From NCBI GenBank assembly GCA_012845835.1, contig JABAKD010000013.1:15421016-15485015 (forward strand): DNA of 64,000 bases, read 5' to 3'. Source of the DNA: Undaria pinnatifida. Lineage: Eukaryota > Sar > Phaeophyceae > Laminariales > Alariaceae. Shown here one piece after another: positions 1 through 64,000 of the stretch (position 1 is its first letter; every line of letters starts with the position of its first letter). The notes under the pieces are model-generated. The model searched no databases. It had not been told where the DNA came from and saw nothing but the letters and a program-made list of their open reading frames with translations. The position numbers and the translations under genes were made by a program.

Positions 1-721
1 GATTTCCCGCCGACAGATGCGCGTCTGGCTGGTCCAGTTGGGTCACCTATCAGATGTAAACCGCACAACAGGGCGGACGGCATACTTAGCTTTCCAAAAT
101 TTAGCCATAAGTGGAAGGTTTAGCCGGCTAACCCATTATATCCAAGCCAAAGAATAGAGCAGACGGCACATGCATAGGTTTGCTAACTTCACCCACACAA
201 AACGCGGGCAGATAGTAGCGCACAGCGTGAGTGTGCGCGGCAAAAAACGCGTTTCCTGCAGGTTGAGACAAATGGTCGACATGCAGGGCTGTTTTGCTGG
301 CCGCAGTGTTGGCTGCGTTTTTTTTCGTACTTGACAGGCCAGTAATAAATTGGGTGCCGGGACGAAAGCCAACCAACTCAAACAATACTTTATTGATAAT
401 TAATAAACATCGCACGTCCAGCCACAACCCCTCCGGTCAGACGCGAAGACGAAAACTTCCACAAAATTACCGCACGCAAGTAACTGTAGTACACTGTAAT
501 ACCTAGCCGGCTTATAACTAAAACCTAGTCCGCGACTTATTAGTAGTATGCTATTAGCATAGTCCGCGAGCTCACCGCCCTAACGATCGCCAATGTCCCG
601 GCAGCATTCATACCTCCAGCACTCGACCAGTCGGCCACTACTACTAATAGTTGGCCAACTCACAAACATATCGCCACGGCGTTCCCGGCAACAAGCATGA
701 TAGACTCAGACGAGAACTCAC
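1..721. other. Probable intron and possible next exon of gene 1
   Basis: The donor after exon 33 lies at 720-721, so this stretch should be intron. A short minus-strand segment near 615-640 is bounded by an AG and a GT and stays open in phase 0, and the first 50 bases are also open on the minus strand after an AG. Both are too short to call. I see no repeat or RNA gene. Confidence 0.3.
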
Positions 722-918
722 CCCCAAGGGCGGTCTTGACACAAGCGAGAGCGACGCGTCAGACGAGTACGTCAGCGTACGATAGAACCGCCTGCCGTAC
801 TCCACCACGTCGTACACGTGCACCACTGGCGGGTCCTTAGCCACGACCACTTCCTTCAGGTACTTGACGTCTCGCGTGATGAACTTTGCCTCTTCCTCGC
901 CCTCGGGAGGTTCAGCAC
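722..918 (-). CDS. Gene 1 exon 33
   Basis: Acceptor TTTGCAG before 918 and donor GTGAGT after 722. The frame encodes about 66 residues including KFITRDVKYLKEVVV and VHVYDVVEYGRRFYRTL. It takes one base from exon 32 to complete its first codon and ends in phase 0. The charged start and aromatic-rich middle continue the globular conserved region of the protein. This is the last exon I can place before the window edge. Confidence 0.75.
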
Positions 919-3900
919 CTGCAAACGGTGCAGCATTCAGCATGCGCGGGGCATAAACACGCTATACAGCTTTGAGGTTACACCCGCAGACACACACTGC
1001 CGCCGCACGCCCCTGGACTAACGACAGCGTACCGTTTTTCTGCGTCTGTGAGTCGGCAGGGTCCACGATTACCAACTAATCGGTAGGTCTCGTTAGCTAC
1101 CCAATTGACTTTAGTCGGCAAGTCCGCTTGCGAAGACGACTGGTGGCCAGCCGACTTGCCGACCCAAGTAGGCAAGCGAAGAGAGCCAAATTAGCTCCAA
1201 GCAACCGAGAGGGCCGTGCGCCAAAAACAAAAAATGCGTCCCGCATTCAACAATTCTTCCTACCTGTATGGAAACCCAATACAACGGGGAGTCGACACCT
1301 CCGGGAAACGACCATTACTCTAGTCCGACAAACAATTAGTTGGTGACTTTAGTCGTGCCGGCTCACAGCTCTAGCAATTTTGTCAACACAGGTGAGCCGA
1401 GGCCATGAGGCGAAAGGACGAACCAAACGACATCGGCTGATCGGCGAATGAAACTACAAGAACATAATGGTCTGAGACTGAGTGTCTTGAGACCGAAACC
1501 ATAATAACAACGACTGAAACTACTAGAACATAACGTTTGAACCAAATACACCATAGTGACGGGGTGGGCCACCCACCGTGTGGCGCTGGCTCCTTGACTT
1601 GTACCACGTGATAACCAGTCAGGTGGGCGAAGGTGTGCGCCGGCGTGTAGGCCCCCTGAGGCATGAACAATCGAATGTCCGGGAAATGCCTGGAACGAGC
1701 ACAACACAAGCGTGTCAGCCAAGGCGTCAGCAACAAGGTATACAAACATAGCAGTGTGGAAGCGTGACGTGACACAGAATGGCATCCAAAAGAAACCCCT
1801 GTTTCTCGAACACATTTTCATGTACGTATTTCAACGCAAGGGAACACGTACTAATCTCTGTAGGACTTCACAGGGACGGCCCGTCGACACCATACGACGA
1901 TCAAAGCATAGGTCCCCCCTCTCCCCCATCCAAATAAAGCGCCAAAGCCGCCGAAACATCCGCCGAAACATAGCTCATCAACACAATTGTAACATTTAAG
2001 TTACCTGGATCGGATCCGTTCCAAAACGTCAGTGACCCAAGCCTCGCCCCCCGTCTCCCTCCCAGTGTAGGGTCGCTTGTAGGCCAGAGTCGGAACGCGA
2101 GTGTCCACGTCCCACAGCTGGATGTCGTGCCGACGCCCGACCAGCCTCAGCCAAGTGCGGCGTGTTGTGTTGAGCACCTCGGCACACCCCACAGTGCTGC
2201 AGCGGGGCAAATTCGGTTGTGTTAATAAAACTGAAAAATACATGCAGTTGTGAGATGGGGAGTTTTGCCGAATCGAAACATGTCTCCGCAAGCTGCGTGT
2301 GATAGTTTGATCGCGCCCCGCGGTTTTAGACTCCGCTAAGGGCATAGATCGGTGATTTTTCTGGGTTGTACCATGATACCAGGGTCAACAGAACGCTTTT
2401 ACAAAGACGGCCAGTCTATAACTAGTAGGCGGACGGATCATTACGGTCGTTACTAGATGTAACCATTGGTTTTCGAAAACTGAGGATGGCTGTTTGGGTG
2501 GATTTGTCTTGGATTTAGCGCGCAGTTGCACACCTCGTGCGAGAGCGACAGAGAGCACCGCAAGCAACAAGGTATGCGGTATAGGCTGAATAGCGTAGCC
2601 GTCGACCGCCATTGTGCTTACTATGACAAATGAAGGTCCACATCGACGACAGTCGCACACGTCCGCGGGGCCTGTCTGCTGTGCTAAGATGTGACGATGG
2701 ACATCGGTATCGGTTTGAAACATTTACTCCATCCGTGTTCTGCAAAAGCGTAGAATTGATTTCAGGCCAAATATTATCGAAACTCGCTGCAGAAGTCGAT
2801 TGTCGAATTTGTTGTACCACACTCATGATGCGTACTTGCTGTGAACAAACGGCAGCAGACGTAGAGACCAGCAACCAACAAGTACCACGCGTAGCTGAAT
2901 ACCGTGCAAGGGAGTACAGCAGATATGGGTACAACACGGCAGATGACCTTCCCCACACGACGACGTTGCTCCCCCCGCTAAAGGACTTCCTTGTTGCTAT
3001 GAGGCATGTTGCCATCAGGCTGCTTCGAGTTATCGGTACTATGCAGCGTCATCCCTTGTTTTTTAAAAGTCCTTTTACCTTTCCGACCTGGTGGATGTGA
3101 GTTGCAACCTTTCTCAAAATTGCAGTAAGATCCGCCGTGCGCACACGCTGCTGCTTTTGATCGTTCGATTGGACGGATAAGGGCTGCAACCGTATGATAA
3201 ACGGAAGCAGCCGGCTCAACTGCTCCCTCCCATATCGTCTCTGCACGGCACCAATAAATTACAAACCTGACAGGAGCGGCCGAATGACCATGCTGCAGAT
3301 ACCTTGGGGCACTGTGTTGGAATTGTACATTCGCCACACATTTACGTCGAAGTACAGGGGCAGCGAGGAGAACAAAACAGTAGCTACGAGGAAAAAAAAT
3401 ACCACGCGACGACGTGAATGATAACCGTCGGTCTGACGTCGTGTGAAGCGAAACGTGCCATTATCATGACAAAAGACGGGGTACTTCAAGCACGAAGCAG
3501 AGCCCACAAAACGCGCCAGAAACAACAAAAAGCCAGATTAAAACAGTCAATTACCACCGCGCAAGATTTAGTGGCACACACTGGATGTTTTGTGCCTTCA
3601 GACCTTGCCTCTCTGGTCTCTGGGACGAATAATCGGCACGGACACTGGGTGTGCTCGATGCCGATGGGTGGAAATAACAGTTGAATGTGTTGAATGTGAA
3701 GGACACAACACGCACGGGATCTCAACGGACACACGAAAAGAGCTCACTTGTGGCTACAGTACTTCAAATCCCACCTCGAGGAGTCCTCAGCCACACCGAA
3801 AACAGCCTGGAAGTCAGGGTGGTTTTCAATCTCGGTTGAAAGAGTCTCCATCGTGTGACGGCGCAGGGTAAACTCCCCCAGCTGGGTATTCACCTACACA

Positions 3901-6900
3901 AGGCAGGTGTTTTTCATGGCCGGGAATGGCGGTAAGGATTGTTTATTTTTTTCTCAAGATGTAGAGCCACAGCAAGGTAACAGCGTGCTTCTCGTGCACA
4001 GAATACGGTCCTATGCGGAGCCACAAAAAGGCAACAGCGTGCTTCCCGGGCAAAAAGTACATTAAATGCAGAGGCACACTAAGGCAATCGCGTCATTCAC
4101 GCGTGCGTGGCACCTCTGTGTCGACCGCCTGCGTTAGTCTCCTCAAGAACTCTTCGTACGAGAGGGCAGCCATACCCTCCAGTTCCTGCTGAGCCAGCTG
4201 GTGCTGCACCACCTCCGTGTCGGGCACGAACCTGCGTGGACGTAGCAGGCGCACGACGGGACAGCACGTTAACCTCTATACCACGGCAAGTATATCCTAC
4301 ACTAATTCCAAGTATTTTTTCCCCGAACCGTCGGCGCAATCGGTCCAGTCCTAAAGGGGATAGCGGTTTGAAACATCCCGCCGCACTTGCAAGCGCAACC
4401 CGTCCGGTGCAGAACAAAACTAGTTTTCCCAGCGACGAAGCCGCGGGAAAGTAGGCTTCTAATGGGACAATACGTTGACTGTTGAAGTAAATTTTGCGGA
4501 GCTTATGACAGCAAGCCGAGTAGCGGAAGACTAAGGTAAACTGTCCAGCGGCATCGCAATACCCTGAACTATTATAGATTACTTTGGCGCAGGCACGCCT
4601 CACCGATCCCGGGGAAGATGTCACATTGGTTATCGATGAGGTCTTGCAGGGTTGGTGAAGTCAGGGGGGGGGGGGAAATGAATCGGAGGTAATACACTTC
4701 AAAGATGGCCGCAGCGAGTGCGTTGGCCACTCGAAATGCCGCCAAGCAATCTATGATTCAAGGCTTCTTCGGGTGGGTAAGAGGTTAGCCTTTTACCAGT
4801 ATGCCCAGTGGACTAACATCCTCGAATACCGTAACCATGACTCTGCTGTCGTTTCCACAAAACTATATTAACACCCTTCGTTTCCACGGATGGCCTTACA
4901 ATGATTATTATTTCGTCATCCGACAACGTGCAGCATGAGCTTCAACGTCGATTACTCATAAAACATTCCACGAAAAAGCAAGAAAACCAAGGGAAACCGA
5001 AAAAGAAAACGTATGCACGAATTCTAACTTCCTTATATTGTGAACGTGCAACGAAGACAAATATTGCAGACTTGCCTCCCGCGGCAGTTAATCCTCTGAA
5101 TGCTCTCCCAGTGCCGGTCCTTGAAGAGCACGTCGGCCTTTCGGGACGAACCCGTTCGATCTCCGGTAAGCGTGATGACCCTGACCACGCCCTCAAACAC
5201 CTTATCTGCTAATAGGGGATTAGCCTCAAGCCACCTCAATATTTTCACGCTGTGTAGAACAAAAAACGATGGAACAGATGGGCAGGGAGGCAAACCTAAG
5301 CAACGCGTTTGGGTGATACATGTGTTATTTGGTGCGTTAGTTTTTACCTTGGTAGAGTTATCGGAGCCTGTCCTGAGACCACGGACTAGATCATGCCGAT
5401 GGGCTAATGTGATATAACAATAATAACAACAAAAACGACAACAACAAAAACGACAACAACAAACAACACCAGCAACAACAAAAACGACATCAACAACAAC
5501 AACAACGAACAATACATTGTATAAGTACGGGCGACTACTAACACTCACCGGTGCTGAGTGATGATCTCGAAGACCTCTGTGGGAGGGATCTGCAGCGCCC
5601 TGCTCATTCGGTCAAGACCCCCCCCAGTCCCGCCCCCGGACTTGCGTCGTATTCCTTCTGCACCGTCCAAAGCCTCCAGGTCAAACCGATGGTGCACCAT
5701 CAGCCACACCTGCACACGGCATTACCAAGAAACACCGAAACAAAAAGTTAGGGACTTACGAGTAGAAACAGTATTTTCACAGCCAAAAATATCAATCGTC
5801 CGTCGTCAGCCTGTTGGTATTACCTAGGGGTATAACAGGGAATACGTAGTCTTATAGGGGAGAAAACCCGACTAGCCAGCGAGGGGTGGTGGCTAAGCAC
5901 ACCATTAGCTAACCAAGAACATGAATACGCACGCGCACGAAAAAAGCGCAATATATAAAAAAACGAAAAATAAAAAGGAAAAGGCAAAGAGAGACAGCCG
6001 AGAGGCACACACAAAAAAAACGCCGCTGTTAGCTTACCTGTGCAGAAAGAGCAACAGAGGCGACAGTTTTGTTGACGTCCTCCTTCCCGATATTCTTGAA
6101 GAGAAGAAGTAGGTGGGCGTGAAGAACGCACGCGACCTTTGTGTCCCCGTCCCTGGTATAGGTCGAAACCGCCATCAGCACCGACCGAAAAGGGGTAGAA
6201 CGAATGCGTGTGACGAGGCAAGCGCTTTAGCATGCTGTACTAGCTGGTTTCAAGCGGAACGCCCCAGTTTCTCTCCCCCACGACTGCCGCTTGCACTATC
6301 TACTAAAATGCAGCGTATTTGTTACCAGGTACCAATCATACTGACCCCAACGAATACCGAAAAAAAAACAAACAAATTTCTGCTCATCCACCACCTCCGC
6401 CCCAATACATATTCGACAACGGTTTGGCAGGGGCTCATAGCACAAGAGTGACATTTTTCAGGGCCTGACGAGCAAAAGGCCATGCTTTGGACGTGGGGGG
6501 GGACGCAGACTTTTAGCTTGAACCAGTCCGTGCAAAGCTGACAGCGCGAGTTGAGTTCAGCAGAATGTGTACAAGTGCTACTGGAGCAATGAAAAACGCA
6601 AAGGCGATAAGTCTCGGGCTGACCCATCGACACAACCCTTAAAGAAACTGCGAAAGTTTTCCCACACAATTTTCGATACACTTGTTCACGAAAGCGTGGG
6701 TGCAGTTCTAAAGGCATTGACAACCATGTGAAGCCCCAACAAAAATTGATGCAGGAAGTCCATTGTCTGGGTCTCAACTCGGCTGCCTTCTCAATACTTT
6801 ACGATTTATCAAAAACCGACAGCATGTGGTCCAGGTCAAAACGCAACACGCGGTGTCTATCGATCCCCTCTAACATATTTTTCTCCCCAGAATATCCATC

Positions 6901-9900
6901 TCAAACCAAGCAACAAACGGCATAAGTCACCCCCACACTACCAGCAGCAATCATCGAACAGGTTTAAGAACATCAAACTATGCTGTCCGACCAGAACCAC
7001 CGCAAGAGAAATAAGTACCTGGCTGATCTCTTGAGCCACCTCTCGAGCACCGGAAATGCCTCGCCGTTGAGCTTCCGACGCCACCGCCCCTGCGCCCTAG
7101 CCAACTCGTCCATCACACCGGGGTCCCTGCCGACAAAGCCATAATTTCGCCAAATACAGTTACATTTCAAACATTCGTACGATGGTATAGGTGCCGCTAG
7201 GAACCCGCGCAGCACGATATCTAAAACTGTCGTTATTTTGTGCCCGTTGATGGTCGGCAGTCGTAGCAGCCATCTCGAAGAGAGTCCATATTTTACACTC
7301 ATCTTTGAATTTCTTTCTCCAGCTCCCTTCCTTATCGAAACTCAGAATCGGAGTCACATAGCAGGCGCCCCCCCACACACACTAGGGTACGTGCCTTATT
7401 TTTTGTCGCAAGAGTATGTTCGTCGGTGTAAATTAGAAATGTCGCATTCGCTCGAAACAAATAAGCCTGATGTGCAAATGCGAGGCTGTTGCCGTACACG
7501 GAAGTTCCGATCCAAGGGGCTAAAGCCGCAGACACAGATGCTAGTAACGGTGTAAGCAATTACTGTGTTGAACAGAGCAGCGTAGCTGGAGTACCGGACG
7601 GAAAAACGCACGAAAAAAACAACAGTGCACAGTCTGAATAACTCATGAACTACGTCGTCAATTGTGTACAGCTCAAGCCTTCAAAACATGTGCAGACGAG
7701 CTACCTACCGCAGCGCGCGGCTCAACTCCTCACCTGTCTTCTCTTCTCAGCCCCCTGGTCCTCCCACAGCGGCGGTCGTCCCTCAAGAACAGCAGGAACC
7801 CTTCCACCCTCACAAGGAGTCGGATCACGTACAAAATGAGAGGGCTCTGCGAGGAGTAGCGCCCCGTGTCCAGCTCCAGCGCGGTGTCGAGCATGCAGTC
7901 CAAGCTCGACAGCAGAACCTGTCGTAAAAGTAGCGCGCCAGACAATCGCCAAAAAGGGTAACACATAAAACACAACCGTTTAAGCAACTGAGTTAAATCG
8001 ACACACGACGCGTGCGAAAATACGTGCAAGTGTGGTGAGCTTAAGTTTTATTTTTCCCCATCCGCCGGAGGATAAAAAAAACAAATAAACAAACAAACAA
8101 AAAACGTGCATGGCAACTCGAACAGGCTTGAGATAAAAAAGCGCCTGTCCAGTGTTCACAACCCGTGTTTTAACAAGCGCGCACGTTCACGGCCACGCGC
8201 AGGTCAGTCAACCACCCTTCTTACAGCGGTGAGAGCACCGTCTAGAGTGTGCTGGAAAAATGTCTAGTGGCAGGGTCTTTCAGGCCCGACCGTCCGGGTA
8301 TCCATCCGTGAACATTTGTTCCAGGTTCTACGATATGTTCGCATTACCCTGTCGTTCACAGCACCCCAAAATAGGATACTAGCGAACGCCAAAACCATGC
8401 GAGGGTAGAGACGAAAGACGAGTGCTCCGGTTCGAACAGATTTCCATCGCATTGTTTGCCATGACGGGCAAGCCCGTCGGAAGTTCAAGCACACAGCAAC
8501 CACCGTACGGTACCATGCCGTGCATACTCAGCAATTTTTCAGGACAGCTACAACAGACAAACACCCCGTAATGTGAATGTGCGACAAACACCCCGTACTG
8601 TGAATTTGCTTTCGTTATTGCACAGACCCAAAAAAATGACCGAGGGGCAACTTTCACAACTGGCCGAACATCAACGATTCAACAGAGGTGTTCGGCCTAA
8701 AAAACGGACTGCACCGGCCGCTAACACATCAAAAACAAATATCGCTACACACCAGCCTGCAACACCGAAGGCTATACCCAGGCTTGCATAACCGGAGGCT
8801 ATACACACCAACGAACACTATTAGTGGCTACACCCACCATCTTGCACCACCGGAGACTATACACACCAACTTGCCTTACCCGGGGGTATACACGCCAACT
8901 TGCCTTACCGGACGGTATACACGCCAACCAGCACTACTGGATGTACCTTAGGGCTCTTGAGCAACTCGTTGAAGAGCAACCCGCACGGTGTCGCTAAGTG
9001 CTCCCTGGTCTCGGCCGGCACATGCGTCGGCATCGTCTTCGTTGGCGCAGCCTTCACGAAAAACACGATGGTGGGGGGTCGTGCGGGGACTTCAGTATTG
9101 CCGGTTTGAAGAAAAACGCGATGGTAAGCCGTGTGGAGAGATAATTATCGGCGGATTGTATACGCGGGGCGAGGCCGTGTGAGGAGTTCATTATTGGCGG
9201 GGTGTCTGGTTGATCCATGTCGGATTCAGCAAGTGTCTGGGTACCCGTGCATCGCACCCAACCGTATGAAACAAAGGACAGCATACAAGAGGAGGCCTTA
9301 ACCCTCGTAGCACTACAACACCCCCCCATTTGACATGTAAACATTGTGTCCCCGAAAAGGAGTCGCAGTTCTACCGGAGTCAATTTCGTGACCACAGTAG
9401 TACCAGTAGTACCATACGTCGCATCCCGACGCTGAGATAAAAGGGGGCAAAAAAAACAAGAGCAGGCCTCAATGTCGTGACCATATTAGCAAGTCGAACC
9501 CAGACGTTTGAAGAAAGGCGTCCAACACATGAGAGGCACCAAAGTCGTGCCCATGTTACACTAGCCGCATCCTTCGTCGCACAGGCAGGATTGTAAGAGT
9601 AGATCAAGTCTCAACAAGTTACTGGTTTAATGTTGTCCGAATTATGAACCCACAACACGCATTCGAATGCCCTCTGTGAAAACTCAACGGTACCTGCCAC
9701 AGTGCCGGCTCGAACAGCGTAGCATCCAGCACCTCTTGTAGATCCTCGCTCCGCAACGCCTGCCATGGTGCACAGGTTCAACAAAAACAAATACGCGAAC
9801 GGGAGCTTTTCATTTACACGGTGCAACAAAATATGCACCCCTCTTGAGATGGCTGAAGCCTTCTTTTCTGTAACATTTTGCCGACGCTTTAACTCGTATA

Positions 9901-12900
9901 TAGTCTGGAATTAATGAGGCCTCTCTGTCTCCCACCCCGAGGACGGCCTTCTTCCATCCTCGGGGTTTTGCTGCAAGATTACTTGATTAGATAGTTTGTT
10001 TCGACCACGGTCCAACGTCATACATCCACTAATGCACATAAGTTGACTACAGTCACGCATATTTTGCTGCAAGAGTTGATAGCGACAGATATACTACCAG
10101 GGTTTAGAACCGGTCGCTCCGCCCATATGGCGGAGCGAAAATGGCGGAGCGACCAAAATTTGGATTTAACACACCGCGTCAACGAAACATGAAAGGTTTG
10201 CGGCGCAGGAATAGTAGAGACCTAGGTCATCATGCAGGATAAAAGATAATAAAAGTTGGCGACAGCGCTATAGGCTACCGGTACTTGTCACTGCTTGAAC
10301 CGCCGTTACGTACAAGGTGGGAAACACTGCCTGAACAAGTTCAGAAGTAGACTGCTTGTACAGCAGTACTCGTACACCAGTGCACATGGAAGTGTGGTGA
10401 GCTAAACCTTTATTTTTCCCCATCCGCCGGAGGATAGAAAAAAAACAAAAAAAAAACAGTGCACAGTAGGTCGTACACCAGTGAGTTCTCGTATGACGTA
10501 CAGCATTAGTTCTACAGCAGTACTGAGCACTGCTGTTGTTGCTGTTGGCTGCAAAAGGACGTGTACTCGTACAGGGAGAAGACAAGCCACATCTAAAGCC
10601 ATCATGGCCGAGACCATTCGTGACAATAGTAGCATGTGTCTGGTATGTCGTAGTGAATAGGCAAGGCAAGGGCTGCTATGGCAGTACTCTTTCTGTATTG
10701 CGGCATCAGCAGCAGCGCATATCTACCGGTGGTACAACCACCGGCATTGATGCGTAGTGCCGCCGTGTCATACCGGTATGTATATGAGCATGTATCACAC
10801 GATACATCAACACCATGGGTATTTTCATAGATCGAGCTGTCCAAATCATATACCGCAACTATTTGTTGCCCGCCCGGCAAACAAAGTGGGTCGTTTTCGT
10901 ACCGACGCACATTTCCAGACTCTGTACACAATGGAAAGGCCCAGAAGGGCATAAGAAGATGTGCGCAAATGTCGTCGATACGGACCTTTGTTCGTTATAT
11001 CAAGTTCAGCGATAGTCGACGGCGATACCGATAAGCCGATGTTGCACACGTTGTTGCTTGCGGTGCGCTATGTCGCTCTCGCACGAGGTATGCAACTTCA
11101 CACCAAATCCACGGCAAAAACATCTAAATGACCGTCTTTTCGAACACTACGAGTTATACAGTAGTGATATTTCATGACCCAAAACGCAAGGTCGAGTTTG
11201 CGTCGCTCTCGCACGAGGTATGCAACTCACACTAAATCCACGGCAAAACCATCTAAAACACCGTCTTTTCGAACACCACGAGATATACCCAGTGGTGATA
11301 TTTCATGACCCAAAACGCAAGGTCGAGTTTGGTGGGAGAGGCATGTCACCCGACGTAGTAAATATTGCGACCACATGTGGGGACAACAGTATTAAGGCAA
11401 CTTCCCGGCGTCATATCCACATGTATCAAGAAGACATTTACAGTAGGGATACACGAGGTAGCATGTTATGCTCAACGTCGGGATGTACCGCTCTACTGTA
11501 CCTTCGGAGTTTTTTTAGGCGCAGAACAAAAATATCGACAAAGCAGTAGACACGGCCACAATCCGATCGAATAACGCTTGCTCGAGGGTCCCGACATAGC
11601 AGCAACCTTAACGGCACAAGCCCGCAAGATCCACGACCAGCATATGACGGCAACAATCCGCAGGAGCACCATAAGAAAAGGATACCACCGCTAGCAGCAC
11701 CATTATGAAGACAGGTAGACACCATGTTTACGTCTCCATCCGGCGAAATCAACACAACCAAACAATCAGCTACCAAGCGCCCAACAACCTGGGGAAACGT
11801 AAAAGCCACAGATTACCTGCATTCGAACTGGATCCGAAAAGAACTTCATGACGAGCGGAATGCGGAGATAAGGCACCGTCAGGTACTGGAGCATCAGCTC
11901 GCAATCTCGTGCTCGCAGACGGTCTCCAAAGTCGGGCAAGCTCTGCACCAAAGCCGAGAGCAGCAGCGTCAAAGCAAGGAAGCGGGGGTCGCACGCAAAT
12001 CAAAACAATTGCATTGCTGTCATCGCACACGGGATCGCTTGCGTCGTAGGGCTGTTACGAGAATTTTAATTAAAACGACGGAACGCCAGGCATTTAGTTT
12101 GATCTACTGTAGTCTGTTTTTTCAACTGAGCTTCCTGACCGTGCGTTTCCCGAGGAATTGAATGGGCAAATAGTCAGCCTACAGACAAAAAAAAAGTCGC
12201 AAGGATGGAAAAAAAACGGCAAGCCATCTTTCGATACCACCATTGACGAGCGGAACAAGGTTTGGGAAAAACCGCCTCAAAAGGCATCACCATGTATTTC
12301 AAGAAAATCGCGATCGCGGCGCGTCGTGAAAACGATTAATAACTCAACCACTTCGGGGCTTCAGGCGGGTAACTGGCGAAATGGTAGGTGTGTTCAGCAC
12401 AGCATCGGCCTCACGAAACAACCCGAGGCGCCAGGATAGGGGGGGTGTCCGAGCGGCAAAGCAAGGAGCTGCAGCACGCGCGTGCAGCATGGTGATACTT
12501 GCTCCTCCTAGTCGCTTGACGATACAGCACTCTTGGTTTTCATCCCCGCTACATACACCATGGGTCCCAAAAGGGTTGACAACAGTGGGAGAACTTATGT
12601 ACCACCTTGACGTTATATAAGCCCACATTCTGCATGATACATAGTGGTGGAATACCAAGCTGACACTACCTGCTTCGAGCGCATCACCATCCACGTCAAG
12701 CATCCGCGTTATCAAAGCGACTGCAGCCTTCACCCTTTTTGCTACTGCAAAAAATATCCTATACTAATTCCAAGTAGTTCGTCCTAGGGGTGGATTTCTA
12801 AGAGGGTAAATAAAGCGGCACAACCGTCCCCATTAAGCTATACATAGCTGAGCCCCCGCATGTTATAAAGCGGTTCAGGATCAAGCTGACGTTACCTGTA

Positions 12901-15900
12901 TGTGCAAGACGTCGTCCTCCGTATCAACTCTTTTGTCCACGAGGTTTGACGGGTTTGCGCCAGAGGGTGGAGCTCTTGTCTTCGACATATTCATGCCCAT
13001 CAAAAACCTGGCAACGGTAGTCGGCAACAGAATCACGCGTCAAACAATGTGGGCGCCAAACGTATGAACGATCAGCATTGAGGTAGGCATCAAACATACT
13101 GGGCAATGAACGCACGGGCGGTCAGCAGTGCCGAAAACAATCGGCAGAATGCCCATCGAAAACGCTGCTCGCACAAGCAAAGGCATTACAGTATGCGAGC
13201 ATAATCACGCATCATAGCGGGCAATACACACCGAAGGGAGGAGGCATTCCATCATCATTGAGGAGCCGCCGGAAGCGATGATTGCAGGCCTGCTACAAAC
13301 AATTCCTTGTATGTACCAATAGAACGCAATGGACGTAGGGTTCTCATTACATGGAGTTTAAACTGAAACCAAACCCCAGTCAAAGCGCATCTATTTCGCG
13401 GACGACAAACAAGCATGGGGGTTGGTTGTAACTACATACTTCGTACTAATATGGCAAAAGGGAGACGACGTGATGATGACTACGATAATCATTACCATGG
13501 CAGCGTCCTCACATTCGCTCATCTCCCTGATATCTAGCCCATGGTCGCAAAACACCCTGAAAAAGCGCCCGGGTGGGATACAAAAAAAGTGTCAACACAC
13601 AACGGAACGGTACTACATCCTGCGGTATACCATCCCGTACCACTCGCAAACCAAATACTTCAAAGTATATCAGTGGTCCCTCCACAGTGCCGGCTGAGTA
13701 GCGCCGGTTATCCGCCATAGTGCCTGTGCAATTGCCGGGCACATACGGGAACAACTAGCAGCAGCAGCATGCGGAGTAGCGCCGGTTGCAGCTACAGTGT
13801 GGGCCTTTCCGGCTGGCACATACCGGCGCAAGAGAGGTACCACTACTGTATATGTATGGACGGTCAGCGTTGCTGAAAATGCTTGGTTTCGGTATATAGC
13901 CTTCACTCCCACGACCCTAACCGTACATACAGGACGCTCTCACCTCCGGAAGGTAGCGAGGGCGCCCCTCCCTGCCCTTCCGTCATCGCTGTCGTTGTTC
14001 ATGAACGCCTGGCACTCCAAAGTGTGCCCGCCGAACCCCTGCCAATCCGAAGCCGAAAGCATAAACTATTAGGAGCGAATGCGACTTTCTGATTTGCAAG
14101 GCGCTAAAAAAATACGAACCCCTTTTGAGATCGTCGAAGCCGGTTTATACCTTCACCGCCGCTGCCACCGACCGAAAAAGAACGCACACAAATTGACGAC
14201 AGTTACAAATACCATTCTGCGAGATTTCTTAGCTGCAGCTGTACTCTCTCGCGTCTAGAGTGAGGGTAATTCACGCCCCTTTAGCCGCCATTTTTTCGAG
14301 GTTGCAACAGCTGGCTAGTCTGTCACGTGCACGCGACGAGAACGCTTTCTAATGGGGCCGTGTTTCCACGTCGCGAGTATGCGCAACACGGCAGAAAGCC
14401 AACAAAAGGACGCCAACTGAATAACGCCGCGACAATTACCAGCCCAAAAGGTGACGATTGCATGGCCTTCGAACTCCGGGGCGATAGTCTAACCCGACCT
14501 AACCTAACCTAACCCAAAGCAAAGAGCCAGTGGATGACACTACGTGATGGTGGTGAAAAGTGCAGCCCGGCAGCCCACCAGCTTAGTGAGCAAAAATTGG
14601 ACACGCGACAAAGCCAATCGGCGCACTAATGTACCGCAACCTATAGCAACAGCATCGCGACAGCATCTGCGACACAGCAAAATACTTGCCTTCACGACAT
14701 AGCCTTCTTCCATACTCTTCCAGCTCCAATGCAGCCGCGCATCCGCCGGAGTCCAAGCCTTAACCTGCCGGACCAAAATGAATCAGGTCGGAAGCGGCAC
14801 GGACAAAAACACATTGGACGTCAAAGGCGAGGGAGAGCACCGAACGTGGCAGAGCACCTCTCTCCGAACTTCCTTAGCAGGAAAATCGGTGGCAATGGAA
14901 CATTACGTCAAAAACGAGGGGGAAACCGAAATGCCAAAGCATCCCTCTCCAAACTTCTGTGGTAGGAAAATCGGTCACAATGGAACATCCACCCCGCGGC
15001 CTGGTTCGTCGCTGACCCAAAGCACTTACAACACATTCGGTGGGGTGGTTTGGTCAGGATTTTGCGACGGCATTACGCAGGGAGACACGTTTTATTCGGG
15101 TCGTCACCATGCCGCGCCATCTCACCGTCAACGTCCACACCCTCTGTGGCAATTGCTCGTTCAACAAGATCTGGGGAATAAGATTAAGATAGCATTGTTC
15201 AGAAATATCTGGGGGGTAAGATCATTAGAGTATTGTTCTTACAGTGGAGGATAAGATCAAAATAATCTGGGAGGAAAGATTAACACAGTATCGTTTGAGA
15301 AAGATCCAGGGGATAAGATGGAAGGCAGTATCGACCAGAAAGATGGTGGGGAAAAGACCAACGCAATATCGTTCTGGATGATCTGTGGAATATTAATAGA
15401 ACGTCGTTCAGAAAGATCTGGGCCATAATAGCAACGAAATATCGGGTTAACTGGTGTGAGGCGCCCGCTACATAGTGTGATCGTCACCAACAAATCGACA
15501 ACCATCGTAGGTAGACATCCACGCTGGCAATCACCCTGGGAATGTGACCCCCGACCGAGTTTTGTTTGGTGTTGTGTCCCAATCTACCTGTGGACTCCTT
15601 GTGCCTTGCGCCTTTTCGTGACCACCGACTAGACCGTGGCAGTGAGCGATGCGAGATTGATCACAACGGCCCTGGTGCGCCAGAGTAGGCTTTAATCACG
15701 GGCGCCACGATCATCGAAAACGTGTGAGGAAGCTCACCTACCTCTGACTCTACCCCTAACTTCTCCAGCACAACCAAGCAAACTGAACGCCTCACGCTGG
15801 GGCGAAACAGGTCGTGGTGTGTGCTACACCACTACGAGTGCTAAAGGGCGTACCTCGGGCAAGGCGTCTGATGTGGGCGCCATAAAAGCCTTGAGGATGT

Positions 15901-18900
15901 AGACGATGTCCCGTAGATACCCTAGCTCGGGGTAAACATCGAGAAGCTCGGGATTTTCACCGCAAAGATACAGCCACGGCTCGTTTCGGGCAAATCCCAT
16001 CTGCAAGCAAATCTGCAAAGGCACGCATGCAGCGAAAAGACAAATATACAAAAACGAGCACGTGCTGAATCTTTGAGTTAATAAAAAACGATATTGTCAC
16101 CGCAGAGATACACCTACCGCTCGGTTCAGGCAAAGTCTACCTGGAAGCAAATATGTGGGGACACGCAGCGACACATCAAAAGAGTAAAACGAGCACGTGT
16201 TGACTATTTGAGTTCGCGCGGCGACGCGATCAAAATAAATGACATGAGCACGTGTCGAATATTAGAGTTCCTGAAAGCTTGCGCCACATGAGTGCCAGGG
16301 TGGGTTACACTCGCCGAAAACGTAGGCATTGTCAGGGTTGTGTTTACGCGAGCACGTGCTCACTATTTGTGTTCATGAAAGCCTGTGTCGCACAGGTGCT
16401 ACATACCGTGGGCTACACTCGTCGACACTTGGGCCTTGGTAGGCGTGTGTTGCCGACGAGACCCCGCCCGTGAAACACCGAGATAAAAACGCAGAGACAG
16501 AGGCAACAAACCTGGATACGAATTCGGGGTGAAATGCCGTAAGCGCAAAGTCTTGTGGCCTCAGGATTGAGGCACCAAACCTCTCTATGCAAGCGTTTCA
16601 GGTTCTGACCCTATGAACCCTTTTGAACTGCACCCACAATTTTGGGGACAAACGACTGTAGTTTGAAGTAATGTAAGAAGGCGATTGTCGAGGCATTCGC
16701 AAAATAGGTATAACGACAGCACGGCGACCATGATGAAATGACGCCACCATGCGCTAGAATACCACAACAACGCAGGGCGCGCTGTTCTCACTCAAAGAGA
16801 GCACGCCCTTCGGCGAAACAGAGCTTGACCTTAAGTCATCAGCCTAGCACGGTGTCGCACGGCAAAAGATTATTATCCCACCCCGAATGGCTAAACGTTC
16901 ACAATCCGAAGTGGTGCACCTGCTCCTGTAACCCTTGCATAGGCTTCAAGAGTGATGATATTTTCACACAATTAACGAGTAATTTCCCTGAAAAGTCAAT
17001 GGTCGCAAAAAACGCTGAGCACTCACCCCGGTGGGAGAAAAAAAATGAGCGAAAAACTTTACGCGCAACGCAGTTCCAACCCGAAAGGGCCGAAAGGGGG
17101 CGGTGCTACGGGTTGTTGTATACTATCCCGTATCACTTCAACACCAAACAATACCAGGAAAATAGTGACTGTACGTACACCTGAAACAAATAAATAAATA
17201 CATACAAGTTCTCCCTTCGGAGGTCAAAATATGTAAGGAGGCAGAAATGCTACGAAGGCAGAGTAAAAAGTGAGCGTAGAACCCAAGAACTACTAAACAT
17301 GAACAAACGTAGCATTAGCAGGGAGCGGGGAAGCAGAAAGTGAGGAGAAAATAAGAGAGGCAACCAGACCAAAAGAGGGTGACGCAAGAAAAGAGAGCGA
17401 AATCATATGTATATACGCCTCAGTAGTATCATTAGTAGTAGCACAGCAATACCGAGGCAGTAGCAGCAGAAACTAAACAGGAGCAACAGACCGATACGAC
17501 AATGAAGAGAGCAGTTAGTTAGTGTAGTAAGTGGATGATTATTACTGTTGTACAAACACAAGTAGCTTTAGTATGCATTAATAGGTAGCTTCGGGCTCCT
17601 ACGCCAATATTTCAATGCAGTTGTTACATGTGCTGCAATTGAGGCAACCCCCCAAAAAATGTTAACAATCAAAGATGTAGTTGTATAAGAAAAAGTAGAC
17701 AGAAACATGTAGTAGGGGAAGGTGAAGTGAGGGCAGACGGCTACAGACCGCAGGAAATATTCTAGATATGTCGTGGAAGTAGCACAATTAGTATGAGGGA
17801 AGACAATAGAAATGCGCAGTCTTCGGAGGGGGGTACGCAGCGATTAGAAAAATAAGCAGGTCATGAAGAAAAAAACTCCCGTACAATACGTACAGGTAAA
17901 TCCAATTGCGCACGAAGAAAGATGTTAAAATCAATATTAAGGCGCAGAAGAGGGTGACGCAAGAAGAGTAGAACAACGTACTACGGTTTTTTTGTACGTG
18001 CACTTTGCTTGTTTTCGTAGGGAGAAGAGTGTTCCATCGTCCCGACCCTGTTTAAAAAAATATGTATGAATGCATGTATTCACAATTCTTGTAGGAGCAC
18101 AACAACTTATCACTTTTTTCGTACAACCACCATACGGTCGTAGCGCATACCAGATACCTTCAAATGGCGGAGAAAGAAACGCGAAAAAAAGCAAAACAAA
18201 CAGTGAACATATCGTCAGCAGGAGCAAGCAGCAGCAAACAATCCTCGTGCGGTTTTTGGAAGAACCAGCACAGACCGGGGAGAAACCGGTATACTGAAAC
18301 CAAGTAAAAAACAGACCTATACTATTTTTTTCCATCTTACGTACCATGTACGAATGAATATCATGCTTACTTATGGGCAGAATTCCAGCCCCAACTGCTT
18401 GTTAGGTGTTATACAGCTGTTGTAGTGGGGGACTCCCAATAGTGCTGGTTAAACAGTGCCACTGATCTCTATAATGCCGGCGAAAGTAGCACGACTGGAA
18501 ATCTTCATACAAACAATGCACAAATGTATGAAAGCCCTACTGTAAATTGTGGTGGTGTCTCGAAGAGTGCCGGTATATCGGGCTGGCACATACCGGCAAT
18601 ACCATGTGATGCTGTCTTGAGACGCGAAAACACACACATGTGCACCCCAAAAAAAAACGCATCTTCTGTCAGTCACAGACACACCGTGAAGCAGCAGAAC
18701 AGCAGCAGCACAGCTTACGCTATACCTACAATGGGACCCGAAGGGTGCGCCAGCTAGCGTTGGGCTGCGAAAGCAACTGAGTTAAATCGACACACGACGC
18801 GTATGAAAATACGTGGAAGTGTGGTGAGCTAAAGCTTTATTTTTCCCCATCCGCCGGAGGACAAAAAAAAAAAAAAAAAAAAGCAGCAGCAGCAGCACAC

Positions 18901-21900
18901 AGGCAGAGTAGAGCAGAGCAGGAGGGCCTTCCCCGCTTCCCCCATGCTCTTCTTATCTTTCTGTTATGATGCTGTCTTGCGCTGTGCGAAATATGTTGTT
19001 GAGTTTTTTGTGTGAGTTTCTTGCGTGAAGGCGTCTGTACTACAGACAATACGTGTTTCGCTGATATTCATTGCTGGCGAAGAACGGGCTATTATAGAGC
19101 CGGTTGAATAGTGCCATTGCTCTGTATAATTCCGGCAGAATCACTTGGCACTGCTGGCGCCCTCTTTACGTAGGTAGCTATGAGTGGCAACTCTATTCCA
19201 ATAGTGCTGGTGTCCTGAATAGCGCTGGCACATATACTGGCACTATGTGATGTTGTCGTTCGTTGAACGAAAAACACACGTATACCCACGCAGGTGCACC
19301 GGCATTTTTTGGGAGCCCCATGTAGATACATAATAAGCACCACACACAGACCACATCAGCGCCTCAGGTAGACAGCAGTAGAGTTGCACACACAGAGCAG
19401 CAACAGTTGCGGCGGCACTACGACCAGCAGCAGCGTTTGAGGCAGTAGCAGCGTTTGAGGCAGCAGCCCGCTTGCCCCTCGTTGCGTTAGCCTTGGAACG
19501 TTTGGTGTTGGTGTTAGTGTTGGATTCGGTGTTCAGAACTTCAGGCAGAGTTGTTGGTGGTTCCTGAAGGGGTTGGTGTTGCTTTTGTGGCGTTGTGGCG
19601 GTGCTACATCTGCGGGAGGTAGAAGCAGGACATTTTGGCCTGCATGCAGCAGCGAAAAATGAAAGAAACTCGTAGTCGGACCAAAAAGTTTAAAGCAAGA
19701 AGCCAGTCGTTAGTCGGGTCAGAAGTCTGTGAAAGCGACAGCGGCAAGAAATAATGAAAGAAGCTAGTCGGGCCAAGGAGTTAAAAGCAAGAGGTTAGTC
19801 GGGCCAAAAGGCCCTGTGAAGGCGATCCCGCCTGGGCTGATCGTATCGGCCGCCCTAGACGAATTTATATATATTTATATACCACGGATGTTAGGCGCCC
19901 GCTAATCTTCACCTGCTGTACACTGGAAAATGTGCCCGGTATGTTTCATGCCCTTCACTATCTGTACATTGGGGAAAATACCCTACATGCACCAGCTAGA
20001 TGCCATGCGCTTCACTCTCTGTAAATTGGAAAACGTACCCGATGGGTGTCGTGCTGTACCCGAAAGGGAAATGCACCCCTTCAGGTGTCATGCCTACCTG
20101 GTCGATGAGGCCGAACTCTGCCCTCGAGAACACCATGCTCTGCTCGAACGAAAACAATATGTGATCCTCCCTCAAGACCTCTCTCTGGCGGAAAAAGTAT
20201 TCGAGCACCTGACACCGGACCGCTTGAAAAGCTGCCAAAACCGAAACAGCATTGGTAAGGATCGCGCACGGGAATACACAACGGTGGAAGCACTTCAGCA
20301 ACGACTCAGCAGGGCTTAGCTCTTCCAAAAGAATACATCCGCGAATTAAATGCTGATAAGAAATGCCCAACCGACAAAAGTGAGGGGATCTACCAGGTAC
20401 GTGCGTGAAAAAATGCAGAGCCGAACAAATTAGCACAGCATCGAATTTCTGCATGCATCTGTGCGAAGTACAAAACACACAAGATGCTCGCTGGTTCAAC
20501 TCGAATTAATCTCACCCAGAACTATTCATGCAATTATAACAAATTATCAATAGTACTACTTGGGGAGCATCGTTTCCTGTCCAAGCATCAACCAGAAAAT
20601 GAACAAGCCTGCTTAAACCTGCAACGTTTAGTGCCGTATACCTCGTATGTACGGTTTTGGAATTTACACCTTCGATAAAATGCTTGAAGGATTTTCCCAG
20701 TGGGTAACGCACGAAACCCCCGTGTTCCAGATGAAGTACGAGTAGCACAGGGGATAACATTGCCATCTATAATGCCCTGACCAAACAGCTCAGGTTCTTA
20801 CCGGGGTCGTTGAGCTTCGACGTCTCGCTCTCCACGGCGAAGAATCCCATTTCAAACCCGAATGGGAATACGGGGCCTGTAAACCGCGGCAAGGATGTTC
20901 GATGGGAGGTGTGGTGAATAACAAGAGCGCTCGCGGTAAATCGGTGCAATAATACAAAGTACCGGGTCACACTAGTGTAGCGCTCTGACAGCAATCCGTC
21001 GTGCCGAACGAGGATCGTGGCGTCACGCTCAAGCACGGTAGGCGCAGCAAACAATACCCAGGACGCAATCTTGATGGCTATTTAACCCGGCCCCGCTCTG
21101 GCATGATTTGGTGCACCGAGAATGCAACCGTCCCAGCAAAGGACGCATAATACGGCCAAACAACCCAGAGTACGATAACCACCAAATATTACGGTTGGTT
21201 GACGGTCTAGACTTGACCCGCCAAGGCCTTTGTAGACGAAACATACTAGTTTTATCGTAGGGAGTTAGTTTCTTGGCGGCTGCCCGTCAAGGAAAAGGTG
21301 TGCCGTCAACCTCCTTCGGGGTGAGGAATAGAGCTCCTCAAGAGAGGAGCCTCAGAAAGCTAGTGGCACTTCTACTATACCGAAGCATTCTGCATACGGA
21401 TGATCAACCTGGAGCATGATGACCCCATCACCGTGGAGAAAAGTTAGGAGCACCCCTACCGTAGCAACTGTTAAAGTTAGCGACAAACTAGCCCGAATGT
21501 GGTGGCCACCATCACCACCCAAATCTCACCCTGCGCCCTGCCGCTGTACTGCAAAGAGCACGCAGACGGTGTGTCGCACGCCTTGACACGCATCACCACG
21601 TCCGCCAAAGCTGCGAGGCATGACATCGTCAGCATGCGCACCGCGTCGAAGCTGCGAGTAACCTTAAGGGAGAGCGATGCCGCCGCGAAGTGCCTGCTGA
21701 CAAGGTCCTGCATGGCGGTCGAATACAAAGAATAGGCAGATGGATTCAGAGGTTGCGTTAGCCCTTTTCCAGTAACAATGCGCTCGTTTGCATCACATAA
21801 TCCAGCCAGCTGGACTTAACGCATACCAGGCACGTAGTACTTTTGAGCACTTGACTCCTGTTATGGGGATAAAACGCTTCCATTTACAATATTATACGAG

Positions 21901-24900
21901 TTCGGAAGGGGTTAACGAATAGTCTAAGAACTGATCCATCGTTTTCGGGGATACATTAACTACGAAATAGTACGGGATCGTTAACGGAGAAGCGAGAGGG
22001 TTACGATGGAGCGGAAATCTATACCGACGCGAAGGATGCGTCACACGATCAGATTCTTCAAGTTAAGTAATGCTCTTCAGAGGCCGTGCGACAAGGGAAA
22101 CGAGAAACCGCGCGCGGACAAAGTTCTGCATGACGGCCGATTACAGCGGCGAGGCAGAGGGAATTCATGTTTACTCATTAGTCGTAACCCTTTTAGCACT
22201 GCACTAACTACAAGTACGAGGTCGAGGCAGAGAAAGCTTACATTTGTTTTTATCCTTTTGGTACTGTACTCCCAAAATGGGGACAACGTACTTGGAACTC
22301 GGGAAAATCTTAGGAAAACGAAAGGGCTTAGGACCGATGGGTATAGTTGAACAATGCAGTCATAAAATGCGAATCCAAGACTGGATTTAGCTAAAATATC
22401 CGATGCACAGACAGTGGTATAAAAGGAAATGAGGCAAAAAATGCCGACCAGCATTCTGAAATGGCCGAAATGCTGCTTTTTGGTTCGAATCCCAAGGGTG
22501 CATTCGATTGCCAAAATGCCCATCAAAATCCCCAAGAAGTTACCCCGCCTTCACAAACCACCAGCACCAGCAGAGGGCATCAAGAACCTCAGCCGCGTGC
22601 GTGGGTGACAGTCGAGTATGTCCCATTACGATAGCTCAACGATGGCAGCGGTCCTGTCCACTGCAGCAGCCACCTTGGCCAGCTTGCAGACGATGAGGGA
22701 GGGCATGGCTGCAACGTTTGCTGAAGAGCCGGGTCGGGTGGTTCGGGCGCGGATGATGATGGGAGCTAGGTTTGGAGAGCGAGTTCCCTACTGGTGCACG
22801 CGACGCCGCACATCGGGACTGCGTTCCCTTCACACTGAAGGTACGGTTGCCTTTGTAGCCGGGTCCCGTTGACAACTCCGTGTGCTTCTTGTGTGTCATC
22901 GAGCAGCTTGAAGCAGTAGCAGCCCCACGGTCGAATTTTGGAATAATTTTTGGACCCTCTTGCATATTTTGACTGCTGCTTGCACTATACCTGGTATAAT
23001 AACGATTTTTGGGCTCGTGGCTGCTGCTTGTACTCTATACCTGGTATAATAACGATTTTTGGGCTCGTGGCTGCTGCTTGTACTCTATACCTGGTATAAT
23101 AACTTTTTTCGGGCTCTCGTCTGCTGATTGTACTCTATACCTGGTATAATAAAAAAAATTGGGGTCGTGACTGATGCTTGTACTCCATACCTGGTATAAT
23201 AACTTTTTTCGGGCTCTCGTCTGCTGCTTGTACTCTATACCTGGTATAATAACTTTTTTCGCGCTCGCGTCTGCTGCTTGTACTCTATACCTCGTATAAT
23301 AACTTTTTTCGTGCTCGCGTCTGCTGCTTGTACTCTTTACTTGTTTGGCGCCGATCTCTTTGCAGCTCAACGCTGCCCACGCCAAGGGGAGTGCCTGGTA
23401 CACCTTCAGCGCTTCTTGAGACATCAGTCTGCCACCAAACTTTTTGCTCACTCGTGTGAGCGCACATATAAAGTCCCCTGAGAGCTCCACCGGGAGCACG
23501 GGAACCTGGGACGTGTATGCAGTCCTGCTCGCCATCTTTGGAGTTGTTTGACGATCGCGAGTAGGTGCTCAGTTGGTGCTTGGTGGAGTTTTTGGACTGT
23601 ACGCTGACCCCTCGTACACAAGCCTTCGTAGTTTTGTAAGAACCAAAAGCATTTGTCCACTCTGGGATTTCGTTGTATTATACCAACGTCCAGCAAATCT
23701 CTCTTCGGGAAAATAATGCCAGGCGGCGAAACAAAATGCAAGTAATCATTCGCATTCGCATTTCCTGCCATACCCATCGGTCTAAGCCTTTTACTAAAAA
23801 GCAAACATGATTCTACACTATTTCCAGGCGGTTTCTACCCAAAACGGAGGCACACATCTTAAGGGGTTAATATGAAGCGGAAAGCTGTACTCCTCGACAC
23901 CGTCGCGAAAAAATGCGCCACAAGATCAGATCGCGCGAGTTTAGGATGCGTTCAAAGGTCACGCGACAAGCGAAACGAACACAGAGGCGAGCAGCTTCAA
24001 GACTGAAGCGAGCGGGTAAAATTGCGCGCTTTTGGTGCTCGTCCGAATCCGAACCGCACAGAAAAAAACGTCGCCAACGTTATCCCCGCAATCTTGCCCG
24101 CGAAAACGTAAACCCGCAATCCTACACGCGCAAACATTGCACGGCATCAAGACTGACCAGCATTCGGAGGATGTGCGATTGTGTCTCGTATCGCATAAGC
24201 CTGCCGTCTGCCTGCCAGAAGCACTCGATCGCAGACCGTGGGGACGCGTTGGGTAGCGGCACGGGTATCACCTGGACGGGGATAGAAAGGAAACGAAACA
24301 TGCGAGGAACATGACGAAATACGGCCAATCAGCGATTAAGGGCGGCCAAGCGCGGAAAGCACTGGGTGCAGTGCCACGAGGCATGGATTCACGCATGGAT
24401 TCACTACAACTGAACCCATGCACGTTTACCATGCACGTGTATCATTCACGGTTACCATGACGGAGTATCCGCATTCCGCGAGGGTAATCGCAGACAGAGC
24501 TCGCCCCTAAGCTCTACTCGTAAGACCAGGGAGTAGAAGCAAACTTAACAGGGAGTTGCAGCAAACTTAAGAGGAAGTTGACGCAAAGCTAAAACGTCCA
24601 ATTCTCCTGTGAACAAAATCTGCGTCGTTGCAGAGCTCGCCCCTAAGCTCTAGGATACGGGGGTTGCGCCAGCTTTTGCACTTACTCTGGTGACGAGGTG
24701 CGTGATGAGCGACGCCCTCAAGAAGAAGGTGTTCTTCATCAATCTCCGCTGGTTCGATAGTAGCGTGCACACCTCGCACGCGCGGGTCAGCGTATTCGCC
24801 ACGTCCTCAAAGGTTGACACCGAGTCGGGCACCAGGGTGAGCTCCACCGGTCGCAGGATGGGAGGCGGCAAATGCTCCTGTAAAACATACAAAAAAATAT

Positions 24901-27900
24901 GCAGTCACGACCAAAGACGTCAAGAGACTGCAATTTAGGCCTATGATAGCAGGATGGCTAGACGTAACATACTAGTTTTAGCGCTAGATCTCCAGAAGCC
25001 TTGACTGATGGCGCCCGACACTGCCGTCTCCGGACAGGTTTGGTCGCGGCAACCGATAAGAAGCCAAGTTGTTGACACAGACCCATGTCATACCAGGTAT
25101 AATGCACAATATGTATAGAGATGATACCGCAGACGGTGCTTCAGGCCGAGTCAGGCACAAAGGTAACCTGCGTAACCTGCACCGGTCGCAGGATGGGGGG
25201 CAACACATGCTCCTGTCTCGGTAAAAAAAATCAAGAATGCAGTTTCGAGGACCGATAGGAGGCTAGGTGACGGACACGCACCCTCAAGAATGCACTCGCG
25301 ACGACCGGTAAGAGGCGAGGTGACTGAAATGAACCTTTGCTATACGATACAAGGTTTCCCTTCGGGATGTGGGCAACGTGAAATCCCGGGGGCGTCGCAA
25401 GACCAAAAGGGAGACACCGGTAACACACGTACCAGGTATACATGTTTTCCCACCTATAATGGTGTTACGAGTACTTACATAGATAAACCGCACTGCTCTT
25501 CTTAGAGGAAACGTGCGGCATGAGCTAGTGCATTGCCCCAAAGAAAGAGTAGTAGTAGTAGTATTCATCAGCGGGAACAGTGTGATAGCGGTGGGTGCAC
25601 GTTGTACTGATGTACGCGGAAACGAATTAGTAGTGGTCAGGGGATGCTGTGTACCGTACGTGGAATAGTGCCCGTTGCTATATAGTACGTCGCATGTGTT
25701 TGCACTTGGTGGTAATGGATAGGGATGACCAGCCAATGCCAGTCGCTCTTGGGTGTTGTACAATAATTAGTTGGTTGGCGGCAACAATTTCGGTATGTGT
25801 GGCGAACGTGGTGGGATTTTCCATGAGTTGGAGGTAGCGTTCAACGCTTTGGTACTGTGTGTTTGAGGGGAACCGAAACGTTGATGTACTCCTCGTTTAT
25901 CCCCGTAGAAAGTAGAGCTACTGATCGATAGTGTTCCCGCCTGAACCCGCCACTACTTGGTGCATGTGGTCAGGAATGTATAATTGTACATGACATGTGC
26001 GTACGATGATATCAACACGCCTAGAACTGATCCACCCAGCCAATCAGACGGCGTCCTGGGCGCGTGGCGAACGCTAAAATAGAACTGTACCCGATTTTGG
26101 CCACAGCAGCACCGTGTATATACCTGAGTTTGGCTATCGCTAATAAGGAGTTATATATCTTTGACTCCTACCCATGGTTCCACTCTGCCCAACAACAAAT
26201 ATTTGGCCTGGTCGAGACTCGCGTGCATGCTGCGCTCGCGATGCCTGTCACCCTCGACGCGCTCGGCGCCATCTTCAAGATTTCCCCGCTCTATGTCCCT
26301 GCGAGCCCCGGCTCCCGCGTGGAGAGATGCAAGCCGTGCCCTGTGGCGCTCGTCAAACACTCGGCTGCTCCCGGCCTCTACCTCCCAGTGTCCGCTTGCT
26401 GGCATCCGCTCTGTCCGGAAACATAATGCCGGGATATGTATTTTTGTTCAAGTAAAAACGGTCCTTACATTCGGACACGTCTGGTTACCCCGCAAAAGAA
26501 ATATAAACACACCGGGTCAACCACGCCCACAGACGCTTTCGCTTCTGCCTCGACGAGCGGCCGCCCGCGCGGTGGGAGAGCGCAGGCCGGTTTACCCTTG
26601 TCTGCACCCATGCCCACGCGCCCACGTCGAGATCCGGGGCCGAAAGGGCCCAGGGCGGCGCGGCCCCAAACCCCACACTAATCCGATCCACATGTATACT
26701 GCTGCTACTACTGCTGTATGTTGCTGATACTGCTGCTGCTGTTGTGCTGCTGAGGTAAAATTTAAGTCTGGGCGGTTGCTGCTACTGCTGCTGTGCTGCT
26801 GCTGCTGCTGCTGCTGCTGAGGTTTTAGGTTAGGTGATGAGTAGCGGGCCATTTTTGTACGAACAAAAAACGAAGTACAAAAAATTGTAAAAGTTTACCA
26901 AAATCAAATTTCAAAAACAATTTGGGGTGTTCCAAGTGACCTGCTCGACTCAGGGAGGCGGAACGCAATCCCTTGCCAAATAGAGCCAGCTAAGCGACGT
27001 TTCATGCGCATCGCGCCGCCACGGAGCTCGGCCGAGATCCAGACATGCTTCACAATGTACCCATGGCAGGCTAGCTTGCCCCGCGGCCGAAAGTGCCAGA
27101 AGAAACACTCGGCCGCCGGAGAGCAGCGAGTAAAAGAAAAACGAAGATCATATTATACAAATACCTATAAAAGCCAGAAGGTCTAGAGGTCATACTACGG
27201 ACTGTGTTTCAGGCCGAGCCAGGCACGAGGGCCCTAGGCCCATACTGCCCTATAATGATCATCACACCCGCTTAAACCTGCCATGCGTTAAACCGAGGCA
27301 CCCCTCCTCAGCCGCCCCAACCCCATCCCTAACCCTAACCCTAACCCCATAGCGTATTTTTGCTTACCCCTGCCATGTGCTCCACCGAGGCATCCCTCCG
27401 TAGCCGGCCAAACAGCGGGAAAACCGTAGACCAAGGCGTTTTCTCCGGGTCAAGCTCCAGGCTTAACGGGCACTTCTGGAATGCCGCGTTACTGCGGCTC
27501 CCCGCCACCGTCAATGCCTCCACCGAACCCTGCACGCTGTCCAAGGTCTCCTTGATAGCCTGTGGCGGTTTCGAGCGGGGAGAATCATAACAAGGAAACA
27601 AAAAGCCAGTTGTATTAGACGGGACCTTGAGGTGGTCTACTACCGGAATGAATTATCGCAAGAATCCCAGGTTGTTTGTCGAATGGAGGGAGTCATAGTA
27701 AGGCAACTAAATATTGTTTGTTACAGACGGATCTACAGTAGTCAACTACGGGCATGATTCCGCATTAATTCATTGTTGTTGCCCACATTTACCGGTACGA
27801 GAGAAGCCGTTTCAATGCGTCCACTAAAAAAACACCCCTATCCTGCAAACTGATATGTCCAGCCAACTTAAAGCTCTACTGGAGATCACCTTTATCTCGG

Positions 27901-30900
27901 CCTCGGTTGTGTCCGCCCCCGTCGCCAGTTTGGAGGCTGCTTTTGCCACGGTTCGACAGGCAAGCGTCAACGGCACAGCGTCGTTATCTCTGATTTCACC
28001 CCCGCCGCTCTCAATGTCTCCTTGCGCCATCCGGAGCATCGTCCACCGCAGGTGGACAGTAGTGCGCTTCGCCTGAGGCACGAGGACAAAACGTTAGGAG
28101 AGGGCGAGGTTGAGCCAAAACAACCACTAAGGCCTACCCGGTATCATTTACTACTCTGACACAGTCCTGCACTCTAAGGATCGTTTAGGTATCAAAATGA
28201 ATACCGAACGGTTCTAGCATGTCCGGACATAATGCATCGCCCTGCGGTTGGAGCCTGCATGCAGGACCACGGGACATGAACACCTCAGGCGATATAATGC
28301 ATCGCAGTCGGCCACCATTCGACGAAGTCCCTACACACTCAAAAGGAACTTGCCATATTCCAGCGAAACTCTAACGGTACCGTGCGTGTTCAACGCAGAA
28401 TGAAAACTTTGTATCGCAACACTGGAGTTAGAGGAATATCACCCGCTGACACCTACCAAACGCCCCACGGCGCCAAAATACCTGGTGGGCAAAAAACAAA
28501 ACAAAAAAACTTGCGATGAAACTAGCCCCTCACGAGCAACTCTAGCCCCTTACGGCGAAACCTAGCACCTTACACGACGACGTGATTTTTTCCGGCTAAG
28601 TGTCGCCCGATGAAAACTAATTCCCAGCGCATGTTAGAGGCAACAGTAGCAACGGAAGAACGTCAGCCTTGCCCGAGGCGGCGCGACAAGGGCAATGTAA
28701 GTCAGTCGAGGGCACCTTTCCACTTAATCACCATCGCTGTCGAACGTTACTGTGTCCGATACAAAGACAACCAGCCCCAACCCCAACCCTTAATCCAAGC
28801 CAATTAGTAGTGCTGTAGTCCAATAAGCCAAAGTTTAGGGTAATAATAGTCCTCTTTGTCTCGTACACAGTGTGCGTCAATCTTTCTGTTGAATACCGGT
28901 AAGTGGCAAGGTCCACTGAGTCGGTCAACCTTACCTGGGGCGCGGTGAGTCCCAAAAGTTGCAGACAGTGCCGTGACGCCTCCCACAAGATGCGCGCTTT
29001 GGACGGGTTGCCCCCTCGTGGAGAAGTCCGAAAGCAGATGTTAGACTGCGCACATTACGCCAAAACAGAAGAACAAGAAAGCACGTCAAAGGAAACAGTA
29101 GACAGACACGCACCCCGCCGAAATTTTCAGCTCTTCCTCGAGACATACCTGGTACGTCGACCAGGGGAAGAGGGGAAGTCCGAAAGCACGTACTAGCCTG
29201 CGACATAAAAGTAACTAACACATTTTAGGGGGGTAGTTCCCTCAAGAGCTGACCGGGTGGGAATTATGCCGAATTTGACTCGAATAAAGGTCAACTATTG
29301 TCTACCCCTCCACATAGTCACATTCGCACTGAAAAACTATGTAGCCGGGTGGAGATCGAGAGAAAACCAAACCGGGTGCGCGACAAGCTGCTTGCGTAAG
29401 CGTGCGGGCTGGGATCTGCCGGTAAGGATTTTCGGGCCCTGAAAAAAAGAACCTGGTGCATATTTCGCCTGAAACTGCAGCTGTCCCTTGACCAAAAGTC
29501 GCCAAGCTGGTCGAGAATTTGCTGCGGGAACCCTCCGGGACGGACGACGATGGCATTATGTGCACGTAAAACGAAAACCGTCCATTCTTCCGCCAACATA
29601 GCGCGGACCCTACCCTTTCCACATCATCGAAACGCCTAGGGGAAAAACCATTCTTCGACCCTACCCTTTCCACATCATCGAAACGTCTAGGGGAAAAAAA
29701 GCGTTCATATCGATCGCAGTCATGTAGACTTACAGTACGAAGCTCCCCTGCGGCGTATCACAAAAATACAATTCGCGCTTTGCATGGAACGCGGTGGGTA
29801 CGGGTTTTTCGGGAAAAGCCCGCCGGCATGTTAGACAGCAACAAGCGAGACTTACGTCCCCCTCCCCCCATTTTTTAGCTTTAATCATTTTTTCAAGTTT
29901 CAGCTCAACTCTTAATATATTCAGTTTACCCTCAGCGACCTTCTGGACAAGCGGTGGTCACAGGCGTCTTCCCTTCTTCCCCCCGGTACGTGCTTTCATT
30001 TTTATCGAGCACGGGGTTCATTCAGCATTCCCAATTAGCTTTTTATTCTCGTCGATTCTCCTCGAATTTTGCGAACTCACGCTCTCGTGCTTTCCGATCG
30101 TGATTTTTTCGCAAGAAAAAGTTTCTACCAGCACGAGTGTGCACTCGGTGAGACGTGAGACTTCAATCCGCGACCTTGACGTTAGTGTTAGTAGTGACCA
30201 TACTACACACCTAATATTAATAGTCCATGGGGGACGGTGATAAGTAGGGCAAGCTGAATGCAAGGCGGTAATGACCTAAACAGCCGTTACACGCATACGA
30301 ATTCCTTAAAACCGGGGTTCGGGGCCATTTAAGGAGGGACACACAGCATGCTAGGGAAAGAAGGGAAGTAAGGCAAAGTCTAAGCCAAGGCATTGCGTAA
30401 GGTACTTAAGGCATGGAAGGGCCCGTTAAAGCACACGCTTCAAGTGGTGCCTTAACCCCTACCAGGTGTTATTTCCCTGCGGTATGCCTTACCGCGCATG
30501 ACCGAACTCGCCGAGGGCGTGTCTTAACGGGCAAGGCTGACAAGGCGGCGAGCACTGACCTTTTTGGACAGGCCCGCCGGCACGTTCGACAGCAATGGGC
30601 GGGAGTTGAGGTAGGGCAAGAGTCTCTCGTACAAGTGCTTCGGTCCGTTTTCCGGTCGGGCGTGCACCAGCTGCCGGTACGCCAGCGTCCAGAACGACGA
30701 GTCACGGACGCGATGGCCAGGTATGTCGCTCAGCAGTAGCGACGCCACCGATCTCATCTGCACATCGCGTGTTCATCAGGGTGGTATTGTATAATTCAGC
30801 TGAGATACATGCTTATGATCTGAGATACATGCTTACAATCTGCACACGGCGTAATCAACAGGGTGATAGGATGCAGCTGGAATACGTGGGAATTATCTGC

Positions 30901-33900
30901 ATATCGAGCGTTCAGCAGGGTGGTAGGATGCCGCTGAGATTCATGGGTATCAGGTCTCATCTGGAATCGCTGGTTTCAAAACAAGACCGACTGCATTCCG
31001 AACATTTCCGGCGTGCCGAGCTCACGTCGTATATGGGACACATGTGGATTGTTTGCTGTAGGCGAGTACCACCTATTCGTTAAAACGGGCGACTTATGAA
31101 TTAGACGGTCAACACTCATCGCCGCACGGTGGGTACGAAGCTGAACAAAGTAAAACGTGCAACTGCAAAGCTTGCAGCAGAAAAGCAAAACGGCTCAGCA
31201 GACAAGAGGTGCAGGTGCACCAACGAACATTTTTTATGCGCGTACCTTTCCCTTGGCAGGATCAGCCTCTTGGGCGTGGTACTCTGCTCCCTCTCCGCAG
31301 GGGTTGATCACCGACAACGAGAAAGCCTCCGCCGCCTGCCTCATCACCACGAAAGCCACCGTGTGGCCTGAACCATCTGGCCGAATCCAGCCGCAGGGGG
31401 CCATCGCCAGGTCTCCCACTCCAAGCCCCCGTATCTTCTGCACCCAAGCGTTGAGGAACTGGCAGGAGGGGGTGGGGGGGGGGTACTCAATTGTTACTTG
31501 CCGTAGGCATTAGACCACTGACCATTTACCACGCACCCTTTTCGAGATGGAGCACCGTTCCTACTCTCAATAGAGGCCTTTCCAACAGTTGGGCGCGCAG
31601 TAGTTTTTCATATACTTAGTATTACATATACCAGGTTTCACTTTTCGCATTTTTTCCTTCCCGTTTCACCTTTTGTGGACACCATCTATCTCCTACATAG
31701 CGATCGTTTTCACGCTACTACTTAGCGCACCAAAGTTCTCCTTGTCACATTCGTTTATTTTCCTCAGAGGGGGGGGGGGCGGCTACACATGATCATGCAT
31801 GGCCATCGTCTTACGACCATGGACCCTCGCATCCCTACAAAGCTGTGACGGAGCATGTCGGGTTTTCACCCACCCAGCAAACATTGCTTGCACCACGCGC
31901 GAAGCGCTATTAAGTGTTTGGCGAGTCGCATGAACGATGAATATCACCTTTCACTAAGAACCGCTTGTGAGGCGGACTTCGGCACCTTGTGCGTATTTCC
32001 TTGCATATGGATGCTGGCAGCGGGGAGGGTGAAAGGCATAAAGCCGCGGTATATTCGACATGCTCTTCTGCAAGACAAGTCTATCTGGTTCAAGAGCTTA
32101 TGGTGCACTCCTGACGAGAGCTGAAAAACGAGGCGATGGCAACAGCGAAACACTCGCAGAAACCCCATTAGCAAGGAAAAAAAAACATGGTCGTGGCAGC
32201 AATGCATTTATCTCCAGGGCCAACACAGTAGGTAGCGTCATACAATTTTGTCTTCACTTATTAATAGACCGTTATATTGTGAATCCACGAACGGCCACGG
32301 CATAAACACAGCCGCGGTGAGCAAGCAGAACTCACCATTAGGAAGGCGTTGTTGTCTCCTTGGCCTGCGCGGAACTTGCTGCAAGTTTCCCCACACTCCT
32401 CCAGGGCACGGTGCAGCAGGCGCTGGATGGGACTTTGGGTAACCTGCCGAGTAACGGGTACAGCAGAAGTTAGCATATTAACGTAAAACCTGAAAAGGTA
32501 CAGCAGTTTGAAGCTTCATAATGCCAGCCCTCAGAAGGTACAGCAGCAATTTGCATCCCAAGATCAACCCTCGCCAACTCAAACGCGCGACATTGCAGAC
32601 ATGAGCTTCCACTAATCGATCCCACTAGTCGATCTCACAGCTAACGTCGTTTTCATAAAATGGTCAGACTGTTGCCTGCCAGACGCCCGACCGAAACATT
32701 TCTACAAGCGGCTTGTATAGTCGATCTTACCGCTGGAGCATTGTTCATTTTAGTAATTAAACGATCACACGAGTGCGTGATAAGGTGCGAGCGAACGAAC
32801 GTAGGCACAGCCAGGGTCGCCACTTTTCCCGCGGCGTACTTCCACTAAAACAACGGAAAACGGATGCCACCCTGTCGACGATGCTGCGACCCTCTGCACC
32901 GCTAAAGCTGTGTCAAGAACCTCTTCGTACTAAAATGTATGTACAACAGTGGTGATGAGGGTGGTGGCGGTGGTCGCCCAGCCACCTGGCAGCCGCCAAC
33001 ACGGCCACCATCGCCAACGCTCGGCAGGCGGCCAACTTATGGAGGTCCCTGTCAGACACTAAGTTCATGCCGGCGAGGGGTACTTCCAGCGTGGCGGGGG
33101 AGTGTTCGCACGGCCTCCTCTTAAATCTCCCGTAGGACACGTGCTCCACCCAACATCGGACAGGTCAGTTCCCCATTTCATCAACATCTTCCGTGCGGTA
33201 CATCCTCTATCCACCGGTGTGCAGCGCCCTCGTCCGAAAAAACGTCGCTTACGTCTACGCGGCCAGCACAAGCCCCTGCTGGCTTTCGAAGTAGGCAGTG
33301 GTAGATTAGTGTTCTCCAAAATCTACCACTGCGAACTCCCAAAACGACAGTAGTTGTTTAGTGTCAACCGTGAAGACGCGAGCGACCTTTGTTAGGGTGA
33401 GGCGGAGGCGGCCGTGTGAACACTCCCCCGCCACGCTGTAAGCCTCCCTCGCCAAGAGGATTGTGGCAGTATAGCGCACCACTTATTCGATAAAGTGGCT
33501 GAGGTACACTGTACGAGGCAAAGGGGAGTATCCATAAATTGATTTATTACATTGATTTATTGGGTTTGGGTGAGATACAATTCAAAGTGTATGCCAATAA
33601 TTTTCTCCCATAAATGGTACGCTACCCTCGAACTTGGCGTCTGCCAGGGATGTCCTCACGTCGGCCGCCTGCCGAGCGTCAGCCTTCATGGTGGACGAAC
33701 CGTGTTTCTTTCGTTGATGCACTAGATTTTTATGTGCTACTGCTGATAGAACACCTGGTACACAACGGTACACACATGATACTGCTCCTGTGGTATGATA
33801 CTGACTTTTGTCGCTTGTACAGTACATTTTGCTGCTGCCGCTGCTGCACGTACGATAGCACCGGTAGTAGTGCTTCCAAACCGATGTTTCCTCGTTGAGC

Positions 33901-36900
33901 CTGATCGTGCCCGCCTGCCCCGACTCCGCCGGGGGTGGCCTCGGCGGTGCTCGCGCCGTGTCCCGGTAGGGCTTGATGTGCTTGCATGTTTCCAAGGATA
34001 TCACAGGTATTATACATGCATTAGTCGTGACAAGCTTGACATATTTTAAAAATCGGCGGTCTCTTGGCAGCATAACCACCCTTCGATCTACGAACGTCTA
34101 CGGGATGCGTTAGCTACTGAAAATAATATCACGTACCAGTAAACGTATGATACTACTCCCGGGGCATGGCCTTGTTTTTGATGCTGCCGCTGCTGCACGT
34201 ACCACAGCACCACTAATAGTGCTACGAGTATGGATATTACGGGTGCATACATACATGAATTGGTGTTGCCTTGTCCATGATAACTTTCCGTCTTTAGAAT
34301 CTTTCATTTTTATGAAGGAGCTTCTTTAATCTTTTCGTTGACCGTGGTTTTGGCCTTTCGGTTTGTTTGGCCCACTTTGACCCCGTTTGACCCAATCTTT
34401 ACGAGCGAAGAGTTGCTTTGGCCTTACCGGTTATTCTCTGTTTGGCCTACTGCTTTGACCGGCGAATGTATACCGCGTCAGCTTTGAGCAACACCTCTCA
34501 CGCACCCAGCTCGAGTCCCGGCTTGATGATGAACAACACGACCAACACCGTCACCTGCTACGAATAAACACTCCAGCACCGCTTGCGCTTCGCCGTCGGC
34601 CGGCGCAAGCTCGTGGGTCACGTCCACCGGCGCAGCTCGCCGCGGCGGAGCGGCGGATATAGAATCAGCTACTCTCCAAAAAGGTTTTGGTAGCGCTGAT
34701 ACCCGTTCTCCTACGCCATCTACGGTTGCGTCGCCACACGCCACACCGACCAAGCAGGGTCTCGCATCTCCTTCCTCAGGAGGGACTCGGTCTTCCCCAT
34801 CGTCCCCGAAAAGAAAGGAAAAACTTTGAAATCCGAGCTAACCCCAGCAGTGCCGTGCGATGGCTGTCCAAAGCTCCTTGAGAGGAACTCGGTTCCTGCC
34901 GGCAAACGAGTGGCATTCGCCTCTTGACAAGATCTGACTTGCCCCGGGGGTGAGATAATCCTCTTCTGGGCTACAGATGGATTGTTTTTCGAGGCCGATT
35001 AACCCCCTTAGAGCCCCAAAACCCCTCCCCCTGTTGATTCCAAGCACACTGTCCCCGAAAACGGGTTTCCGGTTGTAAAGACGTTAAAGAGGGGACGGCT
35101 TCATAAGCCCTAAATACGGGAGGCGGCGTTGGATGGTTGCTTCGTCGTGTCTGTTTTTTCAACAGAAAATAAGTTGAGGGAAAACAGGCACAACGAAGCA
35201 ATCACTCACCACCGCCTCTCCTGTAGAGGGAGTAGGATACCGCCCCTCCTTAATCAATCGCGAATAAAACTCAGTCTGTAGCCCGCAAGAGGAACATTCC
35301 ACCCCCGGGACAAGTCAACTGTTGGAAAGATGCAAGTGACACTCATTTCCCGGCAGCGGCCGAGTTCCTCTCAAGGCACTGTGAGCAACGATCGCACGGC
35401 ACATTGTTCCAAGTATTTCCCGCTTTCTTCGAACACGATGGGCAAGACCAAGCCCCTCTAGAGGATGAGGATGTGAGACCCTGCTTGGTCGGTGTGACTT
35501 GTGGCGACACCATAGGTGGCGTGAGAGAACGGGTACCAGCTCTTTTCTTGAGACAAGAAATCAACCCGGTGCCAGCCGCTCCGCCGCGGCAAGCTGCGCA
35601 GGTGGACGGCGAAGCGCAAGCCACACCGGCATACGGCGAAGCACGAGTGGAGCCGGAAGACACCTTCGTAGTACTTGTCGTGTTGGTCGCGTTGTTCATC
35701 ATCACGTCGGGAGATGGAAGTGTGTTGGGATTCGAGATGGATGTCTTGAGGGGTGCCAATAAATATTTACCGCAGTGGTCCCTCTATAGTGCCGGTGTTT
35801 CCACCTGGCACATACCGGCGTCATAGAGGGACCCCTACTGTGTAAACATGCGTCCAAAATCAGCAGTCGTTGTTGTCATCAGTGCACAGAACATGGACGT
35901 ATACATTCAACAACCTCCTCCTCCCTCCACCCCCGCCTGCTCAAAATCACATTTAATCGAAACACGAGTCCCTCAAAAACTCGCCTTGCATAACTCCCCG
36001 AGTGCTTTCGACACAAACGCCGCACTAGCTGCCAAGGCTGTCATATCGGGTCTCTCGCTTTCTCTCCGGCGCAGGTAGGCGTCCGCCATGATGTCCGCAA
36101 ACGCCCAAGTCTGCCACGTTCGCTTGGGGGCGGTGCTGTTGAACAGGGAAACATGCGACCGAGAGGCACCACAGAGAGCAAGCAGCAGGCGATGTCATGA
36201 CTCCTAACTAGTAATACACGATTAACGAGAGCGCTCAAGTACTTGAGTAACGTGAAGTATCAGCTACTTAAGTAACGAACGCTTGACTACTTGAGCAACG
36301 AGCACTCTTATTTATGGAGTAGCGAGAACGCTGTTGAGGTTTTGGCCGAAGAGACGGGATACATACACTGCCTGATAGCAGCACACGAAACAAGGACGAG
36401 AAAACCGCGTGCGAAACACCAAAAAAACAAACGGTACAAAAGGTATTAAGGAAACACACCGATCTAACCCCCTCCTCCCCCGCATCAAAACCACATCGAA
36501 AGCACGTACGGCACAACGCCATGAGAAGCACCAACCTCAACCCTCCCCCCATCAGACCCGCGCTCACCCAAGTTGACCGACTCCAACAACAGAAGAAGAC
36601 GGTTTTCGGAGAATGTTCCTCGCGCCGGCGACAAGCCTGTTCTCCGACACGTTCTGCGTCGGGGGTGCCGACAGCAGCAGCCCTTGCCCGCTCGCAGTCC
36701 CGTCTCTAAAGCTTACACCATGCGCCGCCGTCGCAGCTGATAACGGCACAGGCGGCGGCACCACCCCCACGGGTGGCCCCTTCGCCGGCCCCGGCACTGC
36801 CGACGTCGGTATCGGGGGCGGGACCACTACCGGCGCGGTCACCGCAGCAGACCTCGAAGAAACCGCCCTCGGCGGGGGCGGAATAACGTCCGGCGCGGAT

Positions 36901-39900
36901 CGCGCCGGGGGCGTGCCCACAGCACGCGGCGAGGATATGGAGGAAGAAGGAGCGGCGGAAGTCGCTGCCATGGTCGCACGTCTCCTCGGCGACGAGATGC
37001 CGGTGTTGCGGGTGGACTTGGCGCGCGGTGCGGCGCCGGCCGCGGCCGCGGCAGCAGCCACCGCGGCCGCAGGTGCGGGTGCGGTGGTGGCAGCGACGGG
37101 CGGTGCGAAGGCGGCCTCGCGCTGTACGTAGTTGCTGGGAAATCTGCCAGAGGGAAAGAAAGATACACGTAGGTGAGTGGCATTTACAGCTCGTTTAACG
37201 TCTACGAACGGTTTTGTTTTTTAAGCAGCATTAGACGATAAAACCGCTCGTTTAACGTCGTTTTTTTGTTTTTAAGCTGCACTAGAAGAAAAAATTGCAC
37301 CAAAAGACGCCAGTAGGCATGGGATGGAGCGAGGGAATTAGGGTGCGTACCGGTTGAATCAATCCTACAATTTGGCGTTGGTATGCCGCGGCTGCAGCAG
37401 TAGCAAGGTACTCATATTTCGTAGTACAGGGGATCGCGTCGGGGTCAATGAGAGCTCTAACGTTACTCTGATCTCGAAACAAAAATGAGGGGCAACTTCG
37501 TCGTCACATAACGGGCAACAAGTACACCAAACGGACAAATCGACTTTCGTCTCTGCCCGTAAGGTGAGAAAACATTATGTCCGAACAAAGCACGACTATA
37601 CAGGAGAACATGACGCCCAAACAAAAAACGCTGACAGGGGTGGCGTGTTGTTGAGCTACCTGCCTCCCACAACAGCGCTACGCTGGCGTTTCTAGAGGGG
37701 AGGACCAACTATGGCCTTTGATTGGCTTCAATGTATGACCAAACAAATTTGAAACCCAAGACAGACAAGACCGATTCACGTATCTGTGGGGTATTATCTG
37801 GCATAAAAAGGTGGAAAATTATACCTCAACAAAAAAGCACTCACAGGCCACTCTTGCCGTCGGTAGTTCCTTTCCACCACTCCCCTTTCTTTTCGAGCAC
37901 GCGGATCTTATCGCCCGCTCGGAATCCAATCTCATCCGTGTCCTGGTTGGGAGGGGTGGGTGGGGAGGGGGACCGACCGATCGTGCAGTGGTATCAGTCA
38001 CGCCATGTAACACCGTCAAGCGGAGAAGAACTAGCGCGCGTCATTAAGTGTAATTTCAACGGATGGCGATATGTCATACATAGACAACAGCAGAGGTGTG
38101 TCGCCGCGTCCCACGTCACCATGCCGTCAGTGTGTGCACGGCGCGGCGAACATACATTCAGCCAATGAAACTACGGTTGCTATATACAACGTCCGCGATG
38201 GGAGTGGACCAAGTTTACTCCAAAGTGGAACATCCTTCCTGCGTGTTTTTTGCCAGCGGAAGAACGATCGAGATTGTCACATGGCTCGGGCAACACTCGA
38301 GCCTGAACGCCGCGCATCACATCACAGATCACGTCGCGGCAATACCCCTTGAACCCCCCCCAGCAATACGGTAGCATTGAGGTCGAAGACAATCTACAGA
38401 AACACACACACGTTTCAAGCGAATGCGAGTGGCAAATTTTGACCTCGCCAAAAAAAGGGACCCCTTTCGAATTGCCCCAAGCGGCCGCGACCACCAACCC
38501 ACACAAACTGACGAGAGTTGGGAATGTCCTGCCGTAAGCAGACATCGTTACACGTACACACCTGTGCGACGTAGTCAAAAAGAGCTTTCACCATCTCGAT
38601 CCTCCCCCCGCCTCCTCCACTCCCACGCCCGCCCGGTCCAACTGCTGGGGGCAGCACGCTGGTAGGCGGGGAAGGGGCACCTCTCCCGTTACCAACAACA
38701 CCACCAGCACCAGCACCAGCACCAGCACCAGCGCCACCAGCAAACGGTTTTAGCCAAACGGTGTCCGGTCTCGCCGCTTGAGAGGCGGTCGACGGAGCCC
38801 TGGAGGATGGTAAACCCTGGACTGTTGCTGGCGTCGACACGGGTCGGGCGGTAGTCATCGCTGGTCTCGCGCGGTTCGAGATCGCCACATAGTTCACCGG
38901 GAACCACCCGGTCTGAGACGCGCGACGTAGTCGGGAAAACGTGCGGCGCAGTCGGTGGGATTTATAATCTAGAAGGCGAGCTTTGTTTCCAGTGTTCAGG
39001 ATGAGATTTTTTTACCCTGGACTCGATAATTGTCGGCCCGGTCGACACGGACCAGGAGCAGACAAAATTCGTGCCCTCCGACCGCAATATTACCCGAAAT
39101 GGTTCTTGTACAGCTACGTGAGGCGAGGAAATGGGACTTAAGTCTTTTACTACCGCAAAAAGCACCCCACTCTAAACCCAAGTAATCTTCCCTCCAAAAC
39201 ATGGGCGTGATTCTAAAAGGGTGAATAGCAAGAACCGAGGCGGTAAGACCACCAAACTCAGAAAATACATCCCAGTAATACGGAAGAAGTATTTACATAC
39301 CTGGTGAGGTACTAAACAATAGCAGGTATTACAGCAGTAATGAGAGGTTTCGGCTCCCTCTTTCTTTTTCGGACCTTCTGGCCGAAGTCTGACGGAAGAA
39401 AGGCTTTAAATAACATTTGCCCGATAGCGCTGACAATCTATTTCGCCGCAACATCTCTTTAACCCCTGACTCTTTAGGAAAGGTGCTTAGCCCTTCACCA
39501 CTTACCGCTGGGAACAGCCACGCCTTCGCTATTATACACAGGCAATGAGTAGGCCTATGGGTTGGCTGACTATACGCCGCATACTAGTTATTGTTATCAC
39601 GTGGCTAGGAATTTGCAGTTAGCAAAAATGTTTGCGTGCGGTAATATGCGGAGTTTTGCGTTTTTGGATCTGCCCGGTGTTTTTTTACCAGCAATATGTT
39701 TCGCCGCAAACTGCCCGCAGGAACCTGGGTAGACGTCACCACCTACCGCTGGGAGTGGCGTAGCGTTCGACACCGTACAGTAGCAACGGATAGGGCTGTG
39801 AAGGGGCTGACTGTAAGCCGCCGAGTAGTTTTTATTTAGTTGGCTCGGTAATACGGTCACTTGCGTGCGGTCATATGCGGAGTTCTGCATTTCTGCATCT

Positions 39901-42742
39901 GGCAAGTGACTTTGTGGCCCGAAACGAATTTCACCAACCCCCCCCCCCCCCCCCCCAGGAACCTGCCTAGACTTCACTGCCTACCGCTGAGAGTGACGTA
40001 GCCTTCGCTACTATACAGCAGCAGTGAGGTTTAACCCTTTTGGCACTGCACTCCCACCAAGGGGAAAATCAAATCGGAGTTACAACTGTAGACTTGGGGA
40101 CCATTTTGCGCAGCAGTTGGAAAAGGTATAACAAAAAAACGTTCAACAAATGTCGTGGCCCTATTACTAAATGCGTTCTTGTAATTGCACTAATACTGTA
40201 CCTCGACGCACAAACAGACTAGAAACAGCGAGATCCGCATGGCCTTGCTCGAAAAGCGGCATTCATTTTCCGCCAAGAAATGAACAAACTAGGATGGTGC
40301 GTTGTCTCGGAGTTGTTGGATGCGTTGGTCCTTCCTGACCATGTCGGTTGTCCTGATATTTATACCATGTCGGTTGTCCTGATATTTATACCATGTCGGT
40401 TGTCCTGATATATACCGTGTTACCAATATCCGGCGTCCTCTCCCTCCTCCCCTCTCCCCGCGCCTTCTTCGGCTCTGGCCGTTGCTAATATCGCTCGTCA
40501 ATTTTCATCGAGTTATACTTCGTATATAGCAATCGTTGGTCCGCGTTATGATAGTGCCGCACTCGTTGGTGTGAGGCCCCAGTTTAGCGCGGTGAAACTC
40601 GCTTTGTCATAACTTCGCCCTACAGCGTACCGCACTACCCCGAGATGGTTCGGGGTCCCACCTTAGTGCAAGTATTGTCGTCTGGCAAGGTGCTGCACTA
40701 CGGCGGACCAACTGCGCATACGGGAATACACGCGCAATATACGTAGGCATTTTCCCGCGAGGTAGAGAGTAGAGAGCATCAAAACTATTCTCAGCGGATT
40801 TGGCGGCAGCATTCAGAAGACGCCTGTCATGCTTGCATGCTATTGCGACATGAACACTCCAACCGCACTCCTGAGAAGCTAGCAATTAATGGCATGACTT
40901 GCCGGTACCGCCACAGGCTACCGAGGCTACCAGTAGTCTAACACGTACTGGGACGGTACACCGGCTACGATGTATATCATACCAGGTAACAGGTACGTCT
41001 GAATTACATCATACCGTATAGCTGGTACCTGCTGGCATACCTTTGTCGGTTACTGCGCGAGTACGACGTACTTCGAATGTATTTATACCACTGACCACTG
41101 CATACTGCTGTCTTTAGTCAGTTCCTAGGGGCTGCTAGTATGACATTTTTTCTCTATTTTCCTTCCCTTGATTCCTCTTCTTGTCTCTCCTTGCTTTTCT
41201 TGTCTTTCTCTTCTTTCCTTTCCTTTTGCGTGTTTTTGTTTCCTTGTCTTTTCTTTCCTTTCCTTTCCTTTCCTTTATTTTCTTTTATTTGTTTCTTTTT
41301 TCCAAATGACGTCCGTCTGCCGTGCGTATGCGTAGTGATAGGTACTACGTGCAATATATACGTGGTAATCTTTCTTGGGGTGGCAAGCGGTAAAGTCGGT
41401 TTTTCCAGGCGCGAGTAGTGAGACGTATACACCAGTATGGACCTGGCACATCGTAGGCTGACTCCCGACTTCACTTTTATATGTTTCTGGTGGAGGCATG
41501 AATTGCGTCGGCTGTGATGCGTGTACCACTTTTGGTTTGTGTTTCTTCTCTGGGGTATTCCTCAGCTCCAGAGGCACTGGAGCCTGTCCTGTGACGACGG
41601 ACTTGATTATGCGAGTGAATGTAAGAACAATAACAACAGCAACAACAACAACAACTGCTGTATCAGCAATCTGTCCGGAAATGTAAGTACAGTTTGTACT
41701 TTCATATTAATACTGAAACCCTTGCATTTCCGGACGGAGTGCTACGTAGGTACCAAGTACCCGATACAAGGTACGCTGTTCCGGACACAAGGTACGCTGT
41801 TCCGGACAATGTGGTCAGCCGGGACTGTCGGCGGCATCTCTGAAGAAAAAATACATCAACGGGAGATTTTGTCCTTGCAAGAGAAATAATGGGTGCGTTC
41901 GCCCTCTGATGACGGTGACGCCGGTACAGGGCACATGACAGCGCGCACGTAGCGCAAGAGCCGACTCATTCCGCACCAGAACATCCTGGGCATCCAGGTT
42001 TCGAGACACCCCCGTCCGGTACGCAATGGCAACGGATGGTGCTGCAGATTGAGCTATCAAACGACAGCAGCCGTTAGCGAAGTAACGGGTACGCACCGCA
42101 GCGGGGCGAGTCAAATAACAGGCACACCAGTACCGGTACTTGACAGCAGCAGGGGTGTTGGTTTGTAGAGGTTCTGAACTTGCTGATTTCACATGAGTAC
42201 TCGTTCGTACCTGGTAGAGACCACCGAGTAGCACAGCACATGAGCACGGGACACGGGTGAAAACAATGGCAAAAACACTGTTACTACTGGCTCACCTTCC
42301 CACCGAACTCCCCAAGGCCCCATCCCTCCCCAGCAGGCATGCGCTTCAGGTTGATCACATCCCCTTGCCGAAAGCTCAGCTGCTCCTTGCCTGTGAGGGG
42401 ACCATGTAGAGGATCGATCCACGCGATTCCGTTACGATATCTACTGAAAAAGAGCTTACTCGGAGAAAGGAAAGCCTATGGAAAGTCTGTGGCGGAATAG
42501 GAGGTCGACTCAGCGAGAAGCATTATAAATCAACTGACAGTCTAGCTCTGGAGATAGCTGCCCCTGCAGGAGGCCAAGCATGACAGTAGTAGCAGGTGGA
42601 ACACCGGCAGCAGCAGCAGGAGCGTCGTTCCCCATGAGACTGGAGGTGGGTTCGCATTGCCAAGTCCCAAAAAAACAATACTCCGTTTAACCCCACCTTC
42701 TCCCTTATAGTCGAAAAGAGCTATGCACGTCTGATCAGCCAT
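722..42742 (-). CDS. Gene 1: large multi-exon protein, two N-terminal SH3 domains plus long conserved region (whole gene, 3' end off the left edge)
   Basis: Thirty-three exons read on the minus strand between 42742 and 722; all 32 junctions keep the reading frame (about 1,659 codons so far) and no stop interrupts the model. The ATG at 42742 has A at -3 and G at +4. Residues about 4-56 and 155-204 form two SH3 domains (ALFDY starts, FPVNYV and FPSNYV ends), which bind proline-rich peptides. Residues 205-388 are a low-complexity Pro/Ala/Ser linker. From about 389 on there is a mostly helical, evenly conserved-looking region with no membrane segment or signal peptide. It resembles a large protist family I cannot name; function is unknown. 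SH3 domains suggest a scaffold or an enzyme recruited to a signalling or cytoskeletal complex (inference). Three introns use GC donors (after 35985, 14690 and 5076). The gene faces away from gene 2 across a 9.8-kb spacer. Confidence 0.8.
919..1576. other. Intron 32 of gene 1
   Basis: Intron sequence between two well-supported exons. Several short open frames occur on both strands but none has splice sites or composition like the gene. No repeat recognised. Confidence 0.55.
1577..1689 (-). CDS. Gene 1 exon 32
   Basis: Acceptor TTCCAG before 1689, donor GTGGGT after 1577. Encodes about 37 residues including LFMPQGAYTPAHTFAHL. Enters in phase 2 and leaves in phase 1, fitting exactly between exon 31 (ends AG) and exon 33 (starts GT). 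A longer overlapping open frame in another phase here is a shadow. Confidence 0.75.
2005..2196 (-). CDS. Gene 1 exon 31
   Basis: Acceptor CGCTGCAG before 2196, donor GTAACT after 2005. Encodes about 64 residues including TTRRTWLRLVGRRHDIQLWD and GGEAWVTDVLERIRSR. The Arg/Trp-rich stretch is one of the most distinctive motifs of the protein. Joins exon 30 as AG|C (Ser) in frame. Confidence 0.78.
2440..2570 (-). repeat. Reverse copy of the 130-bp repeat found at 11072-11331
   Basis: Lying in intron 30, this stretch contains, on the opposite strand, the same TCGCTCTCGCACGAGG core and adjoining CACCAAATCC-like sequence seen twice at 11.1-11.3 kb. It is therefore a dispersed repeat family, here about 130 bp and diverged. 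The rest of this intron (2571-3774) has a 156-codon plus-strand open frame from 2630 without recognisable domains, which I do not call a gene. Confidence 0.5.
3090..3215. repeat. Dispersed repeat shared with 49.82-49.95 kb
   Basis: About 120 bp matches 49820-49945 in the same orientation; shared blocks include TTCGATTGGACGGAT-like sequence, GGGCTGCA and CGTATGATAAAC. The two copies differ at many positions. Neither carries a recognisable coding region, so this is a non-autonomous repeat family of unknown class. Confidence 0.5.
3775..3893 (-). CDS. Gene 1 exon 30
   Basis: Acceptor GTGTAG before 3893, donor GTGGGA after 3775. Encodes about 39 residues beginning VNTQLGEFTLRRHTMETL. Phase 0 in, phase 2 out, joining exon 29 (ends ACA GAG) and exon 31. 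This exon shows that the in-frame TGA at 4093-4095, just after exon 29, is intronic rather than the end of the gene. Confidence 0.75.
3955..4092. repeat. Tandem repeat of ~55 bp beside exon 29
   Basis: Units share the pattern GAGCCACA-AAGG-AACAGCGTGCTTC. Two clear units start near 3963 and 4017, and a third decayed unit (GAGGCACACTAAGGCAATCGCGTC) reaches the donor side of exon 29. The array lies wholly in intron 29 next to the splice donor. Confidence 0.65.
4114..4231 (-). CDS. Gene 1 exon 29
   Basis: Acceptor CACGCAG before 4231; donor GTGCCA after 4114. Encodes about 39 residues including EVVQHQLAQQELEGM and YEEFLRRLTQAVDTE. The donor is weak. If the intron were retained, translation would run six more codons and stop at 4093, giving a shorter protein; exon 30 fits so well in phase and motif that I take splicing as the main form. 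Confidence 0.75.
5076..5249 (-). CDS. Gene 1 exon 28 (GC donor)
   Basis: Acceptor CACAG before 5249. The donor is AG|GCAAGT, the standard consensus of GC-AG introns, rather than GT. Encodes about 58 residues including VKILRWLEANPLLADK and VLFKDRHWESIQRINC. Phase 2 in, phase 2 out. Confidence 0.75.
5405..5515. repeat. AAC-rich microsatellite
   Basis: About 110 bases of AAC, AAT and AACG-type triplets on the plus strand in intron 27, between exons 28 and 27. A shorter AAC run occurs near 41630. On the minus strand this is a GTT-rich tract. It opens a long Val/Cys-rich frame that is only low-complexity shadow. Confidence 0.8.
5549..5709 (-). CDS. Gene 1 exon 27
   Basis: Acceptor GTGTGCAG before 5709, donor GTGAGT after 5549. 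Encodes about 54 residues including VWLMVHHRFDLEALDG, a Gly-rich loop and IPPTEVFEIITQHR. Phase 0 in, phase 2 out. Predicted helix-loop-helix. Confidence 0.78.
6038..6152 (-). CDS. Gene 1 exon 26
   Basis: Acceptor TATACCAG before 6152, donor GTAAGC after 6038. Encodes about 38 residues including VACVLHAHLLLLFKNIGKED. The strongly hydrophobic helix is probably buried rather than a membrane span, given its His residues and length. The start was chosen because only this AG keeps the frame with exon 25. Confidence 0.75.
7019..7126 (-). CDS. Gene 1 exon 25
   Basis: Acceptor GTCGGCAG before 7126, donor GTACTT after 7019. Encodes about 36 residues including LARAQGRWRRKLNGEAFPVL. Phase 2 in and out. 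A charged, Arg/Trp-rich helix. Confidence 0.77.
7734..7918 (-). CDS. Gene 1 exon 24
   Basis: Acceptor TACGACAG before 7918, donor GTGAGG after 7734. Encodes about 61 residues including LDCMLDTALELDTGRYS and SPLILYVIRLLVRVEGFLLF, a hydrophobic helix followed by an Arg/Asp-rich basic patch. Phase 0 in, phase 2 out. Confidence 0.78.
7976..8100 (+). repeat. SINE-like repeat with A-rich tail, copy 1
   Basis: Three copies in this window share GCAACTGAGTTAAATCGACA (two of the three), then GTGTGGTGAGCTAAA and TTTTTCCCCATCCGCCGGAG, followed by an A-rich tail of varying length. The body is about 90 bp. The A tail points to a retroposon: a short SINE or the 3' end of a LINE. I see no tRNA-like promoter boxes. 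Confidence 0.6.
8730..8942. repeat. ~30-bp minisatellite next to exon 23
   Basis: About seven decayed units with the pattern ACCGGAGGCTATACACACCA and CTTGCCTTACC. The array ends a few bases from the splice donor of exon 23 (donor at 8945-8946), so it occupies the start of the following intron. Confidence 0.7.
8947..9051 (-). CDS. Gene 1 exon 23
   Basis: Acceptor CGTGAAG before 9051, donor GTACAT after 8947. Encodes 35 residues including REHLATPCGLLFNELLKSPK. Phase 0 in and out. The acceptor is AAG rather than CAG and lacks a strong pyrimidine tract, so the start is slightly less certain than the coding call. Confidence 0.75.
9694..9759 (-). CDS. Gene 1 exon 22
   Basis: A 66-bp exon: acceptor CATGGCAG before 9759, donor GTACCG after 9694. 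Encodes ALRSEDLQEVLDATLFEP and ends LWQ. Phase 0 in and out, continuing the helical repeat-like region from exon 21. Confidence 0.77.
10385..10460 (+). repeat. SINE-like repeat with A-rich tail, copy 2
   Basis: Contains GTGTGGTGAGCTAAA, CCTTTATTTTTCCCCATCCG and CCGGAGGATAG followed by an A-rich run. It lacks the 5' block seen in copies 1 and 3, as expected for a 5'-truncated retroposon. Confidence 0.55.
11072..11331. repeat. 130-bp tandem duplication
   Basis: Two adjacent units starting GTCGCTCTCGCACGAGGTAT at 11072 and 11202 are about 90 percent alike by eye and run to a shared AAACGCAAGGTCGAGTTTG end. A third, reversed copy lies near 2440-2570. No coding signal. Confidence 0.8.
11817..11940 (-). 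CDS. Gene 1 exon 21
   Basis: Acceptor uses the second AG of GTGCAGAG before 11940, after a long pyrimidine-rich stretch; the first AG would shift the frame into an early stop. Donor GTAATC after 11817. Encodes about 41 residues including LPDFGDRLRARDCELMLQYL and TVPYLRIPLVMKFFSDPVRM. This is the most recognisable block of the conserved region. Confidence 0.77.
12031..13943. other. Intron 20 of gene 1
   Basis: Almost 2 kb without a convincing exon. Around 13.61-13.86 kb there is MITE-like sequence: CAGTGGTCCCTCCACAGTGC near its start and CACATACCGGCGCAAGAGAG near its end, resembling the compact element at 35.77 kb. Confidence 0.5.
13944..14038 (-). CDS. Gene 1 exon 20
   Basis: Acceptor ATTGGCAG before 14038, donor GTGAGA after 13944. 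Encodes about 31 residues including GFGGHTLECQAFMNNDSD and ends ALATFR. Phase 0 in, phase 2 out. Confidence 0.77.
14690..14764 (-). CDS. Gene 1 exon 19 (GC donor)
   Basis: A 75-bp exon. Acceptor TCCGGCAG before 14764. Donor AAG|GCAAGT matches the GC-AG consensus exactly, with no GT alternative that keeps the frame. Encodes 25 residues including LHWSWKSMEEGYVVK. Confidence 0.78.
14818..14990. repeat. ~85-bp tandem duplication
   Basis: Two units beginning ACGTCAAA and ending AGGAAAATCGGT-CAATGGAACAT lie side by side upstream (in gene sense) of exon 19. They are diverged copies. The intervening plus-strand open frame is a by-product. Confidence 0.6.
15170..15440. repeat. Degenerate ~43-bp tandem repeat
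   Basis: Six or so decayed units of the pattern AGAAAGATCTGGGG-ATAAGAT followed by ATATCGTTC. Located in intron 18 of gene 1. Confidence 0.6.
15854..16000 (-). CDS. Gene 1 exon 18
   Basis: Acceptor TGCTTGCAG before 16000, donor GTACGC after 15854. Encodes 49 residues including MGFARNEPWLYLCGENPELL and YLRDIVYILKAFMAPTSD. Its first codons plus the adjoining intron have a decayed second copy 140 bp away (see 16001-16280). Confidence 0.8.
16001..16400. repeat. Duplicated exon-18 edge and associated repeats
   Basis: The block from 15958 (CACCGCAAAGATACAGCCAC), covering the start of exon 18 and its upstream intron, recurs from 16098 (CACCGCAGAGATACACCTAC). Both copies run on through AAGCAAAT and an AACGAGCACGTG motif with TTTGAGTT after it. 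Two further GAGCACGTG units follow near 16240 and 16345. The exon part of the copy is no longer open, so it is a dead exon fragment. Confidence 0.75.
16401..18768. other. Part of intron 17 of gene 1 (long intron)
   Basis: Intron 17 spans 16001-20097. This part is A-rich in places (17.2-18.0 kb, many GAA, AGA and GTA steps) and shows no exon. Near 17090-17160 and 18420-18620 there are sequences related to the repeats at 13.6 and 19.1 kb (GTGCCGG and ACATACCGGCA). Confidence 0.5.
18769..18885 (+). repeat. SINE-like repeat with A tail, copy 3
   Basis: Longest copy with a clean tail: GCAACTGAGTTAAATCGACA, GTGTGGTGAGCTAAAGC, TTTTTCCCCATCCGCCGGAG and then a run of about 20 A. The 5' part matches copy 1 over about 60 bp with few changes, suggesting a fairly recent family. 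Confidence 0.65.
18886..20097. other. Rest of intron 17
   Basis: MITE-like sequence at 19.1-19.25 kb, then GCAGCAG-rich sequence and a purine-rich stretch at 19.66-19.83 kb with two AGAAGCTAGTCGGGCC-like units. No exon seen. Confidence 0.45.
20098..20231 (-). CDS. Gene 1 exon 17
   Basis: Acceptor TTTGGCAG before 20231, donor GTAGGC after 20098. Encodes about 45 residues including VLEYFFRQREVLREDHILFS and MVFSRAEFGLIDQ. The plus-strand open frame over the same bases is antisense shadow. Confidence 0.8.
20802..20876 (-). CDS. Gene 1 exon 16
   Basis: A 75-bp exon. Acceptor GTTTACAG before 20876, donor GTAAGA after 20802. Encodes PVFPFGFEMGFFAVESETSK then LNDP. Phases 1 in and 1 out fit both neighbours. 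Confidence 0.78.
21530..21707 (-). CDS. Gene 1 exon 15
   Basis: Acceptor CCATGCAG before 21707, donor GTGAGA after 21530. Encodes about 59 residues including LKVTRSFDAVRMLTMSCLAA and ends LQYSGRAQG. Strongly helical, Ala/Leu-rich. Confidence 0.8.
21960..22215. repeat. Dispersed repeat shared with 23.86-24.02 kb
   Basis: In intron 14. Both places carry GGAGCGGAAA/GAAGCGGAAAGCTGTAC, then ACACGATCAGAT/ACAAGATCAGAT and GCGACAAG-GAAACGA in the same order and spacing, though diverged. The block ends near AACCCTTTTAGCACTGCACT, which also occurs near 40035 as AACCCTTTTGGCACTGCACT. Confidence 0.45.
22981..23335. repeat. 50-bp minisatellite, seven units
   Basis: The motif CTATACCTGGTATAATAA starts a new unit exactly every 50 bp (22991, 23041, 23091, 23141, 23191, 23241, 23291). 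Each unit holds the 13-bp palindrome TATACC-N-GGTATA, which on the sense strand of gene 1 reads TTATACCAG|GTATAGAG, resembling an acceptor and a donor back to back. The array lies in intron 14. Confidence 0.9.
24686..24877 (-). CDS. Gene 1 exon 14
   Basis: Acceptor GTTTTACAG before 24877, donor GTAAGT after 24686. Encodes 64 residues starting EHLPPPILRPVELTLVPDS and including LLSNQRRLMKNTFFLRASL. A decayed copy of its first ~20 codons lies 330 bp away at 25147-25214. Confidence 0.8.
24895..25326. repeat. Repeats around a decayed copy of the exon-14 edge
   Basis: At 25147-25214 the minus strand encodes EHVLPPILRPVQVT and VPDSA, closely matching the exon 14 start EHLPPPILRPVELT and VPDS, then stops. 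Around it, a ~45-bp element with CGACCGGTAAGAGGCGAGGT-like sequence occurs near 25040, 25245 and 25300. This is intronic debris from duplication over the acceptor. Confidence 0.7.
26064..26426 (+). other. Unassigned 120-codon open frame in intron 13
   Basis: The plus-strand frame has GC-rich third positions over 26150-26420, unlike the surrounding intron, and encodes LYIFDSYPWFHSAQQQIFGL and ALAMPVTLDALGAIFKISPL. The minus strand is open as well. I recognise no family. It could be a fragment of a mobile-element gene or chance; exons 13 and 14 join in frame without it. Confidence 0.3.
26700..26825. repeat. CTG/CAG repeats
   Basis: Imperfect CTG tracts at 26699-26753 and 26779-26820. The minus strand would encode polyglutamine, but this is intron 13 and no exon is needed here. 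Confidence 0.8.
27200..27355. repeat. Decayed copy of exon-13 edge plus short TTAGGG-type run
   Basis: CTTAAACCTGCCATGCGTTA and ACCGAGGCACCCCTCC at 27273-27312 copy the end of exon 13 and its donor (CTTACCCCTGCCATGTGCTC and ACCGAGGCATCCCTCC, from 27363), about 91 bp apart. Between them lies TAACCCTAACCCTAACCC (27330-27347), three telomere-like units inside an intron. Confidence 0.65.
27368..27559 (-). CDS. Gene 1 exon 13
   Basis: Acceptor CGCCACAG before 27559, donor GTAAGC after 27368. Encodes 64 residues including AIKETLDSVQGSVEALTV and TPWSTVFPLFGRLRRDASVE. Phase 0 in and out. Confidence 0.8.
27890..28072 (-). CDS. Gene 1 exon 12
   Basis: Acceptor GCCTCAG before 28072, donor GTGATC after 27890. 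Encodes 61 residues including LRWTMLRMAQGDIESGGGE and PLTLACRTVAKAASKLA. Phase 0 in and out. Confidence 0.8.
28935..29014 (-). CDS. Gene 1 exon 11
   Basis: Acceptor CCACGAG before 29014, donor GTAAGG after 28935. Encodes NPSKARILWEASRHCLQLLG then LTAPQ. Its first codon needs one base from the preceding exon, which exon 9 cannot give; this is the reason for proposing the tiny exon 10. Confidence 0.7.
29606..29702. repeat. 51-bp direct duplication
   Basis: GACCCTACCCTTTCCACATC starts at 29606 and again at 29657, both running through GAAACG-CTAGGGGAAAAA with one or two differences, so the duplication is recent. Intronic. Confidence 0.8.
29815..29850. repeat. Decayed copy of the exon-9 edge
   Basis: AAGCCCGCCGGCATGTTAGA and CAGCAA copy AGGCCCGCCGGCACGTTCGA and CAGCAA at the end of exon 9 (30570-30595). 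On the minus strand it reads LLLSNMPAGFSRK beside the exon's LLSNVPAGLSKK. It is about 750 bp into intron 9. Confidence 0.55.
29930..29942 (-). CDS. Gene 1 exon 10, candidate 13-bp microexon
   Basis: Exon 9 ends in phase 0 and exon 11 starts in phase 1. The 13 bases between TTGTCCAG and GTAAAC here encode KVAE plus one base and repair the phase exactly. Very short exons exist in many eukaryotes. Without transcripts this stays a proposal; other small phase-fixing exons in intron 9 are possible. Confidence 0.35.
30560..30757 (-). CDS. Gene 1 exon 9
   Basis: Acceptor GATGTGCAG before 30757, donor GTCAGT after 30560. Encodes 66 residues including DSSFWTLAYRQLVHARPENG and LYERLLPYLNSRPLLSNV. Phase 0 in and out. 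Confidence 0.8.
31246..31458 (-). CDS. Gene 1 exon 8 (GWxxPDGSGH / NPCGEGxEYH module)
   Basis: Acceptor CTCCTGCCAG before 31458, donor GTACGC after 31246. Encodes 71 residues: FLNAWVQKIRGLGVGDLAMA, then CGWIRPDGSGHTVAFVVM and SLSVINPCGEGAEYH. A Gly-His pair before a beta strand, followed by Asn-Pro and a glycine turn with His, resembles the core of papain-like and related hydrolase folds. I cannot assign catalytic residues, so enzyme activity is only a hypothesis. The acceptor's pyrimidine tract is the C-rich tail of an inserted LINE fragment. Confidence 0.8.
31466..31770 (-). mobile_element. 5'-truncated LINE 3' end (type I)
   Basis: On the minus strand this is the end of the same LINE seen at 56.5-58.2 kb: remains of the C-terminal coding part near 31660-31770, then the 3' UTR with GGTCAATGGTC-like sequence, ending TTGAGTACCCCCCCCCC. 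It lies in intron 7, directly against the acceptor of exon 8. Confidence 0.7.
31771..32115 (-). mobile_element. Non-LTR retroposon fragment (type II) joined to the type I LINE end
   Basis: Begins at a G-rich run (C-rich tail on the minus strand) and shares CATGCATGGCC, CCTCGCATCCCTACAA, AAGCGCTAT, GAGTCGCATGAA and GAACCGCTTGTG blocks with 56.01-56.29 and 58.23-58.53 kb. No coding region recognised. In all three places type II lies immediately 5' of a truncated type I LINE, in the same orientation. Confidence 0.65.
32336..32443 (-). CDS. Gene 1 exon 7
   Basis: Acceptor CTCGGCAG before 32443, donor GTGAGT after 32336. Encodes 36 residues including IQRLLHRALEECGETCSKF and GQGDNNAFLM. Phase 0 in and out. 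Confidence 0.8.
32980..33700. repeat. Inverted repeat, arms 32980-33130 and 33395-33700
   Basis: The left arm's reverse complement recurs on the plus strand in two blocks: GAACACTCCCCCGCCACGCT (33415 on) and then TGGCGTCTGCCAGGGATGTC to GCCGAGCG (33630 on), with about 150 bp of unrelated sequence between the blocks. Opposite-strand readings of the arms share ARQAA-SL-D-KF, so an open frame may once have existed. Possible foldback element or decayed transposon in intron 6. Confidence 0.55.
33775..34240. repeat. Direct duplication, ~95 bp, 365 bp apart
   Basis: ATGATACTGCTCCTG and TGCTGCCGCTGCTGCACGTA at 33777-33880 recur as ATGATACTACTCCCG and TGCTGCCGCTGCTGCACGTA at 34147-34235, each followed by an AGCACC-TAGTAGTGCT-type block. 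Intronic. Confidence 0.6.
34475..34925 (+). mobile_element. Unclassified element with TPTKQGL-type protein remnant, copy 1
   Basis: The plus strand carries TPTKQGLASPSSGG and, further on, VPCDGCPKLLERNSVPAGKR. Both have close counterparts on the minus strand at 35345-35765. The two copies are inverted relative to each other within intron 6. The family is unknown to me. Confidence 0.5.
35345..35765 (-). mobile_element. Unclassified element with Cys-rich protein remnant, copy 2
   Basis: Minus-strand reading: PTKQGLTSSSSRGAW, then WSCPSCSKKAGNTWNNVPCD and RCSQCLERNSAAAGK. The CxxC, CxxC and C spacing suggests a small zinc-binding region. Upstream is a Ser/Thr/Pro-rich part. It pairs with copy 1 in opposite orientation. 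Confidence 0.5.
35773..35842. mobile_element. ~70-bp MITE-like element with terminal inverted repeats
   Basis: Ends are inverted copies: AGTGGTCCCTCTATAGTGCC at the left and GGCGTCATAGAGGGACCCCT at the right, with only about 25 bp between them. Related longer sequences with the same GTGCCGG and ACATACCGGC blocks lie near 13.68-13.86, 18.42-18.62 and 19.1-19.25 kb, all in introns of gene 1. Confidence 0.65.
35985..36135 (-). CDS. Gene 1 exon 6 (GC donor)
   Basis: Acceptor TTCAACAG before 36135 keeps the frame with exon 5, while a later CAG would not. The donor is AAG|GCGAGT, a GC-AG type; the frame otherwise ends a few codons on. Encodes about 50 residues including TWAFADIMADAYLRRRESER and AFVSKALGELCK. 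Confidence 0.7.
36568..37143 (-). CDS. Gene 1 exon 5: end of second SH3 domain and disordered linker
   Basis: Acceptor TCTGGCAG before 37143, donor GTGAGC after 36568. Opens with FPSNYVQREA, the last strand of SH3-2, then about 180 residues of Ala, Pro, Ser and Thr with several PPP motifs that could themselves be SH3 ligands. GC content is far above that of the flanking introns. The long plus-strand frame here is its antisense shadow. Confidence 0.85.
37190..37280. repeat. 58-bp duplication near exon 5
   Basis: GCTCGTTTAACGTC starts at 37190 and 37248, each followed by a GTTTT/TTTTT run, AAGC-GCA and CTAGA/TTAGA. It lies just upstream of the exon 5 acceptor in gene sense. Confidence 0.6.
37845..37942 (-). 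CDS. Gene 1 exon 4: core of second SH3 domain
   Basis: Acceptor CCAACCAG before 37942, donor GTGAGT after 37845. Encodes DEIGFRAGDKIRVLEKKGEW then WKGTTDGKSGL: the acidic RT-loop end, the diverging turn, the WW pair and the GKSGLFPSNYV end expected of SH3 domains. Confidence 0.9.
38562..38912 (-). CDS. Gene 1 exon 3: end of SH3-1, Gly/Ala linker, start of SH3-2
   Basis: Acceptor GTCTCAG before 38912, donor GTGTGT after 38562. Starts TGWFPVNYVAISNR (end of the first SH3), runs through a Pro/Ser/Gly-rich linker containing a GAGAGAGAG tract from a CAGCAC repeat, and ends VKALFDYVAQ, the start of the second SH3. Confidence 0.9.
39478..40035. repeat. ~240-bp tandem repeat, 2.3 units
   Basis: Units carry TACCGCTGGGA, CTTCGCTA-TATACA, GGCTGACT-TA-GCCGC, TTGCGTGCGGT-ATATGCGGAG and AGGAACCTG in the same order near 39500, 39740 and 39970. 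One unit boundary holds a run of about 18 C at 39939-39956. Confidence 0.75.
40339..40418. repeat. 26-bp minisatellite, three units
   Basis: CCATGTCGGTTGTCCTGATA starts at 40339, 40365 and 40391 with almost no change; the third unit has lost two bases of TTTATA. Recent array. Confidence 0.9.
41140..41302. repeat. Pyrimidine tract
   Basis: About 160 bases nearly all C and T on the plus strand, with TTCCTTTCCTTTCC at the core. On the transcribed strand of gene 1 it is purine-rich, so it is not a splice-acceptor tract for that gene. It can form triplex DNA in principle. Confidence 0.8.
42296..42390 (-). CDS. Gene 1 exon 2: middle of first SH3 domain
   Basis: Acceptor CCTCACAG before 42390, donor GTGAGC after 42296. 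Encodes QLSFRQGDVINLKRM and GEGWGLGEFGGK, the RT-loop, n-Src-loop and WG signature of an SH3 domain. Phase 1 in, 0 out. Confidence 0.9.
42697..42742 (-). CDS. Gene 1 exon 1: start codon and first SH3 strand
   Basis: ATGGCTGATC with a good initiation context (A at -3, G at +4), then TCIALFDYKGE, the ALFDY signature that opens an SH3 domain, and donor GTGGGG after 42697. Beginning a protein a few residues before ALFDY is common for SH3 proteins, which supports this ATG. Confidence 0.85.
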
Positions 42743-43489
42743 CTTGGAGACAAGGCGGCGCGTGCTGCGTCCCGCCTTGACCCACTGGAATTCCCTTAGC
42801 TCGTGCTGTCGATCGACTTAGCTGGTGCGCTCTGTGGCTCGAGGCACGCACTCTGAACGAAAACTTCCATTGTCCTCCCCTAGCCGTACACGCTTCCCAA
42901 ACGGGTGGAAACCCGTATTTTTGCATTCAAAAATAAAAAAATAAAATGTTAGCGCTGTTGTTCGAAACACCAGACTGTCTTGGGCACCATGAGCAAATCG
43001 CTCGCAGGCGGGCTCGTGCCACTGGGCGCGCGTGCTGGATCAAACCTCGTAGGATCCGGCACCCTTAGTGGGGGACTGATTCCGCTTTCAGCTGGTCGAA
43101 GCACCAAATCGCCAACCCTAGGACGAAACCATGATGGTTCATCCTCACACGACGCTAGAGGAAGCAACGTTGAGGACACAGGCCCCGAGGAGGATCCGAC
43201 CGCAGGGCAGGGAGGCATGGGAGTTAGCTCGGCTCGCGAGAAAAAGGTGGGCCTTTCCTGACGTTGCGTGACAGCTCCGGCAGTGCGTACTGCAGTGCGT
43301 ACTATAGTGCGCGTCGAGAATCTTTCGCTTTGTTCTTCATCTTCACCATCCTCACCGTTTTTTTTTTCACCGATTTTTAACAAGATCTTGGATGTACCAG
43401 GTGCCACTCACATTTTGTCTCGTCTACACGTAGGCGGATCGGGCGGTCATCGCTACGAGTGGTTGGTCCAATGTGGATGCCGTTTGATA
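42743..43489. other. 5' flank of gene 1
   Basis: Promoter side of gene 1. Both strands carry open frames of 90-150 codons at 42949-43407 without recognised domains; these look like GC-driven chance. I see no clear TATA box. Confidence 0.4.
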
Positions 43490-44060
43490 CTGCTGTTCGA
43501 GCTTTACTGAGGTGCGCGCTTGCAACCTTGCTCGCCACATGCCTCTATTGCCTGCCAACGTATTGCCCTTGGTGTCCTTTCTCCTGCAGCATAAAAGGTC
43601 GCGGGCGCGCACACCCTCAAAGTTATCGAGATGGAACCGCCTTTCATGCTGATGCTGCTGTTGTGCCGTCGAGCTCTACTAATGCCGTGCACGCTTGCAA
43701 CCTCTATTATTGGACACGGTGCTCTTGGTGTCGTTTCTCCCTGCAGCACAAAAAGTCGCGGGCGCGCACATCCGCAAAATTGTCGAGATTGAACCGCTCA
43801 GGTATCATTCTGGTACTGCTGCTGTGCAGTCGAGCTCTATTACTGCCGTGCACGCTTTCAACCTCGCTCGCCGCATGCCTATATGTCCTGCATCAACCCG
43901 CCGACGTAGTGTTCTTGGTGTCGTTTCTCTACAGCACAAAAGGGCACATCCTCAAAGTTCTCGAGATAAGAGCCGCTCAGGTGTCATGCAGATACGATTC
44001 CTTCGAGCTCTACTGTCACGCACGCTCGCAACCTCGCCACATGCCTCCACAGCAGTACAG
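43490..44060. repeat. ~175-bp tandem repeat family, first locus
   Basis: Three to four diverged units share TTCGAGCTCTACT, TGCTTGCAACCTC, CACATGCCTCT, CTTGGTGTCGTTTCTC, CAGCACAAAA-GTCGCGGGCG and GCACATCC-CAAA. The same family recurs at 51210-51560. The plus strand stays open over much of it but I recognise no protein. Confidence 0.75.
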
Positions 44061-44269
44061 TGGGGGCCCGGATTTAAGGATCGTGTCAAGAAAGAAAGGC
44101 TCAAACTTTCGATAAATAAGAAATTGGGTGCAAGAAAGACAGCTGAAATTAGGCAACAAGAAAAGAGGGGCCATATAAGAAACAATCGTATTAGAAACAG
44201 CCGCGTTCGACGCCCACCCAACATAAGAAAGAAGGCCGTTCCGGACGGCGCAGCCTCCTGCACTACTTG

Positions 44270-44355
44270 TTTTTTCCGTGGAAGTTCATGAAAGCTTCCA
44301 CGGAAAAACTTTTCCGTGGAAGCTTCCACAGATTATCCGCGGAAGCTTCCATGGA
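44270..44355. repeat. Cluster of short palindromes
   Basis: Several overlapping copies of TTCCGTGGAAGCTTCCACGG and GCGGAAGCTTCCATGGAAGC in 85 bp, each self-complementary. The stretch can fold into hairpins or cruciforms. Confidence 0.75.
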
Positions 44356-44679
44356 AGCGTCCATCGCTTTATTGGGTACTGCCTTGGTCAGGTGACCTCA
44401 CCACGTGTTTTATTTTTATTTTTTCTGGTACTGTCCCCAGCTAGCCTCTGAGGGTACCCTGCTGTTGACCCCCCCTTCAGCTTTCAGCCGTATCGCACGC
44501 CTCCGGTACCACCATTTCGGCGTTGCCTGTGCCACTGTTTCGGTTTTGTCTTTCTTCGCGTTCTCGCGACTTGTTTTGGTAGCCTCAGTTTTCTGTTCTA
44601 CAGGTCGAACAAAGACCTTACGCCAGCCTCCAAGGTCCCACATCACCACCCCTGCTTCCATTGCATCTCAGTGTACTGC

Positions 44680-44965
44680 TTCTTTTTATTTTGCCTTTCG
44701 ACCAATGACCCCACTTCAGCCTTCCAGGCTCAACTTTGCGGACCCTGACATTGTTTTAGGAAGTGTCACTTGCTTTCTATTGTGTACTGGCTCTTTCTCT
44801 TCTGCCTATCGACCAACGGGCCCACGCTCGCCTACTTCTTCGCGTATTGGTTCTTCTTATTTTGCCGTTCGGCCAATGGCCCCACGTCACCCTGCCAGAT
44901 CCAACGTTTCGGAACCTGATATTGTTTCAGGAAGTGTGCCTTGTTTTCTTTCTTGACTTTCGGCC
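44680..44965. repeat. ~172-bp duplication
   Basis: TTATTTTGCCTTTCGACCAA to GGAAGTGTCACTTG at 44685-44775 recurs as TTATTTTGCCGTTCGGCCAA to GGAAGTGTGCCTTG at 44857-44947, with a partial unit (CTATCGACCAACGGGCCCAC) between and another (TTTCGGCCAATGACCC) after. Confidence 0.6.
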
Positions 44966-45234
44966 AATGACCCGACCGCCTGCCCCTTCGGCCCTGCGCT
45001 ACAGGCCCTATGTTTGCCTGGCTTTCACAGCGTGACGTGTGTTCCTTTATTCCCTTTTGACTTTGTTCCGCGTCTATACGTTTGTCTTGTTTTCCTTCGC
45101 ATCCTTGCTCTCAGTTATCGCGCATTTCGTGTTTTCGTAGGCGAATTACTACTGGTATACCGTATGTACATACCTGACCTCGAGCTCCCACGGTTGTGAG
45201 CTCCATCACAGGGTTGTATCTCTTGCAATAAGGC

Positions 45235-45966
45235 GTCTTAGCCTCATTGCGTGGTGTGGGGGAATCTATAGCCTCATTTTCGTTTGTTTCGAATCGCCGC
45301 ATCTTCGATCCCCTATCCAACTTCTGGATGTTTTGTTGATATCCTTTGATTACCATGCGGTCTGCATCTACGGCTTTGCAGGGTGGGCCAACGTTATGGA
45401 GTGCTCTCCGTAGATGAATAGTATATTTGACGTAAAGCCATGTCATGGTTGGGGTGAAACCAGGTGGCATAGATGCCACAGTCACGTCTACGCCATTATA
45501 GATGGACGAGAATGTAAGTGACGGTGATAGTCCAGGCAGGACTCCCCACCTTGACACTGCCTGTCCTATACCCTTCCTTTAGAGTGGTGATAACGTCAGT
45601 GTCTTAGCCTCATTGCGTGATGTGGGGGAATCCATAACCTCATTTTAGTTTGTTTCGAATAGCCGAATATTTCATCCCCTGTCCAACTTCTGGATGTTTT
45701 GTTGATATCCTTTGTTTGCCATACGGTCTGCATCTACGGCTTTTCAGGGTGGGCCAACGTTATGGAGTGTTCTCCGTAGATGAATAGTATATTTGACGTA
45801 AAACTATGTTATGGTTGGGGTGAAACCAGGTGGCATAGATATCACAGTCACGTCTACGCCATCATAGATGGGCGAGAATGTAAGTGACGGTGATGGTCCA
45901 GGCAGGACTCCCCACCTTGACACTGCCTGTCCTATACCGTTCCTTTAGAGTAGTGATAACGTCAGC
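45235..45966. repeat. 366-bp tandem duplication
   Basis: GTCTTAGCCTCATTGCGT begins at 45235 and at 45601, and the copies stay alike to TGATAACGTCAG at their ends. By eye they differ at about one base in fifteen, so the event is not very old. No coding signal or family recognised. Confidence 0.88.
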
Positions 45967-46790
45967 CTTGTGTCTAGACAGCGAGCCAACGCTGAGATGA
46001 ATAAAGACACCAGGAGCCGTGTGGAGAGCGCTTCCCAACACCGGCAACCCTGCGTCCCCCTCGGGGACCTCCCGACACTAGTCGTACGAGCATATAACCC
46101 CTTTGGGAGCATATCACCCCTTTACGACTTGGGACGGAAAACATGTCGAAACTTGCGACGATTATCGCCGCTGCATCCCAGGTGCACCGGAAGTAAGTGT
46201 GCGACACGCGCGCGGTCTTAATAATACTGTTGCACACTCTTCCTAGAAGGTTGGTATATAAGACCGCACTTACTTATCACTTAATAGGTGGAAATACATG
46301 GATCAAACTGATACACTCGTACCCAGTAGTATGACAAAAGAAAGGGGAACGTAGCTGTACGTATATTATGATATGGCATGAGTACATGTTATGTTCTCGC
46401 GGGTGTTGGCATTCAGAATCACAAGTCCAGTACAGAGGTTTCATAACATGTATACGACGTATCCTTCTCGCTCACCAAGCAGGGTTGACATCTATCTTGT
46501 CGAGGGAGGACGGGCCATCTACGATGGTATCTGGGCGGTGTCGTATGGCAATGCGTGGCGGTATGGAGTATCTGTCTGCTGTGTGCTCTAGGTGTTAGCA
46601 TCTTCTCACGTGGCCTGGCTGCTCGTATGTACGTACAAGAGATTGCTGGGTAGACGTTGTGTTTACTCAAACAACCAGTCAGGGATGTATGTATACGTCG
46701 TATCAGGTATGCTGCTGCATTTGCTGTGCAGAACACCACCGGGCGGCATTTCCATATGCATTCAGCGCACGATCATGATGTCTTGATCAA

Positions 46791-48027
46791 CGTCTCGCGA
46801 CGATATGCTGGGGGGGTGTTACGGCGCCTTGGCTTCGGGATACTAGTAATACGATGAGGTGTATAGCTGTCTGTACCAAGCTATACGTGGAGGGCCTAGA
46901 GTGTTAGTAGGGGTCGAGCTGTCGGAGGCTCCCTACTGCATTCTCGTGGAAAAGCAACGGCATTCAAATGTTTTCTCAAGAGTGGTTTGCAGGTTACGAA
47001 GGCCGTATCCTAACGGGTTCATAATCCTGAAAACACGGGCGTCCACCATGTGTTTACTAAGCACGGCCGATGGAAGACAGAAAAGACTGAAGCACTGTAC
47101 GCTGTCATGCATCATTCCTGTGCCTGTATATCACCCGTATCGTGCGCATTTTGCATCCCATTACACTGCATCGCTCAAACACCCGCTCCGCGCGTGTGCC
47201 GAACTTGGAATCGCTACATCCCGAGAACCAGAATTTCTATCCCATTCTTGATATACTACGTTCAGGATAGGGACACCGACGACCTGGAAAACCAATACGG
47301 TACGGAGGATCCGGGGAAGTGAGTGCCACCGCTGTAGGCCTACACGAACTGTGAGACCGGACCCAGAGTTGAGTGATTAGTAGGCCACCCGTGAGCCGTC
47401 TGTATAACATTATGTACAGACGGCTCACGGGTGGCCTACTAATCACTCACCTCTGGGTCCGGTCTCAAAGTTCGTGTAGGCCTACAGCGGTGGCACTCAC
47501 TTCCCCGGATTCTCCGTACCGTATTGGTTTTCCAGGTCGTCGGTGTCCGCATCCTGAACTTAGTATGCCAAGAATAGGATAGAAATTCTGGTTCTCGAGA
47601 TGTGGCGATTCCAAGTTCGGCACACGCGCGGATCGGGTGTTTGAGCGATACAGTGCAATGGGATGCAGCATACGTACAATACGGGTGATATACAGGCACA
47701 GGAATGATGGATGACGGTGTGCAGTGGTTCTGTCTTTCCTGTCTTCCATCGGCCGTGCTTAGTAAACACGTGGTGGACGCCGGTGTTTTCAGGATTATGA
47801 ACCCGTTAGGATACGGCCTTCATAACCCTGAAAATCCTCTTAAGCAAATAGCTGAATGCCGCTGCTTTTCCACGATAATGCAGTAGGGAGCCTCCGACAG
47901 CTCGACCCCTACTAACACTCTAGGCCCTCCGCATATAGCTTGGTACAGACAGCTATACACCTCATCGTATTACTAGTATCCTGAAGCCAAGGCGCCGTAA
48001 CACCCTCCAGCATATCGCCGCGAGACG
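46791..48027. repeat. 1.24-kb near-perfect palindrome
   Basis: The left arm 46791-47404 and right arm 47415-48027 are inverted copies with nearly equal length (614 and 613 bp). They start CGTCTCGCG and end CGCGAGACG, and meet around a 10-bp loop at 47405-47414. The inner 34 bp of each arm are exactly complementary (GAGTGATTAGTAGGCCACCC and onward). Outer parts differ at scattered sites. Open frames in the arms look incidental. It may be a foldback transposon or an inverted duplication. Confidence 0.88.
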
Positions 48028-48029
48028 AA

Positions 48030-49193
48030 AATGCTAATCGAGGCGCCCAAGCGTCTGTGACTTCGGATACTCTCCTCCACCCCCAAACCCGCCCCTCCAT
48101 TTCAGCGAACGGTTCCCGTAGATCACGGTAGACCGGCGGTATTGACACTTGCATTCTCTTCCAGGAAACGGCATGTGCGAACGGTTCCCGTGAACGGACG
48201 ATCTTGAACCTTTCTTTCCCACAACCCAGTGGATGGAGCAAGTACTCGTGTGCACCCCCCAAGGTTAGACGACTCCGGAAAGTGTAACGCTGTTGAGGAA
48301 GGTCCTGGTTGATCTTGCGGTCCATTCTTCGTTCAATGCCTTCTACTCCGAAATACACGCCCTTGATCCTCGGGATATACTCATGTTTGCGGGTGGATTC
48401 TCCTTTTGGTGAAAGGTCGACGTGTCGGCTAACTTTTGCCTCCCCTCTACATCTTCTGGCTATTAAGCTTCTCCCAATCCCCGTCTGGAGAGCGTATTTG
48501 CCCAAATGCCTCGCTGGAGTCGTATGCCAACCCCTTGAACGCCGTCAGCTGGCCCACGTCGTCCGCGAACTCCCTCTTCACCTGAGTACCTACCGAGTGT
48601 CGGGTTAACGTTTCCTCCCTGGACGCAGCGCGTCGTTCTCCCTTCGACGGGATGATGTCGGGCCTGGGACGGCAGTCCGCCGCCTGGTACACCCCCCGCA
48701 TTGCATGGAATACATCCAGCTGAAGGGGCGTAAAGCTATCCTTCGCTTCGTCCACAGTTGACCAGTGAGATTCAGCTCCATCCTGGTAACGGCATCGATA
48801 TTCCCAGGCCCATGCGTCACTCTTCCCCCTGGCTGCTTTGGAGTCCCGCAAAGTGTACACGGGGCACCCCGCCGTGGATGCTTCTGCCAACCCGAAGTCT
48901 GGTCTCCAGAACGCGTGCGCGAACTCAACTTCAAACTCATGACGCAGGTCGGCTGGTCTTAGATGGGAGAGTTTAACGTTCGCCACCGACACCGTCCGCC
49001 TCCGGATTCTGCGTCCTCTGAGGTTGACCATGAGGCCTGACCCAGATCTGGGAATACTTACCACTTTCCAGGGCGCTGTCAAGTGTTCGTAGCTCACCTC
49101 GGAGAGTGTCCCCTGACTGGCTAGGGAACTGTCTGCCTCCTTAACCATCGCCAGGTCTCGTGTTTTGAGCTGGAGAATATACCAACCGGCCAA
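48030..49193 (-). mobile_element. Retroelement fossil: pol-like C-terminal part
   Basis: The minus-strand frame from 49193 contains APWKVVSIPRSGSG, RRRTVSVANVKLSHLRP and DLRHEFEVEFAHAFW, which resembles the small barrel or chromo-like region at the end of the integrase of LTR retrotransposons. Similar composition continues to about 48.03 kb, where the palindrome begins. It is a broken fragment; LTRs were not recognised and the family (Ty3-like most likely) is a guess. Age unclear, moderately old by its state. Confidence 0.45.
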
Positions 49194-49255
49194 TACACGA
49201 TATTAGTATTTTACATATATTGTACAGCAGGGTAGAAACTATCGACCATTCATTA

Positions 49256-49508
49256 AGGGCCGTTCCTAACGACCGCAAAAAACCACGAATCGTGACCAAA
49301 TGTCACGATTCCTGACGTTTTGAAACTTTGAAATATCCCGTTTACACAAAAATACATTTTATTTTGTCAGGAATCCAGGCGTTTTTCTTTATGGAAAGTA
49401 TCAAAACGATCCAAAGTCCGGATTCCTTACAAATATCACGATTCGCGAAAATGTCACGTTTTTTTGTCACGGTTCCTGGCATTGTTTGTTTTCGTTTCGA
49501 ACGGCCCT
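49256..49508. mobile_element. 253-bp MITE with TA target-site duplication
   Basis: Ends are inverted copies, AGGGCCGTTC at 49256 and GAACGGCCCT ending at 49508, extending as imperfect pairing of CTAACGA with TCGTTTC. TA dinucleotides flank both ends. The interior repeats ATCACGATTC and TGTCACG-TTCCTG. TA target sites with short TIRs fit a Tc1/mariner-type non-autonomous element. Confidence 0.75.
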
Positions 49509-51190
49509 TATCGGCGTGACCTGTGTTATTAATGTTCATAATAGAATCGATTTTTAATATAACATCCCCAGATTCCCAGGAGATGGCTGGTGGTAAAAAA
49601 CAGCAGATTACGATAGAGCTCTAGTCTGACCACTCAGTCGACAAAGCAGAATATCCCACGTAGCCGACATCAACCTCAATTCGCCAGCAATTTAGAACGA
49701 AAAGTGTGTTGCGTGGACGAAATGACGTATTGCTACGCTCGCGAGGTAGGGGCACCTCCAGCAGTCGATCAAATTGGTGAGCTCCGAGCACGCGGCCGGT
49801 TTTGCCTGTTCGAGCTGGTAGATGTGATTTGAAACCTTACTAAAAATAGCAATAGGACCTGCTGTGCGGGCACGCTGCTACTTTTGGCCGTTCGATCGGA
49901 TGGATGAGGGCTGCAGCCTTATGATAAACCGAAACAGAACACGGCGTTACTTTTTTTTCGCGCTTCTGCGAAAGTAAACGCGATCGTATTTCCCATCGTA
50001 AATTCATCAAGACGACGACATTATGCCTCATTGATGGGTTACTTCCAAATTTTGTTCCCTCCGCCATCTGGGAGGAGGGGCCGACCCTAATCCGTAGTGT
50101 GTATATGCACGACAATCTCCACTAATTGGCGTCGTGGGGTGCTTGTGAGATTGGGACTGGGTTCGCGCGGGAGGGTAATTCCACGTAGAGCGCACCAGAT
50201 TTCTAGGTGTGAGTATGAGGACCGCGTTATCGTTCTATGCTGATGGAAGCATGAACAGCTGGAAGTTGACGTTGGAGTCGTACAGCACCGACAAGGGCGC
50301 CGCCGTTGGGGCGTGGGCGCTGCTACAGCCAAGGCAACAGGCGGGTGTAAGGACGTCGGGGCGGGACTGCCAATGTTCGCGACGTGGAGCTTGCAGCACA
50401 GAGGGAGGCGATTTGATCCGCGTTGATCTGCGCTGTGCCATGTTTCTATGCATTGTATATACGTGCAGGGTATCCTAGGCTTGAGGTAACTTGCAGTTGC
50501 CACAGTGCTGGTTTGTTTTTCGCCGTAGCTCGTGGTAGGTATAGTACGTTGCGGCTGCAACGGCTTCAGCGGGTCGTCGCCGTTCTGCATGTTGTTGATT
50601 GGGGAACCCAATATAGTATATTCTCGATATAGTGTATTGGATTGTATTGTATGGCAATGCGTGCTACGACAGAGAGAGGTAGTAGCACTTTGGCTAAAAT
50701 ATTTTCTGAATGACGGCGCTCCTAAACCCCAAATCGTCGAAAATAGGCCATTCGTTTTGGAATGATTCACGTTGTGTACCTAGGCCGTGGGATTTTTCAT
50801 CTGGTAGCAGTTTTACTTGTACCCAAATAAGTTTTTGGGAGAGGTCTTAAGCTCCCAAAATGATTAACCTCAGAAAAAAAGTGGGGCACCTCTATCGTAG
50901 CACGCGTCTATTAATAGTAATAATACCACGACGGCAAAGGAGTATGGTAGTACTGTTCGGTTGCGGCTGACGTGTACAACATCAAACAAGATATATGGTC
51001 TCGCGATTCATGTCAACGAATGTTATAAATAAGAATTAAACGTTGAAACTATTGGTTAAACAAAATAAGAAACCAGAAACACTGATTATATCGGATTTTA
51101 TGCCGATATAAATAAGAAACGTAGCGTATGTAATTACCTGGTGAAGGCGCGCAAAATCAAACTTTGAGCCTGGACGCCAACTTGAGGTTC
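49509..51190. other. Spacer without a supported gene
   Basis: Holds the second copy (49820-49945) of the dispersed repeat at 3.1 kb. A 227-codon minus-strand frame (50770-50087) is rich in Ser, Thr, Pro and His and has no recognised domain; I do not call it. Nothing else clear. Confidence 0.4.
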
Positions 51191-51199
51191 TAAACATCG

Positions 51200-51570
51200 T
51201 CCTCCGCTGCATGGCCTGTATCACTGCCATAGTGCTCTTCTTGGTGCACCGCGGGTGCACAGATCCGCAAAGCCGATGCACAGGTATAAAGTGGATAAGA
51301 CGCCTTTCGAGCTCTACTGACGTGCTTGCAACCTCACCACATGTCTCTGTGGCCTGTATCGAGTCGCGGAGATGGTGCTCTTGCTACCAGTATGTCGCGG
51401 GCGCGCAGATCGGCCAGGTTGTTATGGAGTCACTTCACAGGTATCATGCGGATATTGCTGTGCCTTCGAGCTCTACCGCTGTGCGTATTATGCTTGCAAC
51501 CTCTCCACATGCCTCTGTAACCCGCATCGAATAGCAGACATGGTATTGCTGTTGGTTGTATAAAACTACC
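51200..51570. repeat. ~175-bp tandem repeat family, second locus
   Basis: Two units with GTGCTCTT, GTCGCGGGCGCGCAGATC, TTCGAGCTCTAC, TGCTTGCAACCTC and CACATG-CTCTGT in the same order as at 43.5-44.1 kb. A TATAAAA sequence follows at 51558, possibly part of the gene 2 promoter region, but this is weak. Confidence 0.65.
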
Positions 51571-51771
51571 CACCAGCCTAAGAGTAGTCACATGACTGAG
51601 TAGTCTATTTTAGTTGCCTATTGTAATGGTCATATTACTTTTGGCTCGTGGATACAACAGCAGTAGTACTACATACCCCGGTACGTGGTACCCAACAATT
51701 GCTCTTCGTACCGTTTCTCCGTACAGCATAAACGGTCGCCCGCCAACAAGACGGACAGAGCGTCTAGGAGG

Positions 51772-51897
51772 GGACGTGCAAAGGTCGCAAGCAGAAGCGG
51801 CAGCCAGGAAGACTTGGCGCGCACGGCTGAGACCTTCAAGAAGTTTACTACTGAACCCGAAGAAGATGACAGCTACCTCTTCATGGGGGCAACGGCG
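51772..51897 (+). CDS. Possible upstream exon of gene 2
   Basis: Open plus-strand segment encoding GSQEDLARTAETFKKFTTEP and EEDDSYLFMGATA, followed by GTATGT at 51898, a good donor. Composition (Ser/Glu/Asp rich) suits the N-terminus of gene 2, but its end phase does not match the acceptor I prefer for the next exon, and no ATG is placed. Tentative. Confidence 0.25.
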
Positions 51898-52577
51898 GTA
51901 TGTCTCAATCCAGGAAGCCATGTATGTCACTTACGGCCATAAAGAGCGCGACACGTTTCAATTGAGGTTTGCGCGGCACTTCGGATTTGACCAAAGACAA
52001 CCAACGCCTGTGGCTTGACATTGAAATGCTGTGGACGTGCGTGTTGCGTGTATCATGCAAAGGGGGCGCGCACGTTCAATACATAAAATGTGTTCAGCCT
52101 ACTGCGCTGTTTTCGTTGCTAAATTTCTACAAGCGTGCATAGGTCAACCGGCGTTTTCCTCGATGTAGACGCGATTACAGCTTCTACGCCACAAATCCTA
52201 GGTAGCGATGACCATTGGACGGCGATCGTTCACCGGATACCTCCCTGGCATTGTCCCCCCCGGTACAACACCTTCGGTTTGGCGGCATTGCTATCGACGA
52301 GCTTTTCCCTGGTATTGACCAACACAGGACCGCATCCAAGTTCATTGAGAGTACTCTCTGTCAGATATAACGCTTTTAACATGTTATCTATACGTATGGC
52401 TCGAGCTGGTTACCTATACGGATCCATATTGTACCGGCACCCTCAATCGAGGTACATAACAACTGCTCCCCCCACTGCCTGGTTGGTGGAAACCCGACGT
52501 TCTCCACCCCTCCCCCATTCATCGACCCCTCGTAAAGGGCACTAAAGGAAGAAAAAGCGGCGGGGGCGATGGTGCAG

Positions 52578-55065
52578 CGGAAGCGGCCGCCCTTTTGCTT
52601 GACTCCGACGACTCTTTCGGCCTGCCCAAGATGAGCGGGGGACGCAAGACAAAGTTGGCACCCAACAAAAGCGCACCCGAGACACCTAGAGATAACGATG
52701 GCGGTGGCTTCTCCAAAGACGGAGGAGAAAAGGAGGGCCAACAGAAAAAGGAAAGTTCATATTTTTCTGGGATCACAAAGCACACTCAGCCGACGGGTGA
52801 ACTACGCGACAAAACGCATTCCAGCGGCAGTGCCTGGGCGACCACAGCAGGCGGCAGTAAGTCCCCGCCAGGGGCACCCCCTAAACTTGACATCGACAGC
52901 GACTTCGACAGCCCCGACGAAGCGGATGCGCTTCTTCGGCTAACAGACCCCACCGTCCTTGCTGCGAGTGCGCCGGCCACACCGCCGCTGAAAGCTGCAA
53001 ATCCGCGGCAGAATCACAACTCGAGAGGCCGCGCAGCCACTACCTCGTCCGCAGTCTCCGAGCGAGGAGCGACGGGCCGGTCACCGTCGCCACCGTCAGG
53101 TCATCCCAGAGCCCTCCCGGAATCTCCAGACCGAAGTCCTCGTCGTCTGCTACCAGGGAGGGGCTATCAAAGCAACCTTGCGGATAATAATAAGAAGGGG
53201 GATCTGGAAAGGGCGGGAGGGGTAGGAGGTTTAGATAACAAAGGCGGGGTTCTGGAAAGGGCGGGGGAGGTCGGAGGTTGCGTCCTTGGACGGGCAGAGC
53301 ACGCTAAAAGCGGGGCGCACCCAGCGAGCAGTGTTAATTTGGAACGGGCGGAGGACTCGGGCGCGATTGAACCTACAATACGACAGCGTCCGCGGGTTAG
53401 AGGCGTTGGGTTAAGCCAGACACCTTCGCGGGAGAGCGTTGGGGTAGAAGGTGGTGGGATGACCGACGAATCGTTGTCGGCTCACGGGCCGGGACTAGAA
53501 ACATCCCCCAACAACAGGGGCCACAACCATGACGATTCGAGAAAACACGGCGAAAGTGGTGACATCGGGCGACCGTCAACAACCTTTAGCCCCGGAGCAG
53601 CTTCGGGCGTTGTTCCGCGACGTAGCGCTCTAGTGGGCGCGGACAAACCGCGGTCGCTGGAGCCCAAACCCCGCGCAGTAACGTTTGATGACGATCTAGG
53701 TGGTTTAGATGCCTTAGATATCCTCCCCAGCAGCGATGAAAACGACTTGCCGGACAGTAAAGTAGCGGATGAACCACCTAAATCTATCTTAAAGTCATCC
53801 ACAACAACTGATAAAGACGTCCTTCTTGCTGAAAAGCCGACCATTCACAGCGTAGTGATCTCGCCCACAGCTGCTGGAGGCGGTTCGAACGAGGGCGGCC
53901 GCCATCATCGGTCAACCGAGGCGCACGCGACAACGTCGCCGGGGATGGCCAAATACGGGTCAACGTCTATTACGAAAGGACTCTCCCCAGCTGCTGCTCG
54001 CTTGGTGGCCGAGGACTCCTCGAGCGAGGAAAGCGCTGTGGGTGCAAGCGTTGCTGGAACAGGCCCAAGCGTAGCTGGGGTAGGTGCAAGCATTGCTGGA
54101 GAAGGTTTGGGGTTAGAGGCTGGTCCAAAGTCGCTCACAGCAGTGAACAGAGGGGTGGCGGCAAGTCTAGGACTCGGGTTGAAGGCCGTCGACGGTGATG
54201 GAGATATCACCGACGATGCTAAACTGGATTTGGCGCTGGGATTTACGCCGTCCGCGATGGAAGGTGGTCGCAGACCCCGGCGGACACTTCCTGCAGGGCG
54301 TAGACGTCGACCGTCCTCCGGTATTCCGGCAGCGACAGGCAAAGAGGGCGCGATTTCTGCGACTGACATTGATCCGGTACCAACACCGTCTGCTGTTGTG
54401 CCGCTTACCGTACCGACGACGACAAATACTCCACCGCTTCCGGAAAGTCCACGGGGGTTTGCCGAGACGGAGATCGGTGCAGCGACGGCCGAAGGAAATC
54501 ACGCTGAAGGTCGTGAGGTGTCTCATCCGAAAGTCACACCGCCTCCCGCCTTTCCGAGAGTCGTTGGCAACCCTAACCCTGCCTCGAGGGTCGTTGGCGA
54601 TCCTGTCCCGAGAGTCGTTGGCAATTCCGTCCCCGACGTCGCTAGAATATCAGAGCGTTCTTTAGGTGTGCACACCGCCGGTGCGGTACCGCCTATTCCC
54701 GCAGCTAGTGTGGAGCCACTAGCTACCGCGTCGGGAGCTCTGACAGGACCTACGAGCGACAATGCACCGCCCGCCGGTAGGAGTGAGGGCACTCTGAAGG
54801 CAGGGGGGTTAGGGTTAGCGGGGGGACGGCGTGGAGAAGGTGTCGCGCCTTCTCCCACACAAGTCGGGCTGGGAAATATGGATGCCTCTGTTTTTGCTTC
54901 GCTTGAGCGGCAGCTGGCATTGCTCGCCAGAGACAGGGAGAGCGCAGCCATGAGACTAGCACACGACGAGCAAAGGCACCAGCGGGAGTCAGATTCGATT
55001 CGAGATGCGTTGGCGGCAGCGGAGGCTCGGGCTTTTGAGGCAGAGACAGCGCTTGCAGCGGCTAG
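52578..55065 (+). CDS. Gene 2 long disordered exon
   Basis: Open for about 2.5 kb with strong GC bias. I place the acceptor at GGTGCAG (52571-52577), though the frame is open back to 52460. Donor GTGAGT at 55066. Contains LLLDSDDSFGLPKMSGG near the start, KPRAVTFDDDLGGLDAL near residue 360, a VVGNPNP/VVGDPVP/VVGNSVP repeat near 54560-54640, and a first coiled coil (SLERQLALLARDRESAAMRL) from about 54895. The long minus-strand frame over 54523-55119 is its shadow. Confidence 0.85.
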
Positions 55066-58000
55066 GTGAGTTGAAGGCAAGATGCCAGGTATACCTGATC
55101 TGTGCAAGGGGAGAAACAACGATGATCTACCGAATTAGCACCCACAAACAGAGGTTGGAGCTGCACCTTGATACAATATGTAATACGGCGGTAATCAACG
55201 TTTTGCGGGAATGCTTGACCCTCAAGCTTTGTACTACTGCGAAAGTTATCCCTCGCTACATCCAAGTGGTTTGTCCCCAAAAACGCGTGTGTGGGTCTAC
55301 AATGATTGGGACGCACTTCTCACAAGAGGCGTATCATGGGCGCTCGGGGATTGTTTTCGACTCAGCGGAACGTATAGTATGCGCTTGGGATTAAGCGTAC
55401 AGTAGGCGCTTGGGATTTGTTTTGGACCGAGCGTAATGTTGACGATATCGCGTGCCCTGCATTGATGCGAACTTGTGGTCAGATGAGGCTGGCATGCTTG
55501 TTCAGCTATTTATATTGCATTGTGGGCCGGGTGATGTTGGATATGTTATTTTTGTGCAATGTTTAGAATGCATCAGTTGTGAGTTCGACCGATTGAGTGA
55601 TCGATACTCAGCTTTGCAACCTGCGTTATATGCCGGCCGCACGTGTTCGGTATTCCTAGGGCCCGTATCCAGCAGCTGGAAGTGGAGGCTGCGGGAAACG
55701 CGTCACGCCTGGCGGCGGCGGAATCTCGAGCTGCATCGGGCCGAAGAACGGAGCAAGAGGCGTGCCTTACTAAAATATCAGAAGGGGAGCGCCGACATCA
55801 GGTGTGCTTGCGGCAAGAGGCGAACGGGGGGGGCGGGGGCGGGTCGGGCGGGTACTCGCTTGTTTTTGCCTGAGTCATTTGACCGTTGACCACGCATCCC
55901 TTTCGAGATGGGACACCGTTCCTACTCCTAATAGGGTCACCTCCAACATTTGGACACCCATTCCGTTTCTTCCCTGCTTTAAAAAATACAACTTTTTTGC
56001 TTGTCTTATCCGGGCGGGAGGGGGGGGGCGTACTCATGCCATGCATAGCCGTAGTCTTAAAACCATAGACCCTCGCATCCCTACAATGCCGGGATGGAGC
56101 ATATCGAGTTTTCATTGAATAAGCAGGCAACGCGTGCACTAAGCACGAAGCGCTGTGAGATGTTCGGTGAGTCGCATGAAGGGCTAGCTTCATCCTACTG
56201 AGAAACAAGTGTGGGGTGGCCTCCCGCATCTTGTGCGTATGCGTTCTTTCTTGCGTATGGAGGACAGATTCGAATTAGTTTATTTATTTTCTTGTGTGGC
56301 CGCTTCCAGAGACAGCAGCGGGGATACTATGTAACTGCCTCGTGGGTGCGTGATATATGCACACTACGTAATATCATCCCCCTTACGCGAAATTAAGATT
56401 CTGCACTCCCCACATCAAGATCCAACTCGACCACCATCTCGGTTACGGCAAAAAATATATTACGAGAAAAGAAACGGTACCCTGGTGGTTTAGCTCGCGT
56501 ATCGAGAGGCTTTTTTCAGCGTCGTTGCCAGCCGACGCTAACCTCAAAGGGGGGGCGAGAGGTGGGGGGGGAGTACTCATTTGTTGCTTGCCCTAGTTAT
56601 TTGACCATTGACCACGCATCCCTTTCGACACGGAGCACCGTTGCTACTCCAATAGAGACACCTCCAACATTTGGGTGCTCATTGCGCTTCTTCCATATAC
56701 TACATAGAAAATGTTTGCTTATCCTACCCCCGTCCTATCCCCGTCCTGTTTTACCGTCTGCGGCCACCATCTATCTCCTAGAATAGCGATCGTTTTCTCG
56801 CTACTCTTTAGCCTACCAAACTCTTCCATGTCACTTACGTCTAATTTCCCCATCTCCTCTAACACATCCCGTTTCTCCTTGTATATTTCACATTCTCCTA
56901 CTATGTGAGTCCTACTCTCTAATGTTACGCGACACGGGCACATATTTGAAGCCACGTCCTCCTCCTCCCGACTACTGGCATTTCTATTTCTTCTTTCTGG
57001 TAGGTCCAGGTCCCCTACACGAAATGCAGTTTCAGCTTGTTCGTTCAGTCCAATGGGCCGTGCAGATACGTTCTCTTTCCAATATCTTCCCTCAACTCCC
57101 CGTATATCTCTAGGTGCTTTTCCTCTTTCAATTTATTTCTCAGCGCTTACCTTCCTCTTTCTTCTATTCTCTCTTTTACTTCTGTCTTGTACCCGCCAAA
57201 CTTCTCTATAGACAGTACCTCTTCTTGGTCTCCCCCTATATATTTTCATATTTTTTCGACTACATTATCCCATCTTGTTCCAGCTCGCCCTTTTGTTATT
57301 TTCTCCCACAAAGCATTGTCAAATATGGCTGGCAACCTCTTTTCTGGCATATTTTTTACTTTATATCGCCATTTCAACTTTCTCGCGTCTCTATTTGTTT
57401 TAAGCGGGTACATTCCTAATGCTGCTCTTAATACTGTATTAATCGTCGTACTTGAGCATCCTAGTATATTTTTAGCTGCCGTCATCTGCACTGTGTCCAG
57501 TTGTTTTACGAACTTCGCGTTCTCTTGCCATACTTGTCCTGCATACTCCAACTTTGGTACAATCACATTAATCAGAATACATATTTTAATCGTAATGTCA
57601 AGGTGCGGGCCTGTTAGGACCGCATCCATCTTTTGCCTATTTGTGACTAACCCTTTCCTATTACTTCGCTATGTGTGCATCCCAAGAGCAGTCCTGTGAG
57701 ATCGTTACGCCAAGGGGGGCGGGGGGGGGATACTCATTTGTTGCTTGCCTTAGTTATTTGACCGTTGACCACGCATACCCTTCGAGACGGAGCATCGTTC
57801 CTACTCCTAATAGCCTAGTAGAGACACCTCCAATATTTGGGCGCTCATTACGCTTTTTCCATATACTATATAGAAACTGTTTGCTTATCCTATCCCCTTC
57901 CTGTTTCGCCGTCTGTGGCCACCATCAATCTCCTGGAATAGCGATCGTTTCCTCGCTACTTTCTAGTCTACCAAACTCTTCCATGTCACATTCGTCTAAT

Positions 58001-61000
58001 TTCCTCATCTCCTCCTCTAACACATCCCGTTCCTCCTTGTATACCTTACATCCTCCTACTATGTGAGCCCTACTCTATATTGTTGTGGCACACGGGCACA
58101 TATGTGCATCCACGTTCTCCTCCTCCCGACTACTGGCATATCTTTTTCTTTCTGATAGGTCCAAATCCCCTGCACGAAATCGCAGTTTCGGCTTTTTCGC
58201 GTAGTCCATTGGGCCGTGCACTTACGTTGGGGCGGGAGGGAGGGGGGGATATTCATTATAATGCATGGCCGTAGTCGTAAGACCATAGAAGCGGGCATGT
58301 CTACAATGCCGGGATGGAACGTCGGGTTTTCCCCGATGAGGCATAGACACTGCCTGTACCAAGCGCGAAACGCCGTGAGGTGGTCAGCGAGTCGCATGAA
58401 GGGTGAGCTACATCCTACTAAGAACCGCTTGTGGGGCTGACTTTGGAACCTTGAGCATACCTTCTTGCATATGGATGTTTGCTTGGGCTGACTTGGGGAT
58501 GAGAGCGAAAAACAACGATATGCTGTCTATGTCTATGTGTTATGCTCGATCGGCGTATCAAACCGTCTCAACTGCGATGCATTGTTTAATTGCTTGAGGC
58601 TTGAATATCCCCTGCAGATCTTCAGTCATCCGAATATCTCAGTGTTCGACGCGCCTTCCCGAGCAGACGAAAACTAAGCCGAAGCAGTACAACAGCAGAC
58701 GGTCGCAGGTGCACAGCTCCAGGGCTGCCCTATTAGAGCTGCAATGCTGTGTTTTTGCTTTATATAGGGCACACCGGTTGAGTCACATGCGTTAACCAAT
58801 TTGGAACCCTTGTCTAGCGACCAAAAAACGACGACTGCAATCGTGTCAAGGGCCTACTTCGGAGGGACATACTAGCCAGAACCCACAATATTGTATATTC
58901 CCCTGTTTTTATGGTGACCATAAGTCGTCCTGACCACTACATACAGTGCAGTAAACTCCCCCGTCTTTGGAAGAGCTTGCGACAAACGAGTACCGCTATG
59001 CTGTGCGCGTGTGGTACAGCTCCGTACTTTGCAGGTCGGGCGCACACCCTGCCCGAGCAGAAAGGCAGCTACTTCGTGAACCAATCACAATATGGATGGA
59101 CCCATAACTGAATGGTTGTATTCAAGAGTCGACCGCTCTTTGAGGCCGACTCGCCGTTTTGACCGGGAAAAGGGCGATGACTGGTCTGACTCCACCGTGC
59201 TGCACCTTGAGGCAACGGTATTTTTTATTTGATGTGTTGAAGGATCGATCGTGCTTTTCGACCCACTCGCCTTTTTGAATGAGATCCCGGCGACGACTGG
59301 CCTGACCCCATCGTGCTGCACCCTTGGCGATACAGTAGGTTGTCGTTTCTGAATAATGAGAGCCCCATAGCTGTTTCGACCTAATGACTAATTGACCTTG
59401 CTTTGCGTACCCATAGCTGTTTGGAAATACTGACCTTTTGGGCTTGTTTTGCGATCGACTCGCCCTCTTGAGTGCGGAACGGGCAATGACGGCCTGGCTT
59501 CATCGTGCTGTACCTTGATGGTTTATACGTTGTATTGAATAATCGACCTTGCTTTGCGACGTAACCGCCCTTTTGAGTGCGGTACGGGCGATGACCGGCC
59601 TGACTTTGTCGTGTTGCACCTTGACGCAACCACCTTTTTTGTTTTTCGTTCATAATGGGCAGAGTGACCTGCACAAGGCAGAAACGAGGCACCAAGAGAC
59701 GGTATCCGAGATGAAACGGCTACACCAAGAGGAAATAGAAGAGCTAAAACGAAGGAACGCTGATTCCAAGACTCTCGAAACGCTGGCTGGGCAGGTAACC
59801 TACGGAAGGACTAGCCGCCTCCCAACAATGCGTACATGTGTAAAGATTGATGCACGAAGCGCTTTAAAATACCCCGAGTTCGTCACAAGACTCTCGAGAC
59901 GATGACTAGGCAGATGGCCTATGTAACGACCAGCCACCCGACACAATTTGCCGATGTGCAAGGATTGACGCACGAACTGCCGTGAACTGCACGAGCTCGT
60001 CACAGCTCGCAGCAGCAGTTTGGCCAGGGTCGGGTACCAGCTGCAAAGACCTCTAAATCTAACACGTTTTGGCAGCAGCAAGTGACCGCCGTCATACTGC
60101 CGCTAACTCAGCCATCAGCTTTCAGCATTCAGCGACCCGCTGACGTGCTGCCTCACAGTCTAACACCAGTTTGCAGCAACGAGCGTCCCGCTGTCATGCT
60201 ACCCATGGCTCGAACATGGTGTTTTCCTCTCCAGCGTTCGTCGCGGGCTGATGCAGTGAAAGTTTCACACTTTTGTCGATCATGACCTAGATCGGGATGG
60301 GATCTGTCACGATCTAGATATTTTTTATCCAGATGACGATCTACTTAGATTGTCTAGATCCTGTATTTTCCGGTATGGAGTGCCGCCGAAGAGCCGCGTC
60401 ATCCAGATACTACCCGGCAAACATGTGCTCAAGAGCCGTGCTACACAGCTTCCGCCCAGCAAACATGACATATAGTAGATCTTGCAGATCATACAATTCA
60501 GGGATATTCTACCCAAGATCTAAATCGTTATATGGGGATCTGACCAGCCCAATGTTTGAAATATTTATATATTTCACATGTTTTCGCGACAGGCCGTGGC
60601 GTGTGTGTTGTAAGGTGCGTTCACACGCCCATGAAAGCGCAGGTTCCATGCAGAAGCGGTGAAAAGTTGTTGCGAGAAACGCATGTATGTCACATGTTTT
60701 GGCGACACGCCGTGGCGTGTGTTGCGTTTTGCGTCCATGGGCACACGAAAGCGCAGGGGTGCATTCGTAAACGGTGAGAACTTTTCTACAACAACACACT
60801 TATGTCACATGTTTTGGCGGCACGCCGTGGCGTGCGTTGTGTATTACATCCAAGGTGTTGCATCCCAGGTCCACGAAAACGCAGGGACTGTCAAGCATGA
60901 ACTAGATCGTTCAGGTCGTATAATCAGGGGTATGCCTGTCCCGAAATATCTAGATAGTTAAGTCGGCATCTGATCTGTCCGATTTGTGATTCTTGTCTTT

Positions 61001-62415
61001 AAAACGCATCCATATCGCATGTTTTGGCGGCGCACCGTGGCGTGTGGCTTGTGCTTTATCCCAGGTCCACGAAAGCGCCGGGGCTATGAAGCTCCTGCAG
61101 GCGGAGATGGTTCAACGGAAAGGCGCCTCCGAGGTGTCGAGGGAGGGGCAAATGGAGGCCAGGGAAAGGCTCGTCAAGGAGCTGGAACAGTCCGCCAGAC
61201 GCGCGCAGCAGGTCAATGGTTGATTAACGATAACTTTAAACGTGCTTCGTCGCCTCCACTGGTGACGTTGTGTGTATAGCACTACCCACTAGCCAACATG
61301 GTCACGTGACGTGCAGGCTATGATGGTGCTACGCACTACGGTATCAATACATATAATCACCAAATCAACATATAGAAATGGACAGAAATCACGCTGTTGG
61401 TACACAGTCCGACGTTGTCTCGGCTTGCCGTGCCGCTGGAGCGGAGGACTCTTGCCGCTGCACCTTGCGCCAGTATTTGACACAGGGGGAAATTTTCCCC
61501 CCTTAACAACGTTGATGTGTAGTGTCCGCCGCCATTGATAACGCTACTGGCCAACTTGTGTATAAATGTTCCACTGATCGGTTCAGGAGGGAAGGCAGCA
61601 CGTGACGTCTGTAAGCCGTCGTTGTTATTGTTCTCACATTATGTCAATGGCTACCCGCCACAGTCTAGTGCAGTCCGTAGTGTCTGTGCTGACTCCTGCA
61701 AATGGTGGCATGCCCAATGGCAAAAAAACCCCCGTCGTTTTCAGCACAGGCCACAAGCCCTGACCCAGGACGGGTTTTTAACTTGGGAGAGGGTGCATTC
61801 TACACTACCTTCAGTACAAAGGCTGCCGGATTTAATAAATATTTGTAAACATCGGTCTGCATTGAAATATCACCCTGATTATCATTAGGTGACCTGTGCT
61901 GTGTATTGACGTCTATCCGGTTCGGTTTCCTGCCTGCACCAGACGGCGGAGGACGAGGTCCAGCGCTTGCAGGGAACGCTGATGGCGATGGATCAGGTAA
62001 TAACAATGACAATGAAATCGATTTTAGGGGGTCACCCTGCTACCCCTGCCCACTGACATGCGGGTAAACGCCTAATACACTATGCCTAGCGGCTATTCAC
62101 AGATGCTCCAAGCATAATTATTACTCCGAGTATACTCGGGAGTACCGAGAGTATTTCGTACTACAAGTAGTACACCGAGCTTATTGCTGCCTCGATGATG
62201 CGAGGGGTTTCCGATTTGCGCTATGCGGCAGGTGGAGCAATATACCGCTGTGATATATTCCACTGTATGATGCAAGCGGGAGAGTTAAATTGTTGGTTTT
62301 GCCCTGTTGCCTCTTCACAATATTCGGGCCAAAGGTGATGCGGGCGCTGCGAGGACAGAACGCCGGAGAGAGGGAGAGGTTGAGACAGGAGCACCTCAGA
62401 ATGGAGACTCTACAG
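52578..62415 (+). CDS. FBF1-like: Gene 2: FBF1-like coiled-coil protein (partial; 5' exon unclear, 3' end off the right edge)
   Basis: Six exons on the plus strand: 52578-55065, 55660-55801, 59663-59794, 61065-61211, 61943-61996 and 62335-62415, in consistent phase. The first is an 830-codon disordered region rich in Ser, Pro, Gly and Asp with acidic motifs LLLDSDDSFG and DDDLGGLDALDIL. The rest are Gln/Glu/Arg coiled coil. FBF1 has just this plan: acidic low-complexity N-terminus with repeated D-rich LLxDDD motifs, then a C-terminal coiled coil. It sits on transition fibres (distal appendages) at the base of cilia and helps gate them. The match is by layout and motif style, so an unrelated coiled-coil protein remains possible. 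LINE debris fills intron 2. Confidence 0.55.
55066..55659. other. Intron 1 of gene 2
   Basis: Contains small direct repeats near 55310-55430 (GGCGCTTGGGATT and related), each about 30 bp. No exon seen. Confidence 0.5.
55660..55801 (+). CDS. Gene 2 coiled-coil exon
   Basis: Acceptor ATTCCTAG before 55660, donor GTGTGC after 55801. Encodes about 47 residues including ARIQQLEVEAAGNASRLAAA and LTKISEGERRHQ, a heptad-patterned coiled coil continuing the previous exon. LINE-tail sequence starts only 25 bp past its donor. Confidence 0.8.
55826..56010 (-). mobile_element. Truncated LINE 3' end (type I)
   Basis: Minus-strand LINE tail: 3' UTR with the complement of TTTGACCGTTGACCACGCAT and a C-rich 3' terminus. 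Cut off at its 5' side where the type II fragment starts. Confidence 0.7.
56011..56295 (-). mobile_element. Type II non-LTR fragment
   Basis: Starts at a G run (C tail on the minus strand) followed by CGTACTCATGCCATGCATAG, then shares CCTCGCATCCCTACAA, GAAGCGCTGTGAGATG and GAGTCGCATGAAGGG with the other two type II fragments. No coding region recognised. Confidence 0.65.
56541..57715 (-). mobile_element. LINE fragment: end of ORF2 and 3' UTR (longest copy)
   Basis: Reading leftwards on the minus strand: the part after the reverse transcriptase core (LEYAGQVWQENAKFVKQLDT and AAKNILGCSSTTINTVLRAA, 57600-57300), then a C-terminal zinc-knuckle-like CPCRVTLESRTHIVGEC followed by AILGDRWWPQT (56940-56720), then the UTR and C-rich end at about 56541. 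The endonuclease and main RT domain are absent, so it is 5'-truncated and dead. The LEYAGQVW and ILG motifs fit LINEs of the broad L1/Tx1 or CR1-Jockey type; I cannot pick a clade. Confidence 0.8.
57716..58228 (-). mobile_element. Second LINE 3' fragment (type I)
   Basis: A second copy of the C-terminal zinc-knuckle part and 3' UTR, about 90 percent like the copy at 56.54-57.1 kb by eye. Its C-rich 3' end abuts the truncated 5' end of that copy at 57715. Confidence 0.75.
58229..58535 (-). mobile_element. Type II non-LTR fragment, third copy
   Basis: Begins at GGGGCGGGAGGGAGGGGGGG then ATTCATTATAATGCATGGCC, with the shared CTACAATGCCGGGATGGAAC, GAGTCGCATGAAGGG and AAGAACCGCTTGTGGGGC blocks. 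It lies directly 5' of the truncated type I copy. Confidence 0.65.
59110..59645. repeat. ~100-130-bp repeat, four units, ending at the acceptor of the next exon
   Basis: Each unit carries CGACTCGCC-TTTTGA, GGGCGATGACTGG-CTGACT, TCGTGCTGCACCTTGA and a following T-rich block. Starts lie near 59125, 59245, 59445 and 59545. The last unit's T-rich part (CACCTTTTTTGTTTTTCGTT) serves as the pyrimidine tract of the exon starting at 59663. Confidence 0.75.
59663..59794 (+). CDS. Gene 2 coiled-coil exon (KRLHQEEIEELKRR)
   Basis: Acceptor AATGGGCAG before 59663, donor GTAACC after 59794. Encodes 44 residues: SDLHKAETRHQETVSEMKRL, then HQEEIEELKRRNADSKTLET and LAGQ. Strong heptad pattern. This is the part that most reminds me of FBF1. 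Its 3' end has a decayed tandem copy in the intron. Confidence 0.82.
59768..60005. repeat. Tandem duplication across the exon 3' edge
   Basis: CAAGACTCTCGAAACGCTGG and CTGGGCAG at 59768 (exon end) recur 118 bp on as CAAGACTCTCGAGACGATGA and CTAGGCAG at 59886, each followed by GACTAGCCGCC/GACCAGCCACC and GATTGATGCACGAA/GATTGACGCACGAA. The copy has lost its donor GT (GCAGAT) and reading frame. Confidence 0.8.
60470..61085. repeat. ~115-bp repeat spanning the next exon's acceptor, four units
   Basis: CACATGTTTTGGCGACACGC and CGTGGCGTGTG recur at about 60575, 60691, 60806 and 61017, each followed after 30-50 bp by CACGAAAGCGCAGGGG or a close form. In the last unit that block is the beginning of the real exon at 61065. 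The third unit also has CCCAG|GTCCACGAAAACGC, an acceptor-like copy, but its frame soon ends. A GATCT-rich block at 60470-60560 is copied at 60898-60980. Confidence 0.82.
61065..61211 (+). CDS. Gene 2 coiled-coil exon
   Basis: Acceptor TTATCCCAG before 61065, donor GTCAAT after 61211. Encodes 49 residues starting VHESAGAMKLLQAEMVQRKG and including RERLVKELEQSARRAQQ. Phase 0 in and out. Upstream acceptor-like copies could in principle be used by mistake. Confidence 0.78.
61943..61996 (+). CDS. Gene 2 short coiled-coil exon
   Basis: A 54-bp exon: acceptor CTGCACCAG before 61943, donor GTAATA after 61996. Encodes TAEDEVQRLQGTLMAMDQ. Phase 0 in and out. Confidence 0.75.
62335..62415 (+). CDS. 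Gene 2 coiled-coil exon, last one seen
   Basis: Acceptor GGCCAAAG before 62335, donor GTGGGT after 62415. Encodes 27 residues including GQNAGERERLRQEHLRMETL. The run of charged heptads ends at a donor, so further coiled-coil exons should lie beyond the window or in its last 1.5 kb, where I could not place one. Confidence 0.75.
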
Positions 62416-64000
62416 GTGGGTTTTTGTCGCGTGTATCTCTGCCAAGTAAGCGACAACCCCTTGCTGAAATCTGTCGGCGTGCTTGATGCGCGTTCGGCAC
62501 ATGGTACTAATAGTGGTACTAATAGTGTTACTATTCATAATAGTACATTAGAGGTGCACGTATTTGGTGCCGAGGCTTCTTCCTCAAATCAGCACTTGAG
62601 GACCTCTATACCTTGCTCAAAACCTGCCATTGAGAAAGAAACCGAGAGTACAACCAGATGAGCAATCCCATGTCATAGGTGTGCAATGGATTTTGGTCAC
62701 AAATCCCAAAGGGTATTCCAACGGCATTGATTAGTATAGTATAGCATATATGTTAGTTCGTTAATTGATTAGACAGTTGATTAGTTGACTATTAATAACT
62801 GATTAGTTAACATCATACAGAAGGATTAGTATGATAGTATCATACAGAAGGGATCCCCCGCGGCGGTAGTGTGCCAGAGCAATACGACCGCCTTATTGGG
62901 GGAAGCCGCTTTATTCACCGTATTCATTCCGGGTTATGAGTGCAATTTCCCAGCCGGTGCCAAGCGATTCTGACCGCCTTATATCGGGATACCGCCTTAC
63001 TCAGACCGCCTTATTATTGGGCAACCCCTACTGTAGCGGCAGTTATGAATGGTTTGGCGCTATCATAGACTAGACTACATACTACCCCGTGGTGAACGGT
63101 TGGACAACCGCTATGGCCACACCTCAAACCTTATTATCAGGCAGGCTTTGTGGAGCGTTAAGGGTGTCGTCTCCCCCAATCCCGCCGACAGTTACGTATT
63201 TGTAAATCAGTTACCCCTACATACGAACGTGCCCTGTATCCTACATACAGAGTCGTTCACGTGGTACAGGTACCAGACATACGTTAGTAGAGGTAGCTGA
63301 GTATACCAAGTCTGTGTTCGTTGTTATACCCTGCCTTTCAATTCATGGAACACGGATTCCGAACCGTCTTTTTTTCTTTCTCCATCCCATGAGCTGTCTT
63401 GGCATTTTTTTCTCCAGCTTTTTCTCTCACCTTTTCGTAACTCAGACCCGGGTTACAATGGCATTGTTGAAATGGTATAGTGTTATAATGGTATAGTGTA
63501 ATAATGTTTAGTGTGGGTAGCTACTCTAGCTGTTTATCCTTTACCAGTAGTCCATTGCAATAATATCCCTTGACACCGCAACAGCAGGCACTTCTCCCCC
63601 CTCCCCACTACTGCTCCAAAGTTGTATCTGGTAGGAGCCTATCTTGTGACACGGGCTAGATCATGAGAACGGTTAACTTTTTGTGCGTACAGCAGCAACG
63701 ACATTGACACAGTAAGGCCTGCGCCCTGGTAGCTCTAGCCAGTACAGTATGTATTGGCTGCGTCATATGCCAGTACACTGGACCCGAACAGTGTGCACTG
63801 ACTAGTGGTCGCGGCAAAGCCGCGACCCCTGCTTCCCCCCGGCTGGTGACGGGGCCCCGCCGGAGGCGCCCCCGGAGGACCCCGCTGAAGGCGCCCTGCC
63901 GGAGGCACGTTGTTACGTTTTTACGCGTTTTGGCTTCTCTAGTGCTAAAAATAGGTCGTTTTCGGACCATGTTTCAAATGTAATTTGGCGGTAGATTGAC
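62416..64000. other. Intron of gene 2 at the right edge
   Basis: TACTAATAGT repeats near 62504-62530, a TTAGTTGA-rich block at 62740-62830 and four GACCGCCTTATT units at 62868-63015 that look like a decayed small transposon ending CCCCTACTGTAGC. Near 63810-63910 is a GC-rich stretch with GCCGGAGGC units. No exon placed. Confidence 0.45.

Follow-up and report, generated by a model that had tools for sequence, protein, structure and literature searches.

Exon edges copied into neighboring introns of the kelp Undaria pinnatifida, probably by tandem duplication blind to splice sites

The window analyzed here is a 64,000-nucleotide stretch of one contig of the brown alga Undaria pinnatifida (positions 15421016-15485015), and genome searches were made against the whole assembly, which comprises 511,146,479 bases in 68 contigs. 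Two genes were modeled, one on each strand, with exon edges that are gene-finder predictions from sequence; the gene finder was trained on conserved introns of the same genome, and its recovery of 100 of 120 edges was measured on the very genes used for training and is accordingly optimistic. For gene 1, Pfam and PDB searches with single exons returned an SH3 domain (E = 4.2e-9) and nothing else. The joined predicted exons of gene 2 match Pfam FBF1 (E = 2.4e-6, 26.8 bits), under the curated cut-off of 45. The predicted edges considered below are 24877, 27368, 30560, 59794, and 61065, together with 16012, near which a second AG, at 16000, is an alternative acceptor in gene 1. Exon support is weak for two of them, with total scores of 1.1 (15854-16012) and 6.0 (59663-59794), compared with 12.3 to 31.6 for the other four edge-bearing exons.

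Repeats of several sizes accompany these genes. The gene 1 region holds a 50-base minisatellite of 7.4 units (22973-23340, 86% match), and a 366-base tandem duplication of 93% identity lies between the two gene regions (45235-45965). A predicted intron of gene 1 contains a 1.8-kb dispersed element (25340-27170), with long matches of about 82 to 92% identity on many contigs among the 40 of 1,797 candidates that were scored. A dispersed repeat of about 300 bases, SINE-like in size alone, occupies 29882-30186 (3,585 first-look candidates, of which 40 were scored).

The original prediction held that partial copies of exon edges lie beside their source at six or more places in the window, and self-BLAST recovered all six that it listed (Table 1). 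At a raw score of at least 20, the real window gave 64 pairs and five dinucleotide-preserving shuffles of it gave none. The paired arms align at 75% identity (raw score 52) at 16012, 82% (33) at 24877, 79% (30) at 27367, 71% (28) at 30559, and 72% (47) at 59794, while the best pair of the four-unit set inside 60567-61092 reaches 75% (82). Donors and acceptors are both affected, as had been claimed, and the introns do contain dead exon pieces and spare sites: an AG is kept at 16140 and at 60868, and the exon-derived part of the copy beginning at 16093 has acquired two in-frame stops. In two of the six the splice site is barely crossed, by 4 intron bases at 24877 and by 6 at 27367. The copies at 30542 and 29788 are separated by 754 bases, partly because the dispersed repeat of about 300 bases sits between them. 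Further predicted edges under a local copy were found at 55851, 21707, and 8908. When the window models are restricted to exons scoring at least 10, 5 of 42 edges fall under a local copy, three of them (30559, 27367, and 61064) named in the original prediction and two (21707 and 55851) additional.

Table 1. Predicted exons, source arms, and copies at exon edges in the window (positions counted from its first nucleotide).
Feature	Position	Strand	Basis
Gene 1 exon, acceptor 16012 or 16000 (two AGs), weak score	15854..16012	-	Exon model and sequence
Source arm over acceptor 16012/16000	15953..16079	-	Self-BLAST, alignment
Decayed copy of exon start and intron end; AG kept, copied edge 16140	16093..16214	-	Alignment
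More degenerate units running on into the intron	16152..16451	-	Self-BLAST
Gene 1 exon, acceptor 24877	24686..24877	-	Exon model
Source arm over acceptor 24877: start of exon and 4 bases of intron	24831..24881	-	Self-BLAST
Copy of the 24877 acceptor arm, 82% identical	25166..25216	-	Self-BLAST, exon model
Gene 1 exon, donor 27367	27368..27559	-	Exon model
Source arm over donor 27367: end of exon and 6 bases of intron	27362..27413	-	Self-BLAST, alignment
Intronic copy of the 27367 donor arm; TT at GT position	27270..27321	-	Alignment
Gene 1 exon, donor 30559	30560..30757	-	Exon model
Source arm over donor 30559	30542..30607	-	Self-BLAST, alignment
Copy of the 30559 donor arm; AC at GT position	29788..29853	-	Alignment
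Gene 2 (FBF1-like) exon, donor after 59794	59663..59794	+	Exon model, Pfam
Source arm over donor 59794	59767..59887	+	Self-BLAST, alignment
Head-to-tail copy of the 59794 donor arm; AT at GT position	59886..60004	+	Alignment
Gene 2 exon, acceptor 61064/61065	61065..61211	+	Exon model
Source unit over acceptor 61064/61065	61002..61092	+	Self-BLAST, alignment
Acceptor-unit copies 1 and 2, spacing about 116 bases; neither keeps AG	60567..60759	+	Self-BLAST, alignment
Acceptor-unit copy 3; AG kept at 60868, site score 7.5 vs 9.6 for the real site	60781..60896	+	Alignment
Additional predicted edge, donor 55851; copy at 56549-56729 (76%)	55827..56011	+	Self-BLAST, exon model

As controls we used two conserved gene families, chaperonins (PF00118, 57 matches) and kinesins (PF00225, 130 matches), picked before any look at duplications. 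The 38 gene regions fetched (281,737 bases) hold 57 of the 57 chaperonin and 83 of the 130 kinesin matches, and usable introns came from 31 of them. Each splice site was placed where profile positions, reading frame, and GT-AG scores agreed. A first mapping gave 67 introns, of which 58 passed on score and fit; with seven more mapped the number kept rose to 63, and one intron (L017), which accounted for one of 11 spanned edges, was dropped as poly-G, leaving 62 introns and 124 edges. Two of the kinesin genes (C2:16034374 and C2:16063521), 29,147 bases apart, score identically in all three of their listed exon matches, which points to either a recent duplication of the gene or a repeat in the assembly.

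Local duplication proved abundant in these genes and was mostly direct. The chaperonin and kinesin loci (252,231 bp) gave 259 local pairs at a raw score of at least 22, compared with none in one shuffle of each, and with the window included (345,737 bp) 338 pairs were direct and 23 inverted, both counted at one threshold. Across 287 control pairs, the median offset was 139 bases, the median arm 80 bases, and the median identity 77%; 8% were at least 90% identical, and in 90% of pairs the offset lay between 42 and 586 bases and the identity between 64 and 93%. Arms lay head to tail within 20 bases in only 43%, and in the remainder later insertions may have spread them, as at 29882-30186. Offsets below about 38 bases escape the self-alignment, which missed a perfect 26-base tandem repeat at 40338-40411; a peak in spacing at 40-56 bases was rejected as an artefact of the method, and no period is claimed. 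Detectable copies make up 18% of control intron bases, and the longer the intron, the higher its coverage (Spearman 0.44, P = 0.0003), as is to be expected in part because a long intron has more sequence to pair with. The presence of an edge copy did not go with significantly greater intron length (median 1278 vs 892, P = 0.094). At a chaperonin donor (L010, about 6170-6945 in gene orientation), an array of seven aligned copies with a spacing of about 83 bases runs through the next intron, the copies comprising up to the last 76 exon bases and 12 intron bases, with GT intact in four.

An edge was counted as spanned if a local copy covered 10 bases on either side of it. This held for 6 of 63 donors and 5 of 63 acceptors (11 of 126) before the poly-G intron was dropped and for 10 of 124 control splice sites (62 introns in two gene families) afterwards. 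A per-position null drawn from random intron points predicted 16.4 ± 3.2 of 126 (probability of a null value at or below the observed, 0.056). Because an event in the intron interior marks two intron stretches and an event at an edge only one edge, we judged this null too high for edges and therefore added an event-level expectation and simulations. The event-level blind null, built on 48 clusters, predicted 6.2 ± 2.1 spanned edges versus the 10 seen (P for a count this high = 0.067). Edge counts agree with the density prediction under both nulls, near the margin of each, and the two bracket the observed count, with neither a clear hotspot nor a clear avoidance at edges. The event-level count nonetheless leans above its blind expectation, and a modest excess is possible.

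The blind simulations rest on assumed lengths, rates, and constraint, and their outcome depends on them. The larger simulation left 74 of 840 edges spanned with full tolerance (10.9 per 124) and 32 of 840 with half tolerance (4.7 per 124), whereas an earlier one with other settings and full tolerance left 12 and 16 of 300 (5.0 and 6.6 per 124). Since the simulations disagree with each other, they discriminate only weakly between full and half tolerance. The observed 10 of 124 is about at or above the simulated counts, so no purging of edge copies is seen, and so few edges cannot fix its strength. The original prediction had proposed that introns grow by a special mode centered on exon edges; edge-spanning copies were not significantly more frequent than tandem-repeat density would predict, the outcome that it had itself set against the proposal, and this part is not supported. 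The rest fared better: the introns contain many short local duplications, some of these run across donors or acceptors, and spanned edges recur in unrelated conserved genes.

The explanation we favor, and consider likely, is that short tandem duplication that is blind to splice sites and nearly neutral lengthens introns and now and then copies an exon edge. Short-range direct duplication, probably the product of replication or break-repair errors, would strike without regard to gene structure. Where the duplicated piece lies within an intron, the intron would become longer; a duplication over a donor would place a second exon end with its site downstream in the intron, and one over an acceptor would yield the mirror image. 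If splicing stays with the site beside the intact exon, the protein would be unchanged and the change close to neutral, and the outer copy would be extra intron that drifts and at times duplicates further into an array. The repair mechanism, the near-neutrality, and the use of the inner site in the living alga are what we infer from sequence in this scheme. Source-copy alignments (28, of which 21 were from controls and seven from the window; they are not independent, seven coming from one donor and one being the poly-G pair later dropped) are identical at 994 of 1226 positions (81%) on the exon side and at 1135 of 1557 (73%) on the intron side, an asymmetry attributed to the fact that on the exon side it is mainly the copy that drifts. 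In the conserved genes roughly every twelfth splice site has an adjoining copy, several with equal site strength, and we tentatively suggest that copying a splice site together with some of its exon costs almost nothing here, that the exon-adjacent site still yields the conserved protein, and that sites would be chosen from the exon side.

Several other readings were weighed. It is very improbable that the copies represent a dispersed repeat or transposon overlapping exons by chance. Three of the arms do have dispersed or low-copy stretches nearby (25340-27170, 29882-30186, and 24901-25046). The first two turned up in searches with the regions 24780-27430 and 29780-30620, whose edge parts were then searched separately: within 24780-25330, the low-copy stretch 24901-25046 matches eight other places at 70-79% and lies outside the exon-start arm and outside the copy, in the stretch that separates them, and within 27180-27430 a 34-base low-complexity-like stretch (27314-27350) recurs elsewhere and overlaps the copy arm 27270-27321 by 8 bases. 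Apart from those 8 bases, the edge arms of the six window sites had no other genome match. Regions 60560-60900, 15940-16460, and 59740-60020 matched nothing beyond their own neighborhood, and 30500-30640 and 29750-29870 each occurred once, in a search that skips very common words and is to that extent not absolute. The same unit at many unrelated loci, as expected of a dispersed repeat or an introner, was not found for the six window sites, and the copies are local and mostly direct. For the window, the dispersed-repeat reading, which the original prediction had itself named as a possible refutation, is largely refuted. It is somewhat less improbable, although still unlikely, that exon edges are duplication hotspots, for example through transcription-linked breakage near splice sites, such that introns grow preferentially from their ends. 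The event-level count (10 versus 6.2, P = 0.067) tends in that direction, as does the excess of the observed number over the 5.0 to 6.6 per 124 of the smaller simulation; however, the larger blind simulation already gives 10.9 per 124, edges are covered less than the intron interior in the per-position comparison (11 of 126 vs 16.4 ± 3.2), and coverage does not peak at the edge. At donors it is 0.11 at the edge and 0.15 to 0.21 at 40 to 400 bases into the intron, and at acceptors it is flat, near 0.1.

Selection could instead hold the copies as functional alternative splice sites or exon ends, a reading we regard as improbable. Near-equal site scores are what might recommend it: a kinesin acceptor copy (L044, 3093-3289 in gene orientation), 136 bases upstream of the real site, is identical at 46 of 48 exon-side positions and scores 8.0 against 8.1 for the real site, and similar values were obtained for L040 (6.2 vs 6.4), for donor copies of L010 (7.0 and 6.1 vs 6.1), and for the acceptor-like site at 25212 in the window copy 25166-25216 (8.1 vs 9.3). 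A splice-site score of at least 5 persists in 12 of the 28 copies. Yet GT/AG is kept in 16 of 28 copies, where 17.5 would be expected from overall identity, so copied sites are lost no faster than by drift; selection against copied GT/AG was looked for in these 28 alignments and not found, and spare sites are neither visibly purged nor visibly retained. Splicing at any of the 14 control copies with intact GT/AG would cause a frameshift or introduce an in-frame stop. Moreover, related or unrelated to a duplication, an internal site at least as good as the real one exists for GT in 22 of 62 introns and for AG in 35 of 62, and intronic GT and AG scoring at least 5 occur at about 5 per kb each, as judged by a scoring matrix trained on those same introns. 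Since spare sites are common anyway, one more decoy should cost little, and this abundance may explain tolerance without any special device. Least credible of all is the Rogers model, in which new introns arise by tandem duplication of an exon piece bearing AGGT. Its mutational step is identical to ours and exon sequence is indeed present inside these introns, but it predicts that the donor flank of an intron resembles the acceptor flank of the same intron, and with 120-base flanks of 62 introns the best score, 12, equaled the shuffled maximum of 12. The sole higher score (102) belongs to L026, an intron of 138 bases in which the two flanks overlap, so that none of the 61 informative introns exceeded the shuffled maximum, the 62nd being too short; very old gains of this type would have lost their mark.

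Duplication of exon edges in the kelp is of a known mutational kind with a duller outcome, in that the exon stays, the intron lengthens, and a dead exon end remains. Zhuo and colleagues reportedly described, in 2007, human introns arising from tandem arrays with duplicated splice sites; the kelp resembles these in the tandem duplication of splice sites, and the human introns are said to be alternatively spliced. The original prediction knew of no standard description of genome-wide intron growth by such copies. That is too strong, since boundary-crossing tandem duplication (PMC4974935) and insertions by tandem duplication (PMC2374710) are both in print; searches of an open-licence library returned no account of genome-wide intron growth by exon-edge copies in brown algae. 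In the potato RdRp gene, a tandem duplication crossing an intron-exon boundary is reported to have made a new intron, and as in the kelp the duplication brings splicing signals along; there an intron was gained and the transcript changed, whereas the kelp genes, by sequence alone, have an unchanged exon and a longer intron (PMC4974935). One named way of gaining introns is the tandem duplication of proto-splice sites, with cases described in Drosophila, and it shares with the kelp local short tandem duplications in genes that supply intron sequence and splice sites; in the kelp, by contrast, existing introns grow, and no flank likeness was found in 62 introns (PMC2891723). In flies and primates, tandem duplication is described as accounting for most short insertions, and direct local copies likewise dominate here, although those are short indels and 90% of the kelp pairs are offset by 42 to 586 bases at 64 to 93% identity (PMC2374710). 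In the ROCO genes of brown algae, which have LRR exons in tandem and alternative splicing, exon-bearing DNA has also been duplicated locally; there whole in-phase exons are retained in the protein, whereas the kelp copies are partial exon ends whose use would disrupt the frame (PMC11378527).

The general claim draws on one genome, 62 introns, two gene families, and sequence data. What is new is a count for a brown alga, together with ready pairs for testing splice-site choice. The count gives a figure for how frequently neutral duplication hits splice sites in a brown alga with large introns, and it indicates that such hits persist. Gene annotators may take a warning from the window, where the gene finder mistook part of a copy (25168-25212) for an exon. 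Near-identical real and copied sites a few hundred bases apart amount to a natural test of discrimination by the splicing machinery, and the L044 acceptor pair is a good case for asking which site is used. If the more tentative reading, that copied splice sites cost almost nothing, is true, the kelp genome would be a natural experiment for exon definition, over choice by shortest intron or by site strength alone.
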